This document shows positions 1 to 64,000 of a DNA stretch of 64,000 nucleotides, in pieces (position 1 is the first letter of the stretch; every line of letters begins with the position of its first letter). The notes below the pieces were generated by a model. That model saw nothing but the letters and a program-made list of their open reading frames with translations. It searched no databases and had not been told where the DNA came from. Origin of the DNA: a virus. Location: IMG/VR virus record IMGVR_UViG_3300023184_009074, positions 19,445 to 83,444 of that record, one strand, 5' to 3'. Made by a program: the position numbers and the translations under genes.

Positions 1-555
1 TATCTTTACTACTTCTGTGAAAAACATAATTTTTGGATGTTTGTTTCTTAATACTTGTGAAGTTTTAATTACAAGTTTTAAGAAATCTTCATTTGAATAT
101 CCTTCTTTGCAGTACTTAATATTTTTTTCATCTAGCTTTATAAGTTGATCGTAAATATATTGTGCTATTTTTTCTTCATCATTTACACCAGTTAAATGTT
201 TAAAATCATTTACCAATGGATAGCATTTAATTAAAATTGGTGCTGGATGACCTTTTAAATCTTTTATATCTCTTCTCAATAATATTTTAAAAGATCCAAG
301 TGGAGACACAGATATTATGAATTTACCATAGCTATCTCCAAATTCTAAAACACTTGATTTTGATCTATATGCTTTTTTATTATTTAATGGACCTAATCTT
401 TGTAAATTGTCTAAAAGAAGATTAGAGTCTAAGTGTTGAATTGGATTTTGATCGTAAACTTCATCTTCTTTTGAAGATTTTTTATTAATTTCTCCAAAAC
501 CATATAAATCTTCTGGAGTTTTATTAAACCATGTTTTAAATTCAAGAAGCATCAT
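1..555 (-). CDS. Partial protein with capsid-targeting-like N-terminus (C-terminus outside window)
   Basis: Reading the minus strand from ATG ATG at 555/552 gives 185 codons without a stop up to the window edge, so the gene is real but its end lies outside. The N-terminus reads M-M-L-L-E-F-K-T-W-F-N-K, the aromatic-x-x-W pattern that recurs on many proteins here, although the acidic residue after the pattern is absent. The rest is hydrophilic mixed alpha/beta with no family I recognise. Its start is only 14 bases from the start of the divergent gene at 570, and no Shine-Dalgarno is visible; an alternating TA tract lies between them. Confidence 0.75.
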   Translation of the reverse strand, partial: MMLLEFKTWFNKTPEDLYGFGEINKKSSKEDEVYDQNPIQHLDSNLLLDNLQRLGPLNNKKAYRSKSSVLEFGDSYGKFIISVSPLGSFKILLRRDIKDLKGHPAPILIKCYPLVNDFKHLTGVNDEEKIAQYIYDQLIKLDEKNIKYCKEGYSNEDFLKLVIKTSQVLRNKHPKIMFFTEVVKI

Positions 556-557
556 AA

Positions 558-565
558 TATATATA
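558..565 (+). promoter_or_regulatory. Candidate late promoter -10 box (TATATATA), possibly bidirectional
   Basis: TATATATA ends exactly 4 nt before the ATG at 570. The opposite strand reads CATATATA at the same 4-nt distance from the divergent start at 555. It is a weaker match to the NNTAAATA box seen at other gene starts in the window. There is no Shine-Dalgarno between box and ATG. Confidence 0.35.
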
Positions 566-569
566 TGAT

Positions 570-890
570 ATGAAACATTTAAATTTTTATAATTGGTTGT
601 TAAATGAAGAACAATCTTCTTATGTTCAAAAAATAAAACAATTGAAAAATGCTTTGGGGCTTTCTGTGCAAGTAGACGACACAGATGGAATAAAAGCTGC
701 TGGAAATATACCATTAAGCGATATAGAGAAAGATAACATTAAGAATTTTAAAACAAATTATATGTATACGGATGTTGGAGTGGAAGATAATAGAAAAGAA
801 AATCAAACTGCTATAGACGAATTATTAAGTTCCCCAAATAAAAATGTTAGTGATCTTGCAAATCTTATGGTTGGTTTAGAAAGCAAATAA
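570..890 (+). CDS. Small head-targeted-like protein (106 aa)
   Basis: The N-terminus M-K-H-L-N-F-Y-N-W-L-L-N-E matches the T4 internal-protein capsid targeting consensus and contains an L-N-E site of the kind cut by the T4 prohead protease gp21. The remaining 90 residues are hydrophilic and mostly helical-looking, without cysteines or a known domain. The gene starts within 14 nt of a divergent partner and ends just before a strong hairpin terminator. Role inferred: a packaged internal or prohead-core protein. No family recognised. Confidence 0.8.
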   Translation: MKHLNFYNWLLNEEQSSYVQKIKQLKNALGLSVQVDDTDGIKAAGNIPLSDIEKDNIKNFKTNYMYTDVGVEDNRKENQTAIDELLSSPNKNVSDLANLMVGLESK

Positions 891-900
891 CCTATAAATA

Positions 901-931
901 AAAAAGCAGCCCTTTTATAGGACTGCTTTTT
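901..931. terminator. Bidirectional hairpin terminator
   Basis: AAAAAGCAG (901-909) pairs with CTGCTTTTT (923-931) around a CCC/GG-containing loop. The A-run on one side and T-run on the other make it work in both directions. It lies between the convergent genes ending at 890 (+) and 957 (-). Confidence 0.85.
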
Positions 932-956
932 AAATATAAGTATAATATTTATAGTA

Positions 957-1535
957 TTACATTTGTGGTCTGTCTGCTGGATTTAATTCATTTTCTCCTC
1001 TTTGGTTATCCATATTAGATATATGTTTTTTTAAAACCATCTCAATTTTTTCTAGTGGATCTTGAATAAATCGTTTAAGAGCACCTAAATACTCTTTATC
1101 ATCAAATCTTCCTATTGATCTATTTCTGGCCATAGGATCAGTTGAATAACTTCTTCCTTTATTTAATTCTGAAAGTATGTCATCTACAGCCCGAATCATC
1201 ATTGCTTGGTCTGATGGAGAATTTTTATCAAAGTGTTGTGCGAATGCATTACTAAATCGGTGTAATGGTTCTATAATATTTCTATCAACGGCTTGAAAGT
1301 TTTCGTCATTAGGCAACAGGGCTAAATATCTTAGTTGTGGAATGCTATCTTTTTTGTCATTGCCTAATACATGCTCTATGTGATTTATTAAAGTAACAAT
1401 ACCTGCTTTGAATCTACTAGAATTTTCTTGATCCATTTGAGCAATATGGGTAGCAGTGTTAAGCCTAGCCATTTCAGAGAATTCTTTATAAAATGATTTA
1501 TCACGATTTTTAATAAACTGATTAAAACTTTTCAT
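957..1535 (-). CDS. Hypothetical protein with capsid-targeting-like N-terminus (192 aa)
   Basis: The start M-K-S-F-N-Q-F-I-K-N fits the F-x-x-F-I core of the targeting peptide but lacks the glutamate of the protease site, so cleavage there is doubtful. The body is a soluble, mostly helical, charged protein with no motif I recognise. A good ribosome site (AAAAAGGAAA) precedes the ATG. It converges on the terminator at 901-931 and lies downstream of the UvsW-like helicase on the same strand. Confidence 0.8.
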   Translation of the reverse strand: MKSFNQFIKNRDKSFYKEFSEMARLNTATHIAQMDQENSSRFKAGIVTLINHIEHVLGNDKKDSIPQLRYLALLPNDENFQAVDRNIIEPLHRFSNAFAQHFDKNSPSDQAMMIRAVDDILSELNKGRSYSTDPMARNRSIGRFDDKEYLGALKRFIQDPLEKIEMVLKKHISNMDNQRGENELNPADRPQM

Positions 1536-1603
1536 TTTTTTCCTTTTTAATATAAAACAATTTAATTTATATATAATTAATTAATAATAAATTTAAATAA
1601 ATT

Positions 1604-3844
1604 TTAAAATTTTAAATCATCTATAGAATCAAGTATTTTAATTTTATGCCCTTGTTTTTCTAATATACTTATTCTTTTTTCTGAATGTTTTTCTAAATAT
1701 TCATTATTTTCAAATAAGAAGTCATAATAATTTAAACCATTTTTATCTTTAGCTATTCTTAAACCTCTACCCATGCGTTGAATAATTAAATGGTCGGCTG
1801 AACCACCACAAGAATTTATTATGTTGTGTACGAAAACATTAATGCCTGTATTAAATATTTGTTGAGTAGCAATTGCCATTACATTACCTTGTGCTTTTTG
1901 AAGTTGATCTATAACTTCTTGTCTTACTTCGTCATTGTCTTCACCTTTAACCCAAAAAGCATTAGGCAATCTATATTTTAAAATATCACCATGCTGTATT
2001 CGATCAACAAGAATCAATGTTCTTCCTGTACATTTATTAGCAAGGTTCTCAACTATATCGTGAAAATAGTGATTTTCTACAATGCCATGTTGTACTGCAT
2101 CTTGATAAATTACATGTTCTAATTTTTCTCCTTTTATTTTAATAAAGAAGCAAGAGCTTTTAGATAGTCTTCCACGATCTTGAAGTTCTTTAGTAGTTAA
2201 TAAACCACTTTCTGTAGCAGTTGTTTTAAGGATTGGCCCAAAAAAACCTTTTACATAATACTTTTGTACTTTATCTGTTTCTCCATATTTAAATGGTGTC
2301 GCAGAAAGTCCTATTCGGATACCACAATTAATCATTTTCTTATAAACAGCTTTAGGAGTTTTGCTCATCATATCGTGAATTTCGTCAACAATAAGAACTT
2401 TAAACTTTGGTAATAACTTAGTTATTTTGCTACAAGATTGAACAGTAGCAACGGTAATTAGATTTGGTTCATTGTAGGTGTGATAAAGTCTTCCTACATT
2501 TTTAAAACCCCATTTTATTAATTCATTGTAGTTTTGAATAGCAAGTGATTTGCGATTTTGAACAACTAAAATAGGAGTATTAGGAGGAAGGCATTTTATA
2601 ATGCTTGTTAATATAAAAGTATTGTGAGTTACAACAAAATTATTTGTCAGGTATAATTGATCTGGATGATCAACACTAATACAAGCACAATCTTTTTCTT
2701 CTGTATATTCGATTTTATCAATATATCTTATTGGTTTAAAACAAGATAAATTTTTATAAGTTTTAATTTTCTCTATATCTGAAAATGGCATTATTTCTTT
2801 TGGTAGTATAATTCCTGTAAGAAAAATCATTCTATTTTTTCTTATTTTTAACTTTGTGTAAGTTATTCCACCTAGAGATTGTACTAGTTGTTTAATTTGG
2901 TCGTTTAATATTTTTGAATAAGAAACATAATAAATTGATCTTTTACCGAATAAAGATCTTCCATCTAATAATCCACATAACAATTTAATTCTATTATCAT
3001 AAGAGTTAAATAAATATTCATCTGGTATTATTGTTTCTTTGGCTAATTTATTTTTTTCGTAATTAATTACATTACTTATTATCAATCCAAAGAAATAAGG
3101 TTCTGTTTTTGTTTGTTTTTCTAAAAAATCAACTCTTTTTGGAGTTGGAACAAATACTTTATTTTTTTCATGCATTAAGTCTTTTGCTTCAACAATTTTT
3201 GTTTCTTTATTTATCTTTACCTTCCAGAGATGATTTTCGCAGCATTCAACAACATCGCCATTATTGAATGTTATTTGAACTATTTTCTTTTTTCCTTGTG
3301 GGAATATTCCTCGTAATTCTGCATATCCACCATTTGGAACACATACTTTATCTTTTAATTTTAAATCTTTTAATTTAACAAAACCATTTTGGGTAGCAAT
3401 CAAGGAATTATAAGGTTGTGCTTTACCAGAACTTGTAGGAGCAAATACAATTCCTCTTTGATGTTTAACAGCTTGGTTGGTAAAATCTACTTGATAATCT
3501 TCTAGTTTTATTTTATCAATTCCTTCTGGGAGCCATTGATTTAAGAAATTTTCATCAATTTCTTTAATTATAAAGTCAAACTTATCTCTAAGGTCATCAA
3601 TTTCATAATCTATATTTTTTAATTTTAATGCCATTAATATCTCTGGTAACAGCCCTGTCAGAAATTTACCAGAATCTTTATTAAAGAACGATGTGTATCC
3701 GTCCCAAATTTTTTGTTTGTAAAGTCTGTTGTGAAAATAGTTCCTTTCTCTGAACTTTAAACAGTTGCAAAGCATATCCTTGGTAGTTACATCAGATGTA
3801 ATTACTTGACTTATATCATTTTTAACCATTATTTTAACTGACAT
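1604..3844 (-). CDS. uvsW: UvsW-like SF2 DNA helicase, interrupted by an intein
   Basis: This resembles T4 UvsW, a superfamily 2 helicase that unwinds R-loops and branched DNA and helps shift T4 from origin- to recombination-dependent replication. Visible motifs are A-P-T-S-S-G-K (residues 135-141, Walker A, interrupted), D-E-I-H (about 487-490), G-L-S-A-T-P-F (motif III), and a C-terminal Q-R-M-G-R-G-L-R motif VI. The N-terminal region before Walker A corresponds to the UvsW substrate-binding domain. A 267-residue intein sits inside Walker A between Lys141 and the following Thr. Without it the protein is 479 aa, close to T4 UvsW (about 500). An AAGGAAAAATT ribosome site precedes the ATG. The gene diverges from the one at 3925. 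Confidence 0.92.
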   Translation of the reverse strand: MSVKIMVKNDISQVITSDVTTKDMLCNCLKFRERNYFHNRLYKQKIWDGYTSFFNKDSGKFLTGLLPEILMALKLKNIDYEIDDLRDKFDFIIKEIDENFLNQWLPEGIDKIKLEDYQVDFTNQAVKHQRGIVFAPTSSGKAQPYNSLIATQNGFVKLKDLKLKDKVCVPNGGYAELRGIFPQGKKKIVQITFNNGDVVECCENHLWKVKINKETKIVEAKDLMHEKNKVFVPTPKRVDFLEKQTKTEPYFFGLIISNVINYEKNKLAKETIIPDEYLFNSYDNRIKLLCGLLDGRSLFGKRSIYYVSYSKILNDQIKQLVQSLGGITYTKLKIRKNRMIFLTGIILPKEIMPFSDIEKIKTYKNLSCFKPIRYIDKIEYTEEKDCACISVDHPDQLYLTNNFVVTHNTFILTSIIKCLPPNTPILVVQNRKSLAIQNYNELIKWGFKNVGRLYHTYNEPNLITVATVQSCSKITKLLPKFKVLIVDEIHDMMSKTPKAVYKKMINCGIRIGLSATPFKYGETDKVQKYYVKGFFGPILKTTATESGLLTTKELQDRGRLSKSSCFFIKIKGEKLEHVIYQDAVQHGIVENHYFHDIVENLANKCTGRTLILVDRIQHGDILKYRLPNAFWVKGEDNDEVRQEVIDQLQKAQGNVMAIATQQIFNTGINVFVHNIINSCGGSADHLIIQRMGRGLRIAKDKNGLNYYDFLFENNEYLEKHSEKRISILEKQGHKIKILDSIDDLKF
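2621..3421 (-). other. Class 3-type intein in the UvsW Walker A motif (267 aa)
   Basis: Residues 142-408 of the helicase form a protein-splicing element. It begins A-Q-P-Y-N-S-L-I (no Cys or Ser nucleophile at position 1), has block B as G-D-V-V-E-C-C-E-N-H-L-W, block F as C-I-S-V-D-H-P-D-Q-L-Y-L, and ends V-V-T-H-N followed by extein Thr. Ala1 plus Trp in block B, Cys in block F and Thr two before the terminal Asn is the WCT signature of class 3 inteins, such as those in mycobacteriophage DnaB. The middle holds a short degenerate LAGLIDADG-like stretch (L-L-C-G-L-L-D-G-R-S and a Q-S-L-G-G segment) without two clear acidic catalytic helices, so homing activity is doubtful. Confidence 0.88.
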
Positions 3845-3912
3845 AATTTTTCCTTAAGATAAGGTTTTATTATAAAAAAGTAAATTTAGAAAAGCAAATT
3901 ATTTATTCAATT

Positions 3913-3920
3913 AATAAATA
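3913..3920 (+). promoter_or_regulatory. Late-type -10 box AATAAATA, 4 nt before ATG
   Basis: AATAAATA is followed by TAGT and then the ATG at 3925, with no Shine-Dalgarno. It resembles the T4 late -10 TATAAATA. Transcription from such a box should begin at or beside the ATG. Confidence 0.55.
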
Positions 3921-3924
3921 TAGT

Positions 3925-4377
3925 ATGAAGAAATATAATGAATGGTTAAAAGAAGAAGCCGAATTAGTGTTAACTACACCAATTCCAGTTGCACCAACTG
4001 CTGTTTCACAGACTGTTGCTCAAAAGGCAGTTTACCAAGCAGATAAAACAAAATTAAAGAATAAAGCTTGGAAAGCAAGTAAAGATGAAATATTAACATT
4101 TTGGAGAAGTGTTGCTGGTAATTCACCAATTCAATTAAAACCTATTCCTTACAATCACAAAGGAACTACAATTCAAGAAGATGGCATAAGAATTACTGGT
4201 ACTAAAGAATTTATCGCAAGTATTCTTTCTAGAATGAAGGAATTGATTAATTTTGAAAATGATAATAATAAATTAATAATTTCTTACAGGCAATCACCTA
4301 AAAGCTTAATACCTGGAAATAAAGAAAGTTATATGTTTTATTTGCAAATAAAAGAAAGAGGTCAAAAATCTAAGTAA
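3925..4377 (+). CDS. Head-targeted-like protein (150 aa)
   Basis: The N-terminus M-K-K-Y-N-E-W-L-K-E-E-A is one of the best matches to the T4 capsid targeting peptide, with an L-K-E protease site at residues 8-10. Next comes a Thr/Pro/Val/Ala-rich linker (about 15-35), then a basic, compact alpha/beta domain with no family I recognise. It is divergent from the helicase gene and convergent with the 62-aa gene that follows directly. Inferred to be an internal capsid protein. Confidence 0.8.
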   Translation: MKKYNEWLKEEAELVLTTPIPVAPTAVSQTVAQKAVYQADKTKLKNKAWKASKDEILTFWRSVAGNSPIQLKPIPYNHKGTTIQEDGIRITGTKEFIASILSRMKELINFENDNNKLIISYRQSPKSLIPGNKESYMFYLQIKERGQKSK

Positions 4378-4566
4378 TTAAACATTAATAAGTTTTTGCA
4401 TGTCTTCGTAAGCTTTAATAATTTTTTCTTCTTTGTTGTTGTTGTTTGAATGTATTATTTCTTGGATTTTTTCTTGCATTTGATTATGTTGTTTTTCAAC
4501 TTCTTCAGTGTTTTTAAAAATTTTCTTTGCTTTGTTAACAATTAAATTCAAATTTTCTTGCAACAT
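4378..4566 (-). CDS. Small coiled-coil protein (62 aa)
   Basis: This is a short, highly charged, uninterrupted helical protein (L-x-x-I-V heptads, a run of Asn, many Glu and Lys) that probably forms a coiled coil. An AAAAGGAT ribosome site lies about 8 nt upstream of ATG, which supports the gene. Its stop directly abuts the stop of the convergent gene ending at 4377. Function unknown. Confidence 0.7.
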   Translation of the reverse strand: MLQENLNLIVNKAKKIFKNTEEVEKQHNQMQEKIQEIIHSNNNNKEEKIIKAYEDMQKLINV

Positions 4567-4687
4567 AAAGAATTATCCTTTTGTTTTAACAAATAATAAT
4601 TTATTTACTTTTTTAAAAATAAAATTTAATAATTTTTTGTTTATATTCCTACCAAAAAAAATTAATAATAATTAACTACATATTATT

Positions 4688-5059
4688 ATGGAAATGAATT
4701 TCAAAAAATGGTTAAATGAAGTGGTTGCTCCATTATCTGCTTCTGGGATTAAAACTACAGCAACGACAGGAACAGTTCAAACTAATGCTATAACGCCTAA
4801 TTCATCTGGACAAAAAGGTATTGAAGATAAAAATTTATCAAAAAATATTACAGATTTAGCTGGCATTATGCAAAGAGATCTTCAAAAAACAGGTCAAAGC
4901 ATTAATGACATGACTAAAAAGGCTGTCAACAAAGATTTAAGTGGTATTGTTGGAATGTTTAGAGCATATGATGCAAAAAACAAAAATAAACTTCCTAAAG
5001 ATGATAAAGTTTTGGCTGCTGCAATTACAGGTTTAACTGGACAAGGAGAAACGAAATGA
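4688..5059 (+). CDS. Head-targeted-like protein (123 aa)
   Basis: The start M-E-M-N-F-K-K-W-L-N-E matches the targeting motif, with an L-N-E site at residues 9-11. A Thr/Ala/Ser-rich low-complexity segment follows (about 15-50), then an amphipathic helical C-terminal half. The 120 nt upstream are almost pure A/T and carry no gene; they probably hold the promoter. The stop overlaps the start of the next gene by 4 nt, so the two are translationally coupled. No family recognised. Confidence 0.8.
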   Translation: MEMNFKKWLNEVVAPLSASGIKTTATTGTVQTNAITPNSSGQKGIEDKNLSKNITDLAGIMQRDLQKTGQSINDMTKKAVNKDLSGIVGMFRAYDAKNKNKLPKDDKVLAAAITGLTGQGETK

Positions 5060-5406
5060 TTAATTTTCTAGAATATGTCAATATTCTTGCAGAAGCAGAC
5101 GCACCAGCGTTAGGAGCACCACCTGCTGGCGGTGCAATGCCTCCTCCTCCTGCTGGCGGTGGTGCTGGCGGTGCTGGCGGTGCTGGCGGTGCTGGCGGTG
5201 GTGCTGGTGATATGGGTGCACTTTCTGCTCCTTCTTCTGCACCTTCTCCTGTTCCTGCTGCAAGTGGTGGTGGTGGTGCTCCTCCTATGGATGCTATGGG
5301 TGGTGCAGCACCAGCTGGTGATGTCAGTGCTTTAAAAACTCCAAACATAAACCTAGAAGATGCTTATGATCATTTAGAAGATTTCTTTAATAAAAATAAA
5401 AAATAG
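5056..5406 (+). CDS. Gly/Ala/Pro-rich protein with targeting-like N-terminus (116 aa)
   Basis: M-I-N-F-L-E-Y-V-N-I-L-A-E gives an aromatic pair and an L-A-E site at residues 11-13. Residues about 15-95 are almost entirely Gly, Ala and Pro, a flexible disordered region coded by GC-rich repeats. The last 25 residues are an acidic amphipathic helix ending in a basic tail. Overlapping frames through the repeat on both strands are repeat artefacts. It overlaps the previous gene by 4 nt. Likely a structural or internal virion protein; function unknown. Confidence 0.8.
   Translation: MINFLEYVNILAEADAPALGAPPAGGAMPPPPAGGGAGGAGGAGGAGGGAGDMGALSAPSSAPSPVPAASGGGGAPPMDAMGGAAPAGDVSALKTPNINLEDAYDHLEDFFNKNKK
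5152..5210 (+). repeat. GC-rich 9-bp tandem repeat (GGTGCTGGC)
   Basis: About five near-perfect copies of GGTGCTGGC lie inside the Gly/Ala-rich gene and encode Gly-Ala-Gly. The base composition contrasts sharply with the AT-rich surroundings. Confidence 0.85.
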
Positions 5407-5469
5407 TTTAGATTGACAAAATTAGAAAATATCATTATTTTAAGGCTTTAGTCTTTCAAGAAAGATTCC

Positions 5470-6567
5470 ATGGCCAGAATACTGCTTTTCTCAGACATTC
5501 ACATTCACAATCATAAAAAATCTTATGACAGGTTAAATGATTGTTTAAAAGCCTTGCAATGGGTTTTTGATACAGCCAAGAAAGAGAATATTAAAAGTAT
5601 AATATTTGGCGGTGACATTTTACATGAAAGACAAAAAATAGATATATTTGTTTACAATCAAATTTATAATATTTTAAGCGTAAATTTAAAAGGTTCTGGA
5701 ATTAATTTTTATTGTTTATTGGGAAATCATGATTTATGGTTTAATGAAAACACAAGCATAAGTGGGGTTTATCCTTTTCAATCTATAGAAGGGTTTAAAG
5801 TTGTTTCAAACCCAGAAACAATTTTTGTTGAGAATTCCACATGGGATTTCTTGCCGTTTACACATGATCCATTAGACTCTATGAAAAATTTTGCTAATGA
5901 TAAATTAAATGAAAAATACTTAATTGGCCACATTTCAATAGATGGAGCAGTATTAAACTCTTCTGGTAATATATCAGATGTAATTATTGAACATGATGGA
6001 GAAATGGTAAAAGTATCAAAGGATATATTTCTTCATTATAAACATTCTTTTTTTGGTCATTATCATCAAGGACAATCTTTAGCAGAGAATGTTGAATATA
6101 TTGGATCTCCGCTTGAATTATCTTTTGGAGAAGCTGGAGAACAAAAACACATTATAATTCTTGATACTGATAAAAATGAAAAAAAATATGTAATTAATGA
6201 TTTTAGTCCGAAGCACATTTATATTTACGAAAATGAACTTGAAAAAATTAAAACAGATAAGTTAAAAAATAATTTTATATGCCTTCTAAGCACTGATGTC
6301 TCATCATTTAAAACCAAAGAATTTTCAGATTTTATAAAAGAAAATTGTGATATTTTATCTTTTCAAATAAAAAGCGTTTCACTTAAAGATGAATCAGTCA
6401 GCTTAGATAAAACCATAATAGAAGATGCAAAGTCTTTGATGTTAAATGATGAAAAATTAATTTCTATGTATGTTGAAAAACAAGATGTTAAATCTTTAGA
6501 TAAAACTATTTTAGCAGAAATAGGAAATAAAATAATTAAACTAATGAGCGAAAAAGTAAATGATTAA
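5470..6567 (+). CDS. 47: gp47-like recombination nuclease subunit (SbcD/Mre11 family)
   Basis: This is the nuclease subunit of the gp46/gp47 complex, which resects double-strand ends for recombination-dependent replication and helps degrade host DNA. Metallophosphoesterase motifs are in order: D-I-H-I-H (residues 9-13), G-G-D (about 48), G-N-H-D (about 87) and G-H-Y-H (about 198), which together bind two metal ions. Its 365 aa are close to T4 gp47 (339). An AAGAAAG site precedes the ATG. It overlaps the next gene by 8 nt and forms an operon with gp46 downstream. Confidence 0.93.
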   Translation: MARILLFSDIHIHNHKKSYDRLNDCLKALQWVFDTAKKENIKSIIFGGDILHERQKIDIFVYNQIYNILSVNLKGSGINFYCLLGNHDLWFNENTSISGVYPFQSIEGFKVVSNPETIFVENSTWDFLPFTHDPLDSMKNFANDKLNEKYLIGHISIDGAVLNSSGNISDVIIEHDGEMVKVSKDIFLHYKHSFFGHYHQGQSLAENVEYIGSPLELSFGEAGEQKHIIILDTDKNEKKYVINDFSPKHIYIYENELEKIKTDKLKNNFICLLSTDVSSFKTKEFSDFIKENCDILSFQIKSVSLKDESVSLDKTIIEDAKSLMLNDEKLISMYVEKQDVKSLDKTILAEIGNKIIKLMSEKVND

Positions 6568-7279
6568 AAAAATAATAATTCCTTTAAATTATGATACTTA
6601 TAATTCCAACATAACATTTAATCTTATAGCATATTATAAATATGTTTTAAAATATTCTGGTGATTTAATTATTAGTATTAAAAAGCATATTGATGAAATG
6701 AATCTTTCAAGGTTGCCAATTAAAGATTGTTGTTTTCATGATTATTCTTTTTTAGAAAGCTGTTGTCAATATTTTAGTAATTGTGCTGGAGATGATGATG
6801 ATTACTATGCTTCAGTTCAAAACAATGTAATAATACAGAAATTTGAAATTATTGATGATAATTATGATGCATTTATAAAATACAATACTAATATTTTAGG
6901 CGTTAAATCTTATAACAAAATTAACACAAGAGTAATTGTAGCCAAAAAGAAAACATGGAAAGAAATAAATTCTTTTTATGATATATTAAAAAATAATTTT
7001 TCAATTTATAAGAAAATAGAAGAAAATTTATTTTTTGAAAGAATAGTAAATGGATTAGATATAAAAATAAAAAGCATTAATAAGTTGCAATTTATGGATT
7101 ATAAAATTGAATTTGATTATTTGAATGGCGAATTTTTATTCAGATATCAAAAGCCAAATTTTATAAATTTTAAAGATGGAATTGGAAAAGAAAAAGAACT
7201 AAGTAATATTTTATTTGAAGAAAACAAAGATTTAGTTTATAGTTGGCGAGAAGACTGTGGCGAACTTAAGATAATTTGA
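6560..7279 (+). CDS. Hypothetical protein between genes 47 and 46 (239 aa)
   Basis: It starts inside the last codons of gene 47 (8-nt overlap) and ends 9 nt before gene 46, so it is cotranscribed with both. It is an acidic, Asn/Tyr/Ile-rich soluble protein containing C-C-F-H-D-Y and a D-D-D-D-Y-Y cluster near residues 55-90. No transmembrane segment or known family is visible. Position suggests a link to the recombination complex, but that is only inference. T4 itself has small genes between 47 and 46. Confidence 0.75.
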   Translation: MIKKIIIPLNYDTYNSNITFNLIAYYKYVLKYSGDLIISIKKHIDEMNLSRLPIKDCCFHDYSFLESCCQYFSNCAGDDDDYYASVQNNVIIQKFEIIDDNYDAFIKYNTNILGVKSYNKINTRVIVAKKKTWKEINSFYDILKNNFSIYKKIEENLFFERIVNGLDIKIKSINKLQFMDYKIEFDYLNGEFLFRYQKPNFINFKDGIGKEKELSNILFEENKDLVYSWREDCGELKII

Positions 7280-7288
7280 AAAATAAAA

Positions 7289-9289
7289 ATGAAACAATTG
7301 AATTTTAAAAAAATAAAAGCACAAAATTTTTTCTGTTTTGGAAATAAAGGAATTGAAATTGATTTTGAGCAATACAATAATATTATTCTTATAAATGGAA
7401 TTAACAAAGATGTAGTGGATCAAAATGGAAAATTTTCTTCAAATGGTTCTGGCAAATCAACTATTCCTCAGATATTAACTTATTGCTTTTATGGCAAGCC
7501 AATTAAATCTCCTAAGAAAATAAGTCACAAAGATATTATTAATAACAAAAACGCTAAGAAGCTTAGCGTAGAAGTGACATTTGATAATTATAAAATAATA
7601 AGGACAAGAAAGCCTGATTCTTTAAGAGTATGGAAGAGCGATGATGGTGTTTGGGATGATTCTACAGAGATAACATTGGGAGGAATGCCTTCTACTCAAG
7701 AATTAATTAATAATATTGTTGGTCTTTCTTATGAATCTTTTTTAAATGTTTGTATTTTCACAGACGATAATAATTCTTGTTTCTTAGAACTTGAAGCTAT
7801 TGAAAAGAGAAAGATTGTAGAAAACTTACTTAATCTTGAGAAGTATAGACTTTATTTGGAAGTAACAAAAGAATTAATTAAAGAAAATAAAGATAAAATA
7901 AAAGCTTCATCTTTAGAAATTTCTTATATTGATAATAATAAAAAAACGATTGAATCTAATGTTTCTATTATAAAAAGAAACATAGAATCATATAAAACAA
8001 ATTTAATAAATGAAATAAATTTTATTGATAAGAAAATACAAGACTTAAAAAATCAAATAGTAAATTCTTCTTATGATGAAGATTTTAAAAAATATGAAGA
8101 TGCACAAGAAAATATTAAAAAAATAGATTCTGCTTTAGAATCTTTGGAAACTAAAAAAACTGAAGTTTCTTTGAAAATACAAGATTTATATGAATCTTAT
8201 AAAAAAGCAATTTCTAATAAATCAGATCACGATTTGATTTTAACACAGGAGAAAAACAATGTTTCTGTAATTTTGAAACTAATTGATGAATTGAATAAGA
8301 GAATTTCAAAATTTCAAAACATTGAACCAAACATTACTTGCGATAAATGTTATGGAACTATTAACCCAGAAAACTATCAAGAGTTTTTCGACAAAGCAAT
8401 TATTGATAAAAATATTCAAGAAAAAGAAATTGAAAAAGCAAAAGAAAAATTAAACGAGGAATTAATAAAACAAAAAGACTTGTCTGAAAAAATAAGTTCC
8501 TTAAATGAAAACATTAATAAGATAAAAGCATTTTATGATAAGATTTCTGCCGAAGAAACAAAACTTAAAAATGGAAGAAGTGTTTATTTTTCTGTGAAAA
8601 AGCCAGAACAAACCAATCAAGAAATCATTATTAAAAGCAAGGTTGAATCTTTGCAAGAAGAAAAAGCAGATAAAAACAAGCAACTTATAGAGAAGAATCC
8701 ACATGAAGAATTACTTGATCAAAATAATAAAAGCTTAGAAGAAATTAAAGAAAAATATGATGGCATTAAAAAACAAATAGCAGATACAGAAGCACTTTAT
8801 TCTTATTATGATTTTTGGGCTGATGCATTTGGTGATGATGGAATTAGAAAATTTGTTATAAATGAAATTGTACCAGCATTAAATTCAAAACTTGATTATT
8901 GGCTTCAAATATTAATTGATAATAAAATTAAAGTATCATTTGATGATTCTTTGAATGAAACTATAACTAAATATCCTGACAACGACAAAGAATTAATTTA
9001 TGCTGTCTTAAGCAATGGACAAAAAAGAAGAATAAACTTGGCTGTAACACAAGCATTTGCACATGTCATGATGCTTAGTCATGGTATTTGTCCAAATATA
9101 ATATTCCTAGATGAAATTTCTACAAACATAGATTCGATTGGCATACATGCAATTTATAATATGATTTGTGAATTATCAAAAAATAAAAAAGTTTTTATTA
9201 CCACTCATGACCAAGATCTTATTTCTATGCTAAGTGGTTGCCAGGAAATAACTTTGGAATTAAAAAATGGTGAAAGTTCCTTAAAATAG
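7289..9289 (+). CDS. 46: gp46-like recombination ATPase subunit (SbcC/Rad50 family)
   Basis: This is the SMC-like ATPase partner of gp47. Visible features are Walker A (S-N-G-S-G-K-S-T, about residue 50), two long coiled-coil arms, a zinc hook C-D-K-C at mid-protein (about residue 350), an ABC-type signature S-N-G-Q-K-R-R, and Walker B/D-loop N-I-I-F-L-D-E-I-S-T-N-I-D followed by a switch His (T-T-H-D). At 666 aa it is longer than T4 gp46 (560), mainly in the coiled coil. It ends in TAG. Confidence 0.94.
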   Translation: MKQLNFKKIKAQNFFCFGNKGIEIDFEQYNNIILINGINKDVVDQNGKFSSNGSGKSTIPQILTYCFYGKPIKSPKKISHKDIINNKNAKKLSVEVTFDNYKIIRTRKPDSLRVWKSDDGVWDDSTEITLGGMPSTQELINNIVGLSYESFLNVCIFTDDNNSCFLELEAIEKRKIVENLLNLEKYRLYLEVTKELIKENKDKIKASSLEISYIDNNKKTIESNVSIIKRNIESYKTNLINEINFIDKKIQDLKNQIVNSSYDEDFKKYEDAQENIKKIDSALESLETKKTEVSLKIQDLYESYKKAISNKSDHDLILTQEKNNVSVILKLIDELNKRISKFQNIEPNITCDKCYGTINPENYQEFFDKAIIDKNIQEKEIEKAKEKLNEELIKQKDLSEKISSLNENINKIKAFYDKISAEETKLKNGRSVYFSVKKPEQTNQEIIIKSKVESLQEEKADKNKQLIEKNPHEELLDQNNKSLEEIKEKYDGIKKQIADTEALYSYYDFWADAFGDDGIRKFVINEIVPALNSKLDYWLQILIDNKIKVSFDDSLNETITKYPDNDKELIYAVLSNGQKRRINLAVTQAFAHVMMLSHGICPNIIFLDEISTNIDSIGIHAIYNMICELSKNKKVFITTHDQDLISMLSGCQEITLELKNGESSLK

Positions 9290-9377
9290 ATTTGATTTTT
9301 TATAAAAGTAAATTTAAAATAGAATTCAGAAGCATAAATAAAATCCACAAATTAAAAAGTTGAATTGAAAGGTTAAA

Positions 9378-11621
9378 ATGTCTCTGAAATCATTATCTGA
9401 CTATACTTTTGCAAGTCGTTATGCACGATACGATAAAAATAAAAAAAGAAGAGAAACTTGGCATGAAGCAATTGAGCGTGTCAAAGGCATGCATCTTACA
9501 AAATATCCAATGGCATCAGATGATATTAATTGGGCATTTGAACATGTTCATAATAAAGTTGCACTTGGTAGTCAAAGAGCTTTGCAATTTGGCGGAGATC
9601 CAATTTTAAAGCGTAATGCAAAAATTTATAATTGTATTAGTGCCTATTGTGATAGGCCTAGATTTTTTCAGGAATGTACTTGGCTTTTACTTAATGGTTG
9701 TGGAACTGGGTTTTCTGTTCAGCGACATCATGTTGATAAATTACCAGATTTTCACATTACTAAATCAAGTGATTTGTCAGAAGAAAAAATTTACAAAATT
9801 GATGATAGTATAGAAGGATGGTCAGATGCTCTTGGGGCTTTAATTGCGAGTTATATTCCTCATTCTGAGTTTTCTGATTTTTACGGCAAAAAAGTAACTT
9901 TTGATTATTCTATTATTAGGCCAAAAGGTTCATCTTTATCATATGGTGTAGGTAAAGCACCAGGTCATGAACCACTTGAAAAGGCATTGGAAAAAATTCG
10001 TGATTTACTTAGTAAATCTGTCGATGCTGGTAATAAAAAATTAAGAACAATTGATGCATATGACATAGTAATGCATGCCTCTGATGCTGTACTTAGCGGG
10101 GGTGTCCGCAGAAGTGCCACTTTAGCCATGTTTAGTGTTGATGATGAATTAATGTTTAATGCTAAAATTGGCAATTGGTATTATGAAAATCCACAAAGAG
10201 CAAGGTCGAACAATAGTGCATTACTATTAAAAAATAATACAGGAAGAGAAGATTATCATCGTTTATTTGAATCTACTAGGCAATTTGGAGAACCAGGTAT
10301 TATTTGGAGTCACAGCACTGAACAATTATTCAATCCTTGCGTGGAAATTGGACTTTATGGTTATGATGAGCAAGGCAATTCTGGATGGCAAGCTTGCAAT
10401 CTTTCAACTATAAATGGTGCAAAATTACAAACTAAAGAAAATTTTGCTTTGGCTGCGAAAGTTGCTTCTATTATTGGAACTTTGCAAGCAGGCTACACTG
10501 ACTTTGATTATCTTGGTGAAATTAGCGAATCTATTATAAGAAGAGAAGCCCTTCTTGGTGTTAGTATGACTGGTATTATGGATTATCCAAACATTACCTT
10601 GGATAAAAATAATCTTCGTGAAATGGCGGGTATAGTTCTTCAGACTAATGAAGATATTGCAAATAAAATTGGAATTAATATTGCAGCAAGAACAACTTGT
10701 GTAAAACCAGAAGGAACAGCAAGTTGTTTGCTTGGTACTTCTAGTGGAATTCACCCTGCACACGCTAGAAGATATATTCGTAGAGTTCAAAGTAATGCTG
10801 CAGAAACACCAATTCAACATTTTAAACTTTATAACCCTACTGCTATTGAAACATCGTTATGGAGTGCAAATGGAACGGATGAAGTAATTAGTTTTTTAAT
10901 TGAAATGCCAGAACATGTAATAACAAAAGATAGTATTTCTGCTGTTCAGCTTCTTGAAACTGTTAAGTTGGTTCAGGAAAACTGGGTTGAAACTGGTAAA
11001 AGGCCAGAAAAATGTGTGCATCCTTGGATGTCTCATAATGTTAGTAATACAATTAATGTTAAAGATAGCGAATGGAAAGATGTAGAAGATTTTATTTATG
11101 ACAATCGTGAAAGCTTTGCTGGAATTTCTTTATTGCCAGCTACTGGTGATCTTGATTATCCACAAGCACCATTTTCTAAAATCCTTACAGTTGAAGAGAT
11201 AGTAGAAAAATATGGTAAGGGTTGTATTTTTGCTTCTGGATTAATTGTTGATGCTCTTCATGCTTTTCATAATAATTTATGGAGAGCTTGTGATGCAGCT
11301 TTAGGTGTTTTTGAAGTTCAAGAGCCTAAAGCACCAGAAAAACTAAACGATGAAATAATGCAAAAATTACAATTAGAGTGGGTTCATTTTAATTTACAAA
11401 AAGATTGGGTTAGAAGAGCCAAACAATTTTCAGAAAGACATTTAAAAGGTAATGTTAAAGAACTTACTTATCTTTTAAAAGATATCAACAATAATAAACT
11501 ATGGGAAGATTTAAACAGAGTGTACATTAATGTTAATTGGGATGAAATGTACGAGGAAGATGATACAACTAAATTGGTAGAAAATGTTGCTTGTGCTGGT
11601 GGAGCTTGTAGTACTTTTTAA
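9378..11621 (+). CDS. nrdJ: Adenosylcobalamin-dependent ribonucleoside-triphosphate reductase (class II, monomeric)
   Basis: It converts ribonucleotides to deoxyribonucleotides with vitamin B12 as radical source, feeding phage DNA synthesis without a small subunit or oxygen. The 747 aa match the monomeric Lactobacillus leichmannii-type enzyme (739). Characteristic segments are N-C-I-S-A-Y-C, G-C-G-T-G-F-S, S-G-G-V-R-R-S-A, the radical-site segment N-P-C-V-E-I, G-T-A-S-C-L-L-G-T-S-S-G-I-H, and the C-terminal redox pair C-A-G-G-A-C-S-T-F. An AAAGGTT site precedes the ATG. It needs cobalamin from the host or environment. Confidence 0.95.
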   Translation: MSLKSLSDYTFASRYARYDKNKKRRETWHEAIERVKGMHLTKYPMASDDINWAFEHVHNKVALGSQRALQFGGDPILKRNAKIYNCISAYCDRPRFFQECTWLLLNGCGTGFSVQRHHVDKLPDFHITKSSDLSEEKIYKIDDSIEGWSDALGALIASYIPHSEFSDFYGKKVTFDYSIIRPKGSSLSYGVGKAPGHEPLEKALEKIRDLLSKSVDAGNKKLRTIDAYDIVMHASDAVLSGGVRRSATLAMFSVDDELMFNAKIGNWYYENPQRARSNNSALLLKNNTGREDYHRLFESTRQFGEPGIIWSHSTEQLFNPCVEIGLYGYDEQGNSGWQACNLSTINGAKLQTKENFALAAKVASIIGTLQAGYTDFDYLGEISESIIRREALLGVSMTGIMDYPNITLDKNNLREMAGIVLQTNEDIANKIGINIAARTTCVKPEGTASCLLGTSSGIHPAHARRYIRRVQSNAAETPIQHFKLYNPTAIETSLWSANGTDEVISFLIEMPEHVITKDSISAVQLLETVKLVQENWVETGKRPEKCVHPWMSHNVSNTINVKDSEWKDVEDFIYDNRESFAGISLLPATGDLDYPQAPFSKILTVEEIVEKYGKGCIFASGLIVDALHAFHNNLWRACDAALGVFEVQEPKAPEKLNDEIMQKLQLEWVHFNLQKDWVRRAKQFSERHLKGNVKELTYLLKDINNNKLWEDLNRVYINVNWDEMYEEDDTTKLVENVACAGGACSTF

Positions 11622-11676
11622 GTATTTTAAAATAGTTTATTGTTGCGAAATTAAATAATATGAAAACAGGTGATTA

Positions 11677-12135
11677 GTGAAGCAAGAATTAGAAGATAAG
11701 CTGTATGATTCTTTTGCTCATTTATTTCCAAATAGTCTTATTTATGGAATTGAATGTGAAGATGGTTGGTTTGAATTGATATTTAATCTTTGCAAGCAGT
11801 TGGCTGATGAAAATATTGAAGTTACTCAAATAAAAGAAAAGTTTGGGACGCTTAGATTTTATTATAATTTTGGAAGTGATAAAATCAAAGATTTGGTTAA
11901 AATTGCAGAAGCTAAAGCTTCTGCCACTTGTGAGTTTTGTGGTAAGACAGGACAATTATATTCAAAAGGTTGGTGTAAAACTTTATGCAATGAACATGCA
12001 AATGAGTTTTATAAAGAAGAATATAAATATGATTACATTTGTGAAAATTGCAATTTTAATTTTAATTACGAAGGTAATTTAGATAATTTTCAATGTCCAC
12101 GATGTAGATGTGAAAAAATTGTAAAAAAATCTTAA
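11677..12135 (+). CDS. Zinc-ribbon protein (152 aa)
   Basis: The start is GTG, supported by AGG 7 nt upstream; a five-codon ATG reading frame just before it ends in TAG overlapping this GTG. The N-terminal 85 residues are globular. The C-terminal half has three metal-site pairs: C-E-F-C, then W-C-K-T-L-C with a following H, then C-E-N-C and C-P-R-C. This suggests two zinc fingers, one of zinc-ribbon type. Nucleic-acid or protein binding is likely, but no family is recognised. It lies downstream of the reductase and converges on the Cys-rich peptide gene. Confidence 0.8.
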   Translation: MKQELEDKLYDSFAHLFPNSLIYGIECEDGWFELIFNLCKQLADENIEVTQIKEKFGTLRFYYNFGSDKIKDLVKIAEAKASATCEFCGKTGQLYSKGWCKTLCNEHANEFYKEEYKYDYICENCNFNFNYEGNLDNFQCPRCRCEKIVKKS

Positions 12136-12136
12136 T

Positions 12137-12283
12137 TTATCTTAGACAGCTTTCATTTTTTAATTCAAAGCAATGACAGGCATGACATTTACGAAAATGT
12201 TTTATGCAATGATTGTCAGATTTTGTCACAACAAAAATAAAAGAAGATAAAATAATTGATCCAATTAATATAATTTTTTTCAT
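12137..12283 (-). CDS. Secreted or membrane-anchored Cys-rich peptide (48 aa)
   Basis: ATG at 12283 opens M-K-K-I-I-L-I-G-S-I-I-L-S-S-F-I-F-V-V-T, a Lys-Lys plus hydrophobic signal peptide or single membrane span. About 28 polar residues follow with five Cys and four His (H-C, K-C-H-A-C-H-C, S-C-L-R). It ends TAA at 12137, one base past the stop of the convergent gene. The promoter-like box AATATATA sits 4 nt before ATG. It is divergent from the ECF sigma gene. The Cys/His pattern could bind metal or heme or form disulphides; C-H-A-C-H is not a canonical C-x-x-C-H heme site. Function unknown. Confidence 0.6.
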   Translation of the reverse strand: MKKIILIGSIILSSFIFVVTKSDNHCIKHFRKCHACHCFELKNESCLR

Positions 12284-12287
12284 ATAT

Positions 12288-12295
12288 TATATATT
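12288..12295 (-). promoter_or_regulatory. Candidate -10 box AATATATA, 4 nt before ATG
   Basis: On the minus strand AATATATA is followed by four bases and the ATG of the Cys-rich peptide at 12283. There is no Shine-Dalgarno. It is a weaker variant of the NNTAAATA box. Confidence 0.35.
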
Positions 12296-12372
12296 GCGTT
12301 TTATTATTTATTGCTTAAAATAAAATATAGGAAAATGGCACTATTGTTTTTTAATTAAAGCAAAAATTTAAT

Positions 12373-12957
12373 ATGGTATATTCTGAAGCCTGTGATGAAA
12401 TTTTAGCAATTAAGTTAAGTTGTGGAGACAACATAGCATTTGAAGTTATTTATCAAAGATATTATTCTTCTGCCTATAATATATTCTTAAAAAGATTATC
12501 AAATAAAGAATCAGCAGAAGATGCAACTCATGATCTTTTCGTTAAGCTAAGATGTAAAATAAAAACCTTTGATAAGGTAAGATGTTTTAAGGCTTGGTTT
12601 TTAATAGTAGCTAAAAGGTTTGCCATTGATATTTTAAGAAGAAGAAAAAATGAAATAAGCTTAGATGTTTTCAATGCCAAGAATAGTGGAGAGTGTTATC
12701 TTGAAAAGTTAAATTACAATCAAGATTTGTTAGAAAAAATCACAACGGAAGAAAATATTAACATTGTTAAAAAAGTATTCAATCAAATGTCAGATACGCA
12801 CAGAAGAATATTGATTTATTATTACTTTGATGATTTATCTTCTGAAGAAATAGCCGTGTTGATGAATACACCTATTGGCACTGTAAAATCAAGGATTTCT
12901 AGAGCTTTAACATTATTTAGGGAATTCCTTGGAAACATTAAAGGAGATTTAAATTGA
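12373..12957 (+). CDS. ECF-family RNA polymerase sigma factor
   Basis: This 194-aa protein has the two-domain layout of extracytoplasmic-function sigma factors. Region 2 is at about 20-95 (F-x-x-I-Y-Q-R-Y-Y, E-S-A-E-D-A-T-H-D-L-F-V-K, then K-A-W-F-L-I-V-A-K-R-F-A-I-D-I-L-R-R-R). Region 4 is at about 135-190 (L-S-S-E-E-I-A-V-L-M-N-T-P-I-G-T-V-K-S-R, a helix-turn-helix). It would bind host core RNA polymerase and redirect it to a promoter set. It is encoded apart from the gp55-like sigma at 33.2 kb. No anti-sigma gene is evident, though the divergent membrane peptide could be examined for that role. It overlaps the next gene's TTG start. Confidence 0.93.
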   Translation: MVYSEACDEILAIKLSCGDNIAFEVIYQRYYSSAYNIFLKRLSNKESAEDATHDLFVKLRCKIKTFDKVRCFKAWFLIVAKRFAIDILRRRKNEISLDVFNAKNSGECYLEKLNYNQDLLEKITTEENINIVKKVFNQMSDTHRRILIYYYFDDLSSEEIAVLMNTPIGTVKSRISRALTLFREFLGNIKGDLN

Positions 12958-13166
12958 ATGGATTTTGTTTTTTTGGAAATCTATCGAAGAAATTATTTTG
13001 GGAAATTCAAGTTCTTTCTAGAATAAGGAAATTTAAAGATGGCATAACATTTATAAAAATAAATTTAAATTATGATAATTATGAAGGCGATCATAATCCT
13101 TGTTTTACATTTGAACTTACAGTGTTTAATGTTTACAATCATTTTATTATTTTTAGTAAAAATTAA
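12954..13166 (+). CDS. Hypothetical protein (70 aa, TTG start)
   Basis: An AAAGGAG ribosome site 7 nt upstream fits a TTG start at 12954 that overlaps the TGA of the sigma factor gene, so it is translationally coupled to it. The protein is small and beta-strand-like, rich in Phe and Asn. No known family. A regulatory partner of the sigma factor is possible from the coupling but unsupported by sequence. Confidence 0.6.
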   Translation: MNGFCFFGNLSKKLFWEIQVLSRIRKFKDGITFIKINLNYDNYEGDHNPCFTFELTVFNVYNHFIIFSKN

Positions 13167-13175
13167 GGAATTGTA

Positions 13176-13610
13176 ATGAGCACTAAATCTTCTTTGTATT
13201 ATTCAAATGAAATGCATTTATATAAAGAATTCACTGAAGATAATTCTATATTTTTAAAAATTAAAAAAATTAATTTAGAATTAAAAATGGAATTTAAATT
13301 AATAGATTTTTTAAAAATTGTTAGCACTATTGATTTTAATTCATTGATATTGCAGACTAATTTGTCTGACATTGAAATAAAAAAATATTGTATTAAGCGA
13401 GTCAAAGAAAGAATCAACGAACAAAATCCTATTATGGGAATTTACGCATATATGATCTTTGGGGATAAAAACATGTCAGAAGATGAACAAGTGCAATTAG
13501 CATTTGAATATTATTGCAATAAAAGAGATGAACTTAAAAAAATATATGATGAGCTAAACAAGTCTAAGTTTTCAAAAAATTTTTTTGGATTGGAAGACAT
13601 CATTAATTGA
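13176..13610 (+). CDS. Hypothetical protein (144 aa)
   Basis: It begins 9 nt after the previous stop with an AAGGAATTGTA ribosome site, so it belongs to the sigma-factor operon. Mostly helical, charged and acidic toward the middle; no cysteine motif, membrane span or family recognised. It ends one base before the stop of the convergent 245-aa gene. Confidence 0.75.
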   Translation: MSTKSSLYYSNEMHLYKEFTEDNSIFLKIKKINLELKMEFKLIDFLKIVSTIDFNSLILQTNLSDIEIKKYCIKRVKERINEQNPIMGIYAYMIFGDKNMSEDEQVQLAFEYYCNKRDELKKIYDELNKSKFSKNFFGLEDIIN

Positions 13611-14348
13611 CTATATGCTTGATTCTGTAAGCCATTTTTTAAAAGAAAAATTCTCACTTGTGAATCTTTGCTGCCAATCCTGTGTCCTAGAAGGTTGTGG
13701 AATATACATGGATGCTTTTGTAGTTGGTGCAGTAACAGTCTTTAAAATTTGACCTTCTTCTAATTCTCCAAGAGTATAACTTCTAGATTGATTTGTTTTG
13801 TAAGAAAAAACTTCAATTTCTTGTTCTTTCAATTCGCTTTCATCTAGAATATCCATCACATCCATATCTTGTGCTATGTCATATGCTGCGTTGACAATTT
13901 TTCTAGCTGTTTCTTGATTAAATTCCCATACTTCAAAATTATTTTGTCTAATAATAATATATCCTAAATATTTACATCCATATTTTCTAGAATCTCCATG
14001 TAATGCTTGCATTGCTTCTGTTAATTTTGGATTAGAAACTAATTTATAATTAATATCTTTTATGCCATCGTAAAGACTATAAACATTATCTGGGTCATAC
14101 TCTTCTTGACGAATATCTCTCTCAACTTTCATTTTGTTTACTTCTAATTCTTGAATAAGTTCTTCTGATATTTTTGATTTTTCTGATTTTTCTATTAAGT
14201 CTTCTGCAATGTTAACTAGTTCTTCTGCATATGTTCCGCAAATTGCTTGCATAATATGTGCTTCATGACCCATATCACTGACATCACCATCAGCACCTAT
14301 TAAATAACTGCCATCATAAATATATTCGCCTCTTAAAAAGTCAATCAT
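13611..14348 (-). CDS. Paralogue of the ART protein's N-terminal region, ending in a targeting-like motif (245 aa)
   Basis: Residues 1-232 align with about residues 85-327 of the ADP-ribosyltransferase protein at 14917-16365. Shared landmarks are A-I-x-x-x-x-x-E-E-L-V-N-I-A-E, a K-L-T-E-A-M-Q-A-L segment, K-Y-G-C-K-x-L-G-x-I-I-I-R, E-V-W-E-x-N-Q and S-Y-K-T-N. The protein then stops at F-S-F-K-K-W-L-T-E-S-S-I, exactly the motif that precedes the ART domain in its paralogue. It looks like a copy lacking the enzyme domain, or a carrier for a C-terminal signal. AAGGAT precedes the ATG. Confidence 0.8.
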   Translation of the reverse strand: MIDFLRGEYIYDGSYLIGADGDVSDMGHEAHIMQAICGTYAEELVNIAEDLIEKSEKSKISEELIQELEVNKMKVERDIRQEEYDPDNVYSLYDGIKDINYKLVSNPKLTEAMQALHGDSRKYGCKYLGYIIIRQNNFEVWEFNQETARKIVNAAYDIAQDMDVMDILDESELKEQEIEVFSYKTNQSRSYTLGELEEGQILKTVTAPTTKASMYIPQPSRTQDWQQRFTSENFSFKKWLTESSI

Positions 14349-14350
14349 TA

Positions 14351-14920
14351 TTAATCCTTATTTAAAGTACTTATTACAATAGGTTGTATATCTAAAAGTT
14401 CAGTATCGTTTTTAAAAATTCTTGGAAATCTTTTTGCTATTACAGGATTGAAGTTAAATGGTTTTACTTTTACATGTCTATCTTCGTTTATTCCAAGTGC
14501 ATACAATTTAGCCATTGTTTTCCCAGCAGTAGGATCTAGATCATCTACAAGAATTGATTTTTTGCTTTTAGGTAATTTGTTTTCTTCTGGGTCAATAAAT
14601 TCATAATCTTCTATTCCAAAAATATTATTTTCATCTATTGGGATGCCAAGAGCTTTTATTACTTTTTTCTGAAATACACTTCCTCCAGCAGTAATAATAC
14701 AAACTTTGGCAATTGCTTTTAAATTATTTACAAAATCAATTGCATGTGGCCTTAGAAAACTAGCATAAGAATTGGTAATCAACACACCACTAAGAGCTTT
14801 AATTTCTTCTGGATTTTTAAAAGGTGGCACTTTATTAGTACTTACTAAAGTTTCATCTAAGTCTAAGAATATGATTGGATTTTCTTCTTTATTTTCAATC
14901 CATGTTTTAAAATTTATCAT
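14351..14920 (-). CDS. HAD-family phosphatase with capsid-targeting-like N-terminus
   Basis: After M-I-N-F-K-T-W-I-E-N comes a HAD hydrolase: motif I D-L-D-E-T (residues 20-24), motif II I-T-A-G-G (about 76-80), and motif IV V-D-D-L-D-P (about 125-130). D-x-D-x-T points to the phosphatase branch related to NLI-interacting/FCP1 factors, which act on phosphoprotein or small phosphoesters; the substrate is unknown. The N-terminal peptide fits the W-(L/I)-x core but has I-E-N then K-E-E, so the cleavage site is ambiguous. Its start overlaps the ART gene stop, so the two are coupled. Together they suggest an enzymatic effector pair. Confidence 0.85.
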   Translation of the reverse strand: MINFKTWIENKEENPIIFLDLDETLVSTNKVPPFKNPEEIKALSGVLITNSYASFLRPHAIDFVNNLKAIAKVCIITAGGSVFQKKVIKALGIPIDENNIFGIEDYEFIDPEENKLPKSKKSILVDDLDPTAGKTMAKLYALGINEDRHVKVKPFNFNPVIAKRFPRIFKNDTELLDIQPIVISTLNKD

Positions 14921-16365
14921 TTATGTATTTTCTTTGTGTCTGTAGAAAATGTTCCTTTGTTTTTAATTGATTTTAATTGTTTTGGATCAAAAACTATGGC
15001 ATTAAATGTTCCATCTTTATCTTTTAAAATAACGCCATCGTATCCATCTCTAAGCAATTCATCTATACCTTTTTTATCATATTCATCCCAGCCAGCTGGA
15101 TTTTGAATAGATGCATAGAGTTCAAAAACGGCACCGCTAACACCAGCACCAGTTTCATTTTTATCAGCAGCATTTTTGTCTGATGTTACCCAAATTATCC
15201 CGCCCATAGCAGATTTCTTAGGGTCAAATCCAAATTTATTTATTTTTTCTGCTGCTTCTTTGCTTGTTTGATGATAAACCACAATTGGATTGCCTTCTGA
15301 ATCTATTACTTTTGAATTTTTAAACCAATTTTTAAAATCAGGATTGTCAATTATGGAGTTTTCTAACCATATTTTAAAAGAAAAACTTTCGCTTGTGTAT
15401 CGCAATTGGTGTCTTTGTGTAGTTGAAAGTCCTTCTGGAGTAGAAGCCTGTGGAATGAAATGATTTGATTTACCTTGACTTATTGTAGGTGTTACATTTA
15501 ATTTTTTATCTCTTAATTGCTCAATAGTATATTCACTGCCTTTATTGGTTTTATATGAAGTAATTCCTATAGTTTGCTCATCTTCTCTGCTTCTGTCTTC
15601 TCTGTTTTCTTCCATAATTTTTTCTGCTGCATCTACAATCTTATTTGCAGTATCTTGATTGAGTTCCCACACTTCAAAGAAAGGCCCTCTAATAATAATA
15701 AATCCTAAAGATTTACATCCATATTTTCTGACATCTCCATGTGATAATGCTTGCATGGCTTCTGTTAGTTTTTGATCAGAAACTAATTGCGGATTAATAT
15801 CTTTAATAGCATTATAAAGGGTGCCAATATTAGTAATTTCTTTTTCTCCAATATTATCATCTTCAATATAATCTGGAAGATTTTTAATTTTATATTTATA
15901 TCTCTTTAATTCCTCTAATTTTTCTTCTAATTCTTCATCTATTTCTTCTGGTTTTTTTGATTCAATTTGTTTAATTAATTTTTCTGCAATATTTACTAAT
16001 TCTTCTCTATGATTTAAAAAAATTGCTGCTTGTATCGTTTCTTCATGAGTTTTTACATCTGCTTCTGTTAATTTTCCGTGATCATAAATCCATTCACCTT
16101 TTAAAAGATCTACTTCTTCCTTGTCTTCAAATGGTGGCTCAATTATTTCAAGTTGTTCTTTCCACCAATTTAATTCTGCTTCAACATTATTTACTTTAGT
16201 TTGTTCTAAAAGAGATTTGATCCATATCATAGATTGTTCAATTTTAAATTTTTCTATTTCTTCCCATCCCAACCCATCTAAATTATTTATTATGTTGTGA
16301 AATGCTATAATAAAATCTTTTGGTATTTCTTTATTTATAAATTTGATAACTGCGTCTTTGTCCAT
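14917..16365 (-). CDS. Probable ADP-ribosyltransferase (ART-PolyVal type) with internal targeting/cleavage motif
   Basis: The protein has 482 aa. Residues 1-85 are helical, 85-327 are shared with the paralogue at 13611-14348, F-S-F-K-I-W-L-E-N-S (328-337) matches the capsid targeting peptide, and 344-482 form an ART-like domain. That domain begins F-K-N-W-F-x-x-S-K-V-I-D-x-x-G-N-P-I-V-V-Y-H-Q-T, the usual opening of polyvalent ART domains, and continues with G-I-I-W-V-T-S-D, a G-Y-D-G-V-I segment and a V-F-D-P-K-Q-L-K-S-I-K-N ending. It would transfer ADP-ribose from NAD to host targets; T4 Alt is a packaged ART matured by the head protease. The catalytic Glu is not certain by eye. An in-frame TAA separates this gene from an upstream targeting peptide. 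Confidence 0.82.
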   Translation of the reverse strand: MDKDAVIKFINKEIPKDFIIAFHNIINNLDGLGWEEIEKFKIEQSMIWIKSLLEQTKVNNVEAELNWWKEQLEIIEPPFEDKEEVDLLKGEWIYDHGKLTEADVKTHEETIQAAIFLNHREELVNIAEKLIKQIESKKPEEIDEELEEKLEELKRYKYKIKNLPDYIEDDNIGEKEITNIGTLYNAIKDINPQLVSDQKLTEAMQALSHGDVRKYGCKSLGFIIIRGPFFEVWELNQDTANKIVDAAEKIMEENREDRSREDEQTIGITSYKTNKGSEYTIEQLRDKKLNVTPTISQGKSNHFIPQASTPEGLSTTQRHQLRYTSESFSFKIWLENSIIDNPDFKNWFKNSKVIDSEGNPIVVYHQTSKEAAEKINKFGFDPKKSAMGGIIWVTSDKNAADKNETGAGVSGAVFELYASIQNPAGWDEYDKKGIDELLRDGYDGVILKDKDGTFNAIVFDPKQLKSIKNKGTFSTDTKKIHK

Positions 16366-16374
16366 ATTATTTTC

Positions 16375-16425
16375 TTATATTTTTCTGGAATAGTTTCTAT
16401 TTTCTAACCATATTTTAAAGTTCAT
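16375..16425 (-). CDS. 16-residue free targeting peptide (micro-ORF), in frame with the ART gene
   Basis: ATG at 16425 encodes M-N-F-K-I-W-L-E-N-R-N-Y-S-R-K-I and stops at TAA (16375-16377). The motif is nearly identical to the internal one in the ART protein (F-K-I-W-L-E-N). The frame continues past the stop through three codons to the ATG at 16365. So this is either an inactivated N-terminus of the ART gene, a read-through leader, or a stand-alone peptide. An AATATATA box lies 4 nt before ATG. Confidence 0.5.
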   Translation of the reverse strand: MNFKIWLENRNYSRKI

Positions 16426-16429
16426 AAAA

Positions 16430-16437
16430 TATATATT
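16430..16437 (-). promoter_or_regulatory. Candidate -10 box AATATATA, 4 nt before ATG
   Basis: On the minus strand AATATATA precedes the ATG at 16425 by four bases. No Shine-Dalgarno. It would drive the micro-ORF, ART and HAD genes. Confidence 0.35.
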
Positions 16438-16470
16438 GATTTTTTTTCATTATTAGATTATTTTTATAAT

Positions 16471-16650
16471 ATGGATAAAATAAAAAAAGAAGAAAAAGTT
16501 TGTTATAATTGCGAATATCTTCTTGGACAAAGTGATATTTCTTTTGGTCTTAGATGTAAACACCCAGAAAACCAAAAAGAAGAAACATTGCCTATTGTTC
16601 CAAGTCCAACGCATAATTGTAAGCATTTTGAAAATAAGCTTAGAAGGTAA
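16471..16650 (+). CDS. Small zinc-site protein, first of a tandem pair (59 aa)
   Basis: ATG at 16471 opens M-D-K-I-K-K-E-E-K-V-C-Y-N-C-E-Y-L-L, continues G-L-R-C-K-H-P-E-N and T-H-N-C-K-H-F, and stops at 16650. The C-x-x-C...C...C layout suggests one zinc site. The protein 4 nt downstream has the same layout (K-V-C-Y-N-C-K-F-L, G-I-R-C-N-N, S-T-C-D-L-F), so the two are tandem paralogues. Similar small Cys proteins in phages and bacteria carry a C-x-x-C...C-x(n)-C core, but function is unknown. Confidence 0.75.
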   Translation: MDKIKKEEKVCYNCEYLLGQSDISFGLRCKHPENQKEETLPIVPSPTHNCKHFENKLRR

Positions 16651-16653
16651 TAG

Positions 16654-16845
16654 ATGTTTAATTTAGAAATAAAGCCAGAAGACAAAGTTTGTTATAATTG
16701 CAAATTTTTATTTTGGAGTGTTGGAATAGGCATGGGAATAAGATGTAACAATGAAAATAATAGAAAAGGTCAAGAGTTACCGCCTATAACACATAGTAAA
16801 AGCACTTGTGATTTATTTCTGCAGAAGCGAAGGCAATTAAAATGA
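16654..16845 (+). CDS. Small zinc-site protein, second of a tandem pair (63 aa)
   Basis: It shares K-V-C-Y-N-C, G-x-R-C and a C-terminal single Cys with the preceding 59-aa protein, so it arose by tandem duplication. An AAGGTAAT ribosome site within the end of the first gene precedes ATG. Its TGA overlaps the ATG of the AAA ATPase gene by 4 nt, so all three are coupled. Confidence 0.75.
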   Translation: MFNLEIKPEDKVCYNCKFLFWSVGIGMGIRCNNENNRKGQELPPITHSKSTCDLFLQKRRQLK

Positions 16846-17960
16846 CATGGTTTACTTCTATTTTGACTTTTGGTGGTATTTTTGTTGGCATATGGGCAAC
16901 CATTAAATATGTTATTTTGTTTGAATTAAGAATTGATAATAATACTTTTAGAACTTTATATGAATTATCTTTAAAAGAAACTAAGTTTGTATTAGAAGAA
17001 GAATTCTTTTCTGAGAAAAGACAGCCTGTTATTTATAGGGCTTTTTGTTTTTTTAAAAATCAACCTTGGTTTTACTTAACGCATGGAGAAAGGCTTCTTC
17101 AAGCAGGATTCAATGGAAAAGATCAAATATCTTATGTAATTTGTGCAAGGTGGAACTTTTACAAGCTTAAAATATTTTTACAATCTAATCTTCCGTGTTT
17201 ACAATTAGAATACTTTGGTATTCCAATTAGAGTTGCAAATCCTTGGTTTACAGATAAAATTGGATCAATTAAAGAGGCTAATTATCCAATTCAAGCTGAA
17301 TCTTTTTGGAAGGATCTAGATGAAGATATTCAGCTTGTTGTTGATGGTAATATTTCAAAAGCTAGTGCAATTTTTTATGGTGAACCTGGCAATGGCAAAA
17401 GCTCTTTAGTTAAGTACTTAGCAGTTAAATATAAGCTACCAATAGTAATTTTGACTTTTGTACCAGAATATACAAACATGGAAATCATGTATATGTTTTC
17501 GCAAATAAGCGAAAACTGCATAGTTTTACTTGAAGATTTTGATAATTATTTCGATAAAAGAAAATGTATTATTGGAGAAAGTAATAGCGGAAGTAACAAT
17601 GTTGGAATTAAATTTACATTTGACTCAATATTAAATTGTTTAGATGGCGTTTATAACAATTATAAAAAAACAGTATTCATCATGACTGTTAATGATATTG
17701 AAAAGGTTGATGTTGCTTTGAAAAATAGGCCAAGCAGATTCAAGCATTTGATGAACTTTGATAATCCTGATTTTGAATTAAGATTTAAAATAATACCATA
17801 TTGGGCAGCAGAAACTTCTGGATTAAACTTAGATCAAGTTTTCAGGATGAAAGAATTTAAAGAGAAAGGACTTTCTTTAGGCAGTTCTTTGTTGAAAATT
17901 AAAATAGAAAAACAAATAGAAGATGCAGAAAATAAAGATTTAAATATGCCTTATATTTAA
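16842..17960 (+). CDS. Membrane-anchored AAA+ ATPase, BCS1-like
   Basis: An N-terminal hydrophobic segment (about residues 5-28) probably anchors it in the membrane. The AAA module follows: Walker A G-E-P-G-N-G-K-S-S (180-188), Walker B I-V-L-L-E-D-F-D-N (227-235), a sensor-1-like M-T-V-N-D, and R-P-S-R-F as arginine-finger/sensor region. The arrangement resembles mitochondrial BCS1 and related phage AAA proteins, which remodel or translocate protein clients. The substrate here is unknown. It starts inside the preceding gene's stop. Confidence 0.88.
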   Translation: MTWFTSILTFGGIFVGIWATIKYVILFELRIDNNTFRTLYELSLKETKFVLEEEFFSEKRQPVIYRAFCFFKNQPWFYLTHGERLLQAGFNGKDQISYVICARWNFYKLKIFLQSNLPCLQLEYFGIPIRVANPWFTDKIGSIKEANYPIQAESFWKDLDEDIQLVVDGNISKASAIFYGEPGNGKSSLVKYLAVKYKLPIVILTFVPEYTNMEIMYMFSQISENCIVLLEDFDNYFDKRKCIIGESNSGSNNVGIKFTFDSILNCLDGVYNNYKKTVFIMTVNDIEKVDVALKNRPSRFKHLMNFDNPDFELRFKIIPYWAAETSGLNLDQVFRMKEFKEKGLSLGSSLLKIKIEKQIEDAENKDLNMPYI

Positions 17961-18018
17961 ATTGTGATTCCATAAAGTTAAAGCTATTTAGTTTTATTGC
18001 TTTGCGGATATATAAATT

Positions 18019-18396
18019 ATGGTAAATAACAATCAGCAAATTTGGGATTTATTAGAAAAACAAGATATTTCAAAAGTTTATATTTCTTATTCTACTAAAA
18101 GAAAAAAAGCAGAAGACCAAATAATTATTACAATTCAAGATATTACAATTGTTTGCAAGCATGCAAATCATTCTATTTTTCACGATGAGATATTTAAAGA
18201 AGATTCATTTTTAAGAATGCCTATTTTTAATAGCCATAAAGAAATTATAGGAAAATCGGATGGGTTGTTAACATATGACAATGTTAAAAGAAAAATAACA
18301 TTAAAAGGAAAGTACAATAAAAAAATTATAGAAGAATACAAAATAGAATTGGATGAAAAACATGAATGTTTTAAAGCCAACATTGACAACGATTAG
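18019..18396 (+). CDS. Hypothetical protein (125 aa)
   Basis: Soluble, mixed alpha/beta, Lys- and Ile-rich, with one paired C/H cluster (V-C-K-H-A-N-H). No family recognised. Upstream sequence reads GATATATAAATT directly before ATG and lacks a Shine-Dalgarno. The next gene starts inside its 3' end. Confidence 0.7.
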   Translation: MVNNNQQIWDLLEKQDISKVYISYSTKRKKAEDQIIITIQDITIVCKHANHSIFHDEIFKEDSFLRMPIFNSHKEIIGKSDGLLTYDNVKRKITLKGKYNKKIIEEYKIELDEKHECFKANIDND

Positions 18397-18625
18397 TTAT
18401 TGTTTGATTGTTTATGGTATCTTTTTGATATCTTGGCCATTTCCGTTTTTATTTTTAATACCAGAAGACTTGAAATTTATAATTTTTAATTGGATTTACA
18501 ATCTTGATAATGATAAAAGTAAAATGCCAGAATTACTTTTTTTATGGTTTTTTTGGCATGTTCCTTGTGGGATTTTTTATTTTTTAATTGGATGTTTAGT
18601 TAAATTTAAAAAAGATAATTTATGA
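18362..18625 (+). CDS. Small membrane protein (two transmembrane helices)
   Basis: Two hydrophobic segments are visible: one near residues 8-32 with S-W-P-F-P-F-L-F-L-I-P, and one near 60-80 with W-F-F-W-H-V-P-C-G-I-F-Y-F-L-I-G. A short charged loop separates them and the tail is basic. An upstream ATG at 18353 is possible, but GGA about 9 nt before 18362 favours this start. It overlaps the previous gene by 35 nt and the next by 4 nt. Function unknown; a role at the host membrane is inferred from topology only. Confidence 0.65.
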   Translation: MNVLKPTLTTISYCLIVYGIFLISWPFPFLFLIPEDLKFIIFNWIYNLDNDKSKMPELLFLWFFWHVPCGIFYFLIGCLVKFKKDNL

Positions 18626-19149
18626 AAAATATATTTTTAATTGCTGATACACATTTTGGTGATCAAAAATTATGTGAAATGCAATTTTTTAATGGAGAAA
18701 AATATCGTCCTTGGGACAAGGCTTCTGATATGGATGAAGCTTTAGTAGGTAAGTGGAATGAAGTTGTTGGAAAAAATGATATTGTTTATCATCTTGGCGA
18801 TGTCGCAGTTCAAAAAGAAAAGTTAAAGTTGTTAGGCAAATGCAATGGCGAGAAAATTCTTATAAGAGGAAATAAAGATAATTTTGGGCTTATTAATTAT
18901 GTTCCTTATTTTTCTGATATTAAAGCTATTCATGTAATTGATAAGTTTATTTTAAGTCATGTTCCTTTATTTCATGCTTGTATTAAAGATGGAAGGGTTA
19001 ATGTTCATGGTCATTTACATAGACAGGAAATTAAAAATAATAAATATTTAAATGTTAGTGTTGAAAAAATAAATTACAAGCCTGTTTCTATTGATGAAAT
19101 AAAAATAAAACTAGATAGAGATCAAATGTATTCTTTATTTTCATATTAA
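18622..19149 (+). CDS. Calcineurin-like metallophosphoesterase
   Basis: The 175-aa single domain has D-T-H-F-G-D (residues 9-14), H-L-G-D-V (about 56-60), a G-N-K-D variant of the G-N-H-D motif, S-H-V-P, and V-H-G-H-L-H (about 128-133). These are the two-metal ligands of the phosphodiesterase family. Small stand-alone members hydrolyse phosphodiesters or nucleotides. It is distinct from gp47. Its ATG overlaps the stop of the membrane protein gene. Confidence 0.88.
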   Translation: MKNIFLIADTHFGDQKLCEMQFFNGEKYRPWDKASDMDEALVGKWNEVVGKNDIVYHLGDVAVQKEKLKLLGKCNGEKILIRGNKDNFGLINYVPYFSDIKAIHVIDKFILSHVPLFHACIKDGRVNVHGHLHRQEIKNNKYLNVSVEKINYKPVSIDEIKIKLDRDQMYSLFSY

Positions 19150-19153
19150 TAAC

Positions 19154-19270
19154 ATGCAAATAAAAAGCATGGATGGTTTTTTAAATTTAGTTTATTTTTT
19201 ATTATCGGTATGTATTTTAATTTTATGCTTTAAATGTTGGCATTATGAAATTAAATTTAATTTCAATTAA
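19154..19270 (+). CDS. Possible short membrane peptide (38 aa)
   Basis: ATG at 19154 reads a single hydrophobic helix (L-V-Y-F-L-L-S-V-C-I-L-I-L-C-F-K-C-W) with short polar ends. It lies 5 nt after the phosphoesterase stop, with no strong ribosome site. Its last 48 nt overlap the 3' end of the opposite-strand gene, which weakens the case. Confidence 0.3.
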   Translation: MQIKSMDGFLNLVYFLLSVCILILCFKCWHYEIKFNFN

Positions 19271-19801
19271 TCCTTCTTTATTTTTTAACTTATTAAAATT
19301 ATTAATTATATCTAAAATTTTATCGCTAACTTTTATGTTTCTTATAAATTCTGAGAATTTTATAGTTTGACCAAAAATTTCTATATTGCAATCTGAGAAT
19401 TTTTCAAAATATACATTTTTAATAGAATTGTTCATAAGTTTATCGAAAATATGTACTTCTGTAGGTAAGCCAAAATCATCAGTTATTTTTACGAGTGCAA
19501 TTCTTTTATCTATTTCATCATGTATTTTTTTATGTACAATCGTATTGTTTAATCCAAAGCTATCTCTGATTAAAATAGTACCGCTTATTGCATAACCAGT
19601 CTTTACTATTGTTAAATTTCTATCTAGCTTAACTTCTACACTTTCTTTTACTTGTTTTTGAGGTTTTTGTAGAAAATTATTTTCTGCGTTTGCTACTAAA
19701 GCAGGTATTGGTTTTTCTACAGGTAAGTCTCCGTCTATGTATTCCATAAAATACCTGAAAGAAAAATATTTTTTATTATTTTGTTTAAACGAATGATTCA
19801 T
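19223..19801 (-). CDS. Hypothetical protein with targeting-like segment (192 aa)
   Basis: Residues 12-23 (Y-F-S-F-R-Y-F-M-E-Y-I-D) resemble the F-S-F-K-x-W-L-x-E pattern seen in the ART pair, but not at the extreme N-terminus. A Pro/Ala/Gln linker follows (about 30-50), then a beta-rich domain. No enzyme motif or family recognised. An ACTAAATA box lies 4 nt before ATG and no Shine-Dalgarno is present. Confidence 0.75.
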   Translation of the reverse strand: MNHSFKQNNKKYFSFRYFMEYIDGDLPVEKPIPALVANAENNFLQKPQKQVKESVEVKLDRNLTIVKTGYAISGTILIRDSFGLNNTIVHKKIHDEIDKRIALVKITDDFGLPTEVHIFDKLMNNSIKNVYFEKFSDCNIEIFGQTIKFSEFIRNIKVSDKILDIINNFNKLKNKEGLIEIKFNFIMPTFKA

Positions 19802-19805
19802 ATAT

Positions 19806-19813
19806 TATTTAGT
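19806..19813 (-). promoter_or_regulatory. Late-type -10 box ACTAAATA, 4 nt before ATG
   Basis: On the minus strand ACTAAATA precedes the ATG at 19801 by exactly four bases, fitting NNTAAATA. There is no Shine-Dalgarno. Confidence 0.5.
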
Positions 19814-19844
19814 TGCGATTATTAATATTTAAAATAAATTTTGA

Positions 19845-20558
19845 TTAATTTACATTCTGTTTGGCAGTATTTATTAATTGTTTTCTTTCTTTTTCTCTTC
19901 TTCTTTTTTCTCTTCTTTTTAAAATCTCTTTGTCTCTTTTTAATTTATAAATTTCAGGATTAAGCCATATTTCTTTTCCAATTCTATTGTATTGAAAGAA
20001 AATATAATTATCTTGTTCTCTTACTGCTCCTCTTTTCAGTTTAACTGTTATGTTGCTCATAATAGTTTGTTTTTTTTTCTTTGATTTTAAATATCTCTTT
20101 GCGTAGGTAATTCTTAGTGATTCTTTTTTTTCTTTAAGTTTTTTTTTGTTTCCAAAAAAGCACTTGTTTCCAACTTTGTGAATTACAAACAAATTTGGAT
20201 TATCTGGATTTTGATCACCAAATTTCAAATTTTTTACTGGCAGATCAGAGCATCGTTTTACATATTCTTTCCTTCTTAAGTCTTGTCTTTTCCTGAATTT
20301 ATCTAAAAAAACCTTGCTTCTCCATACTTCTTTGCCAGAACTTGAAATTCCTATAAAATATAGATTTTTTCTATGATCATAATCACCAATACTTTTATGT
20401 TCTTTTTTTAATTTTTTATAAAGCTCCAAGCATTTCTTAACATAAATTTTTCTTTTAATTTCTCTATTTTCGTATTGTTCTTTAGTTAACCATAGCTGCA
20501 TGCCTTTTTGCATTCTTGCAAAAATTTTTCCGTCTTCTCTAACAGTTCCTCTTTTCAT
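19845..20558 (-). CDS. Highly basic repeat protein (237 aa, four degenerate repeats)
   Basis: Four units of about 45-60 residues share the pattern (K/R)-x-G...F-x-x-x-x-x-x-G-K-E-x-W...Y-x-K-R. Examples are K-R-G-T-V-R-E-D-G-K-I-F near residue 2, G-K-E-V-W near 75, and K-R-G-A-V-R-E near 175 with G-K-E-I-W. The units are joined by Lys/Arg-rich helices. Similar V-R-E-D-G-x-x-F and G-K-E-x-W repeats occur near HNH endonuclease-type proteins in phages, but no HNH residues are visible here. Nucleic-acid binding is likely from charge alone. Confidence 0.75.
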   Translation of the reverse strand: MKRGTVREDGKIFARMQKGMQLWLTKEQYENREIKRKIYVKKCLELYKKLKKEHKSIGDYDHRKNLYFIGISSSGKEVWRSKVFLDKFRKRQDLRRKEYVKRCSDLPVKNLKFGDQNPDNPNLFVIHKVGNKCFFGNKKKLKEKKESLRITYAKRYLKSKKKKQTIMSNITVKLKRGAVREQDNYIFFQYNRIGKEIWLNPEIYKLKRDKEILKRREKRRREKERKQLINTAKQNVN

Positions 20559-20595
20559 TATATTATCTCTAATAATTGCTTCTTTTTAAAATAAC

Positions 20596-20630
20596 AAAAC
20601 CCCTCTTAACATTAAATTAAAAGGGGTTTT
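20596..20630 (-). terminator. Hairpin terminator after the methyltransferase gene
   Basis: AAAACCCCT (20596-20604) pairs with AGGGGTTTT (20622-20630) and lies just beyond the minus-strand stop at 20652. The T-run is present on the minus-strand transcript. Confidence 0.85.
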
Positions 20631-20651
20631 AAATCAAGAATTAAATATGGT

Positions 20652-21533
20652 TTATTTTCCTAAAATATAATCAATAAAATTTAAACCAAGTTGAAATGTT
20701 GGTTTATCAAGGAATTTATAATCTCTTTTGATTTTTTCTAAAACTTGAGAATCTCTAATTGTTGATTCTAAGTCTTGGCTAACAACATTTTCTGTAATAA
20801 TCTTAAATTCTGTTTTTGCAATTGTATCTCTGTATTTTCTTAAAGGGAAGAAATGCTTATTTACTTTTATTTGATTTGGTTTTTTGCCTAAAAATTCTTC
20901 TAATTCATTTTCAAGCAAAGCAATGTGAAGGAAGGCTTTATTGCATTCATTATAAAGATGACCACCATGTCTTGAAGTCCAAGGATGCATTCTTACATAA
21001 AGTTTTCCTTGAGGAGACAATACTTCTTTGATTTTATTGAAAACATCAACTTCTGATTCATTTTCTAAATGATCAAAAACATCATACATTAAAATAATAT
21101 CATAAGGGCCATTTTTTTCAACTACCGACCAATCTGTAGTAAACGATTCTGGATTTTTTTCTTTTAAGGAAGGACAGAAGGTATCTTTTATGTCATATCC
21201 TAAAGAATAAGATGCTTTGTTATCATCTGCTGCAATAGCAATGTGTCCTTCTCCACATCCAAAATCAAGAAATTTTTTATTTTTAATATTCTCTTCAATG
21301 TAAAGATCAAGAACACTATTTGCTCTTTCGAATTTATCTTCTTCAGAAGCTGCATCACAAATCATTGATGGATCAACTGCTTCAGGCCAAAGAGGATTTC
21401 TTAAATCTTCCAGCGTCAAATAATATGCTGCTGAATTTTTTTGATTTGGAAGGAGAAGATTTACTTTATTGTTAATTTCTTCAATTTTATCTTGAAGAAT
21501 CTTTATTTCTTTGATTAAATTTTCATTGTTCAT
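20652..21533 (-). CDS. Class I SAM-dependent methyltransferase
   Basis: The Rossmann motif I is F-L-D-F-G-C-G-E-G-H (about residues 92-101), followed by L-G-Y-D-I-K and the motif IV region D-I-I-L-M-Y-D-V-F-D-H-L, where D-x-x-x-H-L is typical of small-molecule or sugar methyltransferases. Residues 1-40 form a coiled coil. It acts with S-adenosylmethionine; the acceptor is unknown. Its neighbours (CTP synthase, cytidylyltransferase and glycosyltransferases) make a glycan substrate plausible, though this is inference. Its start region overlaps only non-coding sequence upstream of pyrG. Confidence 0.85.
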   Translation of the reverse strand: MNNENLIKEIKILQDKIEEINNKVNLLLPNQKNSAAYYLTLEDLRNPLWPEAVDPSMICDAASEEDKFERANSVLDLYIEENIKNKKFLDFGCGEGHIAIAADDNKASYSLGYDIKDTFCPSLKEKNPESFTTDWSVVEKNGPYDIILMYDVFDHLENESEVDVFNKIKEVLSPQGKLYVRMHPWTSRHGGHLYNECNKAFLHIALLENELEEFLGKKPNQIKVNKHFFPLRKYRDTIAKTEFKIITENVVSQDLESTIRDSQVLEKIKRDYKFLDKPTFQLGLNFIDYILGK

Positions 21534-21585
21534 AGTATTCTATAATAATTATCATTTTTATTTTTTAAAAAGAAAATTGGGAAAA

Positions 21586-23211
21586 ATGGCAAAATATTTT
21601 GTTGTTGTAGGCGGTGTCTTTAGTGGTATTGGAAAAGGAATATCTATTGCATCCATTGGATATTTGCTTTCTTTGAGAAGTTTAAAGGTTATTCCAATAA
21701 AATTTGATCCATATTTAAATACAAATGCTGGGATTCTTGCTCCAAGAGAACATGGAGAAGTATTTCTTTGCAACGATGGCAGCGAAACAGACTTAGATTT
21801 AGGTCATTATGAAAGAATAATTGGTTGCCAAGTTTCTAAAAACAACATTTGTACCAGTGGAACTATTTATAAAGAAATTATAGAAGAACAAGAAGAAGGC
21901 AAGTATCTTGGTGAGACTGTTCAAATAATTCCTCATGTAACAAATAAAATCATTGAAAAATTAAAAAACCTAGGAAAAGACAACGATGTTGTGTTGGTTG
22001 AAATTGGTGGTACGGTAGGAGATATTGAAAGTGGCCCTTTCATGGAAGCAATTAGGCAATTTAAGCGAAAAAACCCAGACGATGTAATTGTTGCTTTGTG
22101 TGCTCCTATTTTATGGGTTCCTACAATAAAAGAATTTAAAACCAAGCCTTTGCAGCAAGCTGTGCAAACAATGCAATCTTGTGGCTTGCAACCTGAAGTT
22201 TTGTTGTGCAGAGCAGAGAAAGAAATTCCTTCTAAGATACTTGATAAAATTAGTGCTTTGACAAATGTTCCAAAAGATGCTGTATTTGAAGCACTAGATG
22301 TTAAATCAATTTATCAAGTTCCAATTGAATTTTATAATAGGCATGTAGATGATTTGATTATTGATAAATTTCACTTGCCTAGAAATGGGTTAAGAATTCA
22401 CAAATATAAAGATTTGGTTGAAAAGTATGTTAATTGCGATGATTTAACTTCTGTTAAAATAGGAATTTTAGGAAAATATGATAATTGTGATGAAGCTTAT
22501 TTAAGTTTAAAAGAAGCAGTCTTCCATGCTGGTGTAGCTGCTAATGTTAAAGTTGAAATTGAATGGATATCAGCACAAGAAATTGAACAGATTAAGGATA
22601 ATAAAGCTTTTTGTAAAATATTTGATTCTATTGATGGATTAATTGTGCCTGGTGGTTTTGATTCAAAAGGAATTGAGGGAAAAATAAAAGGCATTTCTTG
22701 CGTAAGAAATAAAAAAATTCCTTTTTTGGGAATATGCTTGGGATTGCAATGTGCTGTAATTGAATTTGCAAGACATGTAGGTCTTGAAACTGCTAATTCA
22801 CAAGAATTTGACCCAGATACAAAATACCCTGTTGTACATTTTATAGCTGGACAAGAAAAACTAAAGAAAAAATCTTCCAACATGAGACTTGGTGCTTTTG
22901 ATTGTGATATAACAAAAGATTCATTGGCATTTGATCTTTATAAAAAGAAAACAATATCTGAAAGGCATAGACACAGATACGAAGTTAATGATTTATTAAT
23001 TGATGAAAAGTTTTACAAAGAAGGCTTTAGAATTACAGGAAGATATTTAGAATCAAATTTAGTAGAGATAATTGAAATAGACAAAGAAATTCATCCCTTT
23101 TTTATTGCAACTCAAGCACATCCTGAATTCAAAAGTAGATTAACATCGCCATCTCCTTTATTTTTAGGTTTAATAGAAGCTGCTAAAAAGAAAAAAGAAG
23201 TTAATATATAG
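21586..23211 (+). CDS. pyrG: CTP synthase
   Basis: It makes CTP from UTP, ATP and glutamine. The start is M-A-K-Y-F (GGGAAAA just upstream) rather than an earlier in-frame ATG, giving 541 aa against 545 in E. coli. The synthetase domain shows G-G-V-F-S-G-I-G-K-G, H-G-E-V-F and E-T-D-L-D-L-G-H-Y-E-R. The C-terminal class I glutaminase has nucleophile G-I-C-L-G-L-Q and the late catalytic pair A-H-P-E-F. All key residues are present. It opens a plus-strand run of five further genes including a CTP-using cytidylyltransferase. Confidence 0.96.
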   Translation: MAKYFVVVGGVFSGIGKGISIASIGYLLSLRSLKVIPIKFDPYLNTNAGILAPREHGEVFLCNDGSETDLDLGHYERIIGCQVSKNNICTSGTIYKEIIEEQEEGKYLGETVQIIPHVTNKIIEKLKNLGKDNDVVLVEIGGTVGDIESGPFMEAIRQFKRKNPDDVIVALCAPILWVPTIKEFKTKPLQQAVQTMQSCGLQPEVLLCRAEKEIPSKILDKISALTNVPKDAVFEALDVKSIYQVPIEFYNRHVDDLIIDKFHLPRNGLRIHKYKDLVEKYVNCDDLTSVKIGILGKYDNCDEAYLSLKEAVFHAGVAANVKVEIEWISAQEIEQIKDNKAFCKIFDSIDGLIVPGGFDSKGIEGKIKGISCVRNKKIPFLGICLGLQCAVIEFARHVGLETANSQEFDPDTKYPVVHFIAGQEKLKKKSSNMRLGAFDCDITKDSLAFDLYKKKTISERHRHRYEVNDLLIDEKFYKEGFRITGRYLESNLVEIIEIDKEIHPFFIATQAHPEFKSRLTSPSPLFLGLIEAAKKKKEVNI

Positions 23212-23214
23212 ATT

Positions 23215-23598
23215 ATGGATAATTTTAAAGAATTTATATTAAATGAAAGCAAACAATTTTTTGCCACTCAATGTGGCGACATTTTAAATGCTATTCAAAA
23301 TCTTGAAGAAGAAGCAGACTATATTGGGACAAGAAATCTTGTAAGATATAGTCAGAATATTGCAAATAACATTAGAAATTTAATTCATTCTCATTGGAGT
23401 GATGATTTAAGTGATAATTTAAAACAATTGCAAACTATAGGAGTTGCAATATTAAAATCAATAGAAGAATCATCTGAATTGCTAGAAACAATTAAATCTG
23501 CAAGGGCATCTTTAGAAGAACTGGTTAAAAAACTTGGCGTACCAATTAACAATGTTGGAATACCAGAAAAAGAATCCAAACCTCAAGAAGCAGAATAG
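23215..23598 (+). CDS. Head-targeted-like helical protein (127 aa)
   Basis: The start M-D-N-F-K-E-F-I-L-N-E is an excellent match to the T4 targeting peptide, with an L-N-E site at residues 9-11. The rest is predicted amphipathic helix throughout, acidic, with a Pro/Glu-rich tail. It starts 4 nt after pyrG's stop and ends 4 nt before the amidotransferase gene, so it is cotranscribed with metabolic genes. Function unknown; packaging inferred. Confidence 0.8.
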   Translation: MDNFKEFILNESKQFFATQCGDILNAIQNLEEEADYIGTRNLVRYSQNIANNIRNLIHSHWSDDLSDNLKQLQTIGVAILKSIEESSELLETIKSARASLEELVKKLGVPINNVGIPEKESKPQEAE

Positions 23599-23601
23599 AC
23601 A

Positions 23602-24420
23602 ATGTGTGGAATAAGTGGTTTTATTGGAACTTCTAGTAACAAGTCTTTGTCTTTTGAATTATTAAGTAATTTGTTCAATAATTTACAAATAAGAGGAACG
23701 GATGCTTCTGGTTATTATGCTTATTCAAGCAATAATCAAGTTTACTACCATAAACAAAAAGGCAAATCTTCAGAAATTATTAATTCTAAAGAATGGAAAG
23801 ACTTAAAAGATTTAAGCTTTAATTTATTTTTATTACACACAAGAAGAACATCATCAAACTCAGGTTCTTCAGAAAACAATATAAACAATCATCCATTTGT
23901 AAATCAAGATAAGACCATAGCTTTGGTTCATAACGGAATTATTAACAGTAATGATTTTAAAAAATTAAAATCATTTTTAAATGTAAGTTCTGATTGCGAT
24001 TCTGAAATATTATTAAGCTTTTTATTAGAAAAGAAATTTGAAAATGAAGATTATTTTTACAAAAGACTTGAAAGGTTAAATGAACTTTTGTTTTTTATTA
24101 AAAACAGTGAATATGCTTTTGTGTTTTCAGATTTACTAAAAGATAAAATTGGCTTATGGTTAGTTAAAAATGATAAAAGACCATTGTATATTATTGATTT
24201 AAAAGAATCTTTGAATCAATATTTTTTTGTATCTACAATAGAAATTTGGCAAAATTCAATAAGTAATATTAAAAATATTAATAAACTACTTGGAAATTAT
24301 AATATAATAAATATACCTGAGTTTTCTATTGTAAATTTAACTTACGAAAATTCATTTTTTAATAAAATCGGATTTCGTTTTAATAATTACGAATTTAAAG
24401 AAAAAGAATTTTTCTATTAG
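23602..24420 (+). CDS. Class II glutamine amidotransferase domain protein
   Basis: M-C-G-I-S-G-F-I-G puts the catalytic Cys at position 2, as in Ntn-type glutaminases (GlmS, PurF, AsnB). R-G-T-D-A-S-G (about 32-38), the H-T-R-R segment and V-H-N-G-I-I-N (about 113-119) are the conserved glutamine-binding regions. At 272 aa it contains only the glutaminase domain, so it must deliver ammonia to a partner or act alone. The nearby nucleotide/sugar genes suggest amination of a sugar or nucleotide, as inference. Confidence 0.88.
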   Translation: MCGISGFIGTSSNKSLSFELLSNLFNNLQIRGTDASGYYAYSSNNQVYYHKQKGKSSEIINSKEWKDLKDLSFNLFLLHTRRTSSNSGSSENNINNHPFVNQDKTIALVHNGIINSNDFKKLKSFLNVSSDCDSEILLSFLLEKKFENEDYFYKRLERLNELLFFIKNSEYAFVFSDLLKDKIGLWLVKNDKRPLYIIDLKESLNQYFFVSTIEIWQNSISNIKNINKLLGNYNIINIPEFSIVNLTYENSFFNKIGFRFNNYEFKEKEFFY

Positions 24421-24427
24421 GAGCAAA

Positions 24428-24961
24428 ATGAATGAAGATTGGGAAAATGATTACGAGGTTGATGATATTTTGAAAAATGAAAAAAAATCAAAAAAAGTAA
24501 ATGGTAATAGTAAAGGTAAAAGAACTGAAAGATCTTTGGCGAACATCTTGAATAAAAGATTTACCAGTGGGTTTAGTCGTACAGTAGGCTCTGGAAATCG
24601 TTGGGCACAAGTAAAAAACTTACCTCAACACGCAAAGGATACTTTGACAGGCGATTTGTGCTGTCCTGAAGGATTTAAGTTTGTAATTGAATCTAAAGGT
24701 GGTTATTCAAAAGTTGATTTAAACAACATATTTGACAAGGGAAACTCTGAGCTAGATGAGTTTATCGAGCAAGTTTCTAAAGACTCAGAAAGATGTGAAA
24801 AAAAGCCATTGTTAATATGGAAGAAAAATCATAAGCCTTGGCTTGCTTTTGTAAAGAGTCAAGATTTAGAAGGCGAGTATCAATATAAAATTATTTACAG
24901 AGATTGGGTTGTCGTCCCATTAAAAGAACTTCTTGAACTACCAGATAGTTACTTTTTTTAA
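24428..24961 (+). CDS. Probable PD-(D/E)XK nuclease, Holliday-junction-resolvase-like
   Basis: A basic N-terminal region with K-R-T-E-R-S-L-A-N-I-L is followed by F-S-R-T-V-G-S-G-N-R-W, T-G-D-L-C-C, and V-I-E-S-K-G-G. E...D...E-x-K is the metal-binding core of the PD-(D/E)XK fold, here spaced as in archaeal Hjc-type or phage resolvase-like proteins. The TAGGAGCAA ribosome site precedes ATG. A role in cutting branched DNA before packaging is likely but unproven. Confidence 0.7.
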   Translation: MNEDWENDYEVDDILKNEKKSKKVNGNSKGKRTERSLANILNKRFTSGFSRTVGSGNRWAQVKNLPQHAKDTLTGDLCCPEGFKFVIESKGGYSKVDLNNIFDKGNSELDEFIEQVSKDSERCEKKPLLIWKKNHKPWLAFVKSQDLEGEYQYKIIYRDWVVVPLKELLELPDSYFF

Positions 24962-24969
24962 GTATAAAA

Positions 24970-25602
24970 ATGAATATAGGAATATTATTAGCTGCTGGCA
25001 AAAGCTCAAGATTTAATAGTAAAATCCCAAAGCAATTGTATGAGATTGATGAAAAGCCAATTATAAGCTATTCATTTGAAGCAATGAGAGATTGCTTGGA
25101 TGATATATTAATTGTTACAAATAGCTTGTGTTACAAAAAAATTAAAAACATTTATCCTAAAACAAAAATAGTTATAAATAATAAAGATTGTAGGTTGGAG
25201 TCTTTAAAAATAGCAATTAATAATATTAAAGGAGATGTTGAAAACATAGTAATACACGATGCAGCTAGACCATATATAAAATCTAATAATATAAAAGAGC
25301 TTGTGGAAAAGTCAAAAACTAATATGTATTCTCAATATTATTTGAAATTAACAAGTGGATTAGTTGAGAAAAATATCAATGGGTATGATGTTGTGGATAG
25401 AAACAATTTTATAGAATTATGTACTCCAAAAATTATTGACTATCATTTGTTTAATTTTTTATTTAATAAATATATTTATCCAAAAAACAGGATAACATGC
25501 GAAGTTCTTCCTTTGATGAATAAATTTAATATAACGCATTGTTTAATAGAAGGATCGAATAAATATTTAAGAAAAATTACAACTATAGATGATATTTATT
25601 AA
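24970..25602 (+). CDS. IspD/TarI-family cytidylyltransferase
   Basis: It transfers CMP from CTP to an alditol or polyol phosphate. Signature residues are L-L-A-A-G-K-S-S-R-F (6-15), K-x-P-K-Q (18-22), V-I-H-D-A-A-R-P (about 96-103) and R-K-I-T-T-I-D-D near the C-terminus. The 210 aa are slightly shorter than IspD or TarI (about 235). MEP, ribitol-5-phosphate or a related polyol phosphate could be the substrate. The phage has no other isoprenoid gene here but does have a LicD-type transferase, which favours CDP-ribitol or a similar alditol (inference). Confidence 0.85.
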   Translation: MNIGILLAAGKSSRFNSKIPKQLYEIDEKPIISYSFEAMRDCLDDILIVTNSLCYKKIKNIYPKTKIVINNKDCRLESLKIAINNIKGDVENIVIHDAARPYIKSNNIKELVEKSKTNMYSQYYLKLTSGLVEKNINGYDVVDRNNFIELCTPKIIDYHLFNFLFNKYIYPKNRITCEVLPLMNKFNITHCLIEGSNKYLRKITTIDDIY

Positions 25603-26344
25603 TGCAATGAAAAAAATACCAGTCGTAATATGGATGTATCATACTGAACTATGGAATGAATTTTTACAGTTACTTATTAAAAACAAGAATTATTTATATC
25701 CAGTTGTTGGGCTGCACAAAGATAATGATAATAAAATTATTATAAAATCAATCAAAGAAAACTTCGATGAATTTAATATTGATTATTATGATAATTACGG
25801 CAAAGACATAGGTCCATTTTTATATCAAATACAAAAAATAGAATCTCCTTTTTTTATAAAGATACATTCTAAAAAGTCTAAATTAATTTTTGACGAATCT
25901 ATTAATTGGAGAGAATTACTTGTAAATGATCTTTTGGGAGAGGCTCTTTTGTCCAATATAAAAACTTTAAGTTCAGATAAGATACTTCTGCCTTGGAAAA
26001 AGATTGGAAACAATGACATCGGATTAATTGCCAACAGAAGATTTATAACAAGCAACCATGAATATAAAAACAAAGAAAAAATAAAACAAATTTGTAGCAT
26101 AATTAACATTGATTACGAAAAACTTAAAAATGGTAGATTTATTAGCGGAACTATGTTCATGAGCAGAACTGATATATTTAAGAAATACTTTAATTATATT
26201 ACTCTTCCAAAAATTATAAAATTAATAAAACATGAAACAGGTGATGTAAAGGATGCAGTATTTGGAACATTTACTCATGCACTTGAAAGAATATTTGGAT
26301 ATATTATAACAAACGAAGGGATGAGAATAACTTCCCCTAACTAA
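25589..26344 (+). CDS. RgpF-like glycosyltransferase (rhamnan synthesis F family)
   Basis: The region D-N-Y-G-K-D-I-G-P-F-L (about residues 70-80) corresponds to the N-x-G-R-D-x-x-P-F motif of RgpF-type proteins, and K-I-H-S-K-K-S-K follows as in that family. W-M-Y-H lies near the N-terminus, and G-T-M-F-M-S-R near the acceptor site. RgpF proteins extend rhamnose-containing cell-wall polysaccharides. Two starts are possible (25589 or 25607). It overlaps the cytidylyltransferase gene and meets the convergent GT25 gene with an 8-nt overlap. Confidence 0.78.
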   Translation: MIFINAMKKIPVVIWMYHTELWNEFLQLLIKNKNYLYPVVGLHKDNDNKIIIKSIKENFDEFNIDYYDNYGKDIGPFLYQIQKIESPFFIKIHSKKSKLIFDESINWRELLVNDLLGEALLSNIKTLSSDKILLPWKKIGNNDIGLIANRRFITSNHEYKNKEKIKQICSIINIDYEKLKNGRFISGTMFMSRTDIFKKYFNYITLPKIIKLIKHETGDVKDAVFGTFTHALERIFGYIITNEGMRITSPN

Positions 26345-28079
26345 TATTGTTTAAAAATGTAGTAATTAATTGCAATTTATTGTTTCTATCTACAACACCA
26401 GATAATCTAGTGTTTAATACATCTAAGTATTTGATAAAATTATTTAAATTATTTGTATTATCAATTAAATCTTTAAATTCAGCTAATCCGTAATCTACAA
26501 AAGTTATTTTTTTATTTAACACTAGTATATTTTGAAGTCTAAATTCTGGATAAAAAATACCATTGTTTGTTAATTCATTAAATATATCTGTTATTTGCAT
26601 TCGCCAATCTTCAGGCAAGTTAAAATTATCATATAAAGATTCTCCACAATAAGACATCTTTATTGTTTTGTTTTCTGTATCAAAACTTATTAATTTTGGT
26701 ACATTATTTAAATTTTTTATTTTTTTTAATATGTTTAATTCTTTTGTAAATATATCTAAGGAATTTTCATGACCTTCTACTATCCATCTTAATTTATCAT
26801 TGTATTTTTTAACTACAATATTATTTTTAGGAAGTAAATAAACATGTGCAGTTGACCCAAATCCATAAGCTTTTAATTCTTCATTAAATTCATTGTCAAT
26901 AGTATTGTGATATTTAAAATTTTCAATAGTATATAAAAATATACTTATTAAATTAACAGATTCTGATTCATCTTTAATTCCTTTTTTACTACATTGTAAA
27001 AAGAATCTCATACTTTCTAACATTTCAATGTATGCTGGAAAATCAATATATTCATTGATGTTTATTTTATAATCTTCCTTGTTTTGGTTGTGTTCTTCAA
27101 AAGAATTTGGATTATGATGTAGTACATATTCATATAAAATATCATACATTAAATTTAACAATAGTATTTTATTTCTTTCAGCATTATCAGACAAAATATT
27201 ATCAATAAAAAAACCAAGACTATTTTCTATTTTTTTAATTCTTTCTCTAATTGGTTCGTAGTGAGGAGAATTAAATATAACATGCAGATTGTTTTGTGTG
27301 TTTGTTGATATATTTTTTTGATATACTGTTTCTTGAATATTATAAATATTTAATTTTTTGTGTAAGTTAGATATTAAAACATCGACCTGATCTGTAATTG
27401 GATAAAGATTTTCAAACAATGTAGGAATGCATTTGTGATTTATGATGTAAAAATGTGTAGAGTGAAATTCATCGTCAAATTTATACCAAATATTATTGTA
27501 TATTTTATTTTTAGAACAAGCATTTAGCATTAAAATATCCCAATCATCTGGTATTTCTTTAATGTATTTCTGAATGTTTTCTGTGTTTGCCACAGAGATA
27601 TCATCTTCTGTTATTATTGTATAATCTTTAAAATTAGTATAACCATATATCATGCTTCTTAAGTGAGAAATATAACATGCCAAAGGACCATCTTGAATGT
27701 GTATGTTATCATCGTTTATTTTTGAAAACTCATCTATTTCTAATGGCTTTAATTCTATTTTAGGATTAAAATCTGAAAGAAATTGCAAGACAAACGATAA
27801 ATCATTTATTAGCTGTTCTTTGTTTTTCCAATAAGTTGCTTTTAAGTGGGAAAAATTATTTAAAGATATTTTTTTAAATTCATTTATTGTACTTTCGTAT
27901 CTTTTACAATCTTTTTCAAGATTTATCATGATGCAATTCATATCAATTTTTTTTTTAAATAAATGATCTTCTATAATTTCTTTAATGTTGATTTTTTTAT
28001 CTGACAAATTACTTGCATATTCTTCATATTGGAATCTTTTAACATCTACTCCTATTAATCTTTTGTCTTTATTGTTCAT
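26337..28079 (-). CDS. Fusion of GT25 glycosyltransferase and kinase-like domain (580 aa)
   Basis: Residues about 45-260 resemble LPS-type family 25 glycosyltransferases: M-I-N-L-E-K-D-x-x-R, G-P-L-A-C-Y-I-S-H-L-R-S (near 135), I-I-T-E-D-D-I-S (near 160). Residues about 404-540 look like a protein/LPS kinase fold: glycine loop G-F-G-S-T-A-H-V-Y with N-I-V-V-K-K-Y, a catalytic-loop-like F-Y-P-E-F-R-L-Q-N-I-L-V and metal site F-V-D-Y-G-L-A. The HRD aspartate appears replaced by Glu/Phe, so activity is uncertain. LicD is encoded immediately upstream with a 4-nt overlap. Confidence 0.8.
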   Translation of the reverse strand: MNNKDKRLIGVDVKRFQYEEYASNLSDKKINIKEIIEDHLFKKKIDMNCIMINLEKDCKRYESTINEFKKISLNNFSHLKATYWKNKEQLINDLSFVLQFLSDFNPKIELKPLEIDEFSKINDDNIHIQDGPLACYISHLRSMIYGYTNFKDYTIITEDDISVANTENIQKYIKEIPDDWDILMLNACSKNKIYNNIWYKFDDEFHSTHFYIINHKCIPTLFENLYPITDQVDVLISNLHKKLNIYNIQETVYQKNISTNTQNNLHVIFNSPHYEPIRERIKKIENSLGFFIDNILSDNAERNKILLLNLMYDILYEYVLHHNPNSFEEHNQNKEDYKININEYIDFPAYIEMLESMRFFLQCSKKGIKDESESVNLISIFLYTIENFKYHNTIDNEFNEELKAYGFGSTAHVYLLPKNNIVVKKYNDKLRWIVEGHENSLDIFTKELNILKKIKNLNNVPKLISFDTENKTIKMSYCGESLYDNFNLPEDWRMQITDIFNELTNNGIFYPEFRLQNILVLNKKITFVDYGLAEFKDLIDNTNNLNNFIKYLDVLNTRLSGVVDRNNKLQLITTFLNNIS

Positions 28080-28774
28080 TTTAAATCCTTGGTTTTTAAT
28101 AGTTCATGTGAATTAATTGTTGTAACATCATTTATTACTTCTTCTGTCTTATGAGAAAAAGAGCTTGACTTAAATTTTTTCATATAATTTGGCCCGTAAT
28201 TCATTAGTAAAAACTTATTTGGATTTTTAGGAATAAATGTTTTAATACCCAAAAAATCTACCATTTTAAATGGTAAAAAATCATTTGCATTCCATGTTTT
28301 TTGGAAAAAAATTATTGATTTTTTATTAGATTCATATGTGAATAAATCAACAAATGGCCAACAATACTTTTTTCCTTTTAATGCATATTGCTTCCAATAT
28401 TTAACCCGTGAATTTTCTAATATTTCACTTCCTTTTGAATAACAAAATTTTGTTGTTTCTTTTTTGTCTTTATGGAAAATATTAATACTACTATATTTTT
28501 TTGAAATATCATAAATTTTTTTAGAAATAGTATCATCTACTAATAAGTCAATGTCATCATCCCAAGGTATAAAACCATTGTGTCTAACATATCCTAGAAG
28601 AGTGCCAGAAATCAAACAATGATTTATTTCAAAATCTTTTAGGATAGCAATAGTTTTTTCTAATAATTTAATTGCTGTTTTTTCATGCTGTCCGAAGCCA
28701 TTATTTTTGTTGAAGTGGCTTTCAACAATTTTTTTTGAAATTGTTTTATGGTTTTTATTTTTAAAATTTTCCAT
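28076..28774 (-). CDS. LicD-family phosphotransferase (fukutin/FKRP-like fold)
   Basis: The core S-G-T-L-L-G-Y-V-R-H-N-G-F-I-P-W-D-D-D-I-D (about residues 55-75) is the nucleotidyltransferase-fold signature of LicD and fukutin-related proteins, with W-P-F-V-D-L-F (about 130) as second conserved region. LicD moves phosphocholine from CDP-choline, and fukutin/FKRP move ribitol phosphate from CDP-ribitol, onto glycans. It is followed at 4-nt overlap by the GT25-kinase fusion. The IspD/TarI-like enzyme 2.5 kb away could supply its CDP donor. Confidence 0.88.
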   Translation of the reverse strand: MENFKNKNHKTISKKIVESHFNKNNGFGQHEKTAIKLLEKTIAILKDFEINHCLISGTLLGYVRHNGFIPWDDDIDLLVDDTISKKIYDISKKYSSINIFHKDKKETTKFCYSKGSEILENSRVKYWKQYALKGKKYCWPFVDLFTYESNKKSIIFFQKTWNANDFLPFKMVDFLGIKTFIPKNPNKFLLMNYGPNYMKKFKSSSFSHKTEEVINDVTTINSHELLKTKDLK

Positions 28775-28777
28775 GTT

Positions 28778-28785
28778 TATTTATT
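28778..28785 (-). promoter_or_regulatory. Late-type box AATAAATA, 3 nt before ATG
   Basis: On the minus strand AATAAATA ends three bases before the LicD ATG at 28774; spacing differs by one from most others. It lies immediately before the stop codon of the upstream gene. Confidence 0.4.
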
Positions 28786-28786
28786 T

Positions 28787-29527
28787 TTAATTGTAAACTT
28801 GCAATGATTGTCTGTCGCTAATATAAACACTATCACCAAAATCAAGTTCAAACCATACATCGTATATTGCTATGTCTAAATCTGTTGTATCAAGCATGTA
28901 ATATCCGTATAGTTTTTCTCTGTAATCCATATCTGCCTTTTCAACAATCATTCTCAAGTCTGTCTCACAAGGCAGACAAGTCCCAGTTCTTTGTTCAATA
29001 CTAATTTTTAGATTACCTCTAATAGCTAAATTTTCATAATATCTTTGAAGATCAGTACCCTTTGGCACATTTGGCGTTATTTGAGCAATTAGATATTGTT
29101 TAGAACCTTTGCGTAGTCTGTTTGGTCTGAATTGGAATGAGAAATCATAAACAAGCGGAATAGGTGCAGTATAAAAAAGATCAGGGTAAATTTGAAATAC
29201 ATTAGTTACATTTGCAGGATCTTCTTCATTTTCAAATATAACATTCCAAACATCAAAGTAATAACCAATTGTGTAGGCTGGAGCAGAAGTTGTTAAATTT
29301 AAAAGATATTTACCTATGCTTTCTTTGGTTACATCTTCACCTTTTATTCTTTCTACTAAATAGCTTTCGTTTGGATTTGTAATATCAGATGAAGTGCTAT
29401 TTACTTTATAAATATCAATATAATTAATGGTGTTGATATCTGCAAAGTTATTTGAGTTATATACAAATAATCTAAGTTTAATATCATCTCCAACTACAGG
29501 ATTTTGATATCTTTCTTTTATTGGCAT
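28787..29527 (-). CDS. Putative virion structural protein (246 aa)
   Basis: A beta-strand-rich protein with few charged clusters: V-V-G-D-D-I-K-L-R-L-F-V near the start, Y-F-D-V-W-N-V-I-F-E, R-P-N-R-L-R-K-G-S-K-Q-Y-L-I-A and a C-terminal F-E-L-D-F-G-D-S-V-Y-I-S. It reads like two Ig-type or baseplate-like domains. It lies directly downstream of the gp26-like gene in the tail module. No specific family recognised. Confidence 0.65.
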   Translation of the reverse strand: MPIKERYQNPVVGDDIKLRLFVYNSNNFADINTINYIDIYKVNSTSSDITNPNESYLVERIKGEDVTKESIGKYLLNLTTSAPAYTIGYYFDVWNVIFENEEDPANVTNVFQIYPDLFYTAPIPLVYDFSFQFRPNRLRKGSKQYLIAQITPNVPKGTDLQRYYENLAIRGNLKISIEQRTGTCLPCETDLRMIVEKADMDYREKLYGYYMLDTTDLDIAIYDVWFELDFGDSVYISDRQSLQVYN

Positions 29528-29531
29528 AATT

Positions 29532-29539
29532 TATTTACC
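29532..29539 (-). promoter_or_regulatory. Late-type -10 box GGTAAATA, 4 nt before ATG
   Basis: GGTAAATA on the minus strand precedes the ATG at 29527 by four bases. The GG could alternatively serve as a weak ribosome site (CAGGTAAATAAATT). Confidence 0.4.
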
Positions 29540-29546
29540 TGCTTAA

Positions 29547-29756
29547 TTATTTTTTCTTGTTTTGTTTTCTTACTTCTTCGTTTTCTTTATTTCTTTGCTC
29601 AATAAATCTTTCAATCATGAACGATCTTTCATTAATCGGCATGGACATAACAGAAAATCTATCCATGTGAAGGTGATATTGAAAGAAAAATATTATTTCC
29701 GCTAAATTACTCCATAGAATTAGGCTTGGGTCACTTCCTTCTTCCGCCTTGGGAAG
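29547..29756 (-). CDS. Probable -1 frameshift extension of the gp26-like gene (69 codons)
   Basis: The frame one base back from the gp26-like gene is open from the slippery site to TAA at 29547-29549. After L-P-K-A-E-E-G it reads S-D-P-S-L-I-L-W-S-N-L-A-E-I and then a hydrophobic and charged helical tail rich in E, R and K. It has no proper start: the first ATG leaves only 39 codons and drops the hydrophobic helix, and no ribosome site is evident. Fusion would make a 424-aa product instead of 366 aa. Phage tail assembly chaperones commonly use this arrangement. Confidence 0.65.
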   Translation of the reverse strand, partial: LPKAEEGSDPSLILWSNLAEIIFFFQYHLHMDRFSVMSMPINERSFMIERFIEQRNKENEEVRKQNKKK

Positions 29757-30820
29757 AAAAAATTTGTATCAAGCGGAAGATCAATTTCAAATTCTGCCGA
29801 ACAATTTGGGCATCCTAAAGGAATCTTTGTATCTAGGCCCCAGTCTGGATCAGTTACAAGCCCTCTTAAATAAGAAACATCTTGCATTGGAAGATTTTTT
29901 ATAAGTGTTAGTATTTCGTTTTTATCTCTTACATTTTCTATGCTTTCTACTAATTGTGCCATGCGGAAAGTAATAGTATCATCTGCTGCTTGGTCGCCAA
30001 ATTTCTTTACTCTTCTTTCACGATGCTCTTGTATTTCATTTTCGTCTTTTCCAATAGACATACGATAGGTAAAGCTAAAACCAGTTTTTGGTAACTTGCC
30101 ACGCAAATCCATACCAGCATCACTAGGATTTTCTACTGGGATATTATTTAAATCAATTACTGTTGCAAATTTTGAACTACAATCAGGACACTTTATTTCA
30201 ACATCATAATCTGGTCCATAGCTAATACCACGAAGATAGATAAGCAAAAATGTGCGATCAATTGAAAGTAATTCTTGAGTTTTTACAGGCTCTTGAATGC
30301 ATCTTTGGAAAATCATGTCAATTGCTTGACCTTTTTTTACAAATCTTGGTGTTGCTAAAATTTGTTCTTCTTCTCCTGTCATTGGTCTAATATTGAGTTT
30401 GCCGTTAATTGGACCATCTTCGCCATTGTAAAATCTACCAAGTGACGGAAGAGTAATTTCTTCATAGATAAACGATTGTCCTTTGATCGCTTCTAGAAGA
30501 TTTGCAAGTTCTAAACTTGCGTTTCTTGGAATTACAATATTTGGTTTTACAGGACCAGTATTAACGGAATTATTAGAATTACTATTCATGAACGGACTGT
30601 CTTCTTGGTTTGATTGCTGTGCTTTTTGCATTGCTGCTGCAACTTGAGGAGGCATACGACCACTAACTCCAGGAATACTCATCACATCTTCTGGTCTTAG
30701 AGATTTAGGCTGTTGATTTTGTGGCTGAACATTCTGTCTTAATGGATGATTATCTGGCAATGATTCAAGATCTTCTTTAGAAATATTTGATGGTTGTGGT
30801 CTGTAAATATCTTCGGCCAT
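29720..30820 (-). CDS. gp26-like T4 baseplate/tail assembly protein
   Basis: The N-terminal 100 residues are a Pro/Gln/Asn-rich disordered region. The core has L-P-S-L-G-R-F-Y (about 125-132), I-R-P-M-T-G-E-E-E and a zinc pair C-P-D-C (about 208-211), with a second pair C-P-N-C (about 338-341). This pattern matches the T4 baseplate family containing gp26, where L-P-S-x-G-x-x-Y opens the domain. The 0-frame end is short and basic (P-R-R-K-K-E-V-T-Q-A). A slippery U-UUU-UUC at 29756-29762 offers an alternative 424-aa product. AGGAGCAAAATTAAA precedes ATG. Confidence 0.82.
   Translation of the reverse strand: MAEDIYRPQPSNISKEDLESLPDNHPLRQNVQPQNQQPKSLRPEDVMSIPGVSGRMPPQVAAAMQKAQQSNQEDSPFMNSNSNNSVNTGPVKPNIVIPRNASLELANLLEAIKGQSFIYEEITLPSLGRFYNGEDGPINGKLNIRPMTGEEEQILATPRFVKKGQAIDMIFQRCIQEPVKTQELLSIDRTFLLIYLRGISYGPDYDVEIKCPDCSSKFATVIDLNNIPVENPSDAGMDLRGKLPKTGFSFTYRMSIGKDENEIQEHRERRVKKFGDQAADDTITFRMAQLVESIENVRDKNEILTLIKNLPMQDVSYLRGLVTDPDWGLDTKIPLGCPNCSAEFEIDLPLDTNFFFPRRKKEVTQA
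29756..29762 (-). promoter_or_regulatory. Slippery heptamer U UUU UUC for -1 frameshifting
   Basis: On the minus strand AAT TTT TTC TTC contains T-TTT-TTC in the correct phase for simultaneous -1 slippage. An overlapping A-AAT-TTT is also slip-prone. No stable downstream stem was evident by eye. Confidence 0.6.
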
Positions 30821-30893
30821 TTTAATTTTGCTCCTAATTTTTAAAAATGTATAATATTATTATAATTATAACACGGAAAAAATTCAAATAAAT

Positions 30894-31259
30894 ATGATTT
30901 TTTTAAGCATAAACAATATAGAAGATTTGATATTTACTGATAAAAAAATACGGACTTTACTTCCAAAGTACAAATATTTATTTGATAGCTTTGATCTTTC
31001 TAAAGTAAGTCCAGCCCTTAGACAGCTTGGAATTAGATGTTTAAATGATTTTTTAAAACAAATTAAAGAAGAAGATTTGAAAATTATTGAAAATTATTTA
31101 AATCAAAAAGTGCAAGTAAATCAATTAAATTTAGATGTTGTAAAAAATATAGAAACTGATATTAACTATGCTGAATTAGAACTACCAGAATTTTACAACT
31201 GTATAGATATTTCAATTTATAGAAAAAAAGATGAATTAAAAATATCTTTGTGGAAGTAA
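30894..31259 (+). CDS. Hypothetical protein (121 aa)
   Basis: Mostly helical; residues 45-60 (L-S-K-V-S-P-A-L-R-Q-L-G-I-R-C-L-N-D-F) are compact, the C-terminal third acidic then beta-like. It is divergent from the gp26-like gene. The sequence TTCAAATA lies 3 nt before ATG and no Shine-Dalgarno is present. No family recognised. Confidence 0.7.
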   Translation: MIFLSINNIEDLIFTDKKIRTLLPKYKYLFDSFDLSKVSPALRQLGIRCLNDFLKQIKEEDLKIIENYLNQKVQVNQLNLDVVKNIETDINYAELELPEFYNCIDISIYRKKDELKISLWK

Positions 31260-31306
31260 ATTTTTAGCATATAATATATTAATATTTAGTCAAAGGAAGT
31301 AACAAC

Positions 31307-31747
31307 ATGTATTTAGATAACAGTTTTTCGTTTTTTATATTTGCTTTTGGATGCATAGGCATAACAAGTATTATTGTAGATGGAGAAATATTTAGACCAT
31401 TTAGAGAATATTTGAAAGCCAAAGCTCCAGATTTTATAAGTAAATTATTAAGTTGCTATCAATGTTCTGGGTTTTGGGTCGGTACAATTTTTGGTGGATT
31501 GCTTTTTTGGAACAATTTTTATGTAGAAAGCATTCATGCTACTTTAGCTTTTATATTTCTTGCTGGTGGAGCTTCTAGTGCTTTGAGTTATTTCTGGGCT
31601 TTGTATTTAACATATTTAGAAGCAAATTCTTTGATTAAATTGGATTCCGATCAAAGTTTTGATAACGACAGCAATCAAAGTTTTGATAACGACAGCAATC
31701 AAAGTTTTGATAACGACAGCAATTTGAGAGATCCAAGTAATGGCTGA
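31307..31747 (+). CDS. Membrane protein of the DUF1360 type with tandem-repeat tail
   Basis: Three hydrophobic segments flank the motif L-L-S-C-Y-Q-C-S-G-F-W-V-G, the C-x-x-C-x-G-F-W core of the DUF1360 family, found in phages and bacteria and of unknown function. The last 30 residues are three copies of an acidic octapeptide (Q-S-F-D-N-D-S-N) coded by 24-bp repeats. AAAGGAAGT precedes ATG. It overlaps the next gene by 8 nt. Confidence 0.8.
   Translation: MYLDNSFSFFIFAFGCIGITSIIVDGEIFRPFREYLKAKAPDFISKLLSCYQCSGFWVGTIFGGLLFWNNFYVESIHATLAFIFLAGGASSALSYFWALYLTYLEANSLIKLDSDQSFDNDSNQSFDNDSNQSFDNDSNLRDPSNG
31649..31720 (+). repeat. 24-bp tandem repeat, three copies
   Basis: The unit AATCAAAGTTTTGATAACGA plus CAGC repeats three times (31649-31672, 31673-31696, 31697-31720); the first copy differs at one base. 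It encodes the acidic octapeptide tail of the membrane protein. Copy number is likely variable. Confidence 0.9.
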
Positions 31748-32120
31748 TATTATTAGTTTGTTAGATGTAAAAAGAGCATTGCGTGACAGTGAATTTAGAA
31801 AAGAATTACCATCTTCGTTGTTAGATGATGTTCAAAAATTTTTAAATAATCCTGGATGCGTTTGTAATGTTCCAATATATAGAAAAATAATGAAATTTGG
31901 TGGAGAACAACTCAAGAAATACTTTTCAGAAAAAATACTTGTCACGCCAGAAGAAGAAGAAGCAAAATTAGCAAAAAATAACTGGAGTGTTATAAACTGT
32001 AGTATAGGTGAATTAGAAGCAAATTTAAAAAAATTAAATAAAGGAAGAAAACAAATAGCTATATCAAGATATGAAGACCAAGTTACTGTAATTATAAACG
32101 AATTAGATATTTTATTTTAA
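31740..32120 (+). CDS. Hypothetical protein (126 aa)
   Basis: N-terminal helical region (L-L-D-V-K-R-A-L-R-D-S-E-F-R), a C-V-C pair near residue 41, a basic G-R-K-Q-I-A-I-S-R segment and a beta-strand-like C-terminus (V-T-V-I-I-N-E). It starts inside the membrane protein gene and meets the convergent gene's stop with a 9-nt overlap. No known family. Confidence 0.7.
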   Translation: MADIISLLDVKRALRDSEFRKELPSSLLDDVQKFLNNPGCVCNVPIYRKIMKFGGEQLKKYFSEKILVTPEEEEAKLAKNNWSVINCSIGELEANLKKLNKGRKQIAISRYEDQVTVIINELDILF

Positions 32121-33053
32121 ATTAAAAGTCATTTGATTTTCTATCATTTTTTTACATGAATCTATCATTTTAAGAGGATATTTTTTATACTTTTCTGGAA
32201 TAATAAACCAATCATCATGTATATTTCTATTTTTACCAGATATAATTGCGTACTCGTAAAATTTTAAAGCATGTCTAAAGGCTTTGCTTTCATACCAATA
32301 ATCACCTACAAAACACCAAAATTCAGCCATTTGTGGCATTTTTGCTAAGCAAGTAACAATGTTTTGAATTATTTTATTTTTATCAATATTCTTATACATT
32401 AAAATACTAGAAATATAAAATCTTATTAATATTTCATTTTCTTCTTTAATATTTTTACTAAATAAAAATTTTTCTGCTTCGCAGATAAAATTATCATATT
32501 CTCCATTAATTAAGAAATTCATGGCTTTGTAATAATTTATCTGATTATTCAAAGGTTCTTGAATATGCCATTTTTCAAGTATTTCTTTGTAATTTTTTCT
32601 TTTACAATTTGTTGCATTTATAAAAATACCTTTGTTTAATTCAAATGTTTGGTCTTCTATAGACTCAAATACTTTATTTGAAAAAATAAATTTTTCTTTA
32701 AGACATATTCTAGTTTCTTTAACAATTGTAGTGTCGTAAACAATAGAAATTTTGCAATTTTTATTTTCAACTAATGATTTAATTGATTTAGTAATTAAAA
32801 TTTCTCCAACATTAATACTTAAAAGTAAATTATTTGGCAAGATATGATTGTTTTTATTTCTTAGCTTTGAATAATCTTCTTCCCATGAATTGTCTTTTAT
32901 AATTACAATTGTTGGTTGTTCTTCTATGTCTTTTGGTAATGTCGAAGTAGTGATAATATAAATATCATCAACTTCTTCATTTAAAGAAATTAAAGTTTTC
33001 TTTAAATCTTTGTAGTTTTCATCATGGAATAATATTACTGCGGTTATTTTCAA
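32112..33053 (-). CDS. GT2-like glycosyltransferase with TPR-like C-terminus (313 aa)
   Basis: The N-terminus K-I-T-A-V-I-L-F-H-D-E-N with T-L-I-S-L-N-E-E-V-D-D-I-Y-I-I is typical of GT-A family 2 enzymes. The usual D-x-D is not clear (N-V-G-E is in its place), so donor binding is uncertain. Residues about 170-290 are paired helices resembling TPR units (A-M-N-F-L-I-N-G-E-Y-D, A-L-K-F-Y-E-Y-A-I-I-S-G). Upstream genes overlap it by 32 nt. Confidence 0.65.
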   Translation of the reverse strand: MKITAVILFHDENYKDLKKTLISLNEEVDDIYIITTSTLPKDIEEQPTIVIIKDNSWEEDYSKLRNKNNHILPNNLLLSINVGEILITKSIKSLVENKNCKISIVYDTTIVKETRICLKEKFIFSNKVFESIEDQTFELNKGIFINATNCKRKNYKEILEKWHIQEPLNNQINYYKAMNFLINGEYDNFICEAEKFLFSKNIKEENEILIRFYISSILMYKNIDKNKIIQNIVTCLAKMPQMAEFWCFVGDYWYESKAFRHALKFYEYAIISGKNRNIHDDWFIIPEKYKKYPLKMIDSCKKMIENQMTFNLK

Positions 33054-33210
33054 CTTTATTGTTCTCTACTATTATTTGATTGAAAATATTAGCATGATTC
33101 TTTAAATTGTTCTTTTCGTAATAATCTCTTATTTCTGATAAATCTTTTAAGCTAAATGGATTATTAAAAAGATTTATTAGATTATTGTAAAAATTTTTAA
33201 TCATTGTCAA
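33022..33210 (-). CDS. Small protein between gp55 and a glycosyltransferase (62 aa)
   Basis: It overlaps gp55 upstream by 14 nt and the glycosyltransferase downstream by 32 nt, which fits a translationally coupled operon. It is Asn-rich and helical (S-L-K-D-L-S-E-I-R-D-Y-Y-E-K) with no family recognised. Confidence 0.6.
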   Translation of the reverse strand: MTMIKNFYNNLINLFNNPFSLKDLSEIRDYYEKNNLKNHANIFNQIIVENNKVENNRSNIIP

Positions 33211-33718
33211 AATTATTATTTCTATAATAGTTTTCTTTTATTTTCATAGAATAAGTACTCGACATTGATTTTTGATACATATCATTTATTCTACGCTTCA
33301 ATTCTTGGTAATTTCTAGCTGCTCTATACAATTGTTTAAAATGATTCAGAATACATGTAGTCATATAATTAAAAGCTTTACCCTTTGCAGGATCGAATTT
33401 TTCTGCTCTTTCAAAACAAATTACAACTCCTTCTTGAATAGAATCATCTTGATCTATATGGCTGAACTTTGCGTATTTAACGATGTTCTCTGACAAAGTG
33501 TAGAAAGCTTTAGCTAATTCAGTTTGTGCTTCTAAATGGCTTTTCTGAGCTTCTAATGGCTGAGTAAGCGGTATGAATAAAACTTTATCTTTGCTGTTTT
33601 TTTTATGTATTTCTACATCTTCATGAAGTATTTCATATTTTAATTTATTTTTTTTCGTTTCTTGAAAATTAATAATTAATTTTTCAAATGTCCTGTTATT
33701 TAAATATTCATTGCTCAT
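33197..33718 (-). CDS. 55: gp55-like late-gene sigma factor
   Basis: T4 gp55 is a reduced sigma-70 homologue that binds host RNA polymerase and recognises the TATAAATA late promoter. Here residues about 85-150 carry the sigma region 2 core: D-D-S-I-Q-E-G-V-V-I-C-F-E-R-A-E-K-F-D-P-A, then F-N-Y-M-T-T-C-I-L-N-H-F and a basic helix R-A-A-R-N-Y. As in gp55, no region 4 is present. The 173 aa are close to T4 gp55 (185). TAAATA-type boxes at many gene starts in this window are plausible targets. Confidence 0.88.
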   Translation of the reverse strand: MSNEYLNNRTFEKLIINFQETKKNKLKYEILHEDVEIHKKNSKDKVLFIPLTQPLEAQKSHLEAQTELAKAFYTLSENIVKYAKFSHIDQDDSIQEGVVICFERAEKFDPAKGKAFNYMTTCILNHFKQLYRAARNYQELKRRINDMYQKSMSSTYSMKIKENYYRNNNFDND

Positions 33719-33782
33719 TAAGATAAAATAGTTTGTTTTTTATAATTTATACGATAAAATATTATATAACGAAAGGATAAAT

Positions 33783-34022
33783 GTGATAAAAGATTTTATT
33801 GAAATTTTAGAAAGACAAGAACTTTTACAAAAAATTGAAGATGCTGGATTTAAACAAATCATAGATACTTTGCTTTTGAACGAAAATAAAGTTTATACAA
33901 AAAAAGGAAGGCTTAATAAAAGTGGTGCATGTAGAATTTTAAAATGTAAACCAAAAGACTTAGAAGATTTGCTTAAAAAATTTCGTGATATTATTAATGC
34001 TAACCAATTCTTGGAAAAGTAA
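33783..34022 (+). CDS. Small conserved phage-type protein with K-x-G-R-L-N-K-S-G-A-C-R motif (79 aa)
   Basis: The start is GTG, supported by GAAAGGA 5 nt upstream. The C-terminal half reads Y-T-K-K-G-R-L-N-K-S-G-A-C-R and then L-x-x-L-L-K-K-F-R-D-I-I, a compact, probably DNA- or RNA-binding helical unit that I associate with small proteins of T4-like phages. It diverges from the gp55 gene; a part in late transcription, as with T4 gp33, is possible but not shown by the sequence. Confidence 0.75.
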   Translation: MIKDFIEILERQELLQKIEDAGFKQIIDTLLLNENKVYTKKGRLNKSGACRILKCKPKDLEDLLKKFRDIINANQFLEK

Positions 34023-34025
34023 TTT

Positions 34026-34526
34026 TTAGTCATTAAAATACGCCCTGTCATATTTTAATGACAGGGAGATATTTAAAATATCATTGCTACTCATGTCTAA
34101 ATCATCAAAATTAATTTCTTCAGGATATGAATTTTCAAAAGTCCAGCTTTCTATTGTGTTTCCACAACCATCAAGCATGGTTAAAAGTGCTTGTTTTTTA
34201 TATTTGGCATCAAGTACATAATTATAATTTCCATCTTTTGGGTTGTAAAAAGGTTTAATCCAATTTGTCCAAATAGGATTCATATTACACTTCGTATCAT
34301 ATAAAACAATATTAATTGGTTTCCATTCAGGCTTAACTGGAAATGATATTGTTTCATTTAAATGTTCAAATGTTTGTGATTTAAAACTTAAGGTTGGTCT
34401 AGCTCCTTTGTTTGGTAAAAGAGCATTAACGCTACCTCCAATAATATTATCAATAGAAAATAACCAACGAAACTTTCTTTTAAAAGTTGCATTACTTAAA
34501 TTTCCTAACCCCATTTGATATGCCAT
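34026..34526 (-). CDS. gp19-like tail tube protein, copy 2 (166 aa)
   Basis: It shares with the next tail tube gene the opening M-x-x-Q-M-G-L-G-x-L-x, F-K-R-K-F-R-W, L-T-M-L-D-G-C-G-N-T-I and the end I-N-F-x-x-L-D-x-S-S-N-D. The 166 aa match T4 gp19 (163), which stacks to form the inner tail tube. A hairpin-forming inverted repeat spans the last codons. It may form the main tube, a tail tip or a tube terminator. Two paralogues side by side suggest divided roles. Confidence 0.85.
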   Translation of the reverse strand: MAYQMGLGNLSNATFKRKFRWLFSIDNIIGGSVNALLPNKGARPTLSFKSQTFEHLNETISFPVKPEWKPINIVLYDTKCNMNPIWTNWIKPFYNPKDGNYNYVLDAKYKKQALLTMLDGCGNTIESWTFENSYPEEINFDDLDMSSNDILNISLSLKYDRAYFND

Positions 34527-34550
34527 ATGATTATATAGTAGTTTAAATAA

Positions 34551-34582
34551 AAAAAGCTTGCATTATTAAATGCAAGCTTTTT
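34551..34582 (-). terminator. Hairpin terminator between the two tail tube genes
   Basis: AAAAAGCTTGCAT (34551-34563) pairs with ATGCAAGCTTTTT (34570-34582), a perfect 13-bp stem with a T-run on the minus transcript. It lies after the stop at 34603, so the second tube gene needs its own promoter. Confidence 0.9.
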
Positions 34583-34602
34583 ATTAAATAATTGAGTATT
34601 AC

Positions 34603-35244
34603 TCAACCAGTTGGTTGAGTTTGATTTCCAACAGAGCCAGGTTGTTTCTCGTCAAATGTTCCACAGCCAGCACAATAAATATCGAAATCTTTAGCACAGG
34701 CACTATTGGGAATGTATTGAAAGTTTCTGTATCTTAAAGTCACATCAATTGTACATTCATCATTTGAAGAATAATCTAATTCTCCAAAATTTATTTGAGT
34801 AGGCCAACAATCTAGATAAATAAATTTATCAATAGTATTGCCACAGCCATCAAGCATAGTTAATACCCCTTCATCGGCAGTGTAACCACCAATAGTAGCT
34901 TGTTTTGAAGATTGACTTAGACCAATAGGATCTGTAAAGTTATACACAGTTGCCAACCAAGTAAATAAGCTTGATATAACATCGCCACCTTCACCACTTG
35001 CTATATCATAATAAGTTACTTGAGTAGTATCAGGAGTTCCTTTGCCAGGAATCCACATTTTTCCATTTAAATAATTAATTTCAGTTTCTTCAATTGTTAA
35101 GCTTGGCCTATTTGCAGCCTTAACAAAAGATGGTGCTATGTATTTTTTTCTACAAACATTAAAAAATTCCATAGTCCAACGAAATTTTCTTTTGAAAATA
35201 TTATCAGCAGTTCCCAGTAACCCTAAACCCATTTGTGTTGCCAT
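34603..35244 (-). CDS. 19: gp19-like tail tube protein, copy 1 (213 aa)
   Basis: Opening M-A-T-Q-M-G-L-G-L-L-G-T-A-D-N-I-F-K-R-K-F-R-W and the segment V-L-T-M-L-D-G-C-G-N-T-I-D-K-F, with Q-I-N-F-G-E-L-D-Y-S-S-N-D-E, identify a T4 gp19-type tube protein. It is longer than its neighbour mainly through an insert near residues 65-115 and a Cys-containing tail (D-I-Y-C-A-G-C-G). It directly follows the sheath gene, as gene 19 follows 18 in T4. AAGGAGAAAAAA precedes ATG. Confidence 0.9.
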   Translation of the reverse strand: MATQMGLGLLGTADNIFKRKFRWTMEFFNVCRKKYIAPSFVKAANRPSLTIEETEINYLNGKMWIPGKGTPDTTQVTYYDIASGEGGDVISSLFTWLATVYNFTDPIGLSQSSKQATIGGYTADEGVLTMLDGCGNTIDKFIYLDCWPTQINFGELDYSSNDECTIDVTLRYRNFQYIPNSACAKDFDIYCAGCGTFDEKQPGSVGNQTQPTG

Positions 35245-35270
35245 TTTTTTCTCCTTGTCTTAAATTTAAA

Positions 35271-37607
35271 TTAAATAGTGCCAGTTCTTTGTATTGTAAA
35301 TTCAATAAATATGAATTCTACTGCCTTAGTTGGAATTATGCCAATTTTTGCTCTCAATTCGTTTCTATCAATAACATCAGGAGTATTTAGCTTTTCATCG
35401 CATTCAACTGTGTAAGCAATTAATCCTCTTTGTATTAATACAGAATCTAATATTCTTTTTGCTAATGAAACAAATTGACTTCTTGTTGATTCATCGTTAG
35501 GTTCAAACAATAGTGATTTTGCACTATTTTTAATTTGTCTTTCAACATAAAACATCATTCTGCGAACATTTACTCGATCAAGAGCAGTTGGTCGCCTTTG
35601 TAATGTTTTCTGTCCGAATATTACAAAACCATTGGTGTCAGCAAATGTAACAATAGGATTTATAGCATTGCCATTGCCATACATCAGATCTCTTTCTGCT
35701 AAGGTTGGCCTATTGTAAACATCTAAAACATTATTTAAAACACCTCTGGTAAGACCAGCAGGAGCATACCAAGGACCAGCATTATTATCGTTTTGTGCAT
35801 AAACGCCACAAACAGAACCGCTTGGTGGAACCCAAACATTAATTCCATTGTCTGCATCGTTAATCATTAACCAAGGCCAGTACAAAGCTGCGAAGTCAGT
35901 ATTTAAAGGGAAACTATTTAGTGGATGAACACCATTTGCCCATTGAATAATTTCACGAACAGTTAATCCAAAAGGTGGATCAATTATTGCAAAAGCATCT
36001 CCACGCTCTGTACACATATCAATCAAGGCCTTGACAACTCTTGTTGAGGAATGCCCAGGAACTGCTACGACATCAATTGTTAGCTGATCTGGCTCACTTA
36101 ATGCCCAAAGACCAGTATAAGATATGCGATTTCCAATCAAAAGTGAATCTTGATCATCTGGATCAGGTGGAATACCATCAGTTCCCCCAGTTAAAACAGA
36201 TCCAGCTGGGCTATTGTTTGCTGGTGGAGCAGCAACAAGTGTATTATCAATAGCTCTTATATAGTCACTAACAAGATTCAAGTAAGTTTCAATATAATAA
36301 CGACTGCCAGGATTCTTTGATAATTGACCCCAAGCTTCGACTTGAAATCCTTTGTTGAAAACCAAAAGATTAAAATTACCAGTCTCAGGATCGTTTTCAA
36401 TAAGAATAGAAGTATCATTTCCATCAATACCAGCTGAATCAGCAGTAATAGTCATGCTAACATCAGTTGTCGAAGAAACGCCATTAATTATACCTAAAGT
36501 ATCAACATTTATATCTGAACTGCTTCCAGCAGGAGAAACACCGATTGCTGTAGTTCCAGTAAATCCAAATACAACTGATGCAGTTGCATTTGTTTTTATT
36601 AAAATTTTTGCATCTCTACCATTATGAAGAGTTTCAAATGCTAATTTATCTCCAATGGCTTTTGCATAAAAACCACCTGGTAAGTTTAATATCTCAGTAT
36701 TGATTGCCGATACTACATCTGCAATTACTTGATTAGATCCTTCAATTGAAGCAAGAGATATAACTTGAATTACTCCATCAATATTTGGATTATCAGTTCC
36801 ATCTACTACTATTTCTAAACTTTGACTAGTAAGACCAGTAAAATCATAGCTGCCATCTGCTTGATAAGGATCGGAAGTTGGGTATTTAGAAGAAGCACCA
36901 GTACTTTCAGCTGTCATCATTCCAGTTCCAAGACCAACTTCACTATTTTCGCCATAAAGTGAATTTAAAACAGAAACAAATTCAATAGAGGCTTCGTTTC
37001 CATATGCCCAAACTGATTTTACGCCAAGGGTATCGCTGAAGCCATCAGTATAAACGAAGAATTCAATACCGTCAATATCTGGAATTAATTGATCGTTTAA
37101 TAAGTTTACAATTTCAGCAGCTGTATAAGTTCCTGTTGGAACTACAACAATTTTTGAAGCCAAAGTTCCATTTAGTTTCCATCTAAAGAAACTATCGTTA
37201 GAAATTACATAGGTATTGTAAGCTCCAATATAGTTTGAATGAATTTCTACAACAGAACCAGCAGCAGTCAAATCAACGCTTGCAGTCGTTGCAGCGTAAT
37301 CAACAACAGTATTTGTTTCTGCAACTCTTAAAATATAACAAGCTTGTGAAGATCTAAGATATTGTGAAGCAGCATAAATAAGATAAGGATCGCCAGTATC
37401 AGGATGTGCATAGCCAAAAACTCTAGTTAAATCATTTTGGTTATTAATAAGTGTAGGTAGATTGATTGGGCCTTTTGATGCAAATCCAACGAAAGCCCCA
37501 ATGGTTCCGCTTTGAAGAGTATCTCCATAAAAGCTTAAGTCTCTCTCAGCAATTCTTACTGAAGGACTAATAGTATTTGAAGGTGGAAAGCCTTTTAATA
37601 ATGCCAT
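35271..37607 (-). CDS. 18: Contractile tail sheath protein gp18
   Basis: The protein forms the contractile outer tail. N-terminus S-N-T-I-S-P-S-V-R-I-A-E-R-D-L-S and G-A-F-V-G-F-A-S-K-G-P correspond to the T4 sheath opening. The C-terminal domain (V-N-V-R-R-M-M-F-Y-V-E-R-Q-I and a final E-F-I-F-I-E-F-T-I-Q-R) is the conserved inner domain that contacts the tube. The 778 aa exceed T4 gp18 (659), with extra beta-rich mid-region (about 250-480) likely exposed on the surface. GGGAGAAAAATC precedes ATG. Confidence 0.95.
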   Translation of the reverse strand: MALLKGFPPSNTISPSVRIAERDLSFYGDTLQSGTIGAFVGFASKGPINLPTLINNQNDLTRVFGYAHPDTGDPYLIYAASQYLRSSQACYILRVAETNTVVDYAATTASVDLTAAGSVVEIHSNYIGAYNTYVISNDSFFRWKLNGTLASKIVVVPTGTYTAAEIVNLLNDQLIPDIDGIEFFVYTDGFSDTLGVKSVWAYGNEASIEFVSVLNSLYGENSEVGLGTGMMTAESTGASSKYPTSDPYQADGSYDFTGLTSQSLEIVVDGTDNPNIDGVIQVISLASIEGSNQVIADVVSAINTEILNLPGGFYAKAIGDKLAFETLHNGRDAKILIKTNATASVVFGFTGTTAIGVSPAGSSSDINVDTLGIINGVSSTTDVSMTITADSAGIDGNDTSILIENDPETGNFNLLVFNKGFQVEAWGQLSKNPGSRYYIETYLNLVSDYIRAIDNTLVAAPPANNSPAGSVLTGGTDGIPPDPDDQDSLLIGNRISYTGLWALSEPDQLTIDVVAVPGHSSTRVVKALIDMCTERGDAFAIIDPPFGLTVREIIQWANGVHPLNSFPLNTDFAALYWPWLMINDADNGINVWVPPSGSVCGVYAQNDNNAGPWYAPAGLTRGVLNNVLDVYNRPTLAERDLMYGNGNAINPIVTFADTNGFVIFGQKTLQRRPTALDRVNVRRMMFYVERQIKNSAKSLLFEPNDESTRSQFVSLAKRILDSVLIQRGLIAYTVECDEKLNTPDVIDRNELRAKIGIIPTKAVEFIFIEFTIQRTGTI

Positions 37608-37626
37608 GATTTTTCTCCCTTTTTTC

Positions 37627-37827
37627 TTATACGGTTCGTTTAGTAGTAATTAATCCTGCTTCAACAGCACGATCTATATATTCAGTTGCTCTTTCATCTT
37701 GTAACAAAAAAATATTATTTTTTTTGCCAATTCCTGGAATATTCAAGCAAGTGAATGAATTTGGTATTTTTGTAGATTTAACTACAATTTGCACTGGGTA
37801 TTTTTTCTTGTTTGTAATTTCAATCAT
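37627..37827 (-). CDS. Small protein between gp15-like and sheath genes (66 aa)
   Basis: A beta-rich short protein (V-Q-I-V-V-K-S-T-K, N-I-P-G-I-G-K-K-N-N-I-F-L-L-Q-D-E-R-A-T-E-Y) ending in G-L-I-T-T-K-R. It overlaps the gp15-like stop by 4 nt and sits 20 nt before the sheath gene, so it belongs to the tail operon. Comparable small proteins sit beside sheath genes in other contractile phages; role unknown. Confidence 0.7.
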   Translation of the reverse strand: MIEITNKKKYPVQIVVKSTKIPNSFTCLNIPGIGKKNNIFLLQDERATEYIDRAVEAGLITTKRTV

Positions 37828-38816
37828 TTACTTAACTCCTTAACCGATTCTTCAATTCTTCCGATTACTTCTGTAATGTCTTCTTCCTTTAAGCCATTTA
37901 CAAATTCTGTTCTTGTTTCCAAAACAGTTTTTTTTCTCACAAGAGGTTGTGCTACATAAGTCTCGGCAGTCAATGAGATTTCATATTTTATGACTCTTAA
38001 TGCAGCATCACCTGGTTCTTGATTTAGGTTATTTGCAATCGAATCAAGCTTAACTGGAATCTCCCAATTAATACCTCGTACAGTTATATATGAAATAGGT
38101 GAGAATTTTAAAAAAATTTGTTCTAAAATTTGATTAATATCTTCAACATACAAAGTCCATATTCCTAATTTATAAGAAACATCAATTGGTATTCCTCTTG
38201 AAACTCCAAAGACTGTATCTTTTTCATATTTTTCAGATCCATAAAAACTTGGCTTGCCTTTTACATCTCTAAGATAATTTACTGCTGCATGATATGTATA
38301 ACGATTTTGATTGAAAGAATACCCAGTGCTACTTATAGACATCATTGGAATTCTTATTCTATCAACAACTAATGTATCGTCTTTTCTTGCGTTTTCTTGG
38401 AGCATAAAAGCAACGGCTCTTTCTTGTGTGCCCCAGATAATAGGAATTGGATGTGCTTTGCCAGATTCATCTATAACAACTATATTTCTAAACAATCCCA
38501 TTACAGCTTCATCTGTTCCACGCAAAGATTTTGCATATCTAAAAACTGTATCACGCACTGGAGTTTCTAGATCATTTATAATTTTTCCACTTTGAATTGG
38601 ATCGCAATTATTTTCTTGCCCTAAATTTGTTTTTGTATTTTGCGAATCAGTAAACCAACTTTCTTTAGCTCCATCTACATTATTTTGATTTAAAGGATCT
38701 TTATTACAGTAACCAGGAGGCGGATCAATATTATTGCTTTGTCCTAAAGGACTTTTGCAATTGATATTGTTTAGTGCTTCTTCTGAAGAATTAATTTGTG
38801 GACCAAAATTTTTCAT
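37824..38816 (-). CDS. 15: gp15-like tail terminator / sheath stabiliser
   Basis: T4 gp15 caps the tail and joins it to the neck. Shared pattern with T4 gp15: V-P-I/I-P-I after the N-terminal helix, a long I-P-x-M-S-I-S-S-T-G-Y-S-F-N-Q segment, and Y-K-L-G-I-W-T-L-Y-V-E-D-I-N-Q-I-L-E-Q-I followed by F-S-P. The first 85 residues are an extra Asn/Gln/Pro-rich region with N-x-x-P-L-x-Q repeats not found in T4. Position ahead of sheath and tube supports the call. An AAAAGGTTTTAAA site precedes ATG. Confidence 0.82.
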   Translation of the reverse strand: MKNFGPQINSSEEALNNINCKSPLGQSNNIDPPPGYCNKDPLNQNNVDGAKESWFTDSQNTKTNLGQENNCDPIQSGKIINDLETPVRDTVFRYAKSLRGTDEAVMGLFRNIVVIDESGKAHPIPIIWGTQERAVAFMLQENARKDDTLVVDRIRIPMMSISSTGYSFNQNRYTYHAAVNYLRDVKGKPSFYGSEKYEKDTVFGVSRGIPIDVSYKLGIWTLYVEDINQILEQIFLKFSPISYITVRGINWEIPVKLDSIANNLNQEPGDAALRVIKYEISLTAETYVAQPLVRKKTVLETRTEFVNGLKEEDITEVIGRIEESVKELSK

Positions 38817-38847
38817 TTTAAAACCTTTTAAATATTTATTATAACAT

Positions 38848-38855
38848 AATAAATA
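38848..38855 (+). promoter_or_regulatory. Late-type -10 box AATAAATA, 4 nt before ATG
   Basis: AATAAATA then AATT then ATG at 38860. No Shine-Dalgarno. It lies in the 43-nt gap between divergent genes. Confidence 0.55.
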
Positions 38856-38859
38856 AATT

Positions 38860-39081
38860 ATGATTAATTTTAAAGAATGGTTAAAATTACAAGAATATGC
38901 TTTTCATAATTATTTTGGACCACTTACTGGAACAGGGGTAAACGATGAACCTTTTTCAAAAGCAGGTGTGCGTTCTAAATATATTGGACCAGCAGATACA
39001 TTCAGTTCTAATGGAATAGAGAACACTCCTGAATGTTTATATTTAAAAAAACATTGTCCCAAGAAACATAAAAGGAAATAA
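38860..39081 (+). CDS. Head-targeted-like small protein (73 aa)
   Basis: The start M-I-N-F-K-E-W-L-K-L-Q-E-Y-A matches the motif, with L-Q-E at residues 10-12. The body is Gly/Ser/Pro-rich (H-N-Y-F-G-P-L-T-G-T-G) and the C-terminus is strongly basic with two Cys (E-C-L-Y-L-K-K-H-C-P-K-K-H-K-R-K), which could contact packaged DNA. It overlaps the next gene's start by one base. Confidence 0.8.
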   Translation: MINFKEWLKLQEYAFHNYFGPLTGTGVNDEPFSKAGVRSKYIGPADTFSSNGIENTPECLYLKKHCPKKHKRK

Positions 39082-39359
39082 TGGCATCATTAGGATTTTT
39101 AATTGAAAAGCTTTCTAAATCTACAGATTCAAACAAAGAAGAAAAAATAAAAGAAATAATATCTTTTGGTAAAAATATTCGTGATGATTTTTGGGATGAT
39201 TTTATTTTATTATTAAATGATCCTGATGGATTGTCTGCATTATTAGGAGTATCAGAAGATTTAATTGTAACATGGCATAGTAAAATTAAAAAATATTTAA
39301 ATGATAAAGATGATGAATTAGAGATATATAAAAAAAGAAGAAAAATTTTAAAAAATTGA
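39081..39359 (+). CDS. Hypothetical helical protein (92 aa)
   Basis: The ATG overlaps the preceding stop (TAATG), so translation is coupled. The sequence is helical and charged, with a central acidic D-D-F-W-D-D-F-I-L-L-L segment and a basic C-terminus (Y-K-K-R-R-K-I-L-K). No family recognised; found between two targeting-motif proteins. Confidence 0.72.
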   Translation: MASLGFLIEKLSKSTDSNKEEKIKEIISFGKNIRDDFWDDFILLLNDPDGLSALLGVSEDLIVTWHSKIKKYLNDKDDELEIYKKRRKILKN

Positions 39360-39369
39360 AAGGAAAAAA

Positions 39370-39744
39370 ATGAAGAAATTTAATTCTTGGTTAAATGAAA
39401 GTAAGTTTGAGGAAAAAAATATTATTAAAGAGGTTGATTTTAATAGTCCTTTCGCAAATATAAATAGACTTTCTTCATTGGAAAAAACTCCTCTTAAGAA
39501 ATTTCAAAGAACCATTCAAGATTTAAAGGAAAAACACGGTAGTGATTTTAAAAGTACAGCATCTAACAACAGAGCGATGCTTCTTAATAGTATAAGTTTA
39601 GTTCCATATGATAATGTTGATGATTTTATGAGGGATTGGAATTATGTGAAAAATCATGTATCTCATACAGAAGATTTGAAAGTAGATAATCCTGTAGAGT
39701 TAGATAATTCTATAAAAGATGATTTAAATGTCGATAGAAAATAA
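39370..39744 (+). CDS. Head-targeted-like protein (124 aa)
   Basis: M-K-K-F-N-S-W-L-N-E-S-K is among the closest matches to the T4 peptide, with L-N-E at residues 8-10. The body is charged and helical; no enzyme motif. AAAGGAAAAAA precedes ATG. It is third in a small plus-strand operon with 38860 and 39081. Inferred internal capsid protein. Confidence 0.8.
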   Translation: MKKFNSWLNESKFEEKNIIKEVDFNSPFANINRLSSLEKTPLKKFQRTIQDLKEKHGSDFKSTASNNRAMLLNSISLVPYDNVDDFMRDWNYVKNHVSHTEDLKVDNPVELDNSIKDDLNVDRK

Positions 39745-39766
39745 AGAATTAATACTTTTTTAATTA

Positions 39767-40918
39767 ATGAACAATAAAGAATTAAATATGAATAGCATAA
39801 AATCATATCTTTCAAGGGAAGATATTCAGAAGCAAATTAAAATTGCTATACAAAATCATAAAAATATAGGATCTAACACTTATGATAAATTGAAAAATCA
39901 ATTTAACATTAAAGAAAACTCATTAGTTGAAAAGGTTCATGTTCAGAATAATGAATTGTTGCAAAAAAATAACTTTCAAGTAAGAAGATCTTCTATTATT
40001 AGAAATGATTCAGATAGAGAAGAAATAAATTTTTTAAAATTTATTTCTGAATTAGATGAATTTATGAATGGTGACAAAAATGTTTATTTAACATTTGGTG
40101 GTGTTGGTGATTTATTATTACTTCTTGCTGTTTGTTACAATAACGAAAAAGCAAATATAATTTTTTTAGCAAACGATGAATCAAACCAGTTTGCTAAAAA
40201 ATTTCTAGATTATTTTAATTTAAAATATGTTACTTACAAGAATTTAATGGGAACAAAATATTGTAATACTCTTTATAAAAAAGTTACTAGTCATCCTAAT
40301 TTTACTTTATCTGCACATTTAGCAGATAGATGCGATTATGGAGATTGGAGAAAAAATACTGATAAGTATAAGAACAGATTAGTATTTGGAACAGAATGGG
40401 TTAAGCTAATAGGAATTAAAAAAAGAGATAAGAAATATGCAATAGTTTGTCCTTCTGGTTCGCATAAATGCGAACATAGAAGAAGACACTTAAATATTCA
40501 AGAATATAATACTATTGTGAAAAAGTATTTAGAAAAAGGTTATGAAGTAATTACTGCAAGTAGCAAAAATGATTTAAAAAATTTGGGATTTTATCCTAAT
40601 AAGAATTGTTATTGGCTTACAGACTCCGAACTTATTAATTACAGAGGTTTAAGTCAACAAATTGACTTTAATGTTTTTTTGCAAATTATTATTTCTTGTG
40701 ATGATTTAGTATCAATGGATACATGGATTAAAACATTTATGGCATTATGTGGTAAACCAGCACATGTTATAAAGACTAGATATAATTCTAAATATCAAGA
40801 AATAGGAAAAGAATCTTGTGATTACATATTTTTAAATAAAGATTTTTGGCCAAAACTAAAAATGCATACCTGTGAAGATTTTATTGAATATCTTGATTAT
40901 TTACCAGAAGAACTATAA
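39767..40918 (+). CDS. GT-B glycosyltransferase, heptosyltransferase (GT9)-like
   Basis: The N-terminal 90 residues are helical. Then V-Y-L-T-F-G-G-V-G-D-L-L-L-L (about 105-120) matches the G-G-x-G-D nucleotide-sugar entry of GT9 enzymes. The second Rossmann half has Y-A-I-V-C-P-S-G-S, H-R-R-R-H-L and a late V-S-M-D-T-W-I-K-T-F-M-A-L-C-G-K-P, the usual donor-site helix. GT9 enzymes add heptoses or related sugars to LPS. It converges on the gene ending at 40913. Confidence 0.75.
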   Translation: MNNKELNMNSIKSYLSREDIQKQIKIAIQNHKNIGSNTYDKLKNQFNIKENSLVEKVHVQNNELLQKNNFQVRRSSIIRNDSDREEINFLKFISELDEFMNGDKNVYLTFGGVGDLLLLLAVCYNNEKANIIFLANDESNQFAKKFLDYFNLKYVTYKNLMGTKYCNTLYKKVTSHPNFTLSAHLADRCDYGDWRKNTDKYKNRLVFGTEWVKLIGIKKRDKKYAIVCPSGSHKCEHRRRHLNIQEYNTIVKKYLEKGYEVITASSKNDLKNLGFYPNKNCYWLTDSELINYRGLSQQIDFNVFLQIIISCDDLVSMDTWIKTFMALCGKPAHVIKTRYNSKYQEIGKESCDYIFLNKDFWPKLKMHTCEDFIEYLDYLPEEL

Positions 40919-41287
40919 ATTATTATTCTCGGCAACTAAATTTTTAGTAATTACACATGTATTTTTTGCTTCTACTAAATTTAACAATTCATCATAAAAA
41001 TAAGATTTTGCTAATTCTACTGCTTCGTTTTTAGTAACAAGCTCATCTGGATTATAAAAAAAATTAGTATTGTCTTTATAAAGAACAACCATTTTATTTG
41101 TTGAATAAGGTCCACCTGTAAAAATTAACTTTCTAATGCTTATAGATTCTAATTTGCCTTTTTTTGCTTTGTAACTTAGCCACGCAATATCTCCAACATT
41201 GAATTTATGGAATATGTTAATTCTTTTAAAGTAACCAGTACACAGACCAAATCTTATTTTGCCACTGCCAGTATAATTGTAGTTCAT
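40913..41287 (-). CDS. Putative virion protein with beta-domain shared with its neighbour (124 aa)
   Basis: The opening Y-T-G-S-G-K-I-R-F-G-L-C-T-G-Y resembles the Y-D-G-Q-G-K-V-T-L-S-G-V-A-Y opening of the gene upstream. A segment F-N-V-G-D-I-A-W-L follows, then Y-N-P-D-E-L-V. These look like small beta-barrel modules with an acidic helical linker, as in phage head or tail fibres. An AATAAATA box lies 4 nt before ATG. Role inferred from sequence type only. Confidence 0.65.
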   Translation of the reverse strand: MNYNYTGSGKIRFGLCTGYFKRINIFHKFNVGDIAWLSYKAKKGKLESISIRKLIFTGGPYSTNKMVVLYKDNTNFFYNPDELVTKNEAVELAKSYFYDELLNLVEAKNTCVITKNLVAENNNL

Positions 41288-41291
41288 ATAT

Positions 41292-41299
41292 TATTTATT
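41292..41299 (-). promoter_or_regulatory. Late-type -10 box AATAAATA, 4 nt before ATG
   Basis: On the minus strand AATAAATA precedes the ATG at 41287 by four bases and overlaps the stop codon of the upstream gene. No Shine-Dalgarno. Confidence 0.5.
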
Positions 41300-42095
41300 T
41301 TAAAGATTTTTTTTTTAAATCATTTTCATTAAATATCTTTGTTGTTTTTCCATTTGTTGCTTGATATTTAATTTCATTTTTTGAATTTAAAACATTGACT
41401 ACAGTCCAAACATGTAATTTATTATCAAAACATAATTCTCCTTTGGAAAATTTATTTTTTATTAAAGATACTGATTCTAATTCATTTATTTTATCAATTA
41501 CACTTTGAATTTTTGAATTAAGATTGTTTTGATAAAAATCATCAATTTCAGATGAATCACGCAATTCGTTTTCATTAAATATTCTATTTTCTGATTTATT
41601 GCTTGCGTTAATAACAATTGAGTTATTCTGTTTCAATACTGATTTAATTTTCCATTGAATTCCGTAAACATCATATGCAATATCATCTGGTCTAAATTTA
41701 ATTGATAAACTCAATGATTCAGGTTCTGGAGTAGGTACATATGAGTTTAGTTGATTAATTTTATTGATGATTGTTTCTATTTCATTGTCTAATTTATTTT
41801 GATGTATTGCGTTAATTTCAGCAGCATTAAATAAATTAAAATTATCAAATCTAACAATATTAATTCCATTAAAAGCATCATAAAAAGAAATATTATTTTC
41901 ATAATAGACATTTACAATACGCCATTCTATTCCTTTTAAATCATAGCCAATATCGAATGGAACAAATTTTAAAATTGATCTAAATTCAAATATACTAATT
42001 GATGTGTATGCTACCCCAGAAAGGGTTACTTTGCCTTGCCCATCATAAGCAAAGCATTTCAAATTCAAATTCATTAAGTATTGAATAATATGCAT
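41295..42095 (-). CDS. Three-repeat virion-like protein (266 aa)
   Basis: An N-terminal beta segment is followed by three units of about 75 residues. Each has F-x-x-x-D-I-x-Y-D-x-x-G-I-x-W-x-I, a strand, an F-N-E-N-E-L or F-N-A-A-E-I segment, then a helix x-N-x-L-x-x-x-I-x-x-x-I-x-K-I-N-x-L. The modules look like small SH3/KOW-type barrels plus helices. The last unit lacks the helix. A Pro/Glu linker sits between units one and two. AATAAATA box 4 nt before ATG. Probably structural. Confidence 0.68.
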   Translation of the reverse strand: MHIIQYLMNLNLKCFAYDGQGKVTLSGVAYTSISIFEFRSILKFVPFDIGYDLKGIEWRIVNVYYENNISFYDAFNGINIVRFDNFNLFNAAEINAIHQNKLDNEIETIINKINQLNSYVPTPEPESLSLSIKFRPDDIAYDVYGIQWKIKSVLKQNNSIVINASNKSENRIFNENELRDSSEIDDFYQNNLNSKIQSVIDKINELESVSLIKNKFSKGELCFDNKLHVWTVVNVLNSKNEIKYQATNGKTTKIFNENDLKKKSLK

Positions 42096-42099
42096 ACTT

Positions 42100-42107
42100 T
42101 ATTTATT
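42100..42107 (-). promoter_or_regulatory. Late-type -10 box AATAAATA, 4 nt before ATG
   Basis: On the minus strand AATAAATA, AAGT, then ATG at 42095. No Shine-Dalgarno. Confidence 0.55.
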
Positions 42108-42129
42108 TAAATAAGAAAATAAAAACGAA

Positions 42130-42666
42130 TTATTCTTTTTGTCCCATGATTTTAGCGTAGACATTTTGATGGTTAGGATTATTATTTATTATTCTAACTC
42201 TAATACCGTAAGGATCTAGGGTAGATGTTATTATTTCTGCTTGAACAAATTCCATTAAAATATAAGGAACTGCACTTGAGTAAAATCCTGTAGCGATAGT
42301 AGTCGCATTAATAATATTTCCTGCATTTAATACTCCATAATCAACAACTACTTTACATGGCCCTCCAGAAGAACTTGCCATAATGCCTTTTAAATAAAGT
42401 GTTGTAGAGGGGGCTAGAGTGTAATAAATATCGCCACTTGAGTATGGAGCAACAGAATTTACTTCTCCATATTCACTTACAACTTTAGTATTATCCGTAG
42501 TTAAATTACTTGAAAATATAGTTCCTGATACTGGTTGAACAACACCGCTATTATCAACTTTTAAAGCGTTGTTAATAACAACAGCTACTAAATCAGCTTG
42601 TCCAGAATCTCCAGTGTAGCCATCTCCGAATATTGTAACGCCTAAACCAGTATTTATATCAGGCAT
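42130..42666 (-). CDS. Putative virion structural protein (178 aa)
   Basis: Beta-rich, Gly/Ser/Thr/Asn-rich and low in charge: T-I-F-G-D-G-Y-T-G-D-S-G, then S-G-D-I-Y-Y-T-L-A-P-S-T-T-L-Y-L-K-G-I. Composition is typical of phage decoration or fibre proteins. A GTAGGAAT ribosome site precedes ATG. The 137 nt upstream (42667-42803) are almost pure A/T and hold no gene. Confidence 0.65.
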   Translation of the reverse strand: MPDINTGLGVTIFGDGYTGDSGQADLVAVVINNALKVDNSGVVQPVSGTIFSSNLTTDNTKVVSEYGEVNSVAPYSSGDIYYTLAPSTTLYLKGIMASSSGGPCKVVVDYGVLNAGNIINATTIATGFYSSAVPYILMEFVQAEIITSTLDPYGIRVRIINNNPNHQNVYAKIMGQKE

Positions 42667-42803
42667 ATTATTCCTACTTTTAAATATAATATTTAATATT
42701 ATGTATTATATTATATTGAAAAATATATTTAAATATATAAATGATTTTTTAAAAATTAAATATTTTACATTGAATGTAATTGATATTTTTTTTACTTAAA
42801 TAT

Positions 42804-43409
42804 TTAAATGTTTGTAGTCTCAAATCCTAAAAGTGTTGCTTCGTAATTTGCAGCTGGAGGGTTTCCATTATACGAAGAAATTAAATTTCCAACAATTTTA
42901 ATTCTATATCCTTCTGGAATTGAGCCAATTGAAGTGGCAAGATTAAATATTCCATTTAAATTTCCCGCATTAGTTCTGTATGTGAAATATGTTTGACTAT
43001 TTAATAAATCATCTTGAATAATTAATTTATATTTAGCTGGAAGATCACCGCTTACATTAAAACCAGATATGTTAAAGCTTTTACCAGAATCAACAAGATA
43101 ATTTAAAATTATTGTATTGCTTAAAACTACATTTGTTTTTTCTTCATATATTGGAAATATATTTGTTACATGTGGAATATTTCTTGTTACTATTCCATAT
43201 TCGCAGCCTTCTGCACTAGTATTCTGAATGCTGCAAATTTCTTCTAGGTTTTCTCCACCTATTACAATTCTTGCTCTATGTCTAAGTTGAGTTGTAGGGC
43301 CAGGTCCAATCGGAAACAAAATTTTTGTTTCATCCATTATACTTCCGCCTTGTCCTGGACAAAGCTCAGTAAATGTAGACCTGTTTATTATTGGTTCATT
43401 GTTACACAT
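42804..43409 (-). CDS. Putative virion structural protein (201 aa)
   Basis: Starts M-C-N-N-E-P-I-I-N-R; a central region has H-R-A-R-I-V-I-G-G-E-N and the second half is beta-rich (S-G-F-N-V-S-G-D-L-P-A-K-Y-K-L-I-I). No family recognised. The start region is directly duplicated just upstream (43426-43455). No Shine-Dalgarno is evident. Confidence 0.65.
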   Translation of the reverse strand: MCNNEPIINRSTFTELCPGQGGSIMDETKILFPIGPGPTTQLRHRARIVIGGENLEEICSIQNTSAEGCEYGIVTRNIPHVTNIFPIYEEKTNVVLSNTIILNYLVDSGKSFNISGFNVSGDLPAKYKLIIQDDLLNSQTYFTYRTNAGNLNGIFNLATSIGSIPEGYRIKIVGNLISSYNGNPPAANYEATLLGFETTNI

Positions 43410-43455
43410 TTTTTTATTAATTCATTTATTATTAGTTCATAGTTACACATTTTTA
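43384..43455 (-). repeat. Direct duplication of a gene start (about 30 bp, about 41-bp spacing)
   Basis: TTTATTATTGGTTCATTGTT and following bases at about 43384-43413 recur with two changes at 43426-43455. The outer copy also has ATG but opens only a 20-codon frame, out of phase with the gene. It looks like a recent segmental duplication of the promoter/start region. Confidence 0.75.
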
Positions 43456-43505
43456 ATTGTCACATAATATATATTTTAATCTTATATTTTTTGGAAATTA
43501 AATTT

Positions 43506-44591
43506 ATGAACAATAGAAATTTAAAGAACATACCTTGCAATTTACTTCCTTATATAAAAGAAAATGTTATCTCTTTTCAGAGCGAAGAGCAAAAATTAGG
43601 CTGGCAAATAACTAATTTCAATATACCAGACATATGGAAATTTTCCAAAGGTGAGAATGTTAAAGTGGCAGTTTTGGATACTGGAATTGATTTAGAGCAT
43701 AGTGATTTAAAAGAAAATATAGAAAATGGTGCTAATTTTGTAGAAAAAGATTTGCCTCCTCAAGATTTTAATTCTCATGGAACTCATGTTTCAGGCATTA
43801 TTGCAGCAAAAAACAATGATTTTGGAATAGTTGGAATAGCACCTAAAGCTAAAATAATACCAATCAAAGTATTAAATAATTATGGTGCTGGAGATATGGA
43901 AGCTGTATTAAACGGTATCAATTATGCTGTAAGTGTAAAAGCAGATATTATTTGCATGTCTTTGGGAACAAGAGATCCAATCGAAGAAATTAGAGTTGCA
44001 ATAGAAAATGCAGCAAAGAATAATACTGTTTGTTTTGTTGCTGCTGGAAATGCAGGTAATACAGAGCAGCTTTTATATCCTGCTGCATATACAGAAGCTA
44101 TATCAATTGGTGCCGTAGATGAGAATTGCTTAAGAGCAAGTTTTAGTTGTACAGGGCCAAACTTAGATTTTGTAGCACCTGGCGTTAAAATTTACAGTAG
44201 TGTTCCAAAAAATACTTATGCTTACATGAGTGGATCTAGCATGGCATGCCCATTTGCTGTTGGTGTAGCAGCGTTAATTTTATCTTCTAAAAGAAATATT
44301 GATCCAAATGCTACAATGAATGCAGATGATTACAGAGAGGTTTTCAAGGAAAATTCTAAGACTGTGAAAAATTTAGAAGAATTATTGGCAAAGCAAGGAA
44401 CTTCTAGATTTTGGCAAGGCATGGGTATTATAAATCCAGAAAGTTTTTCAGAATGGGTAGAGCTTAAGAACATTGAAACAATCAGAGAGAAAATTACAAA
44501 TTTAATAGATTTGATTAATATGATTAAAAATAAATCAAATTTAAGTAGAATAATTAAAGAAAAAGATTTACTTGTTTCAAAATTAAATTAA
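43506..44591 (+). CDS. Subtilisin-like serine protease (S8 family)
   Basis: A complete catalytic triad is visible: Asp in V-L-D-T-G-I-D (about residue 58), His in S-H-G-T-H-V-S-G (about 91) and Ser in S-G-S-S-M-A-C-P (about 245), with oxyanion Asn in A-A-G-N-A-G-N (about 181). There is no signal peptide, only a short N-terminal extension, so it probably acts inside the cell or virion. The ATG at 43506 has GGA about 10 nt upstream; an in-frame TTG lies at 43491. A C-terminal helical extension (about 295-361) is extra to the family. It converges on a McsA-like gene. Confidence 0.92.
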   Translation: MNNRNLKNIPCNLLPYIKENVISFQSEEQKLGWQITNFNIPDIWKFSKGENVKVAVLDTGIDLEHSDLKENIENGANFVEKDLPPQDFNSHGTHVSGIIAAKNNDFGIVGIAPKAKIIPIKVLNNYGAGDMEAVLNGINYAVSVKADIICMSLGTRDPIEEIRVAIENAAKNNTVCFVAAGNAGNTEQLLYPAAYTEAISIGAVDENCLRASFSCTGPNLDFVAPGVKIYSSVPKNTYAYMSGSSMACPFAVGVAALILSSKRNIDPNATMNADDYREVFKENSKTVKNLEELLAKQGTSRFWQGMGIINPESFSEWVELKNIETIREKITNLIDLINMIKNKSNLSRIIKEKDLLVSKLN

Positions 44592-45037
44592 TTATTTTTT
44601 ATGTTTTTTATTATTTCTTTAATGTGAGTAGATTCTTCTTTGTTTTTAAATAATTTTTCTAAATCATTTATTACATGAGAAACAAGTATAGATTCTTTTT
44701 TATTTAATGCTATTTTACCAGTGTGTTTTTTTGAACCATGATAAGATTCTAGTATTTCTTCAAAATCTTTCTTGAAATAAACATAGCACAAAGAGCATCC
44801 TGCTCTTTTTTTACAAATATCAATAATATTTGATTGGCATTCGGGACATCTTTTTTCTATTTTATTACTTAATTCATTTCGTTCAGTTTCTATTAAATTA
44901 TTATTTTTTTTTATTTTGTATATACATTCCTCACAGCAGTTGTGATTTTTTTCTTTTCCATCTTCTAGCGTTAAATGAATAACTACATTTTTAATGTTAA
45001 GACATTTTGTTTTATCAAAAAAACATATATCATTCAT
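44588..45037 (-). CDS. McsA-like zinc protein (Clp protease adaptor/activator family)
   Basis: C-P-E-C (64-67), C-x-x-C in A-G-C-S-L-C (81-84) and the following Y-F-K-K-D-F-E-E-I-L-E-S-Y-H-G-S-K-K-H-T-G-K match the characteristic zinc region of bacterial McsA, where G-C-x-x-C-Y-x-x-F and H-G-x-x-x-H-x-G-K are hallmarks. McsA activates the arginine kinase McsB and links to ClpC. An N-terminal C-C-E-E-C group (34-38) provides additional ligands. The C-terminal helix is present but a classic UVR motif is not clear. It overlaps the next gene upstream by 8 nt. Confidence 0.75.
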   Translation of the reverse strand: MNDICFFDKTKCLNIKNVVIHLTLEDGKEKNHNCCEECIYKIKKNNNLIETERNELSNKIEKRCPECQSNIIDICKKRAGCSLCYVYFKKDFEEILESYHGSKKHTGKIALNKKESILVSHVINDLEKLFKNKEESTHIKEIIKNIKNN

Positions 45038-45491
45038 TTTTAATTCCTAAAAAGATTTCTTTATCCAATTCAGTAAACCACTCTGGCTTTATTGCATAAA
45101 GATAAATTTTTAATTTTTTATCAATATTATCAAGATCTTTTATTGCATTTTTATAATTATAAATTAATTTTTGGTCTTCGTCTTTATTTTCTTTATTAAG
45201 GTCAGTAATTTTATTAGACAAAGCAGTTTTACATGACTTAACAATAATTTGTTTTATGATATTTTTTTTTATGTCATCAAACTCATCGTATTTTATTATT
45301 TTATTATTTTTAGAGGCTTCCGATGAATTCCAAAACTTTTCATCGTTAAAATTATTTTTTATTTTTAAATAAGTACTATAGGTATCATCTTTTTTAAAAT
45401 CAGTTTCGTTTTCTTGAAATCTTGCAAATAAATGTGGAATTAAAAATATTATTATCAATACAGTAAAATAAACTTTTCTTGATTCTATCAT
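45030..45491 (-). CDS. Signal-peptide or membrane-anchored protein (153 aa)
   Basis: The N-terminus M-I-E-S-R-K-V-Y-F-T-V-L-I-I-I-F-L-I-P-H is a signal peptide or anchor ending near L-F-A-R. The rest is a charged, helical, Lys/Asp/Asn-rich domain with one Cys. It would sit in the periplasm or outside the membrane. AAAGGATAAAT precedes ATG. It is cotranscribed with the McsA-like gene (8-nt overlap). Confidence 0.72.
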   Translation of the reverse strand: MIESRKVYFTVLIIIFLIPHLFARFQENETDFKKDDTYSTYLKIKNNFNDEKFWNSSEASKNNKIIKYDEFDDIKKNIIKQIIVKSCKTALSNKITDLNKENKDEDQKLIYNYKNAIKDLDNIDKKLKIYLYAIKPEWFTELDKEIFLGIKNE

Positions 45492-45497
45492 AATTAT

Positions 45498-46322
45498 TTA
45501 TCCTTTGAATTCAATTAAAGCTTTTGTAATAATACTGCATCCATCATTTTCAATTGGTACAATACCAGAAAAAACTTGTCTTCGCAACCAAATAGGCAAA
45601 AAATCACCTACTTCTAAGAATACAAATTCAATTTTTGTTCCTCCATCTAAAAAATCAATTTTAGAAGGCGATTGCAAAGTATTATTTAATTTTTCTTGAA
45701 TGCAATTAACAGGACTACCATTTTGTTTTTTTATAATTGTTATTATTGGAACAGGAGTAAGCGTATAGCTTTCAACTTTTATTAATGGTTGTTGTTTATA
45801 TCCTGAACTTCCTTGAAAATAAATAATTAAAACACTATTTCCATTTGCGTAACTTCCATTAACTGTAACATCTTTTAAATTAAAGATTTTATTAATTGAT
45901 TTTTGAAAATTATTTACAAAAATATTAATATTTGTATTATATTTAACAATAAAGTTTCTACTATTAAATGAGAATGTTAATGATTGATCATTAATAAAAT
46001 CACCTCCAGTTATTGTTATTGTTTGAATATCGTTTTTAAAATTAAAACCAAGACTAAATATTGCACCTTTAAAAAAATCATCTAGGACAACAGATAAATT
46101 GTGAATTCTTTTGTTTGATATGTTTTCCAAATACACACATCTATAGTCAATTAGCCCTTGATTGTAATCAGATTCAGTAACATTATTGAAAATGTTTTGT
46201 TTGAAATTACTTACATTATAATTACTTATGTCGCCACCGATAGATTTATTTGAATCTTCGTTATCGAAACCACCTGAATATTTATATTTTAAAATATTAC
46301 TCAAATCATTATCTTTGGTCAT
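45498..46322 (-). CDS. Putative virion structural protein (274 aa)
   Basis: N-terminal Y-S-G-G-F-D-N-E-D-S-N-K-S-I-G-G-D-I-S and N-I-F-N-N-V-T-x-x-x-x-x-x-G-L-I-D-Y-R-C-V-Y-L-E-N form a pattern I associate with tail/baseplate-type phage proteins. The centre is beta-rich and the end is compact (V-G-D-F-L-P-I-W-L-R-R). An exact TATAAATA box lies 4 nt before ATG. Confidence 0.68.
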   Translation of the reverse strand: MTKDNDLSNILKYKYSGGFDNEDSNKSIGGDISNYNVSNFKQNIFNNVTESDYNQGLIDYRCVYLENISNKRIHNLSVVLDDFFKGAIFSLGFNFKNDIQTITITGGDFINDQSLTFSFNSRNFIVKYNTNINIFVNNFQKSINKIFNLKDVTVNGSYANGNSVLIIYFQGSSGYKQQPLIKVESYTLTPVPIITIIKKQNGSPVNCIQEKLNNTLQSPSKIDFLDGGTKIEFVFLEVGDFLPIWLRRQVFSGIVPIENDGCSIITKALIEFKG

Positions 46323-46326
46323 ATTT

Positions 46327-46334
46327 TATTTATA
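46327..46334 (-). promoter_or_regulatory. Exact T4-type late -10 box TATAAATA, 4 nt before ATG
   Basis: On the minus strand TATAAATA, AAAT, then ATG at 46322. It is identical to the T4 late promoter consensus and leaves no room for a ribosome site. Confidence 0.6.
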
Positions 46335-46411
46335 AAAAGATTGATTTTTTTTGTTTTAGATTATTATATATGTTATAATAATATATTAAATTTCAAAATT
46401 AGGAGACTATT

Positions 46412-47272
46412 TTGATCATTGGCACAAATTCAAGCTTTTTTGTGACTCAAAATAACTCTTTTATAAATTCTTATAATGTTATTGAGCAATTAAATAAAAA
46501 AAACAAACCGCTTCATTTGCCAAATTACACTTACAACTTTTTTTATTTTGCATTACGCTTTAAAGCAACTTCAGAATATGACTTTATTAAAAAAATAAGC
46601 GAAAATATTAATGTTTTAAGTGACAGCTTAAATTTAATTAATGCAGAAATATCCTATGCTAAGTTTTTAGAATTAGAAGAAAATGTAGATTTTTATAACA
46701 AACAAAGTGAATTACAAGAATGCAATGATAATATTAATAAAATTAAAAATATTTATGAAATGAATATTTTTAATAAAAATGTTTATAAAAGTATTATTAT
46801 GCCTTCATTAAGTTCTTTGACAATTAACAGTGACTTGTTTTTAAACAATATAAACTGTGATATATTTGTAAAATTATTAGATTTATTCTTAGCTGTTCCA
46901 ATGTATTTTATTGATGATGATCATGATCAAGTCATAAGAAAAAAATTCTTTCAAGCTGGAGATTATTCAAAATATGGAAGTGAAATATCATATTATTTCT
47001 TAAGCAATTTTTGGCTTAAATCAGAAAATAGTAATATTGCAAAACTGATATATGAAATTATTTCTTTTTGTTATTCATGTTTAGAAAGTGGAGATTATCA
47101 TAAGTTTTATGATACATCAAAAGATTATGTTAATGTTTTTGGATATGATTATTTTGAACTAGCAGTTGCCTTGAATAAAAGTGATTTTGTCAAAATTAAA
47201 AAATATTTAGCCTTCATTTATAACTTTTTACCTGAGCATATAATTGCAGAAATTGAAAACAATAGATATTAA
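46412..47272 (+). CDS. Hypothetical protein (286 aa, TTG start)
   Basis: A strong AGGAG lies 6 nt before TTG at 46412. Mostly helical, Asn/Tyr/Phe-rich, soluble; includes Y-F-I-D-D-D-H-D-Q near residue 170. No transmembrane segment and no family recognised. It converges on the prim-pol-like gene with a 4-nt overlap. Confidence 0.72.
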   Translation: MIIGTNSSFFVTQNNSFINSYNVIEQLNKKNKPLHLPNYTYNFFYFALRFKATSEYDFIKKISENINVLSDSLNLINAEISYAKFLELEENVDFYNKQSELQECNDNINKIKNIYEMNIFNKNVYKSIIMPSLSSLTINSDLFLNNINCDIFVKLLDLFLAVPMYFIDDDHDQVIRKKFFQAGDYSKYGSEISYYFLSNFWLKSENSNIAKLIYEIISFCYSCLESGDYHKFYDTSKDYVNVFGYDYFELAVALNKSDFVKIKKYLAFIYNFLPEHIIAEIENNRY

Positions 47273-47904
47273 TCAATTTTTCTGCATGGTTTACAACGCC
47301 ATTTTTCAGGCTTAGATAAAATATTGCTTATTAAATTTTCATTTAATAGCTTTTTTTTCCTGCATCTACTACACCAAATAACAGATAATCCTTCACCTCT
47401 TGCTTTTTGCTTAAATATTCTTTTAAGTGAAGGAAGGTTGTGAAACTTTGCGAATTCAATTGGTATTTCTGGTAAATCATTATAATGTACTAGATCCTCT
47501 ATCCAAGCATAGCCTTTTTCTGAATTTACATTACTAGGCGGAACTACAGATTGGTGGCAATATCCTCTAATTTCAATTCTTCCAATTTGAATTCTTGATA
47601 TATTCCTAAAGGTATTTTTGAATAAATGATGATAAGATTTTTTGCTTTTGTAAATAGGATGATTAATCATCATAAAGTTATTGTTTAATATTTCGTTTGC
47701 TTCTTCTGAGTCACCTTCTATATCAACTATTTTCCCAAGCAGCAAGCCAATGTTGTATTTCTTTCCATTATCTAATAATGGCAAATAATTATTATGATTG
47801 TAGTTTTTTTGCCACTTGAAAAATATTGGAACTTTTGCACCATAATGCAAAAGTATTGGTTGATAGCCAAAATCAAGATATTTTATAAATGCTTCTTTGA
47901 TCAT
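47269..47904 (-). CDS. Prim-pol-like domain protein with C-terminal zinc motif (211 aa)
   Basis: The pattern resembles the N-terminal bifunctional primase/polymerase domain: G-A-K-V-P-I-F-F-K-W near residue 23-32, N-I-G-L-L-L-G-K-I-V-D-I-E-G-D (about 51-65, acidic metal site), H-H-L-F, and I-E-I-R-G-Y...V-V-P-P-S-N-V-N...Y-A-W. The C-terminus has C-S-R-C and C-K-P-C, probably one zinc site. No helicase domain is attached. It could prime DNA or be a degenerate relative; the acidic pair is D-I-E rather than D-x-D. Confidence 0.65.
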   Translation of the reverse strand: MIKEAFIKYLDFGYQPILLHYGAKVPIFFKWQKNYNHNNYLPLLDNGKKYNIGLLLGKIVDIEGDSEEANEILNNNFMMINHPIYKSKKSYHHLFKNTFRNISRIQIGRIEIRGYCHQSVVPPSNVNSEKGYAWIEDLVHYNDLPEIPIEFAKFHNLPSLKRIFKQKARGEGLSVIWCSRCRKKKLLNENLISNILSKPEKWRCKPCRKID

Positions 47905-47943
47905 AAAAGCATTTTAAGTAAATAAAAATAAAAAGCAAATAAA

Positions 47944-47970
47944 AAAGCCCTGTGGATTACACAGGGCTTT
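47944..47970 (-). terminator. Hairpin terminator
   Basis: AAAGCCCTGTG (47944-47954) pairs with CACAGGGCTTT (47960-47970) around GATTA. It lies downstream of the minus-strand stop at 47989. Confidence 0.9.
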
Positions 47971-47988
47971 AAAGTTATTAATTAATAA

Positions 47989-48888
47989 TTACTTTTTCTT
48001 CATTTTATTCATTTTTTTCATTTTCTTCATTTTATTCATTTTCATCATCGCAGCTTTGGTTGCACCTGTATTAGTTGGTACAGTTTCAGCTTTATCTTCA
48101 GATTCTACTTCAGCAGCAGCAGCATTAAAAGCAGACTTAATAGCATTCATTAATTTAGTCTTTGCACTATTATCAGACATTTTATCTACAAAAGAATCAT
48201 GTAATGCCTTGATTATCTCTTTGGCTAAACCACTTAATTTCTGAGTACTAAAATTAGATCCAGTTAATTTACTTTTAAATTTTTCAAGTGGATTATCAAC
48301 ACCTGCACCATATGCTTCGTTTACCATACCATCAAAATTAGCTTGTGTTACACAAGCATTATCAAGCATTGAAGAAACACTTTTTTGCCAATCTTTAAAA
48401 GAAGGAATATGCTTTGGCATGGTGTTTTCAGAAGCCATGTAAGATCCACATTTGGACCAACAATTTTTTTCCTTCATGTCTTCGCCTTCTTCATCTTCAT
48501 CTTCTTCCATGTCTTCGTCTTCGTCTTCATCATCTTCGTCTTCATCATCTTCGTCTTCTTCATCTTCGTCTTCGTCTTCCATTTCATCTTCATCTTCCAT
48601 TTCATCTTCATCTTCCATTTCATCTTCATCTTCCATTTCATCTTCATCTTCCATTTCATCTTCATCTTCATCTTCATTATCTTCAATTTCTTCTATGTCT
48701 TCTTCTTCCATATCTTCATATTCTTTGTTTTTGTTTTTGTTTTTGTTTTTTACTTCATCTTCTTCTGAAGGCATGAAATCACTCATGCGTTGATCCATCA
48801 TGATTCCTAGGTTGTGAGTGCCAGAAAGACCGAGGTTTACTGATCCTAGGTTTTCGTTTAATTTTTTCCAATTGTTGTAATTCAACAT
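47989..48888 (-). CDS. Acidic repeat protein with targeting-like N-terminus, prohead-core candidate (299 aa)
   Basis: M-L-N-Y-N-N-W-K-K-L-N-E-N carries the aromatic-x-x-W core and an L-N-E site at residues 10-12. Residues about 48-150 are almost wholly Glu and Asp with Met, coded by 18-bp repeats. A globular helical region (about 165-270) follows, and the tail is a Lys/Met run (M-K-K-M-K-K-M-N-K-M-K-K-K). Strong acidity plus a prohead-protease-type site recalls T4 prohead core proteins such as gp67/gp68. AGGAGAAAG precedes ATG. Frames on the plus strand through the repeat are artefacts. Confidence 0.8.
   Translation of the reverse strand: MLNYNNWKKLNENLGSVNLGLSGTHNLGIMMDQRMSDFMPSEEDEVKNKNKNKNKEYEDMEEEDIEEIEDNEDEDEDEMEDEDEMEDEDEMEDEDEMEDEDEMEDEDEDEEDEDDEDEDDEDEDEDMEEDEDEEGEDMKEKNCWSKCGSYMASENTMPKHIPSFKDWQKSVSSMLDNACVTQANFDGMVNEAYGAGVDNPLEKFKSKLTGSNFSTQKLSGLAKEIIKALHDSFVDKMSDNSAKTKLMNAIKSAFNAAAAEVESEDKAETVPTNTGATKAAMMKMNKMKKMKKMNKMKKK
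48577..48666 (-). repeat. 18-bp tandem repeat encoding an acidic hexapeptide (five copies)
   Basis: TTCCATTTCATCTTCATC-type units start at 48577, 48595, 48613, 48631 and 48649. On the minus strand they encode Glu/Asp with one Met per unit. Flanking sequence is a less regular version of the same. Confidence 0.9.
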
Positions 48889-48928
48889 AATAATTCTTTC
48901 TCCTAAAAGGGGTTAACTTATATATGCA

Positions 48929-49165
48929 TTATTTAAAATATTTCTTATTTTTGTTTTTGTTTTTTTCCAATAATGCTTTTCTAATAATTTCTCCGTTTTT
49001 ACTAAGCTTATTTTGATTAGTTGGCAAAGGAGAATTTTGTCCAGATGGATTTACATTTTTCTGTAAAATATTAGATCTAGTTATAAAACTTGAAACTATT
49101 TTATTTTGAATTGGAACTTGATTTAAAGTTCTGTTTGAACTTTTAGCTTTATTACATCCACACAT
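48929..49165 (-). CDS. Small basic protein with M-C-G-C-N start (78 aa)
   Basis: The start M-C-G-C-N-K resembles that of the 55007-55459 protein (M-G-C-G-C-N-E). The remainder is Asn/Ser/Pro-rich and disordered with a basic C-terminal helix ending K-N-K-N-K-N-K-K. AGAGGAAAAATG shows a good ribosome site. Function unknown. Confidence 0.68.
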   Translation of the reverse strand: MCGCNKAKSSNRTLNQVPIQNKIVSSFITRSNILQKNVNPSGQNSPLPTNQNKLSKNGEIIRKALLEKNKNKNKKYFK

Positions 49166-49183
49166 TTTTCCTCTTTCTAAGTT

Positions 49184-49393
49184 TTAACTTTTTCTTTTAA
49201 CATTAATAATTCTTCTTACTATTTTTGCTCTTTCAGAGCCACCACCGCCACCACAACCGCATCCTTTTTTTGGTGGTTGTGTTGGTTGTGGTACCTGCTG
49301 GTTTATTATTTGAGAATTAGGCGGTGTTTTTGGCATAACTTTAGATGGCTTTGCTGGGACACTAGTATTTTTAATTTTATTTGGTTTATCCAT
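49184..49393 (-). CDS. Small Pro-rich protein with Gly/Cys cluster (69 aa)
   Basis: The first 40 residues are Pro/Lys/Gln-rich and disordered. Then G-C-G-C-G-G-G-G-G-S and a basic helix (R-A-K-I-V-R-R-I-I-N-V-K-R-K) end the protein. The C-G-C cluster and basic helix echo the neighbour at 48929, in reversed order. AAGGAATATTTAT precedes ATG. Confidence 0.65.
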   Translation of the reverse strand: MDKPNKIKNTSVPAKPSKVMPKTPPNSQIINQQVPQPTQPPKKGCGCGGGGGSERAKIVRRIINVKRKS

Positions 49394-49454
49394 ATAAATA
49401 TTCCTTATTTAAATTTTCAGAGTAATATAATTTATTTATTGTATCAACCAAAAA

Positions 49455-49484
49455 AAAAGACAGTTATTTTCATAACTGTCTTTT
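49455..49484 (-). terminator. Hairpin terminator
   Basis: AAAAGACAGTTAT (49455-49467) pairs with ATAACTGTCTTTT (49472-49484), a perfect 13-bp stem. It lies beyond the minus-strand stop at 49508. Confidence 0.9.
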
Positions 49485-49507
49485 AAAATTATATTTTAAA
49501 TATTTTA

Positions 49508-49765
49508 TTATTCGGTTGGCAATACAATATAACTCTTGCAGCTAAGCTTATTTGCTCTAGCATTACAAGCAGAAACAATTGCACTCTTATTTTCAAACAA
49601 AGTGCAATCCGTGGACATTTTGCTAAGTTTTGTAGGTTTCAATCCATCAATATTACAAATAGCTTCATAATAATCTTTTCCTTTAACAGTAGTTTTCTTT
49701 ACTTGAAACTTAATAGTTCCATTGGTGCTAGTCTTACTGGGCGATTTCTTAGTACAAGTCTTCAT
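49508..49765 (-). CDS. Small Cys-containing protein (85 aa)
   Basis: Basic Ser/Thr/Lys-rich N-terminus (M-K-T-C-T-K-K-S-P-S-K-T-S), then a beta/alpha domain with four more Cys spaced widely (A-I-C-N, D-C-T, A-C-N, S-C-K). No signal peptide. AAGGAGATTCAA precedes ATG. It sits in its own unit with a terminator after it. No family recognised. Confidence 0.7.
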   Translation of the reverse strand: MKTCTKKSPSKTSTNGTIKFQVKKTTVKGKDYYEAICNIDGLKPTKLSKMSTDCTLFENKSAIVSACNARANKLSCKSYIVLPTE

Positions 49766-49821
49766 TTGAATCTCCTTGAGTTGAAAAAAACATCTTACTA
49801 ATTATATGCTTTTGAAATATA

Positions 49822-50397
49822 TTATACAAGTATATTTTTTAAGTTAATTAATTCTCTTTTTGAAATTTTATGTTCAATATTAAAACATGGCATTAATATT
49901 CTTTTTCCTAAAGGTCTTTTTTTTTCTTTTGCGAATTTGTTTATTGCTGTAATGTAAGAACTGCAAAACTTTGACCTTTCTATTTTAAAATTATTTTTTA
50001 TATTTAGAAATTCAAATATTTCTTCAAAAAAACTAATTAAATAATTTTCAAAACAAGAGTAATTATCTAAGTTTATATTTTTAAAGTTTATGAAAAAAAC
50101 AAGCATTTCCATATTTGCATTTACAAATTTATATTTTGATAATATTTTGATTATTTTATCCAAGAAATCAAGTTTTGATATTTTTAAATTATATATAAAA
50201 TTTTTAAAAGTAAAAATCAAAGTATTTTTCTTGTTGTAATCATTTAGATTACAAAAAGCACATTTGTTTTTTTTGTTTGAAAAATAAGTGCTTTCGCTAG
50301 GTAAATCACAGCATGAGCATATAAAGATTTGATTTTTTTCAAAAAATCCATCAATGTGTTGTATTTTTGGTAAAAGAATTATCTCTTGTTTTGACAT
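49822..50397 (-). CDS. Hypothetical protein with N-terminal zinc site (191 aa)
   Basis: Residues 28-50 carry C-S-C-C and C-A-F-C, enough for one zinc site. The rest is helical, Phe/Asn/Ile-rich, ending in a basic region (K-E-K-K-R-P-L-G-K-R). An ATTAAATA sequence lies 2 nt before the ATG and no Shine-Dalgarno is evident. No family recognised. Confidence 0.7.
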   Translation of the reverse strand: MSKQEIILLPKIQHIDGFFEKNQIFICSCCDLPSESTYFSNKKNKCAFCNLNDYNKKNTLIFTFKNFIYNLKISKLDFLDKIIKILSKYKFVNANMEMLVFFINFKNINLDNYSCFENYLISFFEEIFEFLNIKNNFKIERSKFCSSYITAINKFAKEKKRPLGKRILMPCFNIEHKISKRELINLKNILV

Positions 50398-50516
50398 TTT
50401 ATTTAATAAATTTAAACTCTAAACTATAAATAGTATAAGAACATAGTTTGCAAAACTATAAATTTTTATGAGTATTTAAATACATATTCATATCAACATT
50501 AAGAAGGAAGGTTATT

Positions 50517-50753
50517 ATGTTATCATTTGAAGAATGGGTTTATGAAACTTATCCATTGTTGACTGAAAAAACTAAGAGGGCTGGAATTGCTCATTGGGCA
50601 TATCCTCAAGGATATGCAAGAGCACATTATCCTGCTAGCTATTTTACACCTGTTGCAGCTGATGCAATTCAGAAATTAGGGCCAACTGCTTCTGATAGCT
50701 CAATTGATGTTAAAAAGTTTAATTACAGTCAATTTGGTGAAACCGAAGAATAA
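50517..50753 (+). CDS. Head-targeted-like small protein (78 aa)
   Basis: M-L-S-F-E-E-W-V-Y-E-T fits F-x-x-W-(V)-x-E. A region rich in Tyr, Ala and Pro follows (H-W-A-Y-P-Q-G-Y-A-R-A-H-Y-P-A-S-Y). It has AAGAAGGAAGG before ATG and a hairpin terminator after it, so it is a monocistronic unit. The upstream 119 nt contain no gene. Confidence 0.78.
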   Translation: MLSFEEWVYETYPLLTEKTKRAGIAHWAYPQGYARAHYPASYFTPVAADAIQKLGPTASDSSIDVKKFNYSQFGETEE

Positions 50754-50773
50754 TTTAAGCTTTAATTTTAATT

Positions 50774-50804
50774 AAAAGGCTAGCAGAAATGTTAGCCTTT
50801 TTTT
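50774..50804 (+). terminator. Hairpin terminator
   Basis: AAAAGGCTA (50774-50782) pairs with TAGCCTTTT (50793-50801, allowing a one-base offset) and is followed by more T. It serves the gene ending at 50753 and probably the convergent one ending at 50806. Confidence 0.85.
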
Positions 50805-50805
50805 A

Positions 50806-51174
50806 TTAGAAAATATCTTCGAAGTCATCTTGACTATTAACATTAATTACAATAAAATCTTGAATTCCTTTGATTCTCATTTTATGATCACGATCTAAAA
50901 CAGAATCAGTTTTTTCATTTATCATTTCTGGGACATTGGTCCAATAAGCCCATTGAGTATCAGAATTAGGATTTTGATAAACTACTTTCAATTTATAGTA
51001 CTTATCTAATATTTTTTCTACTTCTTCTTCTGGCACATTAGATTCTTTAGCTAAAGCCGATACACTTCTCCATTTCCATTTTTTATGTCTTGCAAGACTT
51101 TTAAATACTTTTTCTTCTTTGTCGCCTTGTTTTGTGCCTCTTGGATAAATATCATACCAATTTGGAATATTCAT
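50806..51174 (-). CDS. Winged-helix-like protein (122 aa)
   Basis: The start is taken as ATG at 51174 (M-N-I-P-N-W-Y-D-I-Y), with AAGG 5-8 nt upstream; an earlier in-frame ATG at 51240 adds a hydrophobic stretch and has no ribosome site. Residues about 22-75 resemble a winged helix: K-V-F-K-S-L-A, W-R-S-V-S-A-L-A-K-E-S-N-V-P-E-E-E-V-E-K-I-L, then a beta wing K-V-V-Y-Q-N...W-A-Y-W. It may bind DNA. The C-terminus is acidic. Confidence 0.72.
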   Translation of the reverse strand: MNIPNWYDIYPRGTKQGDKEEKVFKSLARHKKWKWRSVSALAKESNVPEEEVEKILDKYYKLKVVYQNPNSDTQWAYWTNVPEMINEKTDSVLDRDHKMRIKGIQDFIVINVNSQDDFEDIF

Positions 51175-51250
51175 TTTTACCTTATAAAAAAAATTGCTTA
51201 TACTATAGTAATATACTATGAACAAAAAAAGATTAACCAAGGAAGAAAAA

Positions 51251-51475
51251 ATGGCAGAAAATAAACAAAAAAGAGAAGATGCTTTTGGTGGTACTGGTAT
51301 TTATATTTTTGAAAATAAAACAAATTCAGATTTTTTACTTCCAAAAGTGACTTTGGATAATAAAAGATTTGTAGGGCCAGGACAAAGCTTTAGAGGCGAT
51401 AGTTTTTTCTTTAAATTAGTTAAAGAAAACATGCTTAAATTAGTTAAAGTTATAGATAATGGCGAAAATAATTAA
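51251..51475 (+). CDS. Small protein, first of a tandem pair (74 aa)
   Basis: ATG at 51251 has AAGGAAG 6 nt upstream, better than the ATG at 51218. The core I-Y-I-F-E-N-K-T-N-S-D-F-L-L-P with G-D-S-F-F-F-K-L-V and M-L-K-L-V-K-V-I-D-N-G-E is repeated in the next gene, so they are tandem duplicates. Beta-rich, small; possibly a virion or head-tail protein. Function unknown. Confidence 0.72.
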   Translation: MAENKQKREDAFGGTGIYIFENKTNSDFLLPKVTLDNKRFVGPGQSFRGDSFFFKLVKENMLKLVKVIDNGENN

Positions 51476-51499
51476 AAATTACAATAAGGAAAATAAATA

Positions 51500-51895
51500 A
51501 TGTCAAGTAAAAATGAATCATCTGGAAAAGGCATGTATCTTTATGAAAATAATACAAATTCAGATTTATTATTGCCAAGATTAACTCTGGAAAATCAAAA
51601 GCTTATTAGACCAAAGCAAAGATTCAAGGGGGATAGTTTTTTTCTAGAATTAGTAAGAAATAAAATGCTCAAATTGGTTAAAGTTATAGATAATGGAGAA
51701 GACAAAATCATGAACGAAAATAAACTTATTTTGGATCAACCCGATATTGTTAAGCCAGCAGGAAAAGTTGAACATGTTCAGGCTAAAAATCCAAGCGTTT
51801 CTCTAAATGATAATGTTGATAATTTACAACAAAATCAAGAAAAATTATTGCTAACGGAAGACCCTGTTGGCAGCATTCAAGTTGTTATTGATTAA
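51500..51895 (+). CDS. Small protein, second of a tandem pair, with extended tail (131 aa)
   Basis: Residues 10-70 match the preceding protein closely (M-Y-L-Y-E-N-N-T-N-S-D-L-L-L-P, G-D-S-F-F-L-E-L-V, M-L-K-L-V-K-V-I-D-N-G-E). A 60-residue Asn/Gln/Asp-rich tail is added. AAGGAAAATAA precedes ATG. Its 3' end overlaps the convergent Nudix gene by 45 nt. Confidence 0.75.
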   Translation: MSSKNESSGKGMYLYENNTNSDLLLPRLTLENQKLIRPKQRFKGDSFFLELVRNKMLKLVKVIDNGEDKIMNENKLILDQPDIVKPAGKVEHVQAKNPSVSLNDNVDNLQQNQEKLLLTEDPVGSIQVVID

Positions 51896-52294
51896 TTTGT
51901 ATTTATTTATTTCGTGAATTGTAAAGATATAGCTTTTAAATAGATTAATCTTTCTTAGCAATCTTTCGTGAAGATTATATTGATTAATTTCATCAAAATT
52001 AATCCATTTATAGTCTAAATGCTCTTCGCTTAAAGTACAATCAAAAGATTTTTCTATCATAACAACATAAGTGACGAAATAATTTTTTTTATGGAAATCT
52101 GGAAATTTGCCAATCTCTATCCCAGTTGGCAAAGTTCCTATTTCTTCTCTTGTCTCTCTGCATGCAGTTTCCCAACTGGTTTCATTTTTTTCTTGTTTTC
52201 CACCAGGAATACTCCATATTTTATTTTTTGAATTTTTTAGTAATATCAAAAAATTCCATCCATCAGTATAAAAAATACCAGATGATTTTTTCAA
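51851..52294 (-). CDS. Nudix hydrolase
   Basis: The Nudix box is clear at about residues 31-53: G-G-K-Q-E-K-N-E-T-S-W-E-T-A-C-R-E-T-R-E then E-I-G-T, matching G-x5-E-x7-R-E-x-x-E-E-x-G. W-S-I-P precedes it as in MutT-type enzymes. These hydrolyse nucleoside diphosphates linked to another group, e.g. nucleotide sugars, mutagenic NTPs or mRNA caps. Substrate unknown. It overlaps the upstream gene by 4 nt. Confidence 0.92.
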   Translation of the reverse strand: MKKSSGIFYTDGWNFLILLKNSKNKIWSIPGGKQEKNETSWETACRETREEIGTLPTGIEIGKFPDFHKKNYFVTYVVMIEKSFDCTLSEEHLDYKWINFDEINQYNLHERLLRKINLFKSYIFTIHEINKYKLINNNLNAANRVFR

Positions 52295-52875
52295 TTTTTT
52301 GGACCTCTTTTTAAATTAATACCTTTTAGTTTTTCTTTGTGTTTATCAGGTTTGTGTTTAATATCGTCCATTACATTTTTTAATTTATAAGTCATGCTTG
52401 ATGCATTTAAATCACCATCAATTTTTTCTGTATTTACTACAGATACTGTTTTCTTACTTTTATTGTAAAACCCTTTACTTAAAACAAACATATCAAGCTT
52501 ATGGTTGTAACTTATTAATGAGCACCATCCTCCATCATCCCAATTTCTCGCAGTAACAATTATTCTATAAGGCTCTTCGTCAAATATTAATTTAACATGA
52601 TATCCTTCTTTTTTAAGTGCTGCACTTACATAACCTAAAGTTATTTTTGCAAACCCACTTAAAACATCTTCCTTTTTAGTTCTATAGTTTATTTCTACAG
52701 AATATCTTGTGTGCTCTACAGATTCTAATAATATATTATTTTTTGTATTAAAAGTGTTAGATGTATAATTTTTACATATTTCTATAAAATCAAGCAATTC
52801 TTCTTGTTTTATGTCTTTGACATTTTCAAAAAGATTTTGTAATTTTTCTTTTTTGTATTCTTTGAAATTTTTCAT
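52291..52875 (-). CDS. Hypothetical protein with targeting-like N-terminus (194 aa)
   Basis: M-K-N-F-K-E-Y-K-K-E-K has the F-x-x-Y pattern but lacks a hydrophobic residue at the next position, so it is a weak match. The body includes a beta-rich domain with R-Y-S-V-E-I-N-Y and N-W-D-D-G-G-W-C, and a basic C-terminus. AATAAATA lies 7 nt before ATG. Coupled to the Nudix gene. Confidence 0.72.
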   Translation of the reverse strand: MKNFKEYKKEKLQNLFENVKDIKQEELLDFIEICKNYTSNTFNTKNNILLESVEHTRYSVEINYRTKKEDVLSGFAKITLGYVSAALKKEGYHVKLIFDEEPYRIIVTARNWDDGGWCSLISYNHKLDMFVLSKGFYNKSKKTVSVVNTEKIDGDLNASSMTYKLKNVMDDIKHKPDKHKEKLKGINLKRGPKN

Positions 52876-52938
52876 AGTAATTTATTTATTAGCAAAACTA
52901 AAATATAATATAGAATAATATAGAAAAGAGGAATTTTT

Positions 52939-53778
52939 ATGAGTAAAAAATTAACTATTGGATTTGCTTGCTTTGATGATGTCGAAGGTGCATTTTTTAC
53001 TCTTGGAGCTTTAAGACTTTATCATCATAAAAATTTAGATAACATAGAGCTTTTGGTAGTAGATGATTTTCCAGGTAAAACTGAAGGATTACAAGGTTTA
53101 TGTGAGTTATCTGGGGCAAAGTATATTCACGAAACAGTTAATAAGGGTCCAGCCAGAGCTAAAAATAATGTTTTTAAACATGCTACAGGTGAATATGTAT
53201 TGCTTTTAGATAGTCATGTTTTATTATGTGAAAATGCAGTAGATAATATTTTTGATGGAATTTTTTATAATTTAATTAAAAAAAACATGTGGGTTGGTCC
53301 TTTGATAAATGAAATGGGAAATGTTGTTGCTACTCATTTAGAACCAAAATGGCGTGGTGCATTTTATGGAACTTGGAATGTAGATGATGAAATTGTTAAA
53401 GGAAAAATGAAAGAAGTACCAATGCATGGTGCAGCATTCATGTTAATGAAAAGAGAACATTGGCCTGAGTTCTCTCCGCATTTTGAAGGTTTTGCTGGTG
53501 AAGAAGGATATATTCACGAAAAAGTTAGAATGAATGGCGGTAAAATAATTTGTAATCCAAGATTAAAATGGATGCATAGATTTGTAAGAGGGAAACCAAT
53601 ATCTTTTAAATTAGATAACGCTGATAGAGTTTATAATTATTTAATTGGGTTCCATGAAATTAAATATGATGTAAATGAAGTAGTAGCATTCTTCAGAAAA
53701 GACGCAATGCCTGAAGAAACAATTCAAGATGCAATAAAAAGAGCATTAATTGTATATCCTAATATGTTTAAAAAATAA
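52939..53778 (+). CDS. GT-A glycosyltransferase, family 2-like
   Basis: L-L-V-V-D-D-F-P-G-K (about 34-43) and N-K-G-P-A-R-A-K-N-N (about 67-76) are the GT2 nucleotide-binding segments; L-L-L-D-S-H-V takes the place of D-x-D (about 89). A late acceptor region G-F-A-G-E-E-G-Y and H-R-F-V-R-G is present. It resembles phage and bacterial polypeptide/polysaccharide GT2 enzymes. AGAGGAATTTTT precedes ATG. The acceptor may be a virion or cell-surface glycan. Confidence 0.83.
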   Translation: MSKKLTIGFACFDDVEGAFFTLGALRLYHHKNLDNIELLVVDDFPGKTEGLQGLCELSGAKYIHETVNKGPARAKNNVFKHATGEYVLLLDSHVLLCENAVDNIFDGIFYNLIKKNMWVGPLINEMGNVVATHLEPKWRGAFYGTWNVDDEIVKGKMKEVPMHGAAFMLMKREHWPEFSPHFEGFAGEEGYIHEKVRMNGGKIICNPRLKWMHRFVRGKPISFKLDNADRVYNYLIGFHEIKYDVNEVVAFFRKDAMPEETIQDAIKRALIVYPNMFKK

Positions 53779-53826
53779 TACAAAATGATACATATAATGT
53801 ATATTGTTTTTAATTAAAGGTATTCT

Positions 53827-54273
53827 ATGGCAGATTTAACATTAGGACAAAGCGATATTTCTGTAGTAGTAAGTGATACTACAGGAAACATCGCTTTGAT
53901 TAATACAAGTGGTGATTCTGGCAATTCTTTGACTATGTTTGAAAGTTCTCGTGGTCAAAAAGTTGCATCTAATTCTATTCCTGTTGTTGTTTGTGATGAA
54001 CAATCTATTAGAAACAGTTTTTTAACAGGACAAATTGCAATAGGAATTACAGCAGTTCAATTACCATCAAATACATTGAAAAATTCTATCAATATAAAAT
54101 CTTCAGATTTTAATACTGGAATTCTTTATATTGGTAGTTCAAATGCCGTTACAATTTCCACAGGATATGAATTAAGTGCTGGAGAAAGTATTACTCTTCC
54201 AATAAATAATTCGAATTTGATTTATTTAATATCTGATTCTACAAATCAAATTATTTCTTATATTGCTTCTTGA
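53827..54273 (+). CDS. Putative virion decoration-type protein (148 aa)
   Basis: Ser/Thr/Asn/Ile-rich, low in charge and beta-strand in pattern: S-V-V-V-S-D-T-T-G-N-I-A-L-I-N, then G-I-L-Y-I-G-S-S-N-A-V-T-I-S-T-G-Y. The last part (G-E-S-I-T-L-P-I) is a typical jelly-roll or Ig-like end. AAAGGTATTCT precedes ATG. Likely a head or fibre protein, like the one at 42130. Confidence 0.65.
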   Translation: MADLTLGQSDISVVVSDTTGNIALINTSGDSGNSLTMFESSRGQKVASNSIPVVVCDEQSIRNSFLTGQIAIGITAVQLPSNTLKNSINIKSSDFNTGILYIGSSNAVTISTGYELSAGESITLPINNSNLIYLISDSTNQIISYIAS

Positions 54274-54275
54274 TA

Positions 54276-54917
54276 TTAATATTTATTGATTTTTATTACT
54301 CTCTTTGTATTTTCAATAAAATGTGATAAAATATAATTATTATATCTTATTGTTAATTGATTTATAATTGATTTTAAATTTTCTTCTTCTTTATTTCTTG
54401 CGTTTACATCTTTGTTAATAATTTCATTTCTTAAAACATTTGCATTTCTTAACAACTTTATTTGATTGTTTATATTATTTTTACATTTATTTGTTTTGCA
54501 GTCATTCAATTCTATTAAATTGCTAATTTGATTTTTATTAGCTTTAATTGTATTCTTTGTTTTTTCAATATTCACTTCATAATTCCAAATTTTTTGTATA
54601 CTAGTAGTAATTGATGCTAATTTTTTGCCCATTGCATCACGCTGTGCTTTTGTAATCCCCCCAAAAAAATTAAAATATGCTTTGTTTAAACATAAAATAG
54701 TTTTACAATTTCCAAATTCTTTAAGTAATTCATTTACTTTATTTTTTAGAGTTGTTAAAACTTGAGGTTTTGTAGTAATGGTAGGTTTTTTAGTGGTAGT
54801 AGGTTCTGGCGTAGTAGTAGGTTCTGGCGTGGTAGTAGGTTCTGGCGTGGTAGTAGGTTCTGGCGTGGTACTATCAGATAATTTAAATATTCTTTTATTA
54901 GCGTTGGTTTTTTTCAT
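54276..54917 (-). CDS. Protein with T-T-P-E-P repeats and coiled coil (213 aa)
   Basis: Residues about 14-43 are four to five copies of T-T-P-E-P-T, a flexible stalk coded by 18-bp repeats. The remaining 165 residues form helices with two Cys pairs (N-C-K-T-I-L-C near 70 and D-C-K-T-N-K-C near 140). The C-x5-C spacing may make two disulphide hairpins. No signal peptide. Probably structural. Confidence 0.68.
   Translation of the reverse strand: MKKTNANKRIFKLSDSTTPEPTTTPEPTTTPEPTTTPEPTTTKKPTITTKPQVLTTLKNKVNELLKEFGNCKTILCLNKAYFNFFGGITKAQRDAMGKKLASITTSIQKIWNYEVNIEKTKNTIKANKNQISNLIELNDCKTNKCKNNINNQIKLLRNANVLRNEIINKDVNARNKEEENLKSIINQLTIRYNNYILSHFIENTKRVIKINKY
54796..54867 (-). repeat. 18-bp tandem repeat, four copies
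   Basis: GTAGTAGGTTCTGGCGTG repeats at 54796, 54814, 54832 and 54850 with one base difference in the first copy. It encodes the T-T-P-E-P-T stalk. Confidence 0.92.
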
Positions 54918-55006
54918 TTTTTTTCTTTTTTAAAAAAATTAAACAATTAAATCATCAATAATATAGCTTTAAAAATTTATTTTATTTAAATTTGATTATT
55001 TTTTAA

Positions 55007-55459
55007 TTAGCAAATTCCATTAAATTTATTTATTGAATCTAGCATGAAAAGAACAGCATGTCTTTTCTTTGCTTTGCTTTCTTTCAACATATTAATTCCA
55101 ATTTTTCTTTTTTTTATTCCAACTTTTTTGTTTTTAATAGTTTTATTGAATTTATTTTTTTGTTTTATTGCATTTACTAATGTACTTAAAAAATAAAATT
55201 TATTTTTGTTGAGGAAATCTTTAAGTCCACCATAATGTTGACTAAAGCATGCTTGTTCTGTCATGCTTTGCTGTGTGCCTTTTTGATCCCCTCCATTATT
55301 ATAATTTACATATTCATTATTCATTATACAGTCAAAAGAATTACAATTTGCTTGAGCAATTACATATTTTTTAAATTTATTTTTTAATTCACTAAGTGAT
55401 ATACCACAATGAATTATTTGGTCGCAAGGCACTTTGATTTCATTACAGCCACAGCCCAT
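55007..55459 (-). CDS. Cys-rich protein with M-G-C-G-C-N start (150 aa)
   Basis: N-terminal Cys cluster G-C-G-C-N-E-I-K-V-P-C, then I-H-C-G, A-N-C-N-S-F-D-C, A-C-F-S and a final G-I-C. The C-terminal half is very basic (K-K-V-G-I-K-K-R-K-I-G). The N-terminus resembles the 48929 protein. The K/R-rich part suggests nucleic-acid contact. TAGGAGATTAAT precedes ATG. Function unknown. Confidence 0.68.
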   Translation of the reverse strand: MGCGCNEIKVPCDQIIHCGISLSELKNKFKKYVIAQANCNSFDCIMNNEYVNYNNGGDQKGTQQSMTEQACFSQHYGGLKDFLNKNKFYFLSTLVNAIKQKNKFNKTIKNKKVGIKKRKIGINMLKESKAKKRHAVLFMLDSINKFNGIC

Positions 55460-55479
55460 ATTAATCTCCTAATTAAAAA

Positions 55480-56361
55480 TTAACCCCAAGTTGGGCCTAG
55501 TACATCTCCAAATCTAGTTAAAAGTCTTTCTTCCCAATCTTTCTTTTCTTGTAATCCTTCTGCAAGAATGGTATCTCCATCTAATTGAACACCACCATTT
55601 GGACCAGGAGGATTTTTTATTTTTGATCTAATTCTTCCAAGCATAATTTTAGCAAAGGCTATGGCTCCTTCTTGCATTGCTTGTGTTACACGATTCCAAT
55701 CTTTGTTTTTTTGAATGTAATGAACTATTACACTGTGACTTCTCATTGGAATTGGATAAATCTTAATTTGATCATAGCTTCCATGCCATTCCCAACCGCC
55801 TGTATTACTTGCAACATTTGAATACATTTGTTCGTATTGTTTGTAAAGAACCCATTCTCCCATGTTACCCCAAATAGGCTGCATTGGATCTATCATGCCA
55901 CCTTGAATAGAGTTATAGGCACCACCAGGATAAAAGTATTCAATTGGAATTGCTCCACCTAAATCTGAAGCAGAAAAGTTAAAGGTTGGCACATCTTTGT
56001 AACTTATATTTCTAATGTATCCTACTTCTGGAGGCATTTTATAAATAGATTTACCAGGACTTGTTAAGAATACATAAAGTTGAAAATATTCACGAGGAGC
56101 ATAATCTTCTAAAACTTGTAATGATAAATCTACACAGGCATCAAGTTGTTGCTGATCTAATTCGATACTAATGACAGGAGCACCTAACATTAAAAGAACA
56201 TAATCTTTTATTTGTGCAATAACTTTGCTGCGATTTTTTCTTGATCCTAGTTGAGATACATCTAAAGGATCTGAAACTCCAAGATTAGAACTTGAAGAAT
56301 CATTACATTTAACAGAATTATTATTTTGTCTGTTAAAATACATAATATTATTGGTATTCAT
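55480..56361 (-). CDS. 13: gp13-like neck protein
   Basis: An N-terminal Asn/Ser-rich arm leads into I-K-D-Y-V-L-L-M-L-G-A-P-V-I-S-I-E-L-D (about 48-66) with a following helix and Y-K-M-P-P-E-V-G-Y-I-R, which is the pattern of T4-type gp13 neck proteins from T4-like phages. A late segment H-Y-I-Q-K-N-K-D-W-N and the A-F-A-K-I-M-L-G-R-I-R-S-K helix fit the same fold. gp13 and gp14 form the ring joining portal to tail. Confidence 0.75.
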   Translation of the reverse strand: MNTNNIMYFNRQNNNSVKCNDSSSSNLGVSDPLDVSQLGSRKNRSKVIAQIKDYVLLMLGAPVISIELDQQQLDACVDLSLQVLEDYAPREYFQLYVFLTSPGKSIYKMPPEVGYIRNISYKDVPTFNFSASDLGGAIPIEYFYPGGAYNSIQGGMIDPMQPIWGNMGEWVLYKQYEQMYSNVASNTGGWEWHGSYDQIKIYPIPMRSHSVIVHYIQKNKDWNRVTQAMQEGAIAFAKIMLGRIRSKIKNPPGPNGGVQLDGDTILAEGLQEKKDWEERLLTRFGDVLGPTWG

Positions 56362-56405
56362 AATAATATATATTACATAAGTAAATTTATTAATAAGGTT
56401 AAATT

Positions 56406-59400
56406 ATGCTAAAGAAATTTTATATTGAAGATTATTTGTCTAATAAAATAAAACAAGAAGATTTTGTTCTGAATGAAGCTGTTCAAGGTGATATTACTAA
56501 ACATACATTGTTGCAATTATTTTCTATAGATAATATTAAATATTTAAATCAATTTTTGCCAAAAGATCACAAATCTGCTGAAAAAAAAAGAATGCAAATT
56601 CTTTATGATGCTATGCAAGATAGAGATAGTTTTTTAAAAAAAGATTTTGAAGAAAATTTTAAAGAGCAAAAAGAAAAATTAAAAGTATTGTTTGAAAGAA
56701 AAAAAGAAGTTAAAATTTATTTCACTAAAGATTTCGAAGAAACAATTATTAATCATTGTTCTAGAAAACAAGCATGGGAAAAAACACTAGAAGAAGGACA
56801 AAAAGAATGGTGGGACTCTCCTGCCACTGATGGTGGTAAAAAATATCAAGCAAGTGATTTTGTAGTAGATATAAAAGATAGAAAAGCTACTAGAAGATAT
56901 AAAGTAAATCTTCATTTGAAAGAAATGGTTCAAAGAATAGAAGGAACTTCAGGTAGTGACATGGGATCTGACTTAAGTTTTCCTAGAGAAGATCCATTTT
57001 CATGGTCACACAAAAAGAATGAATTTTTAAATAAAAAAAGATTTAACGGCATGCTTATGCCAGATGACAATACTATCGAAGAAAACTACGACAAATGGCT
57101 TGCTGCTTCAGCTTCTGGATTACTTTCTTCTAAATCATTAAAGCATGGAGATGAGATTGATATAGCAGGAGAAGAAAAAGAAGAAATACCTGGTTTGGAA
57201 AGTAAAAATAAAATTTCTTTTGAAAAGCATAGTTCTTTAAAAAACAAAAACATGCTTGATGTAGAAAGAGTTTTAATTCGCAAGGAAATTAGAGCAATTT
57301 TTGAAAATCATAATTTATCAAAATCTATAATTGATTCTTACGGTAAACCCAAGAAAGCATCAAAAGAACCAAGTAGAAATACTGGAGAACTTTCTTCAGT
57401 ATATCCAAAAGAACCAGATAGATATAAAGATAATTTAGTTATATTTATTGAAAAATTATTAAATTTAGGAAATGATATTCATGTTGGATCTTCAGGATCT
57501 AAAAGACTTTTGACTTTTCTAAATAAAATTTCTTATGATCCAAAAAACCCCGAGCAATTTTTCAAAGATGTACTTACTTTTCCATCTGACGAAGAACAGC
57601 TTTTAACTTCGCTTGAAAGGGCTTCTACGGAAGAAGGAGAGAAATCTAAAAGCCTTTCTTTTTACGAGGACTTAAAGAATGCAGTTGATAAACATGGTGC
57701 AATTGAAATATTCGATAAAGAATCTTATAAAAAAAGTTTTATAAATTTGATTACTATGAGACAGTTTATAAAATGGATTAAAGATGGAAATTATAAAGTT
57801 AAAAATCCAATAACTGGGATGGATGAATTAGCCGAAATAAAAGGCAATGAAATTATAATCCCAGATTTACATGTACCTTCGTTTAAAAAAACCATTGTGT
57901 ATTATAATCCATATGAAGCTGTATATGATCCACGAACAAAAGGAAAAGTAAAAAAAGAAAAAGAAATTAAGGAATCTGTTCAAATGCCAGTTTTATTACC
58001 AGGTTCAGTACTTGTTGAAAAAGGAAGATATGAAGAAGATGATACATCTTCTTCTTTTGGTGATATTCCAAAAACAAAAACTGGAGAAGAAATATGGAAT
58101 CCACATGAGGGAAAATATGAACAAAGATATTATGATTTAAAAAAACAATATGAAGACAAAAAAGCAGCTGGATTGTTAAATATTAATGATTTAATTGGTA
58201 TTCAAGGAACAGAAGATAAAATAATTGGTGGTTTAAGTCCAAATCGTATGATTGAATCATTTAAATTTTTATGTCCTGATCCTGAAGGTAAAGATAATAC
58301 ATTTTGGAATAGAATTAATTCTATTATAGCATTCAATGGGTCGCTTGCATTGTGTCATTTTAAATCAGCATCTAGTACAAGTGAAATTCCAACTGTTGAA
58401 TTCAAAGAATTATCCCCATCTGTAAGTGGTTATAAATCCATCGTTGAGACTCCAAGTGAGTTTATTGTTATCAAGAGAATAGCAGAGGTTATAGCAAATA
58501 AACTGCACATGAGTAAATATAGAGATAGTCATGATATTACTCCAGAAAGATTGAGTGCAATGCAACATTTTCCAGAATTATATCATGTAATATTTGCAAA
58601 AATATTTTCTAATCTTGGCGATAAATCTATGTTAGAACCTGAATTATTAGATAAATTTATTGGCGAAAAGGTTGCAAATTATATTGATAAGGATATTGCT
58701 TCTAGAAGTGGAAGATCAAGTAGAATTGGAACTGTTGCTAGTGAAATAGGAAAAGAAGAAGAAAAATCTTCTGAGATTTCACTTCCTAGTGGATTAGAAA
58801 AAGTGGTTTCTAAAGAAATTGCCAGTCGTGATATTCAATCATATATATTTGCTTTACACAGAAACTATTTAACATTATGTAAGACTGGAAAAAGTGCTTG
58901 TGGTATTTGCACTGATCCTTTAGACACAAGATGTGGAATTGTAATGGATGAACATCTTATTAGAGAAAAATTAGAACAATCAATTAAAATTGCTGATCAA
59001 GTTGATAAAAATAGAAACATAGATTTAGGTAACGCACCTGTCGCTTCTAAACCACCAGAACCAGCACCAGTGCCAGCAGCAGCAGCAGCACCAGCAGCAG
59101 CAGCAGCAGCACCAGCAGCAGCAGCACCAGCACCAGCAGCACCAGCATCTAAAAAGCCAACTCAAAAAAGTCTTTTCGATGATCCAAGCCAACCTGAAGA
59201 AAAAATTAAAATAAAAGATCCAGATCATAATAAAATGGAGTTTGTAGTTAAATCTAAAATGAAAATTATTGAATATATCGAGCCTGTAATTAATATTAAA
59301 TTTGCAAATAATGAACTTGATAACCAACAAGAAGAAGAAGAAAAAAGAAAAGAAATTTTTAATAATTTTATGAGTAAAAAAAGAGAGGCACTTGCAAGCA

Positions 59401-59672
59401 CAAGTTTGTCTAATGATGAAAAAAATATTATTGTAAAAGAAATGGAAAAAGGAAGAGATGATCAATATATTACATTATCTAAAGAATACAAAACAATAAC
59501 AGATCAGCTAGAAGTTAAAAAAAGAGAAATAATCATTAGTTTGACTAATTATTTTAGGCATGTAGATGAAACTCAATCTTTAAAATTAAGTTTATTAGAT
59601 GCCTTAGAAATATATGGAATACATATTGAAGACCACATCCCAGCAGATATTTTAAGGAAGTACGGTTTATAA
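56406..59672 (+). CDS. Very large unknown protein with Ala/Pro linker (1088 aa)
   Basis: The start M-L-K-K-F-Y-I-E-D-Y-L-S-N leads to V-L-N-E-A near residue 21-25, so a targeting/processing signal is possible but weak. Long charged helical regions follow. A small Cys group lies near residue 835-850 (A-C-G-I-C...R-C-G). A linker at about 880-920 is nearly all Ala and Pro. The C-terminus is helical and charged. Size and position beside neck and head-type genes suggest a virion or internal protein; no family recognised. AAGG lies about 5-8 nt before ATG. Confidence 0.75.
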   Translation: MLKKFYIEDYLSNKIKQEDFVLNEAVQGDITKHTLLQLFSIDNIKYLNQFLPKDHKSAEKKRMQILYDAMQDRDSFLKKDFEENFKEQKEKLKVLFERKKEVKIYFTKDFEETIINHCSRKQAWEKTLEEGQKEWWDSPATDGGKKYQASDFVVDIKDRKATRRYKVNLHLKEMVQRIEGTSGSDMGSDLSFPREDPFSWSHKKNEFLNKKRFNGMLMPDDNTIEENYDKWLAASASGLLSSKSLKHGDEIDIAGEEKEEIPGLESKNKISFEKHSSLKNKNMLDVERVLIRKEIRAIFENHNLSKSIIDSYGKPKKASKEPSRNTGELSSVYPKEPDRYKDNLVIFIEKLLNLGNDIHVGSSGSKRLLTFLNKISYDPKNPEQFFKDVLTFPSDEEQLLTSLERASTEEGEKSKSLSFYEDLKNAVDKHGAIEIFDKESYKKSFINLITMRQFIKWIKDGNYKVKNPITGMDELAEIKGNEIIIPDLHVPSFKKTIVYYNPYEAVYDPRTKGKVKKEKEIKESVQMPVLLPGSVLVEKGRYEEDDTSSSFGDIPKTKTGEEIWNPHEGKYEQRYYDLKKQYEDKKAAGLLNINDLIGIQGTEDKIIGGLSPNRMIESFKFLCPDPEGKDNTFWNRINSIIAFNGSLALCHFKSASSTSEIPTVEFKELSPSVSGYKSIVETPSEFIVIKRIAEVIANKLHMSKYRDSHDITPERLSAMQHFPELYHVIFAKIFSNLGDKSMLEPELLDKFIGEKVANYIDKDIASRSGRSSRIGTVASEIGKEEEKSSEISLPSGLEKVVSKEIASRDIQSYIFALHRNYLTLCKTGKSACGICTDPLDTRCGIVMDEHLIREKLEQSIKIADQVDKNRNIDLGNAPVASKPPEPAPVPAAAAAPAAAAAAPAAAAPAPAAPASKKPTQKSLFDDPSQPEEKIKIKDPDHNKMEFVVKSKMKIIEYIEPVINIKFANNELDNQQEEEEKRKEIFNNFMSKKREALASTSLSNDEKNIIVKEMEKGRDDQYITLSKEYKTITDQLEVKKREIIISLTNYFRHVDETQSLKLSLLDALEIYGIHIEDHIPADILRKYGL

Positions 59673-59953
59673 TGAAAAACCCAGTAAATAATTTTGAATC
59701 TTCTTATGGTCTTAGACAAAAAATATTAAATGATTTTTTGAAAAATATTATTGGAGAAAAATCAGTAGAACACAAAGAAATAATCTCTAGACTTTCTTCT
59801 TTTTTAATAGTAGAAAGAGATGTAGAATGTTTTGCGAAGCTTTGCAATGATATTTTTGTAAATGGTTATACAAAAGCAACTATGCAATACAAAGAAAAAG
59901 TTGAAGAGAAGGGATATAAATTTACAATTGTAAATCTTCAAAGCTCGGAGTAA
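59672..59953 (+). CDS. Hypothetical protein (93 aa)
   Basis: The ATG overlaps the stop of the 1088-aa gene (TAATG), and AAGG lies upstream. Helical, with two Cys near residues 50 and 56. Its 3' end overlaps the convergent gene by 32 nt. No family recognised. Confidence 0.7.
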   Translation: MKNPVNNFESSYGLRQKILNDFLKNIIGEKSVEHKEIISRLSSFLIVERDVECFAKLCNDIFVNGYTKATMQYKEKVEEKGYKFTIVNLQSSE

Positions 59954-60524
59954 TAGAACTTAATACACAAGATAATATTTTTCCATCAAACTTACTTGAT
60001 ATGTTGTTTACTTTCCACCATCTTTTATCAAAATTTTGAGGATAAAGTATTGATTCTTTTTCAATTACTACTGCATTTGTCCAAATATCCATGCCGACAT
60101 CAGTGATATTAAGTATTACAGCTTCAAACTTAAACTTCTTCTCATAAGTAATTATTTTCTTAACTTCTCCATACAAAATGTCTTCATGAATTTTTATTTT
60201 AGCGGGTAAACAATAAATTAAAGTTTTTTTAACAGATGATTCTTCTTCGGCTTCTTCCTTGGCTTCTTCTTTGACTTCTTTGACTTCTTTGAATTCTTTG
60301 ACTTCTTTTTCTTCTATCTCTACTTCTTCTATCTCTACTTCTTCTACCTTTATTTCTTCTACTTCTATTTCTTTTATTTCTACTTTATTTTTTTTAATTA
60401 ATCCTTTTATGTTTTCAAAATTCATATTATGAAGTTCGAAACTATCCCAAAGCAATTGATTTTTCATATGCGGGTTCGGCTTACTTAATTTATATTCAGA
60501 TCCATCTTTGTTTTTTATTACCAT
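59922..60524 (-). CDS. Putative virion protein with Glu/Val/Ile repeat (200 aa)
   Basis: The opening V-I-K-N-K-D-G-S-E-Y-K-L-S-K-P-N-P is one I associate with head-adjacent proteins in large phages. A long E-V-E-E-I-x-V-E-E repeat (about 48-98) forms an acidic stalk. The C-terminal domain is beta-rich (F-E-A-V-I-L-N-I-T-D-V-G). A TTTAAATA box lies 4 nt before ATG and no Shine-Dalgarno. It diverges from the 60599 gene. Confidence 0.7.
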   Translation of the reverse strand: MVIKNKDGSEYKLSKPNPHMKNQLLWDSFELHNMNFENIKGLIKKNKVEIKEIEVEEIKVEEVEIEEVEIEEKEVKEFKEVKEVKEEAKEEAEEESSVKKTLIYCLPAKIKIHEDILYGEVKKIITYEKKFKFEAVILNITDVGMDIWTNAVVIEKESILYPQNFDKRWWKVNNISSKFDGKILSCVLSSITPSFEDLQL

Positions 60525-60528
60525 AAAT

Positions 60529-60536
60529 TATTTAAA
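60529..60536 (-). promoter_or_regulatory. Late-type -10 box TTTAAATA, 4 nt before ATG
   Basis: On the minus strand TTTAAATA precedes the ATG at 60524 by four bases and fits NNTAAATA. No Shine-Dalgarno. Confidence 0.5.
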
Positions 60537-60598
60537 TGTTTTGTGAAAATAGAACTATATATATTAAAGTATTGTTTATTAAAAAAGAAAGTTATTTT

Positions 60599-60997
60599 AT
60601 GGCTTTAATAGTACCAGATGTTGGAAAAGTTGAGCTTTTAAAGTATATGCTTAAAGTTTCAGCTTCACAAAATCAAATTTTACATTTATATTCAAATGAT
60701 CCTACTATTTCTGATTTAACAGTATTAGCAGATCTTAATGAAGTGTCTGGATCTGGCTACAATCCAATTAATATTAATGGAACTAGCTGGACTGTAAATC
60801 AAACAAATACATCTGCTAGTTATTCAGATCAAACATTTTCTTTTACTGGTGCGGTTGTTGCATACGGATATTTTTTAACAAATACAGATGGTGATTTACT
60901 CTGGTGCGAGAGATTTACTAACGCACCATTTTCCATACCTGTTTCAGGAGGTCAAATAGCAATTGCTTTAAATATTAGTTTAAGTGATTGTCTATAA
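60599..60997 (+). CDS. Putative virion structural protein (132 aa)
   Basis: ATG at 60599 (M-A-L-I-V-P-D-V-G-K-V-E-L-L-K) is chosen over an in-frame ATG at 60536, which would add an unusual hydrophobic stretch. A helix is followed by a beta-rich Ser/Thr/Asn domain ending I-A-L-N-I-S-L-S-D-C-L. Many phage fibre or head proteins have this composition. It is followed closely by the 810-aa gene. Confidence 0.68.
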   Translation: MALIVPDVGKVELLKYMLKVSASQNQILHLYSNDPTISDLTVLADLNEVSGSGYNPININGTSWTVNQTNTSASYSDQTFSFTGAVVAYGYFLTNTDGDLLWCERFTNAPFSIPVSGGQIAIALNISLSDCL

Positions 60998-61005
60998 GGA
61001 GAAAT

Positions 61006-63438
61006 ATGTTTATATTAGAATTTAAACAATGGATAGAAGAAGAGTTATTAATTGAAGCACTTTTATCTAAAGATCAATCAAAGCTTTTTTCGATTATATT
61101 AAATCACATAAAACTTAATCCATTAGTAAACATTGTTGGAGTTGGTAAGAAAAATGTAAATCAATTAGTAAGTTCTATAACAGGTTCACTATTAGACAAA
61201 TTTTCTAAAACCAGTATTAATGATGATGTTTTTTTGAAAGCTTTTTTAGCTGTAGTATTAAGAAGAGCATTTCAATCAAAGGATTTCAGTTCTATAATAG
61301 ATGATAATTTTTTCACTTTATCTAAACAAGATAAAGAATTACAGATAGATGCAGCTATAGGATACATTTCAATGTTCTTAGAAGATTTAGATGAAAAATC
61401 ATATATTTTTGGCGAAATATTACATAATAATAATGGAGATTTATCAAAATCAATAAATGATTTTTTAACAAATCCTAGAGGAATACATAGCCATTTGGGA
61501 TTGGAAAAAAAGCCATTGTTTAAAAAAGCATTAGAAAAACCATCGCAAGAAAAACTTATCATGAGAAGTTTAGATCAAGATTCTAATACTGATTCTAAGC
61601 AGTATATACCTACAGAAGATGAATTGCTTTCAAAAAGAGATGCTTCTGATAAGCCAAAAAAAGAATTTGATGATATTTCTAGAATAGAACAACAAGAATT
61701 TCAAAAGAAACTACTTAGTGTTACTCCTGCTAAGGCTAAAGAAAATTTAAATATTAATCTAAAAAGATCTTTGGATGAAAATAAAGATGCTATTATTAAT
61801 CCTGATAATTTAGACTTTTTTGCCAAAAATCCAAAAAGTAAAAAGCCAGAAATTAACGATACTAATAATTATTTAAAAATAAAAGCCTTATATGATATTA
61901 GTACAAAATTTGAAAAAGGCATTTCTGAATTAGAAGGCCATTCTGGGATACCTTCTTATGAAGGAAGATCATATTCTACATTACCAACTAGAAAAGATGT
62001 TCTTGATTCTGATTCTTATTTTTCAAAATTAAAAGATGATCAATGGATAAACTTAATTAGCAAATACATATTATCGCATTATAATGCAGGTAAAGATCCA
62101 AAAATTGCAATAAGCTTTTTTACTAATTTATATGGTGCTCCAAGTGACATGTGGAAAAAAGTTATAGATACAGCAGTTGAAAAATCTGTGAATGTAAAAA
62201 AAGATTTATTAGAAAAAGATTTTCCTCTTACTCAAGATGATTTTGAATTTGAAGATGAAAAAGCTAAAAAAGATAAAGAAAGATTTAAAAGAACTTGGAT
62301 GAATATGTCTGGGCGTTTAGCTGTAAGTGCAAAATCTGACTTACATGAGTTCTTACCAGATTCTATAAATCCTTATGATGATAATGGAAATCCAAAAGAA
62401 GAAGGAAAGTTTGATAAAGATGGATACGACAGAGTAAGTAAAATATTAGATGATTTTTATTATAATAAATTTTATGGAAATACTTCTGTTAAATCTGGCA
62501 GTAAAATTGATGACAAAGAAAAAGAAGTAGCAAACAAAAGTCAAAATTTCCAAACACTAGTAAAATTATATAGAATTTTATTGGGGTTATCTGCAATTGA
62601 AGTAGCACAAGTAGATGCAAAAACAATACCAATATGTAAACAACTGCAAATATGGTTGGATTTTTCATTTAGAGATCCAGGTTCTAATGTTTCTGTTGAA
62701 GAATTAAATAAAATTAAAGACATTAAGAAGATTAAAGAATTATTAGATAGCAGTGAGAATATAATTAAAAATATATTCAAAAAACCTTTGAATGCTATTT
62801 GTAATAATGATAAATTTGATGACTTTGAAATTGAAGATGATGATTGGAAATCAAGCCATGAAGAATATTTAGCTGCATTAAACATTAAAGATTTACCAGC
62901 AGGGTATTCTATAGGAAGTCGATTTGGATTTAAAGATTTTTTGAAATTAAAAAATTCAAAAAATAAAGAAGATATTGAAAAATATAAATATTTGATTAGC
63001 AAGGGAAAAGAATCTTTAAAAAATGAGCCATCCTTGGCTAAGAAGGCAGAAGAAAAAGAATATCTAGATATTGCTGAAAAAATTGTTGCTCTTAGGCAAG
63101 GAGTTGGCGATCCATATGCTATCGCAGAAAAGCTTAAAACAGGTTTATCTGTAGGATCTCCTTTATGGCACGATTTACAAATTGTTAAGAGTAAATTCAC
63201 GCCTCCTGATGTGTATACGCCTAGATCTAAAGAAGAAGAAGAGTTTGGCATTACTAGATCTTCTGAAATTCCACAACTACCAGCATGGAAACCAAAAACC
63301 CCTGAAGTTTCTTCGCCTGATCCAAAAGAAAAAGAACAGATGATAGCAGCAGCTAAGCAAAGAGCACAAGCAGCAGCGGACCAAAGAAGAGCTTATTACG
63401 CAAGTAATTTGAATAAAGACACAGGGAGGGTAAAATGA
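61006..63438 (+). CDS. Large head-targeted-like protein (810 aa)
   Basis: AAGGAGA lies 4 nt before ATG at 61006; an earlier in-frame ATG at 60988 overlaps the previous gene. The start M-F-I-L-E-F-K-Q-W-I-E-E-E-L-L-I-E-A contains the motif with I-E-E and L-I-E sites. The rest is charged and helical, with Lys/Glu-rich linkers; the end is Ala/Gln/Arg-rich. No enzyme motif is visible. Packaging of an 810-aa protein would be notable. It overlaps the next gene by 4 nt. Confidence 0.8.
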   Translation: MFILEFKQWIEEELLIEALLSKDQSKLFSIILNHIKLNPLVNIVGVGKKNVNQLVSSITGSLLDKFSKTSINDDVFLKAFLAVVLRRAFQSKDFSSIIDDNFFTLSKQDKELQIDAAIGYISMFLEDLDEKSYIFGEILHNNNGDLSKSINDFLTNPRGIHSHLGLEKKPLFKKALEKPSQEKLIMRSLDQDSNTDSKQYIPTEDELLSKRDASDKPKKEFDDISRIEQQEFQKKLLSVTPAKAKENLNINLKRSLDENKDAIINPDNLDFFAKNPKSKKPEINDTNNYLKIKALYDISTKFEKGISELEGHSGIPSYEGRSYSTLPTRKDVLDSDSYFSKLKDDQWINLISKYILSHYNAGKDPKIAISFFTNLYGAPSDMWKKVIDTAVEKSVNVKKDLLEKDFPLTQDDFEFEDEKAKKDKERFKRTWMNMSGRLAVSAKSDLHEFLPDSINPYDDNGNPKEEGKFDKDGYDRVSKILDDFYYNKFYGNTSVKSGSKIDDKEKEVANKSQNFQTLVKLYRILLGLSAIEVAQVDAKTIPICKQLQIWLDFSFRDPGSNVSVEELNKIKDIKKIKELLDSSENIIKNIFKKPLNAICNNDKFDDFEIEDDDWKSSHEEYLAALNIKDLPAGYSIGSRFGFKDFLKLKNSKNKEDIEKYKYLISKGKESLKNEPSLAKKAEEKEYLDIAEKIVALRQGVGDPYAIAEKLKTGLSVGSPLWHDLQIVKSKFTPPDVYTPRSKEEEEFGITRSSEIPQLPAWKPKTPEVSSPDPKEKEQMIAAAKQRAQAAADQRRAYYASNLNKDTGRVK

Positions 63439-63968
63439 TATTAAATCAAAATGGATTACCTTATAGTGTCAATGGAGAATATAAGCTTTTTAATGATAAG
63501 CTACCAGAAAGAAATTTGTTTAACGAATGGGATGCAGAATCTATAAGAATTGGCGGATCTCCAATTCAATATTATGAAGTATTTATTGATACAAATAACA
63601 TTGATCCTCTTTACTTAGAATCAAGAGGAAAGTTATTTAGTCAGACTCCAATAGATCTTTATTGTTTTTACGAGCCTATACCAAGTCAAAATTTTCAAAC
63701 TTCTTTTGGACTAGATAGTCCTGATGAAATGATATTTGAATTTAATTATTCAGATGTTTTAACAAGACTTGGATATGCTCCAAAAATTGGTTCTAGATTT
63801 CACACGCCTTTTCTTAACGAAAATTGGGTTATTGTTGAGAGAAAATTAGGTGAGTTTAAAATGTATCAGTCTACTAGATTACAATGTATATGTAGTAGAT
63901 TCCAAGAAAGTCTTACTGATGGTTCTAATGGAACAAAACAAGAAAATGTTGATTTTAAAATTACATAA
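63435..63968 (+). CDS. gp14-like neck/head-completion protein (177 aa)
   Basis: F-Y-E-P-I-P-S-Q-N-F followed by F-E-F-N-Y-S-D-V, G-Y-A-P-K-I-G-S-R-F-H-T-P, N-W-V-I-V-E-R-K and F-K-M-Y-Q-S-T-R-L-Q follows the gp14 order: a G-D/G-S-x-I/F-P entry, an E-I-x-x-V strand, then a Y-Q segment. It is shorter than T4 gp14 (256). Likely part of the neck with the gp13-like protein, but the match is only pattern-level. GGGAGGGTAAA precedes ATG. Confidence 0.55.
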   Translation: MILNQNGLPYSVNGEYKLFNDKLPERNLFNEWDAESIRIGGSPIQYYEVFIDTNNIDPLYLESRGKLFSQTPIDLYCFYEPIPSQNFQTSFGLDSPDEMIFEFNYSDVLTRLGYAPKIGSRFHTPFLNENWVIVERKLGEFKMYQSTRLQCICSRFQESLTDGSNGTKQENVDFKIT

Positions 63969-63977
63969 GGAGAAAAT

Positions 63978-64000
63978 ATGAAAAGTTTTTATGATTTCTA
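63978..64000 (+). CDS. Partial gene with targeting-like start (M-K-S-F-Y-D-F...)
   Basis: AAGGAGAAAAT precedes ATG at 63978; only seven codons are visible before the window ends. M-K-S-F-Y-D-F fits the M-x-x-F-x-x-(F/W) opening. Confidence 0.6.

Follow-up and report, generated by a model that had tools for sequence, protein, structure and literature searches.

Tagged genes in the window

The window analysed here is a stretch of 64,000 nt (IMGVR_UViG_3300023184_009074, positions 19,445 to 83,444), the final 64 kb of an incomplete 83-kb contig from an uncultured T4-like phage with a G+C content of 28%. Otherwise unrelated proteins encoded in it carry a short peptide at their extreme N-terminus, with the consensus M-x-[TSN]-F-K-[EDQ]-[WF]-L. 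The aromatics fall at about positions 4 and 7, in the window phage as in its relatives. In the gene sequences below the sign | marks the proposed cut, and bit scores refer to a matrix trained on the relatives alone, with the window phage excluded and a threshold of 6 bits.

Near the left end lie two tagged orphans, one of 106 aa at 570..890 (+) (MKHLNFYNWLLNE|EQSS, with an LNE site; 13.9 bits) and one of 192 aa at 957..1535 (-) (MKSFNQFIKNRDKSF; 14.6 bits), for which no good LxE site was found close to the tag. A tagged protein of 150 aa at 3925..4377 (+) (MKKYNEWLKE|EAELV; 12.8 bits) has tagged homologues in G007 and G009, and the stretch from tag to domain is variable. The tagged orphan of 123 aa at 4688..5059 (+) (MEMNFKKWLNE|VVAPL; 12.7 bits) ranks top within the window phage when the matrix is built from a single homology-defined family. 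It is followed by a tagged Gly/Pro/Ala-rich protein of 116 aa at 5056..5406 (+) (MINFLEYVNILAE|ADAPAL; 6.5 bits), adjoining a gp47-like gene, with tagged, Pro/Gly-rich counterparts in G009 (MNTFKKFLETKLHEAAPPAAPPPP) and in a 595-kb huge phage (MRSFRQYITEVLLNEQPPPGG).

The gene at 14351..14920 (-) encodes a tagged NIF/HAD-type phosphatase of 189 aa (MINFKTWIENKEENP; 19.4 bits; NIF profile match above cut-off, E 1.8e-9), and G001 and the 595-kb phage likewise have tagged HAD-type proteins; no LxE site was found close to the tag of the window protein. At 23215..23598 (+), adjoining CTP synthase, lies a tagged protein of 127 aa (MDNFKEFILNE|SKQF; 17.5 bits) whose family is tagged in 9/9 genomes and has eight invariant columns, the first Phe and Glu10 among them. 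Two tagged orphans, of 73 aa at 38860..39081 (+) (MINFKEWLKLQE|YAF; 19.7 bits) and of 124 aa at 39370..39744 (+) (MKKFNSWLNE|SKFEE; 12.7 bits), each have a homologue, at 61% identity with the tag retained and at 30% identity with MKKFNEW... retained, respectively.

A strongly acidic tagged protein of 299 aa at 47989..48888 (-) (MLNYNNWKKLNE|NLG; 5.4 bits) has N-termini like its own in G009 (MLSYKQWKTLNES), G011 (MLTFKEWRDLNES) and the 595-kb phage. The 78-aa protein at 50517..50753 (+) (MLSFEEWVYETYPLLTE|KTKRAG; 5.4 bits) belongs to a family of nine genomes with F-x-x-W tags, most members having a Glu that precedes [NK]-x-K-R-[AT]-G. At 52291..52875 (-) a tagged protein of 194 aa (MKNFKEYKKE...; 7.7 bits) has its putative cut site, ILLE|SVEHTRYSVE, 49 residues further along, and a tagged protein of 810 aa is encoded at 61006..63438 (+) (MFILEFKQWIEE|ELLIE|ALL; 16.4 bits).

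The first-pass annotation of this DNA had proposed that about seventeen unrelated proteins share the peptide, and about fifteen hold up. The starts it named at 570, 1535(-), 3925, 4688, 5056, 14920(-), 23215, 38860, 39370, 48888(-), 50517 and 61006 are all ORFs whose first residues match the motif, exactly or with small deviations. Two weaker ones, 555(-) and 52875(-), are backed by tagged homologues in relatives: the former belongs to a 271-aa protein whose gene runs on to the left of the window (1..552 (-); MLLEFKTWFNKTPED) and whose matrix score alone is 3.0 bits, with tagged homologues in G007 (MTVKGFKTWLEFKD), G010 and the 595-kb phage (MKSFASWFNEYAD). At 63978..64000 (+) a Shine-Dalgarno sequence (AAGGAG) precedes MKSFYDF, though the contig end truncates the gene after seven codons. 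Two further starts can be added, one at record position 18742(-), adjoining the window from outside (MKSFKKFLEQRD), and one, tag-like, of a 1,088-aa protein at 56406..59672 (+) (MLKKFYIEDYLSNKIKQEDFVLNE|AVQG) adjoining a gp13-like gene. Counterparts of the latter in relatives have equal place and size, and several combine a tag-like start with an LxE (LNE in G007, LDE in G008, LSE in G010 and in the 595-kb phage). The start at 33783(+) (MIKDFIEILERQ) and a primase-like family (G001 47192 and homologues) also fit the pattern and look like false positives.

The ADP-ribosyltransferase locus

An ART-PolyVal ADP-ribosyltransferase of 482 aa is encoded at 14917..16365 (-) (PF18760, E 2.2e-14). Its supposed N-terminal tag, placed at 16425(-), turned out to belong to a 16-codon frame at 16375..16425 (-) (MNFKIWLENRNYSRKI), upstream of and in frame with the ART start at 16365(-) and separated from it by a TAA; the annotated ART frame itself has no N-terminal tag. 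The internal and C-terminal copies that had been described are present: FSFKIWLENS stands directly before the catalytic domain, with the internal copy running from residue 329 and adjoining the start of the ART-PolyVal domain, and a paralogue of the enzyme's N-terminal portion at 13611..14348 (-) (45-46% identity) ends in ...SFKKWLTE|SSI.

T4 Alt, an injected and gp21-processed ADP-ribosyltransferase, offers a parallel in that each tag system has such an enzyme associated with it. In contrast to Alt, the window enzyme matches the ART-PolyVal family only, its tag-like peptide is internal and its N-terminal tag is split off by a stop; we therefore rejected its assignment as an N-terminally tagged Alt-family enzyme. 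ART-PolyVal is a domain of polyvalent proteins, which are long multidomain chains. The clade resembles these proteins and P1 Dar in having candidate head-associated anti-restriction or host-modifying proteins, but it uses many separate proteins with one tag apiece.

The peptide occurs far above chance

At least 6 bits were scored by 13/108 window genes, against 0.5-0.7 expected under the relatives-trained matrix, and a core pattern gave 13 gene starts against 1-1.5 expected. The literal pattern of the first-pass annotation matched 6/108 called starts (0.05 expected from shuffling) and 0/336 internal Met. The same enrichment is seen in every one of eight related contigs and in the 595-kb phage, each with 5-61 tagged genes; it was not seen in two T4-like genomes that are more distant. 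This confirms that the N-terminal peptide is genuine, well beyond what chance would give, and spread across the clade.

Alike N-termini might arise by chance or common descent, given an AT-rich composition (28% G+C raises the frequency of Phe, Lys, Ile and Asn) and some gene duplication, as with the paralogous ART gene and its neighbour. However, 13 are seen where shuffles and internal Met yield about 1, the mature parts are unrelated to one another, and the enrichment is repeated in relatives of 37-58% G+C. This cross-genome test refutes the explanation, to which we give practically no weight.

The tag is absent from replication enzymes and from core head and tail genes. Among homologues of core replication enzymes, the one that seemed tagged is an internal, miscalled UvsW start.

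A probable cleavage site behind the tag

Leu/Ile-x-Glu, the specificity of the T4 prohead protease, is enriched just behind the tag: [LI]xE occurs in residues 8-30 of 14/16 tagged window proteins and 29/91 others. Across the clade [LI]xE[ASG] is enriched behind tags, whereas versions with D, Q or K in place of the Glu are not. The clearest family is that of 52291..52875, in which 47 of the 49 members are tagged and 45/49 have [LIM]xE right before the folded domain (RYSVEV), against 6% in the control. The predicted structure of this family (pLDDT 84) had no convincing match in the PDB (best E 0.03) or among viral models (best E 0.003).

A cut strictly at residue 10, in the style of T4 IPII and IPIII, can be rejected, as Leu and Glu are independent at that spacing; the signal comes from sites one or two residues past residue 10 or following a linker. 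Of the earlier proposal of a cut after (L/I)-x-E, the enrichment of sites therefore stands and the position does not, the site usually lying 1 to about 50 residues further on. The site of T4 IPI is likewise apart from its tag (ITE at residue 19), so cleavage at precisely residue 10 is no defining feature of the family. Roughly 40% of the tags in the clade, including those of the HAD phosphatase and of 957-1535, have no [LIM]xE in residues 8-30, and some tagged proteins may therefore stay uncut. The cleavage site is supported statistically; that cutting takes place there is what we infer from the sequences.

Resemblance to T4 internal proteins

When the relatives-trained matrix was applied to the 252 genes of T4, gp61.1, IPIII, IPI and IPII ranked first, with the internal proteins in places 2-4, a ranking that is not fully independent because the search pattern was itself T4-inspired. 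The matrix from one homology-defined family placed gp61.1 and IPI on top, with IPII and IPIII short of it. The likeness to the T4 capsid targeting peptide noted at first sight is thereby borne out. In IPIII, positions 4 and 7 matter for targeting and 8 and 10 for processing (PMC9026906), and these are the conserved positions of the tag.

Both systems share the N-terminal consensus (MKTFKEF / MKTYQEFIAE) with its aromatic positions, an [LI]xE cut site, a gp21-type protease (for the clade, in four relatives), unrelated mature parts and rapid cargo turnover. They differ in that the clade often has Trp as second aromatic, usually has a shifted cut site, includes full enzymes in its cargo and has 5-61 tagged genes per contig or genome against three or four in T4; homology of its mature proteins to T4 internal proteins was not detectable.

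These data also bear on the alternative that the N-terminal peptide serves for docking onto a partner other than the prohead, such as the tail or baseplate, the replisome or the membrane, with incidental LxE sites. A short amphipathic N-terminal helix could suit many partners, and part of the tags have no cut site. Yet Glu is specifically enriched behind the tag, the site is conserved in the 52291 family, the tag matches T4 internal proteins, and core tail and replication proteins are without it; we consider such docking improbable.

Cargo, protease and capsid in relatives

Tagged cargo in the relatives includes Acb1 (anti-CBASS), SAM lyase, NADAR and RNA-repair HAD proteins, together with CCA-adding, Nudix and HD enzymes. 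It changes fast from genome to genome, and a given enzyme may be tagged in some relatives and untagged in others. The gp21-type protease that had been predicted, with its H and S blocks, is present in four relatives; on the window's own, incomplete contig, profiles for prohead protease and capsid (PF03420, PF07068) had no match. Among 80 gp21 loci searched for the head module of the window lineage, the lowest G+C was 34.5%, with none near 28%. Capsid precursors have [MIVL]NE at one position in 42/42 cases, and the head module of relatives contains a tagged gene.

The latter would suit a role in which tagged proteins are drawn into the prohead, where most serve or are consumed as core or assembly factors rather than being delivered as effectors. 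In T4, gp22, gp67 and gp68 have this core function, IPIII affects head assembly (PMC9026906), and numerous tagged window proteins are small, orphan or low-complexity. Against this, the relatives' cargo includes complete enzymes without plausible assembly function (Acb1-type, SAM lyase, NADAR, Nudix) and is replaced fast between genomes. We regard a predominantly scaffolding role as unlikely, if distinctly less so than docking elsewhere.

Another comparison is with the SPN3US/phiKZ-type giant phages. Their prohead protease favours small residues (A/S-x-E), and [AVF]xE[ASG], with P3 tested as A, V or F, was not enriched behind clade tags. The clade capsid and protease are T4-type, in contrast to these phages. 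The likeness lies in a large, trimmed, head-packaged set, which for the clade is extrapolated from T4; for SPN3US/phiKZ, many head proteins are reported to be trimmed by the prohead protease and to leave the head together with the DNA (PMC7411985, PMC10052503).

A proposed delivery system

We propose, with a probability of roughly 0.86, that the peptide works as a T4-type capsid targeting sequence for head loading, gp21-type trimming and entry with the DNA, spread over many genes. The first-pass interpretation is partly supported. Its central idea, a T4-type targeting peptide removed by a gp21-type protease, passed the T4 control and the tests of tag absence from replication and core head and tail genes, Glu-specific cleavage site, occurrence of the protease in relatives and retention of the tag in homologues. 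By analogy with T4, the two aromatics would dock the fresh protein onto the prohead scaffold core; a gp21-type protease would cut after Leu/Ile/Met-x-Glu, either where the peptide ends or past a variable linker, and so release the mature protein within the head. Once trimmed, the proteins would stay beside the DNA in the head and go into the host together with it. Presence in virions and injection are thus predicted by analogy.

With the tag apparently spread to many genes per clade genome, whole enzymes would act ahead of any phage gene expression; in relatives these would include anti-CBASS, SAM-lyase, ADP-ribose-related and RNA-repair enzymes. Since relatives tag anti-defence and RNA-repair enzymes, these phages probably carry a ready-made enzyme kit in with their DNA. 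We lean, with less confidence than for the targeting function, towards a modular delivery system in this T4-like clade (genomes up to 595 kb), with genes gaining and losing the tag and a rotating first-minute counter-defence kit of tens of virion proteins, including anti-CBASS nucleases, SAM lyase, NADAR, RNA-repair and tRNA-end-repair enzymes.

Read as an address label, the tag picks probable virion cargo among the orphan genes of ungrown phages. For the counter-defence enzymes Acb1 and SAM lyase, known in other settings as proteins that are expressed, it predicts ready-made arrival, which, if true, would help to explain how incoming DNA withstands restriction, CBASS and RNA-cleaving defences in its first minutes. 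The clade also supplies natural tags for putting proteins into phage heads. In T4, a standard laboratory phage in which the prediction is checkable, gp61.1 (MKTFKEFIKED) is nominated as an unsuspected internal protein.

Upstream of the tagged genes, a search for the T4 late promoter (TATAAATA) found none; another element, differing from it, was found there.

A shared N-terminal peptide across the clade

The first-pass annotation had proposed that a capsid-targeting-like peptide (here, the tag) marks the starts of otherwise unrelated proteins. Using a purpose-made simple gene caller, which gave 108 genes in the window, we found its literal pattern at six gene starts compared to 0.05 expected, and a looser core pattern at 13 compared to 1.0-1.5 expected, the expectation being similar for shuffled N-termini, for internal methionines and for internal windows. 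A position matrix trained on relatives only, with the window phage left out, identified 13 window-phage genes at 6 bits or more (0.5-0.7 expected), ten of which score above 12 bits. The starts originally listed belong to real reading frames, except that 16425(-) is 16 codons long and closed by TAA; 63978 is cut by the contig end. To these we add 56406(+) and record position 18742(-), and the weak cases are backed by homologues.

The short frame at 16425(-) concerns the ADP-ribosyltransferase. This ART-PolyVal protein (482 aa) has a tag-like peptide directly ahead of its catalytic domain, and its paralogue ends just past the corresponding peptide (...SFKKWLTESSI). Upstream, the same frame encodes an N-terminal tag, cut off by the stop, which may reflect decay, read-through or an assembly error.

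We compared the window phage to whole related contigs (G001, 190 kb; G007 and G008, 245 kb each; G009, 223 kb), four contigs of 72-94 kb and LR756511, a 595-kb phage genome without annotation. The capsid proteins of LR756511 and G001 share 77% identity. The tag is a property of the whole clade: every relative examined (G+C 37 to 58%) is enriched: 5-23 genes reach 6 bits compared to 0.2-1.3 expected, and 61 compared to 3.2 in the 595-kb phage. Outside the clade, a 200-kb portion of a less closely related huge T4-like phage gave two matches against 1.2 expected, i.e. no enrichment, and a 50-kb cyanophage stretch gave none in 24 genes. Nor is the motif equally common on cytosolic enzymes, an outcome the first-pass annotation had set against its reading: among 37 homologues of T4 enzymes for replication, recombination or packaging, one matches, and we rejected it as a miscalled internal start of UvsW. 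Core head and tail protein homologues carry no tag (0/42).

A small tagged gene lies inside the head module of several relatives, between the portal and gp21 protease genes and on the opposite strand (L017:3877-4230 (-), L112:1097-1417 (-) and L310:3644-3958 (-)). Elsewhere, G001:C1:169016-177625 (-) (locus L022) holds five tandem paralogues of ~570 aa, tagged or tag-like, apparently an expansion of one cargo family; a Pfam scan of one gave no match. G001:C1:72006-79517 (locus L017) encodes a series of short, paralogous-looking Gly/His/Cys-rich proteins, e.g. MSWTYSSGCGEYGNGHGEGC.

Relation to the T4 capsid targeting sequence

Judged by its sequence, the clade tag is the T4 capsid targeting sequence. 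Across 168 clade tags, residues that the search pattern did not constrain show biases as well, with T/S/N ahead of the first aromatic (3-3.5 fold), K behind it (4 fold), E/D/Q ahead of the second aromatic (3 fold) and E behind the aliphatic residue (3.5 fold). The resulting consensus is M-x-[TSN]-F-K-[EDQ]-[WF]-L-E; the T4 internal proteins begin MKTFKEF (IPI) and MKTYQEFIAE (IPII and IPIII). Targeting of IPIII depends mainly on residues 4 and 7 and its processing on residues 8 and 10, as judged by amber suppression (PMC9026906), and these four are the positions conserved in the clade tag. Applied to the 252 T4 genes, the clade matrix, whose training set was chosen with a pattern itself reminiscent of T4, ranks gp61.1, IPIII, IPI and IPII first to fourth. 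Since the training set came from a T4-like pattern, the test was repeated with a matrix from a single family defined by mature-domain homology; gp61.1 was again first and IPI second, with IPII and IPIII lower (IPIII 18th). T4 gp61.1 (NC_000866 18966-19130 (-), locus L162; MKTFKEFIKED...), which outscores the three known internal proteins, is predicted to be a so far unnamed T4 internal protein.

Cleavage site and protease

T4 gp21 cuts after (I/L)xE. Within residues 8-30, [LI]xE[ASG] occurs in 20% of tagged compared to 5.6% of untagged proteins (p 5e-9). The site is conserved and Glu-specific: variants with D, Q or K in place of E show no rise in tagged proteins, nor does [AVF]xE, and LNE is enriched 8.8 times whereas LND, LNK and LNQ are not. 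Over the same residues in the window phage, L[NTAQSLK]E, a residue set picked post hoc, is found in 11/16 tagged and 6/91 other proteins (p 1e-7), and the broader [LI]xE in 14/16 and 29/91 (p 4e-5).

The best case is the 52291-52875(-) family, in which 47 of 49 distinct members are tagged. Here [LIM]xE lies within 14 residues ahead of a conserved RYSVEV strand in 45/49 (control rate in the same proteins, 6%), with A, S or G as the next residue in 37, and the linker from tag to site varies from zero to ~50 residues. In the 23215(+) family, tagged in 9/9 genomes, the first Phe and Glu10 are among only eight invariant columns.

Neither a major capsid protein nor a prohead protease was found on the whole incomplete 83,444-base record. 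G001, G008, G009 and the 595-kb phage each encode a PF03420-type protein that has both the GELxHP and the SSRG block of T4 gp21. Capsid precursors have [MIVL]NE at one position in 42/42 distinct sequences, 36 of which also have FLNEA near the N-terminus.

Cargo and proposed role

Tagged proteins of the window phage include a NIF/HAD phosphatase (14351-14920) and two proteins 810 and 1,088 aa long; most others are orphans. Above Pfam cut-offs, tagged cargo in relatives comprises Acb1/2'-5' RNA ligase type enzymes (two genomes), S-adenosylmethionine lyase, NADAR, RNA-repair type HAD, poly(A)/CCA polymerase, HD, Nudix, nucleotidyltransferase and PfkB plus cytidylyltransferase; the majority of tagged proteins have no known domain. 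The tag behaves as an add-on, since in checked cases the domain starts downstream of it and the Acb1-type enzyme carries it in two relatives but lacks it in two others. Several of these enzymes are known to counteract CBASS, restriction or RNA-cleaving defences, or could plausibly do so. Of the T4 internal proteins, IPI inhibits a restriction enzyme, and IPIII allows infection of strain ECOR17 (PMC9391042), so that a counter-defence function would fit the tagged cargo.

We suggest that the tag docks each protein on the scaffold core, and that the protein would then be cut, retained in the head and injected to act early. T4 is known to use this mechanism, and T4-like phages have been proposed to vary their head cargo by it (PMC9026906). 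A literature search covering few subscription papers returned no account of tag use in the present clade; new here are the scale, the enzyme cargo, a tag separate from the cut site and the extension to the 595-kb phage.

Upstream element and genomic setting

In the relatives, [CG]TA[AT]ATA precedes 29% of tagged compared to 6% of other genes, mostly 10-14 nt ahead of the ATG, the place expected for a Shine-Dalgarno sequence. Window examples are AATATATAGATT (23203-23214) and AATAAATAAATT (38848-38859). These elements are possibly late promoters yielding leaderless mRNAs; the reverse-strand motif is somewhat raised too because the element is near-palindromic.

The window (positions 19445-83444 of the IMG/VR virus record; G+C 28%) encodes tail and neck proteins of T4 type, namely the sheath, tail tube, sheath stabiliser, hub and a gp13-like head-tail adaptor, and its sheath is only distantly similar to those of named phages. 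Amid the structural genes lies a subtilisin-like protease at 43491-44591 (+) (PHROG 3677, E 2.6e-83). The Walker A motif of a UvsW-type helicase (1604-3844 (-)) is split by an intein-like insert with Ala as first residue (SSGK/AQPYNSL ... VVTHN/TF), and an intein-like insert is also present in the G001 portal gene.
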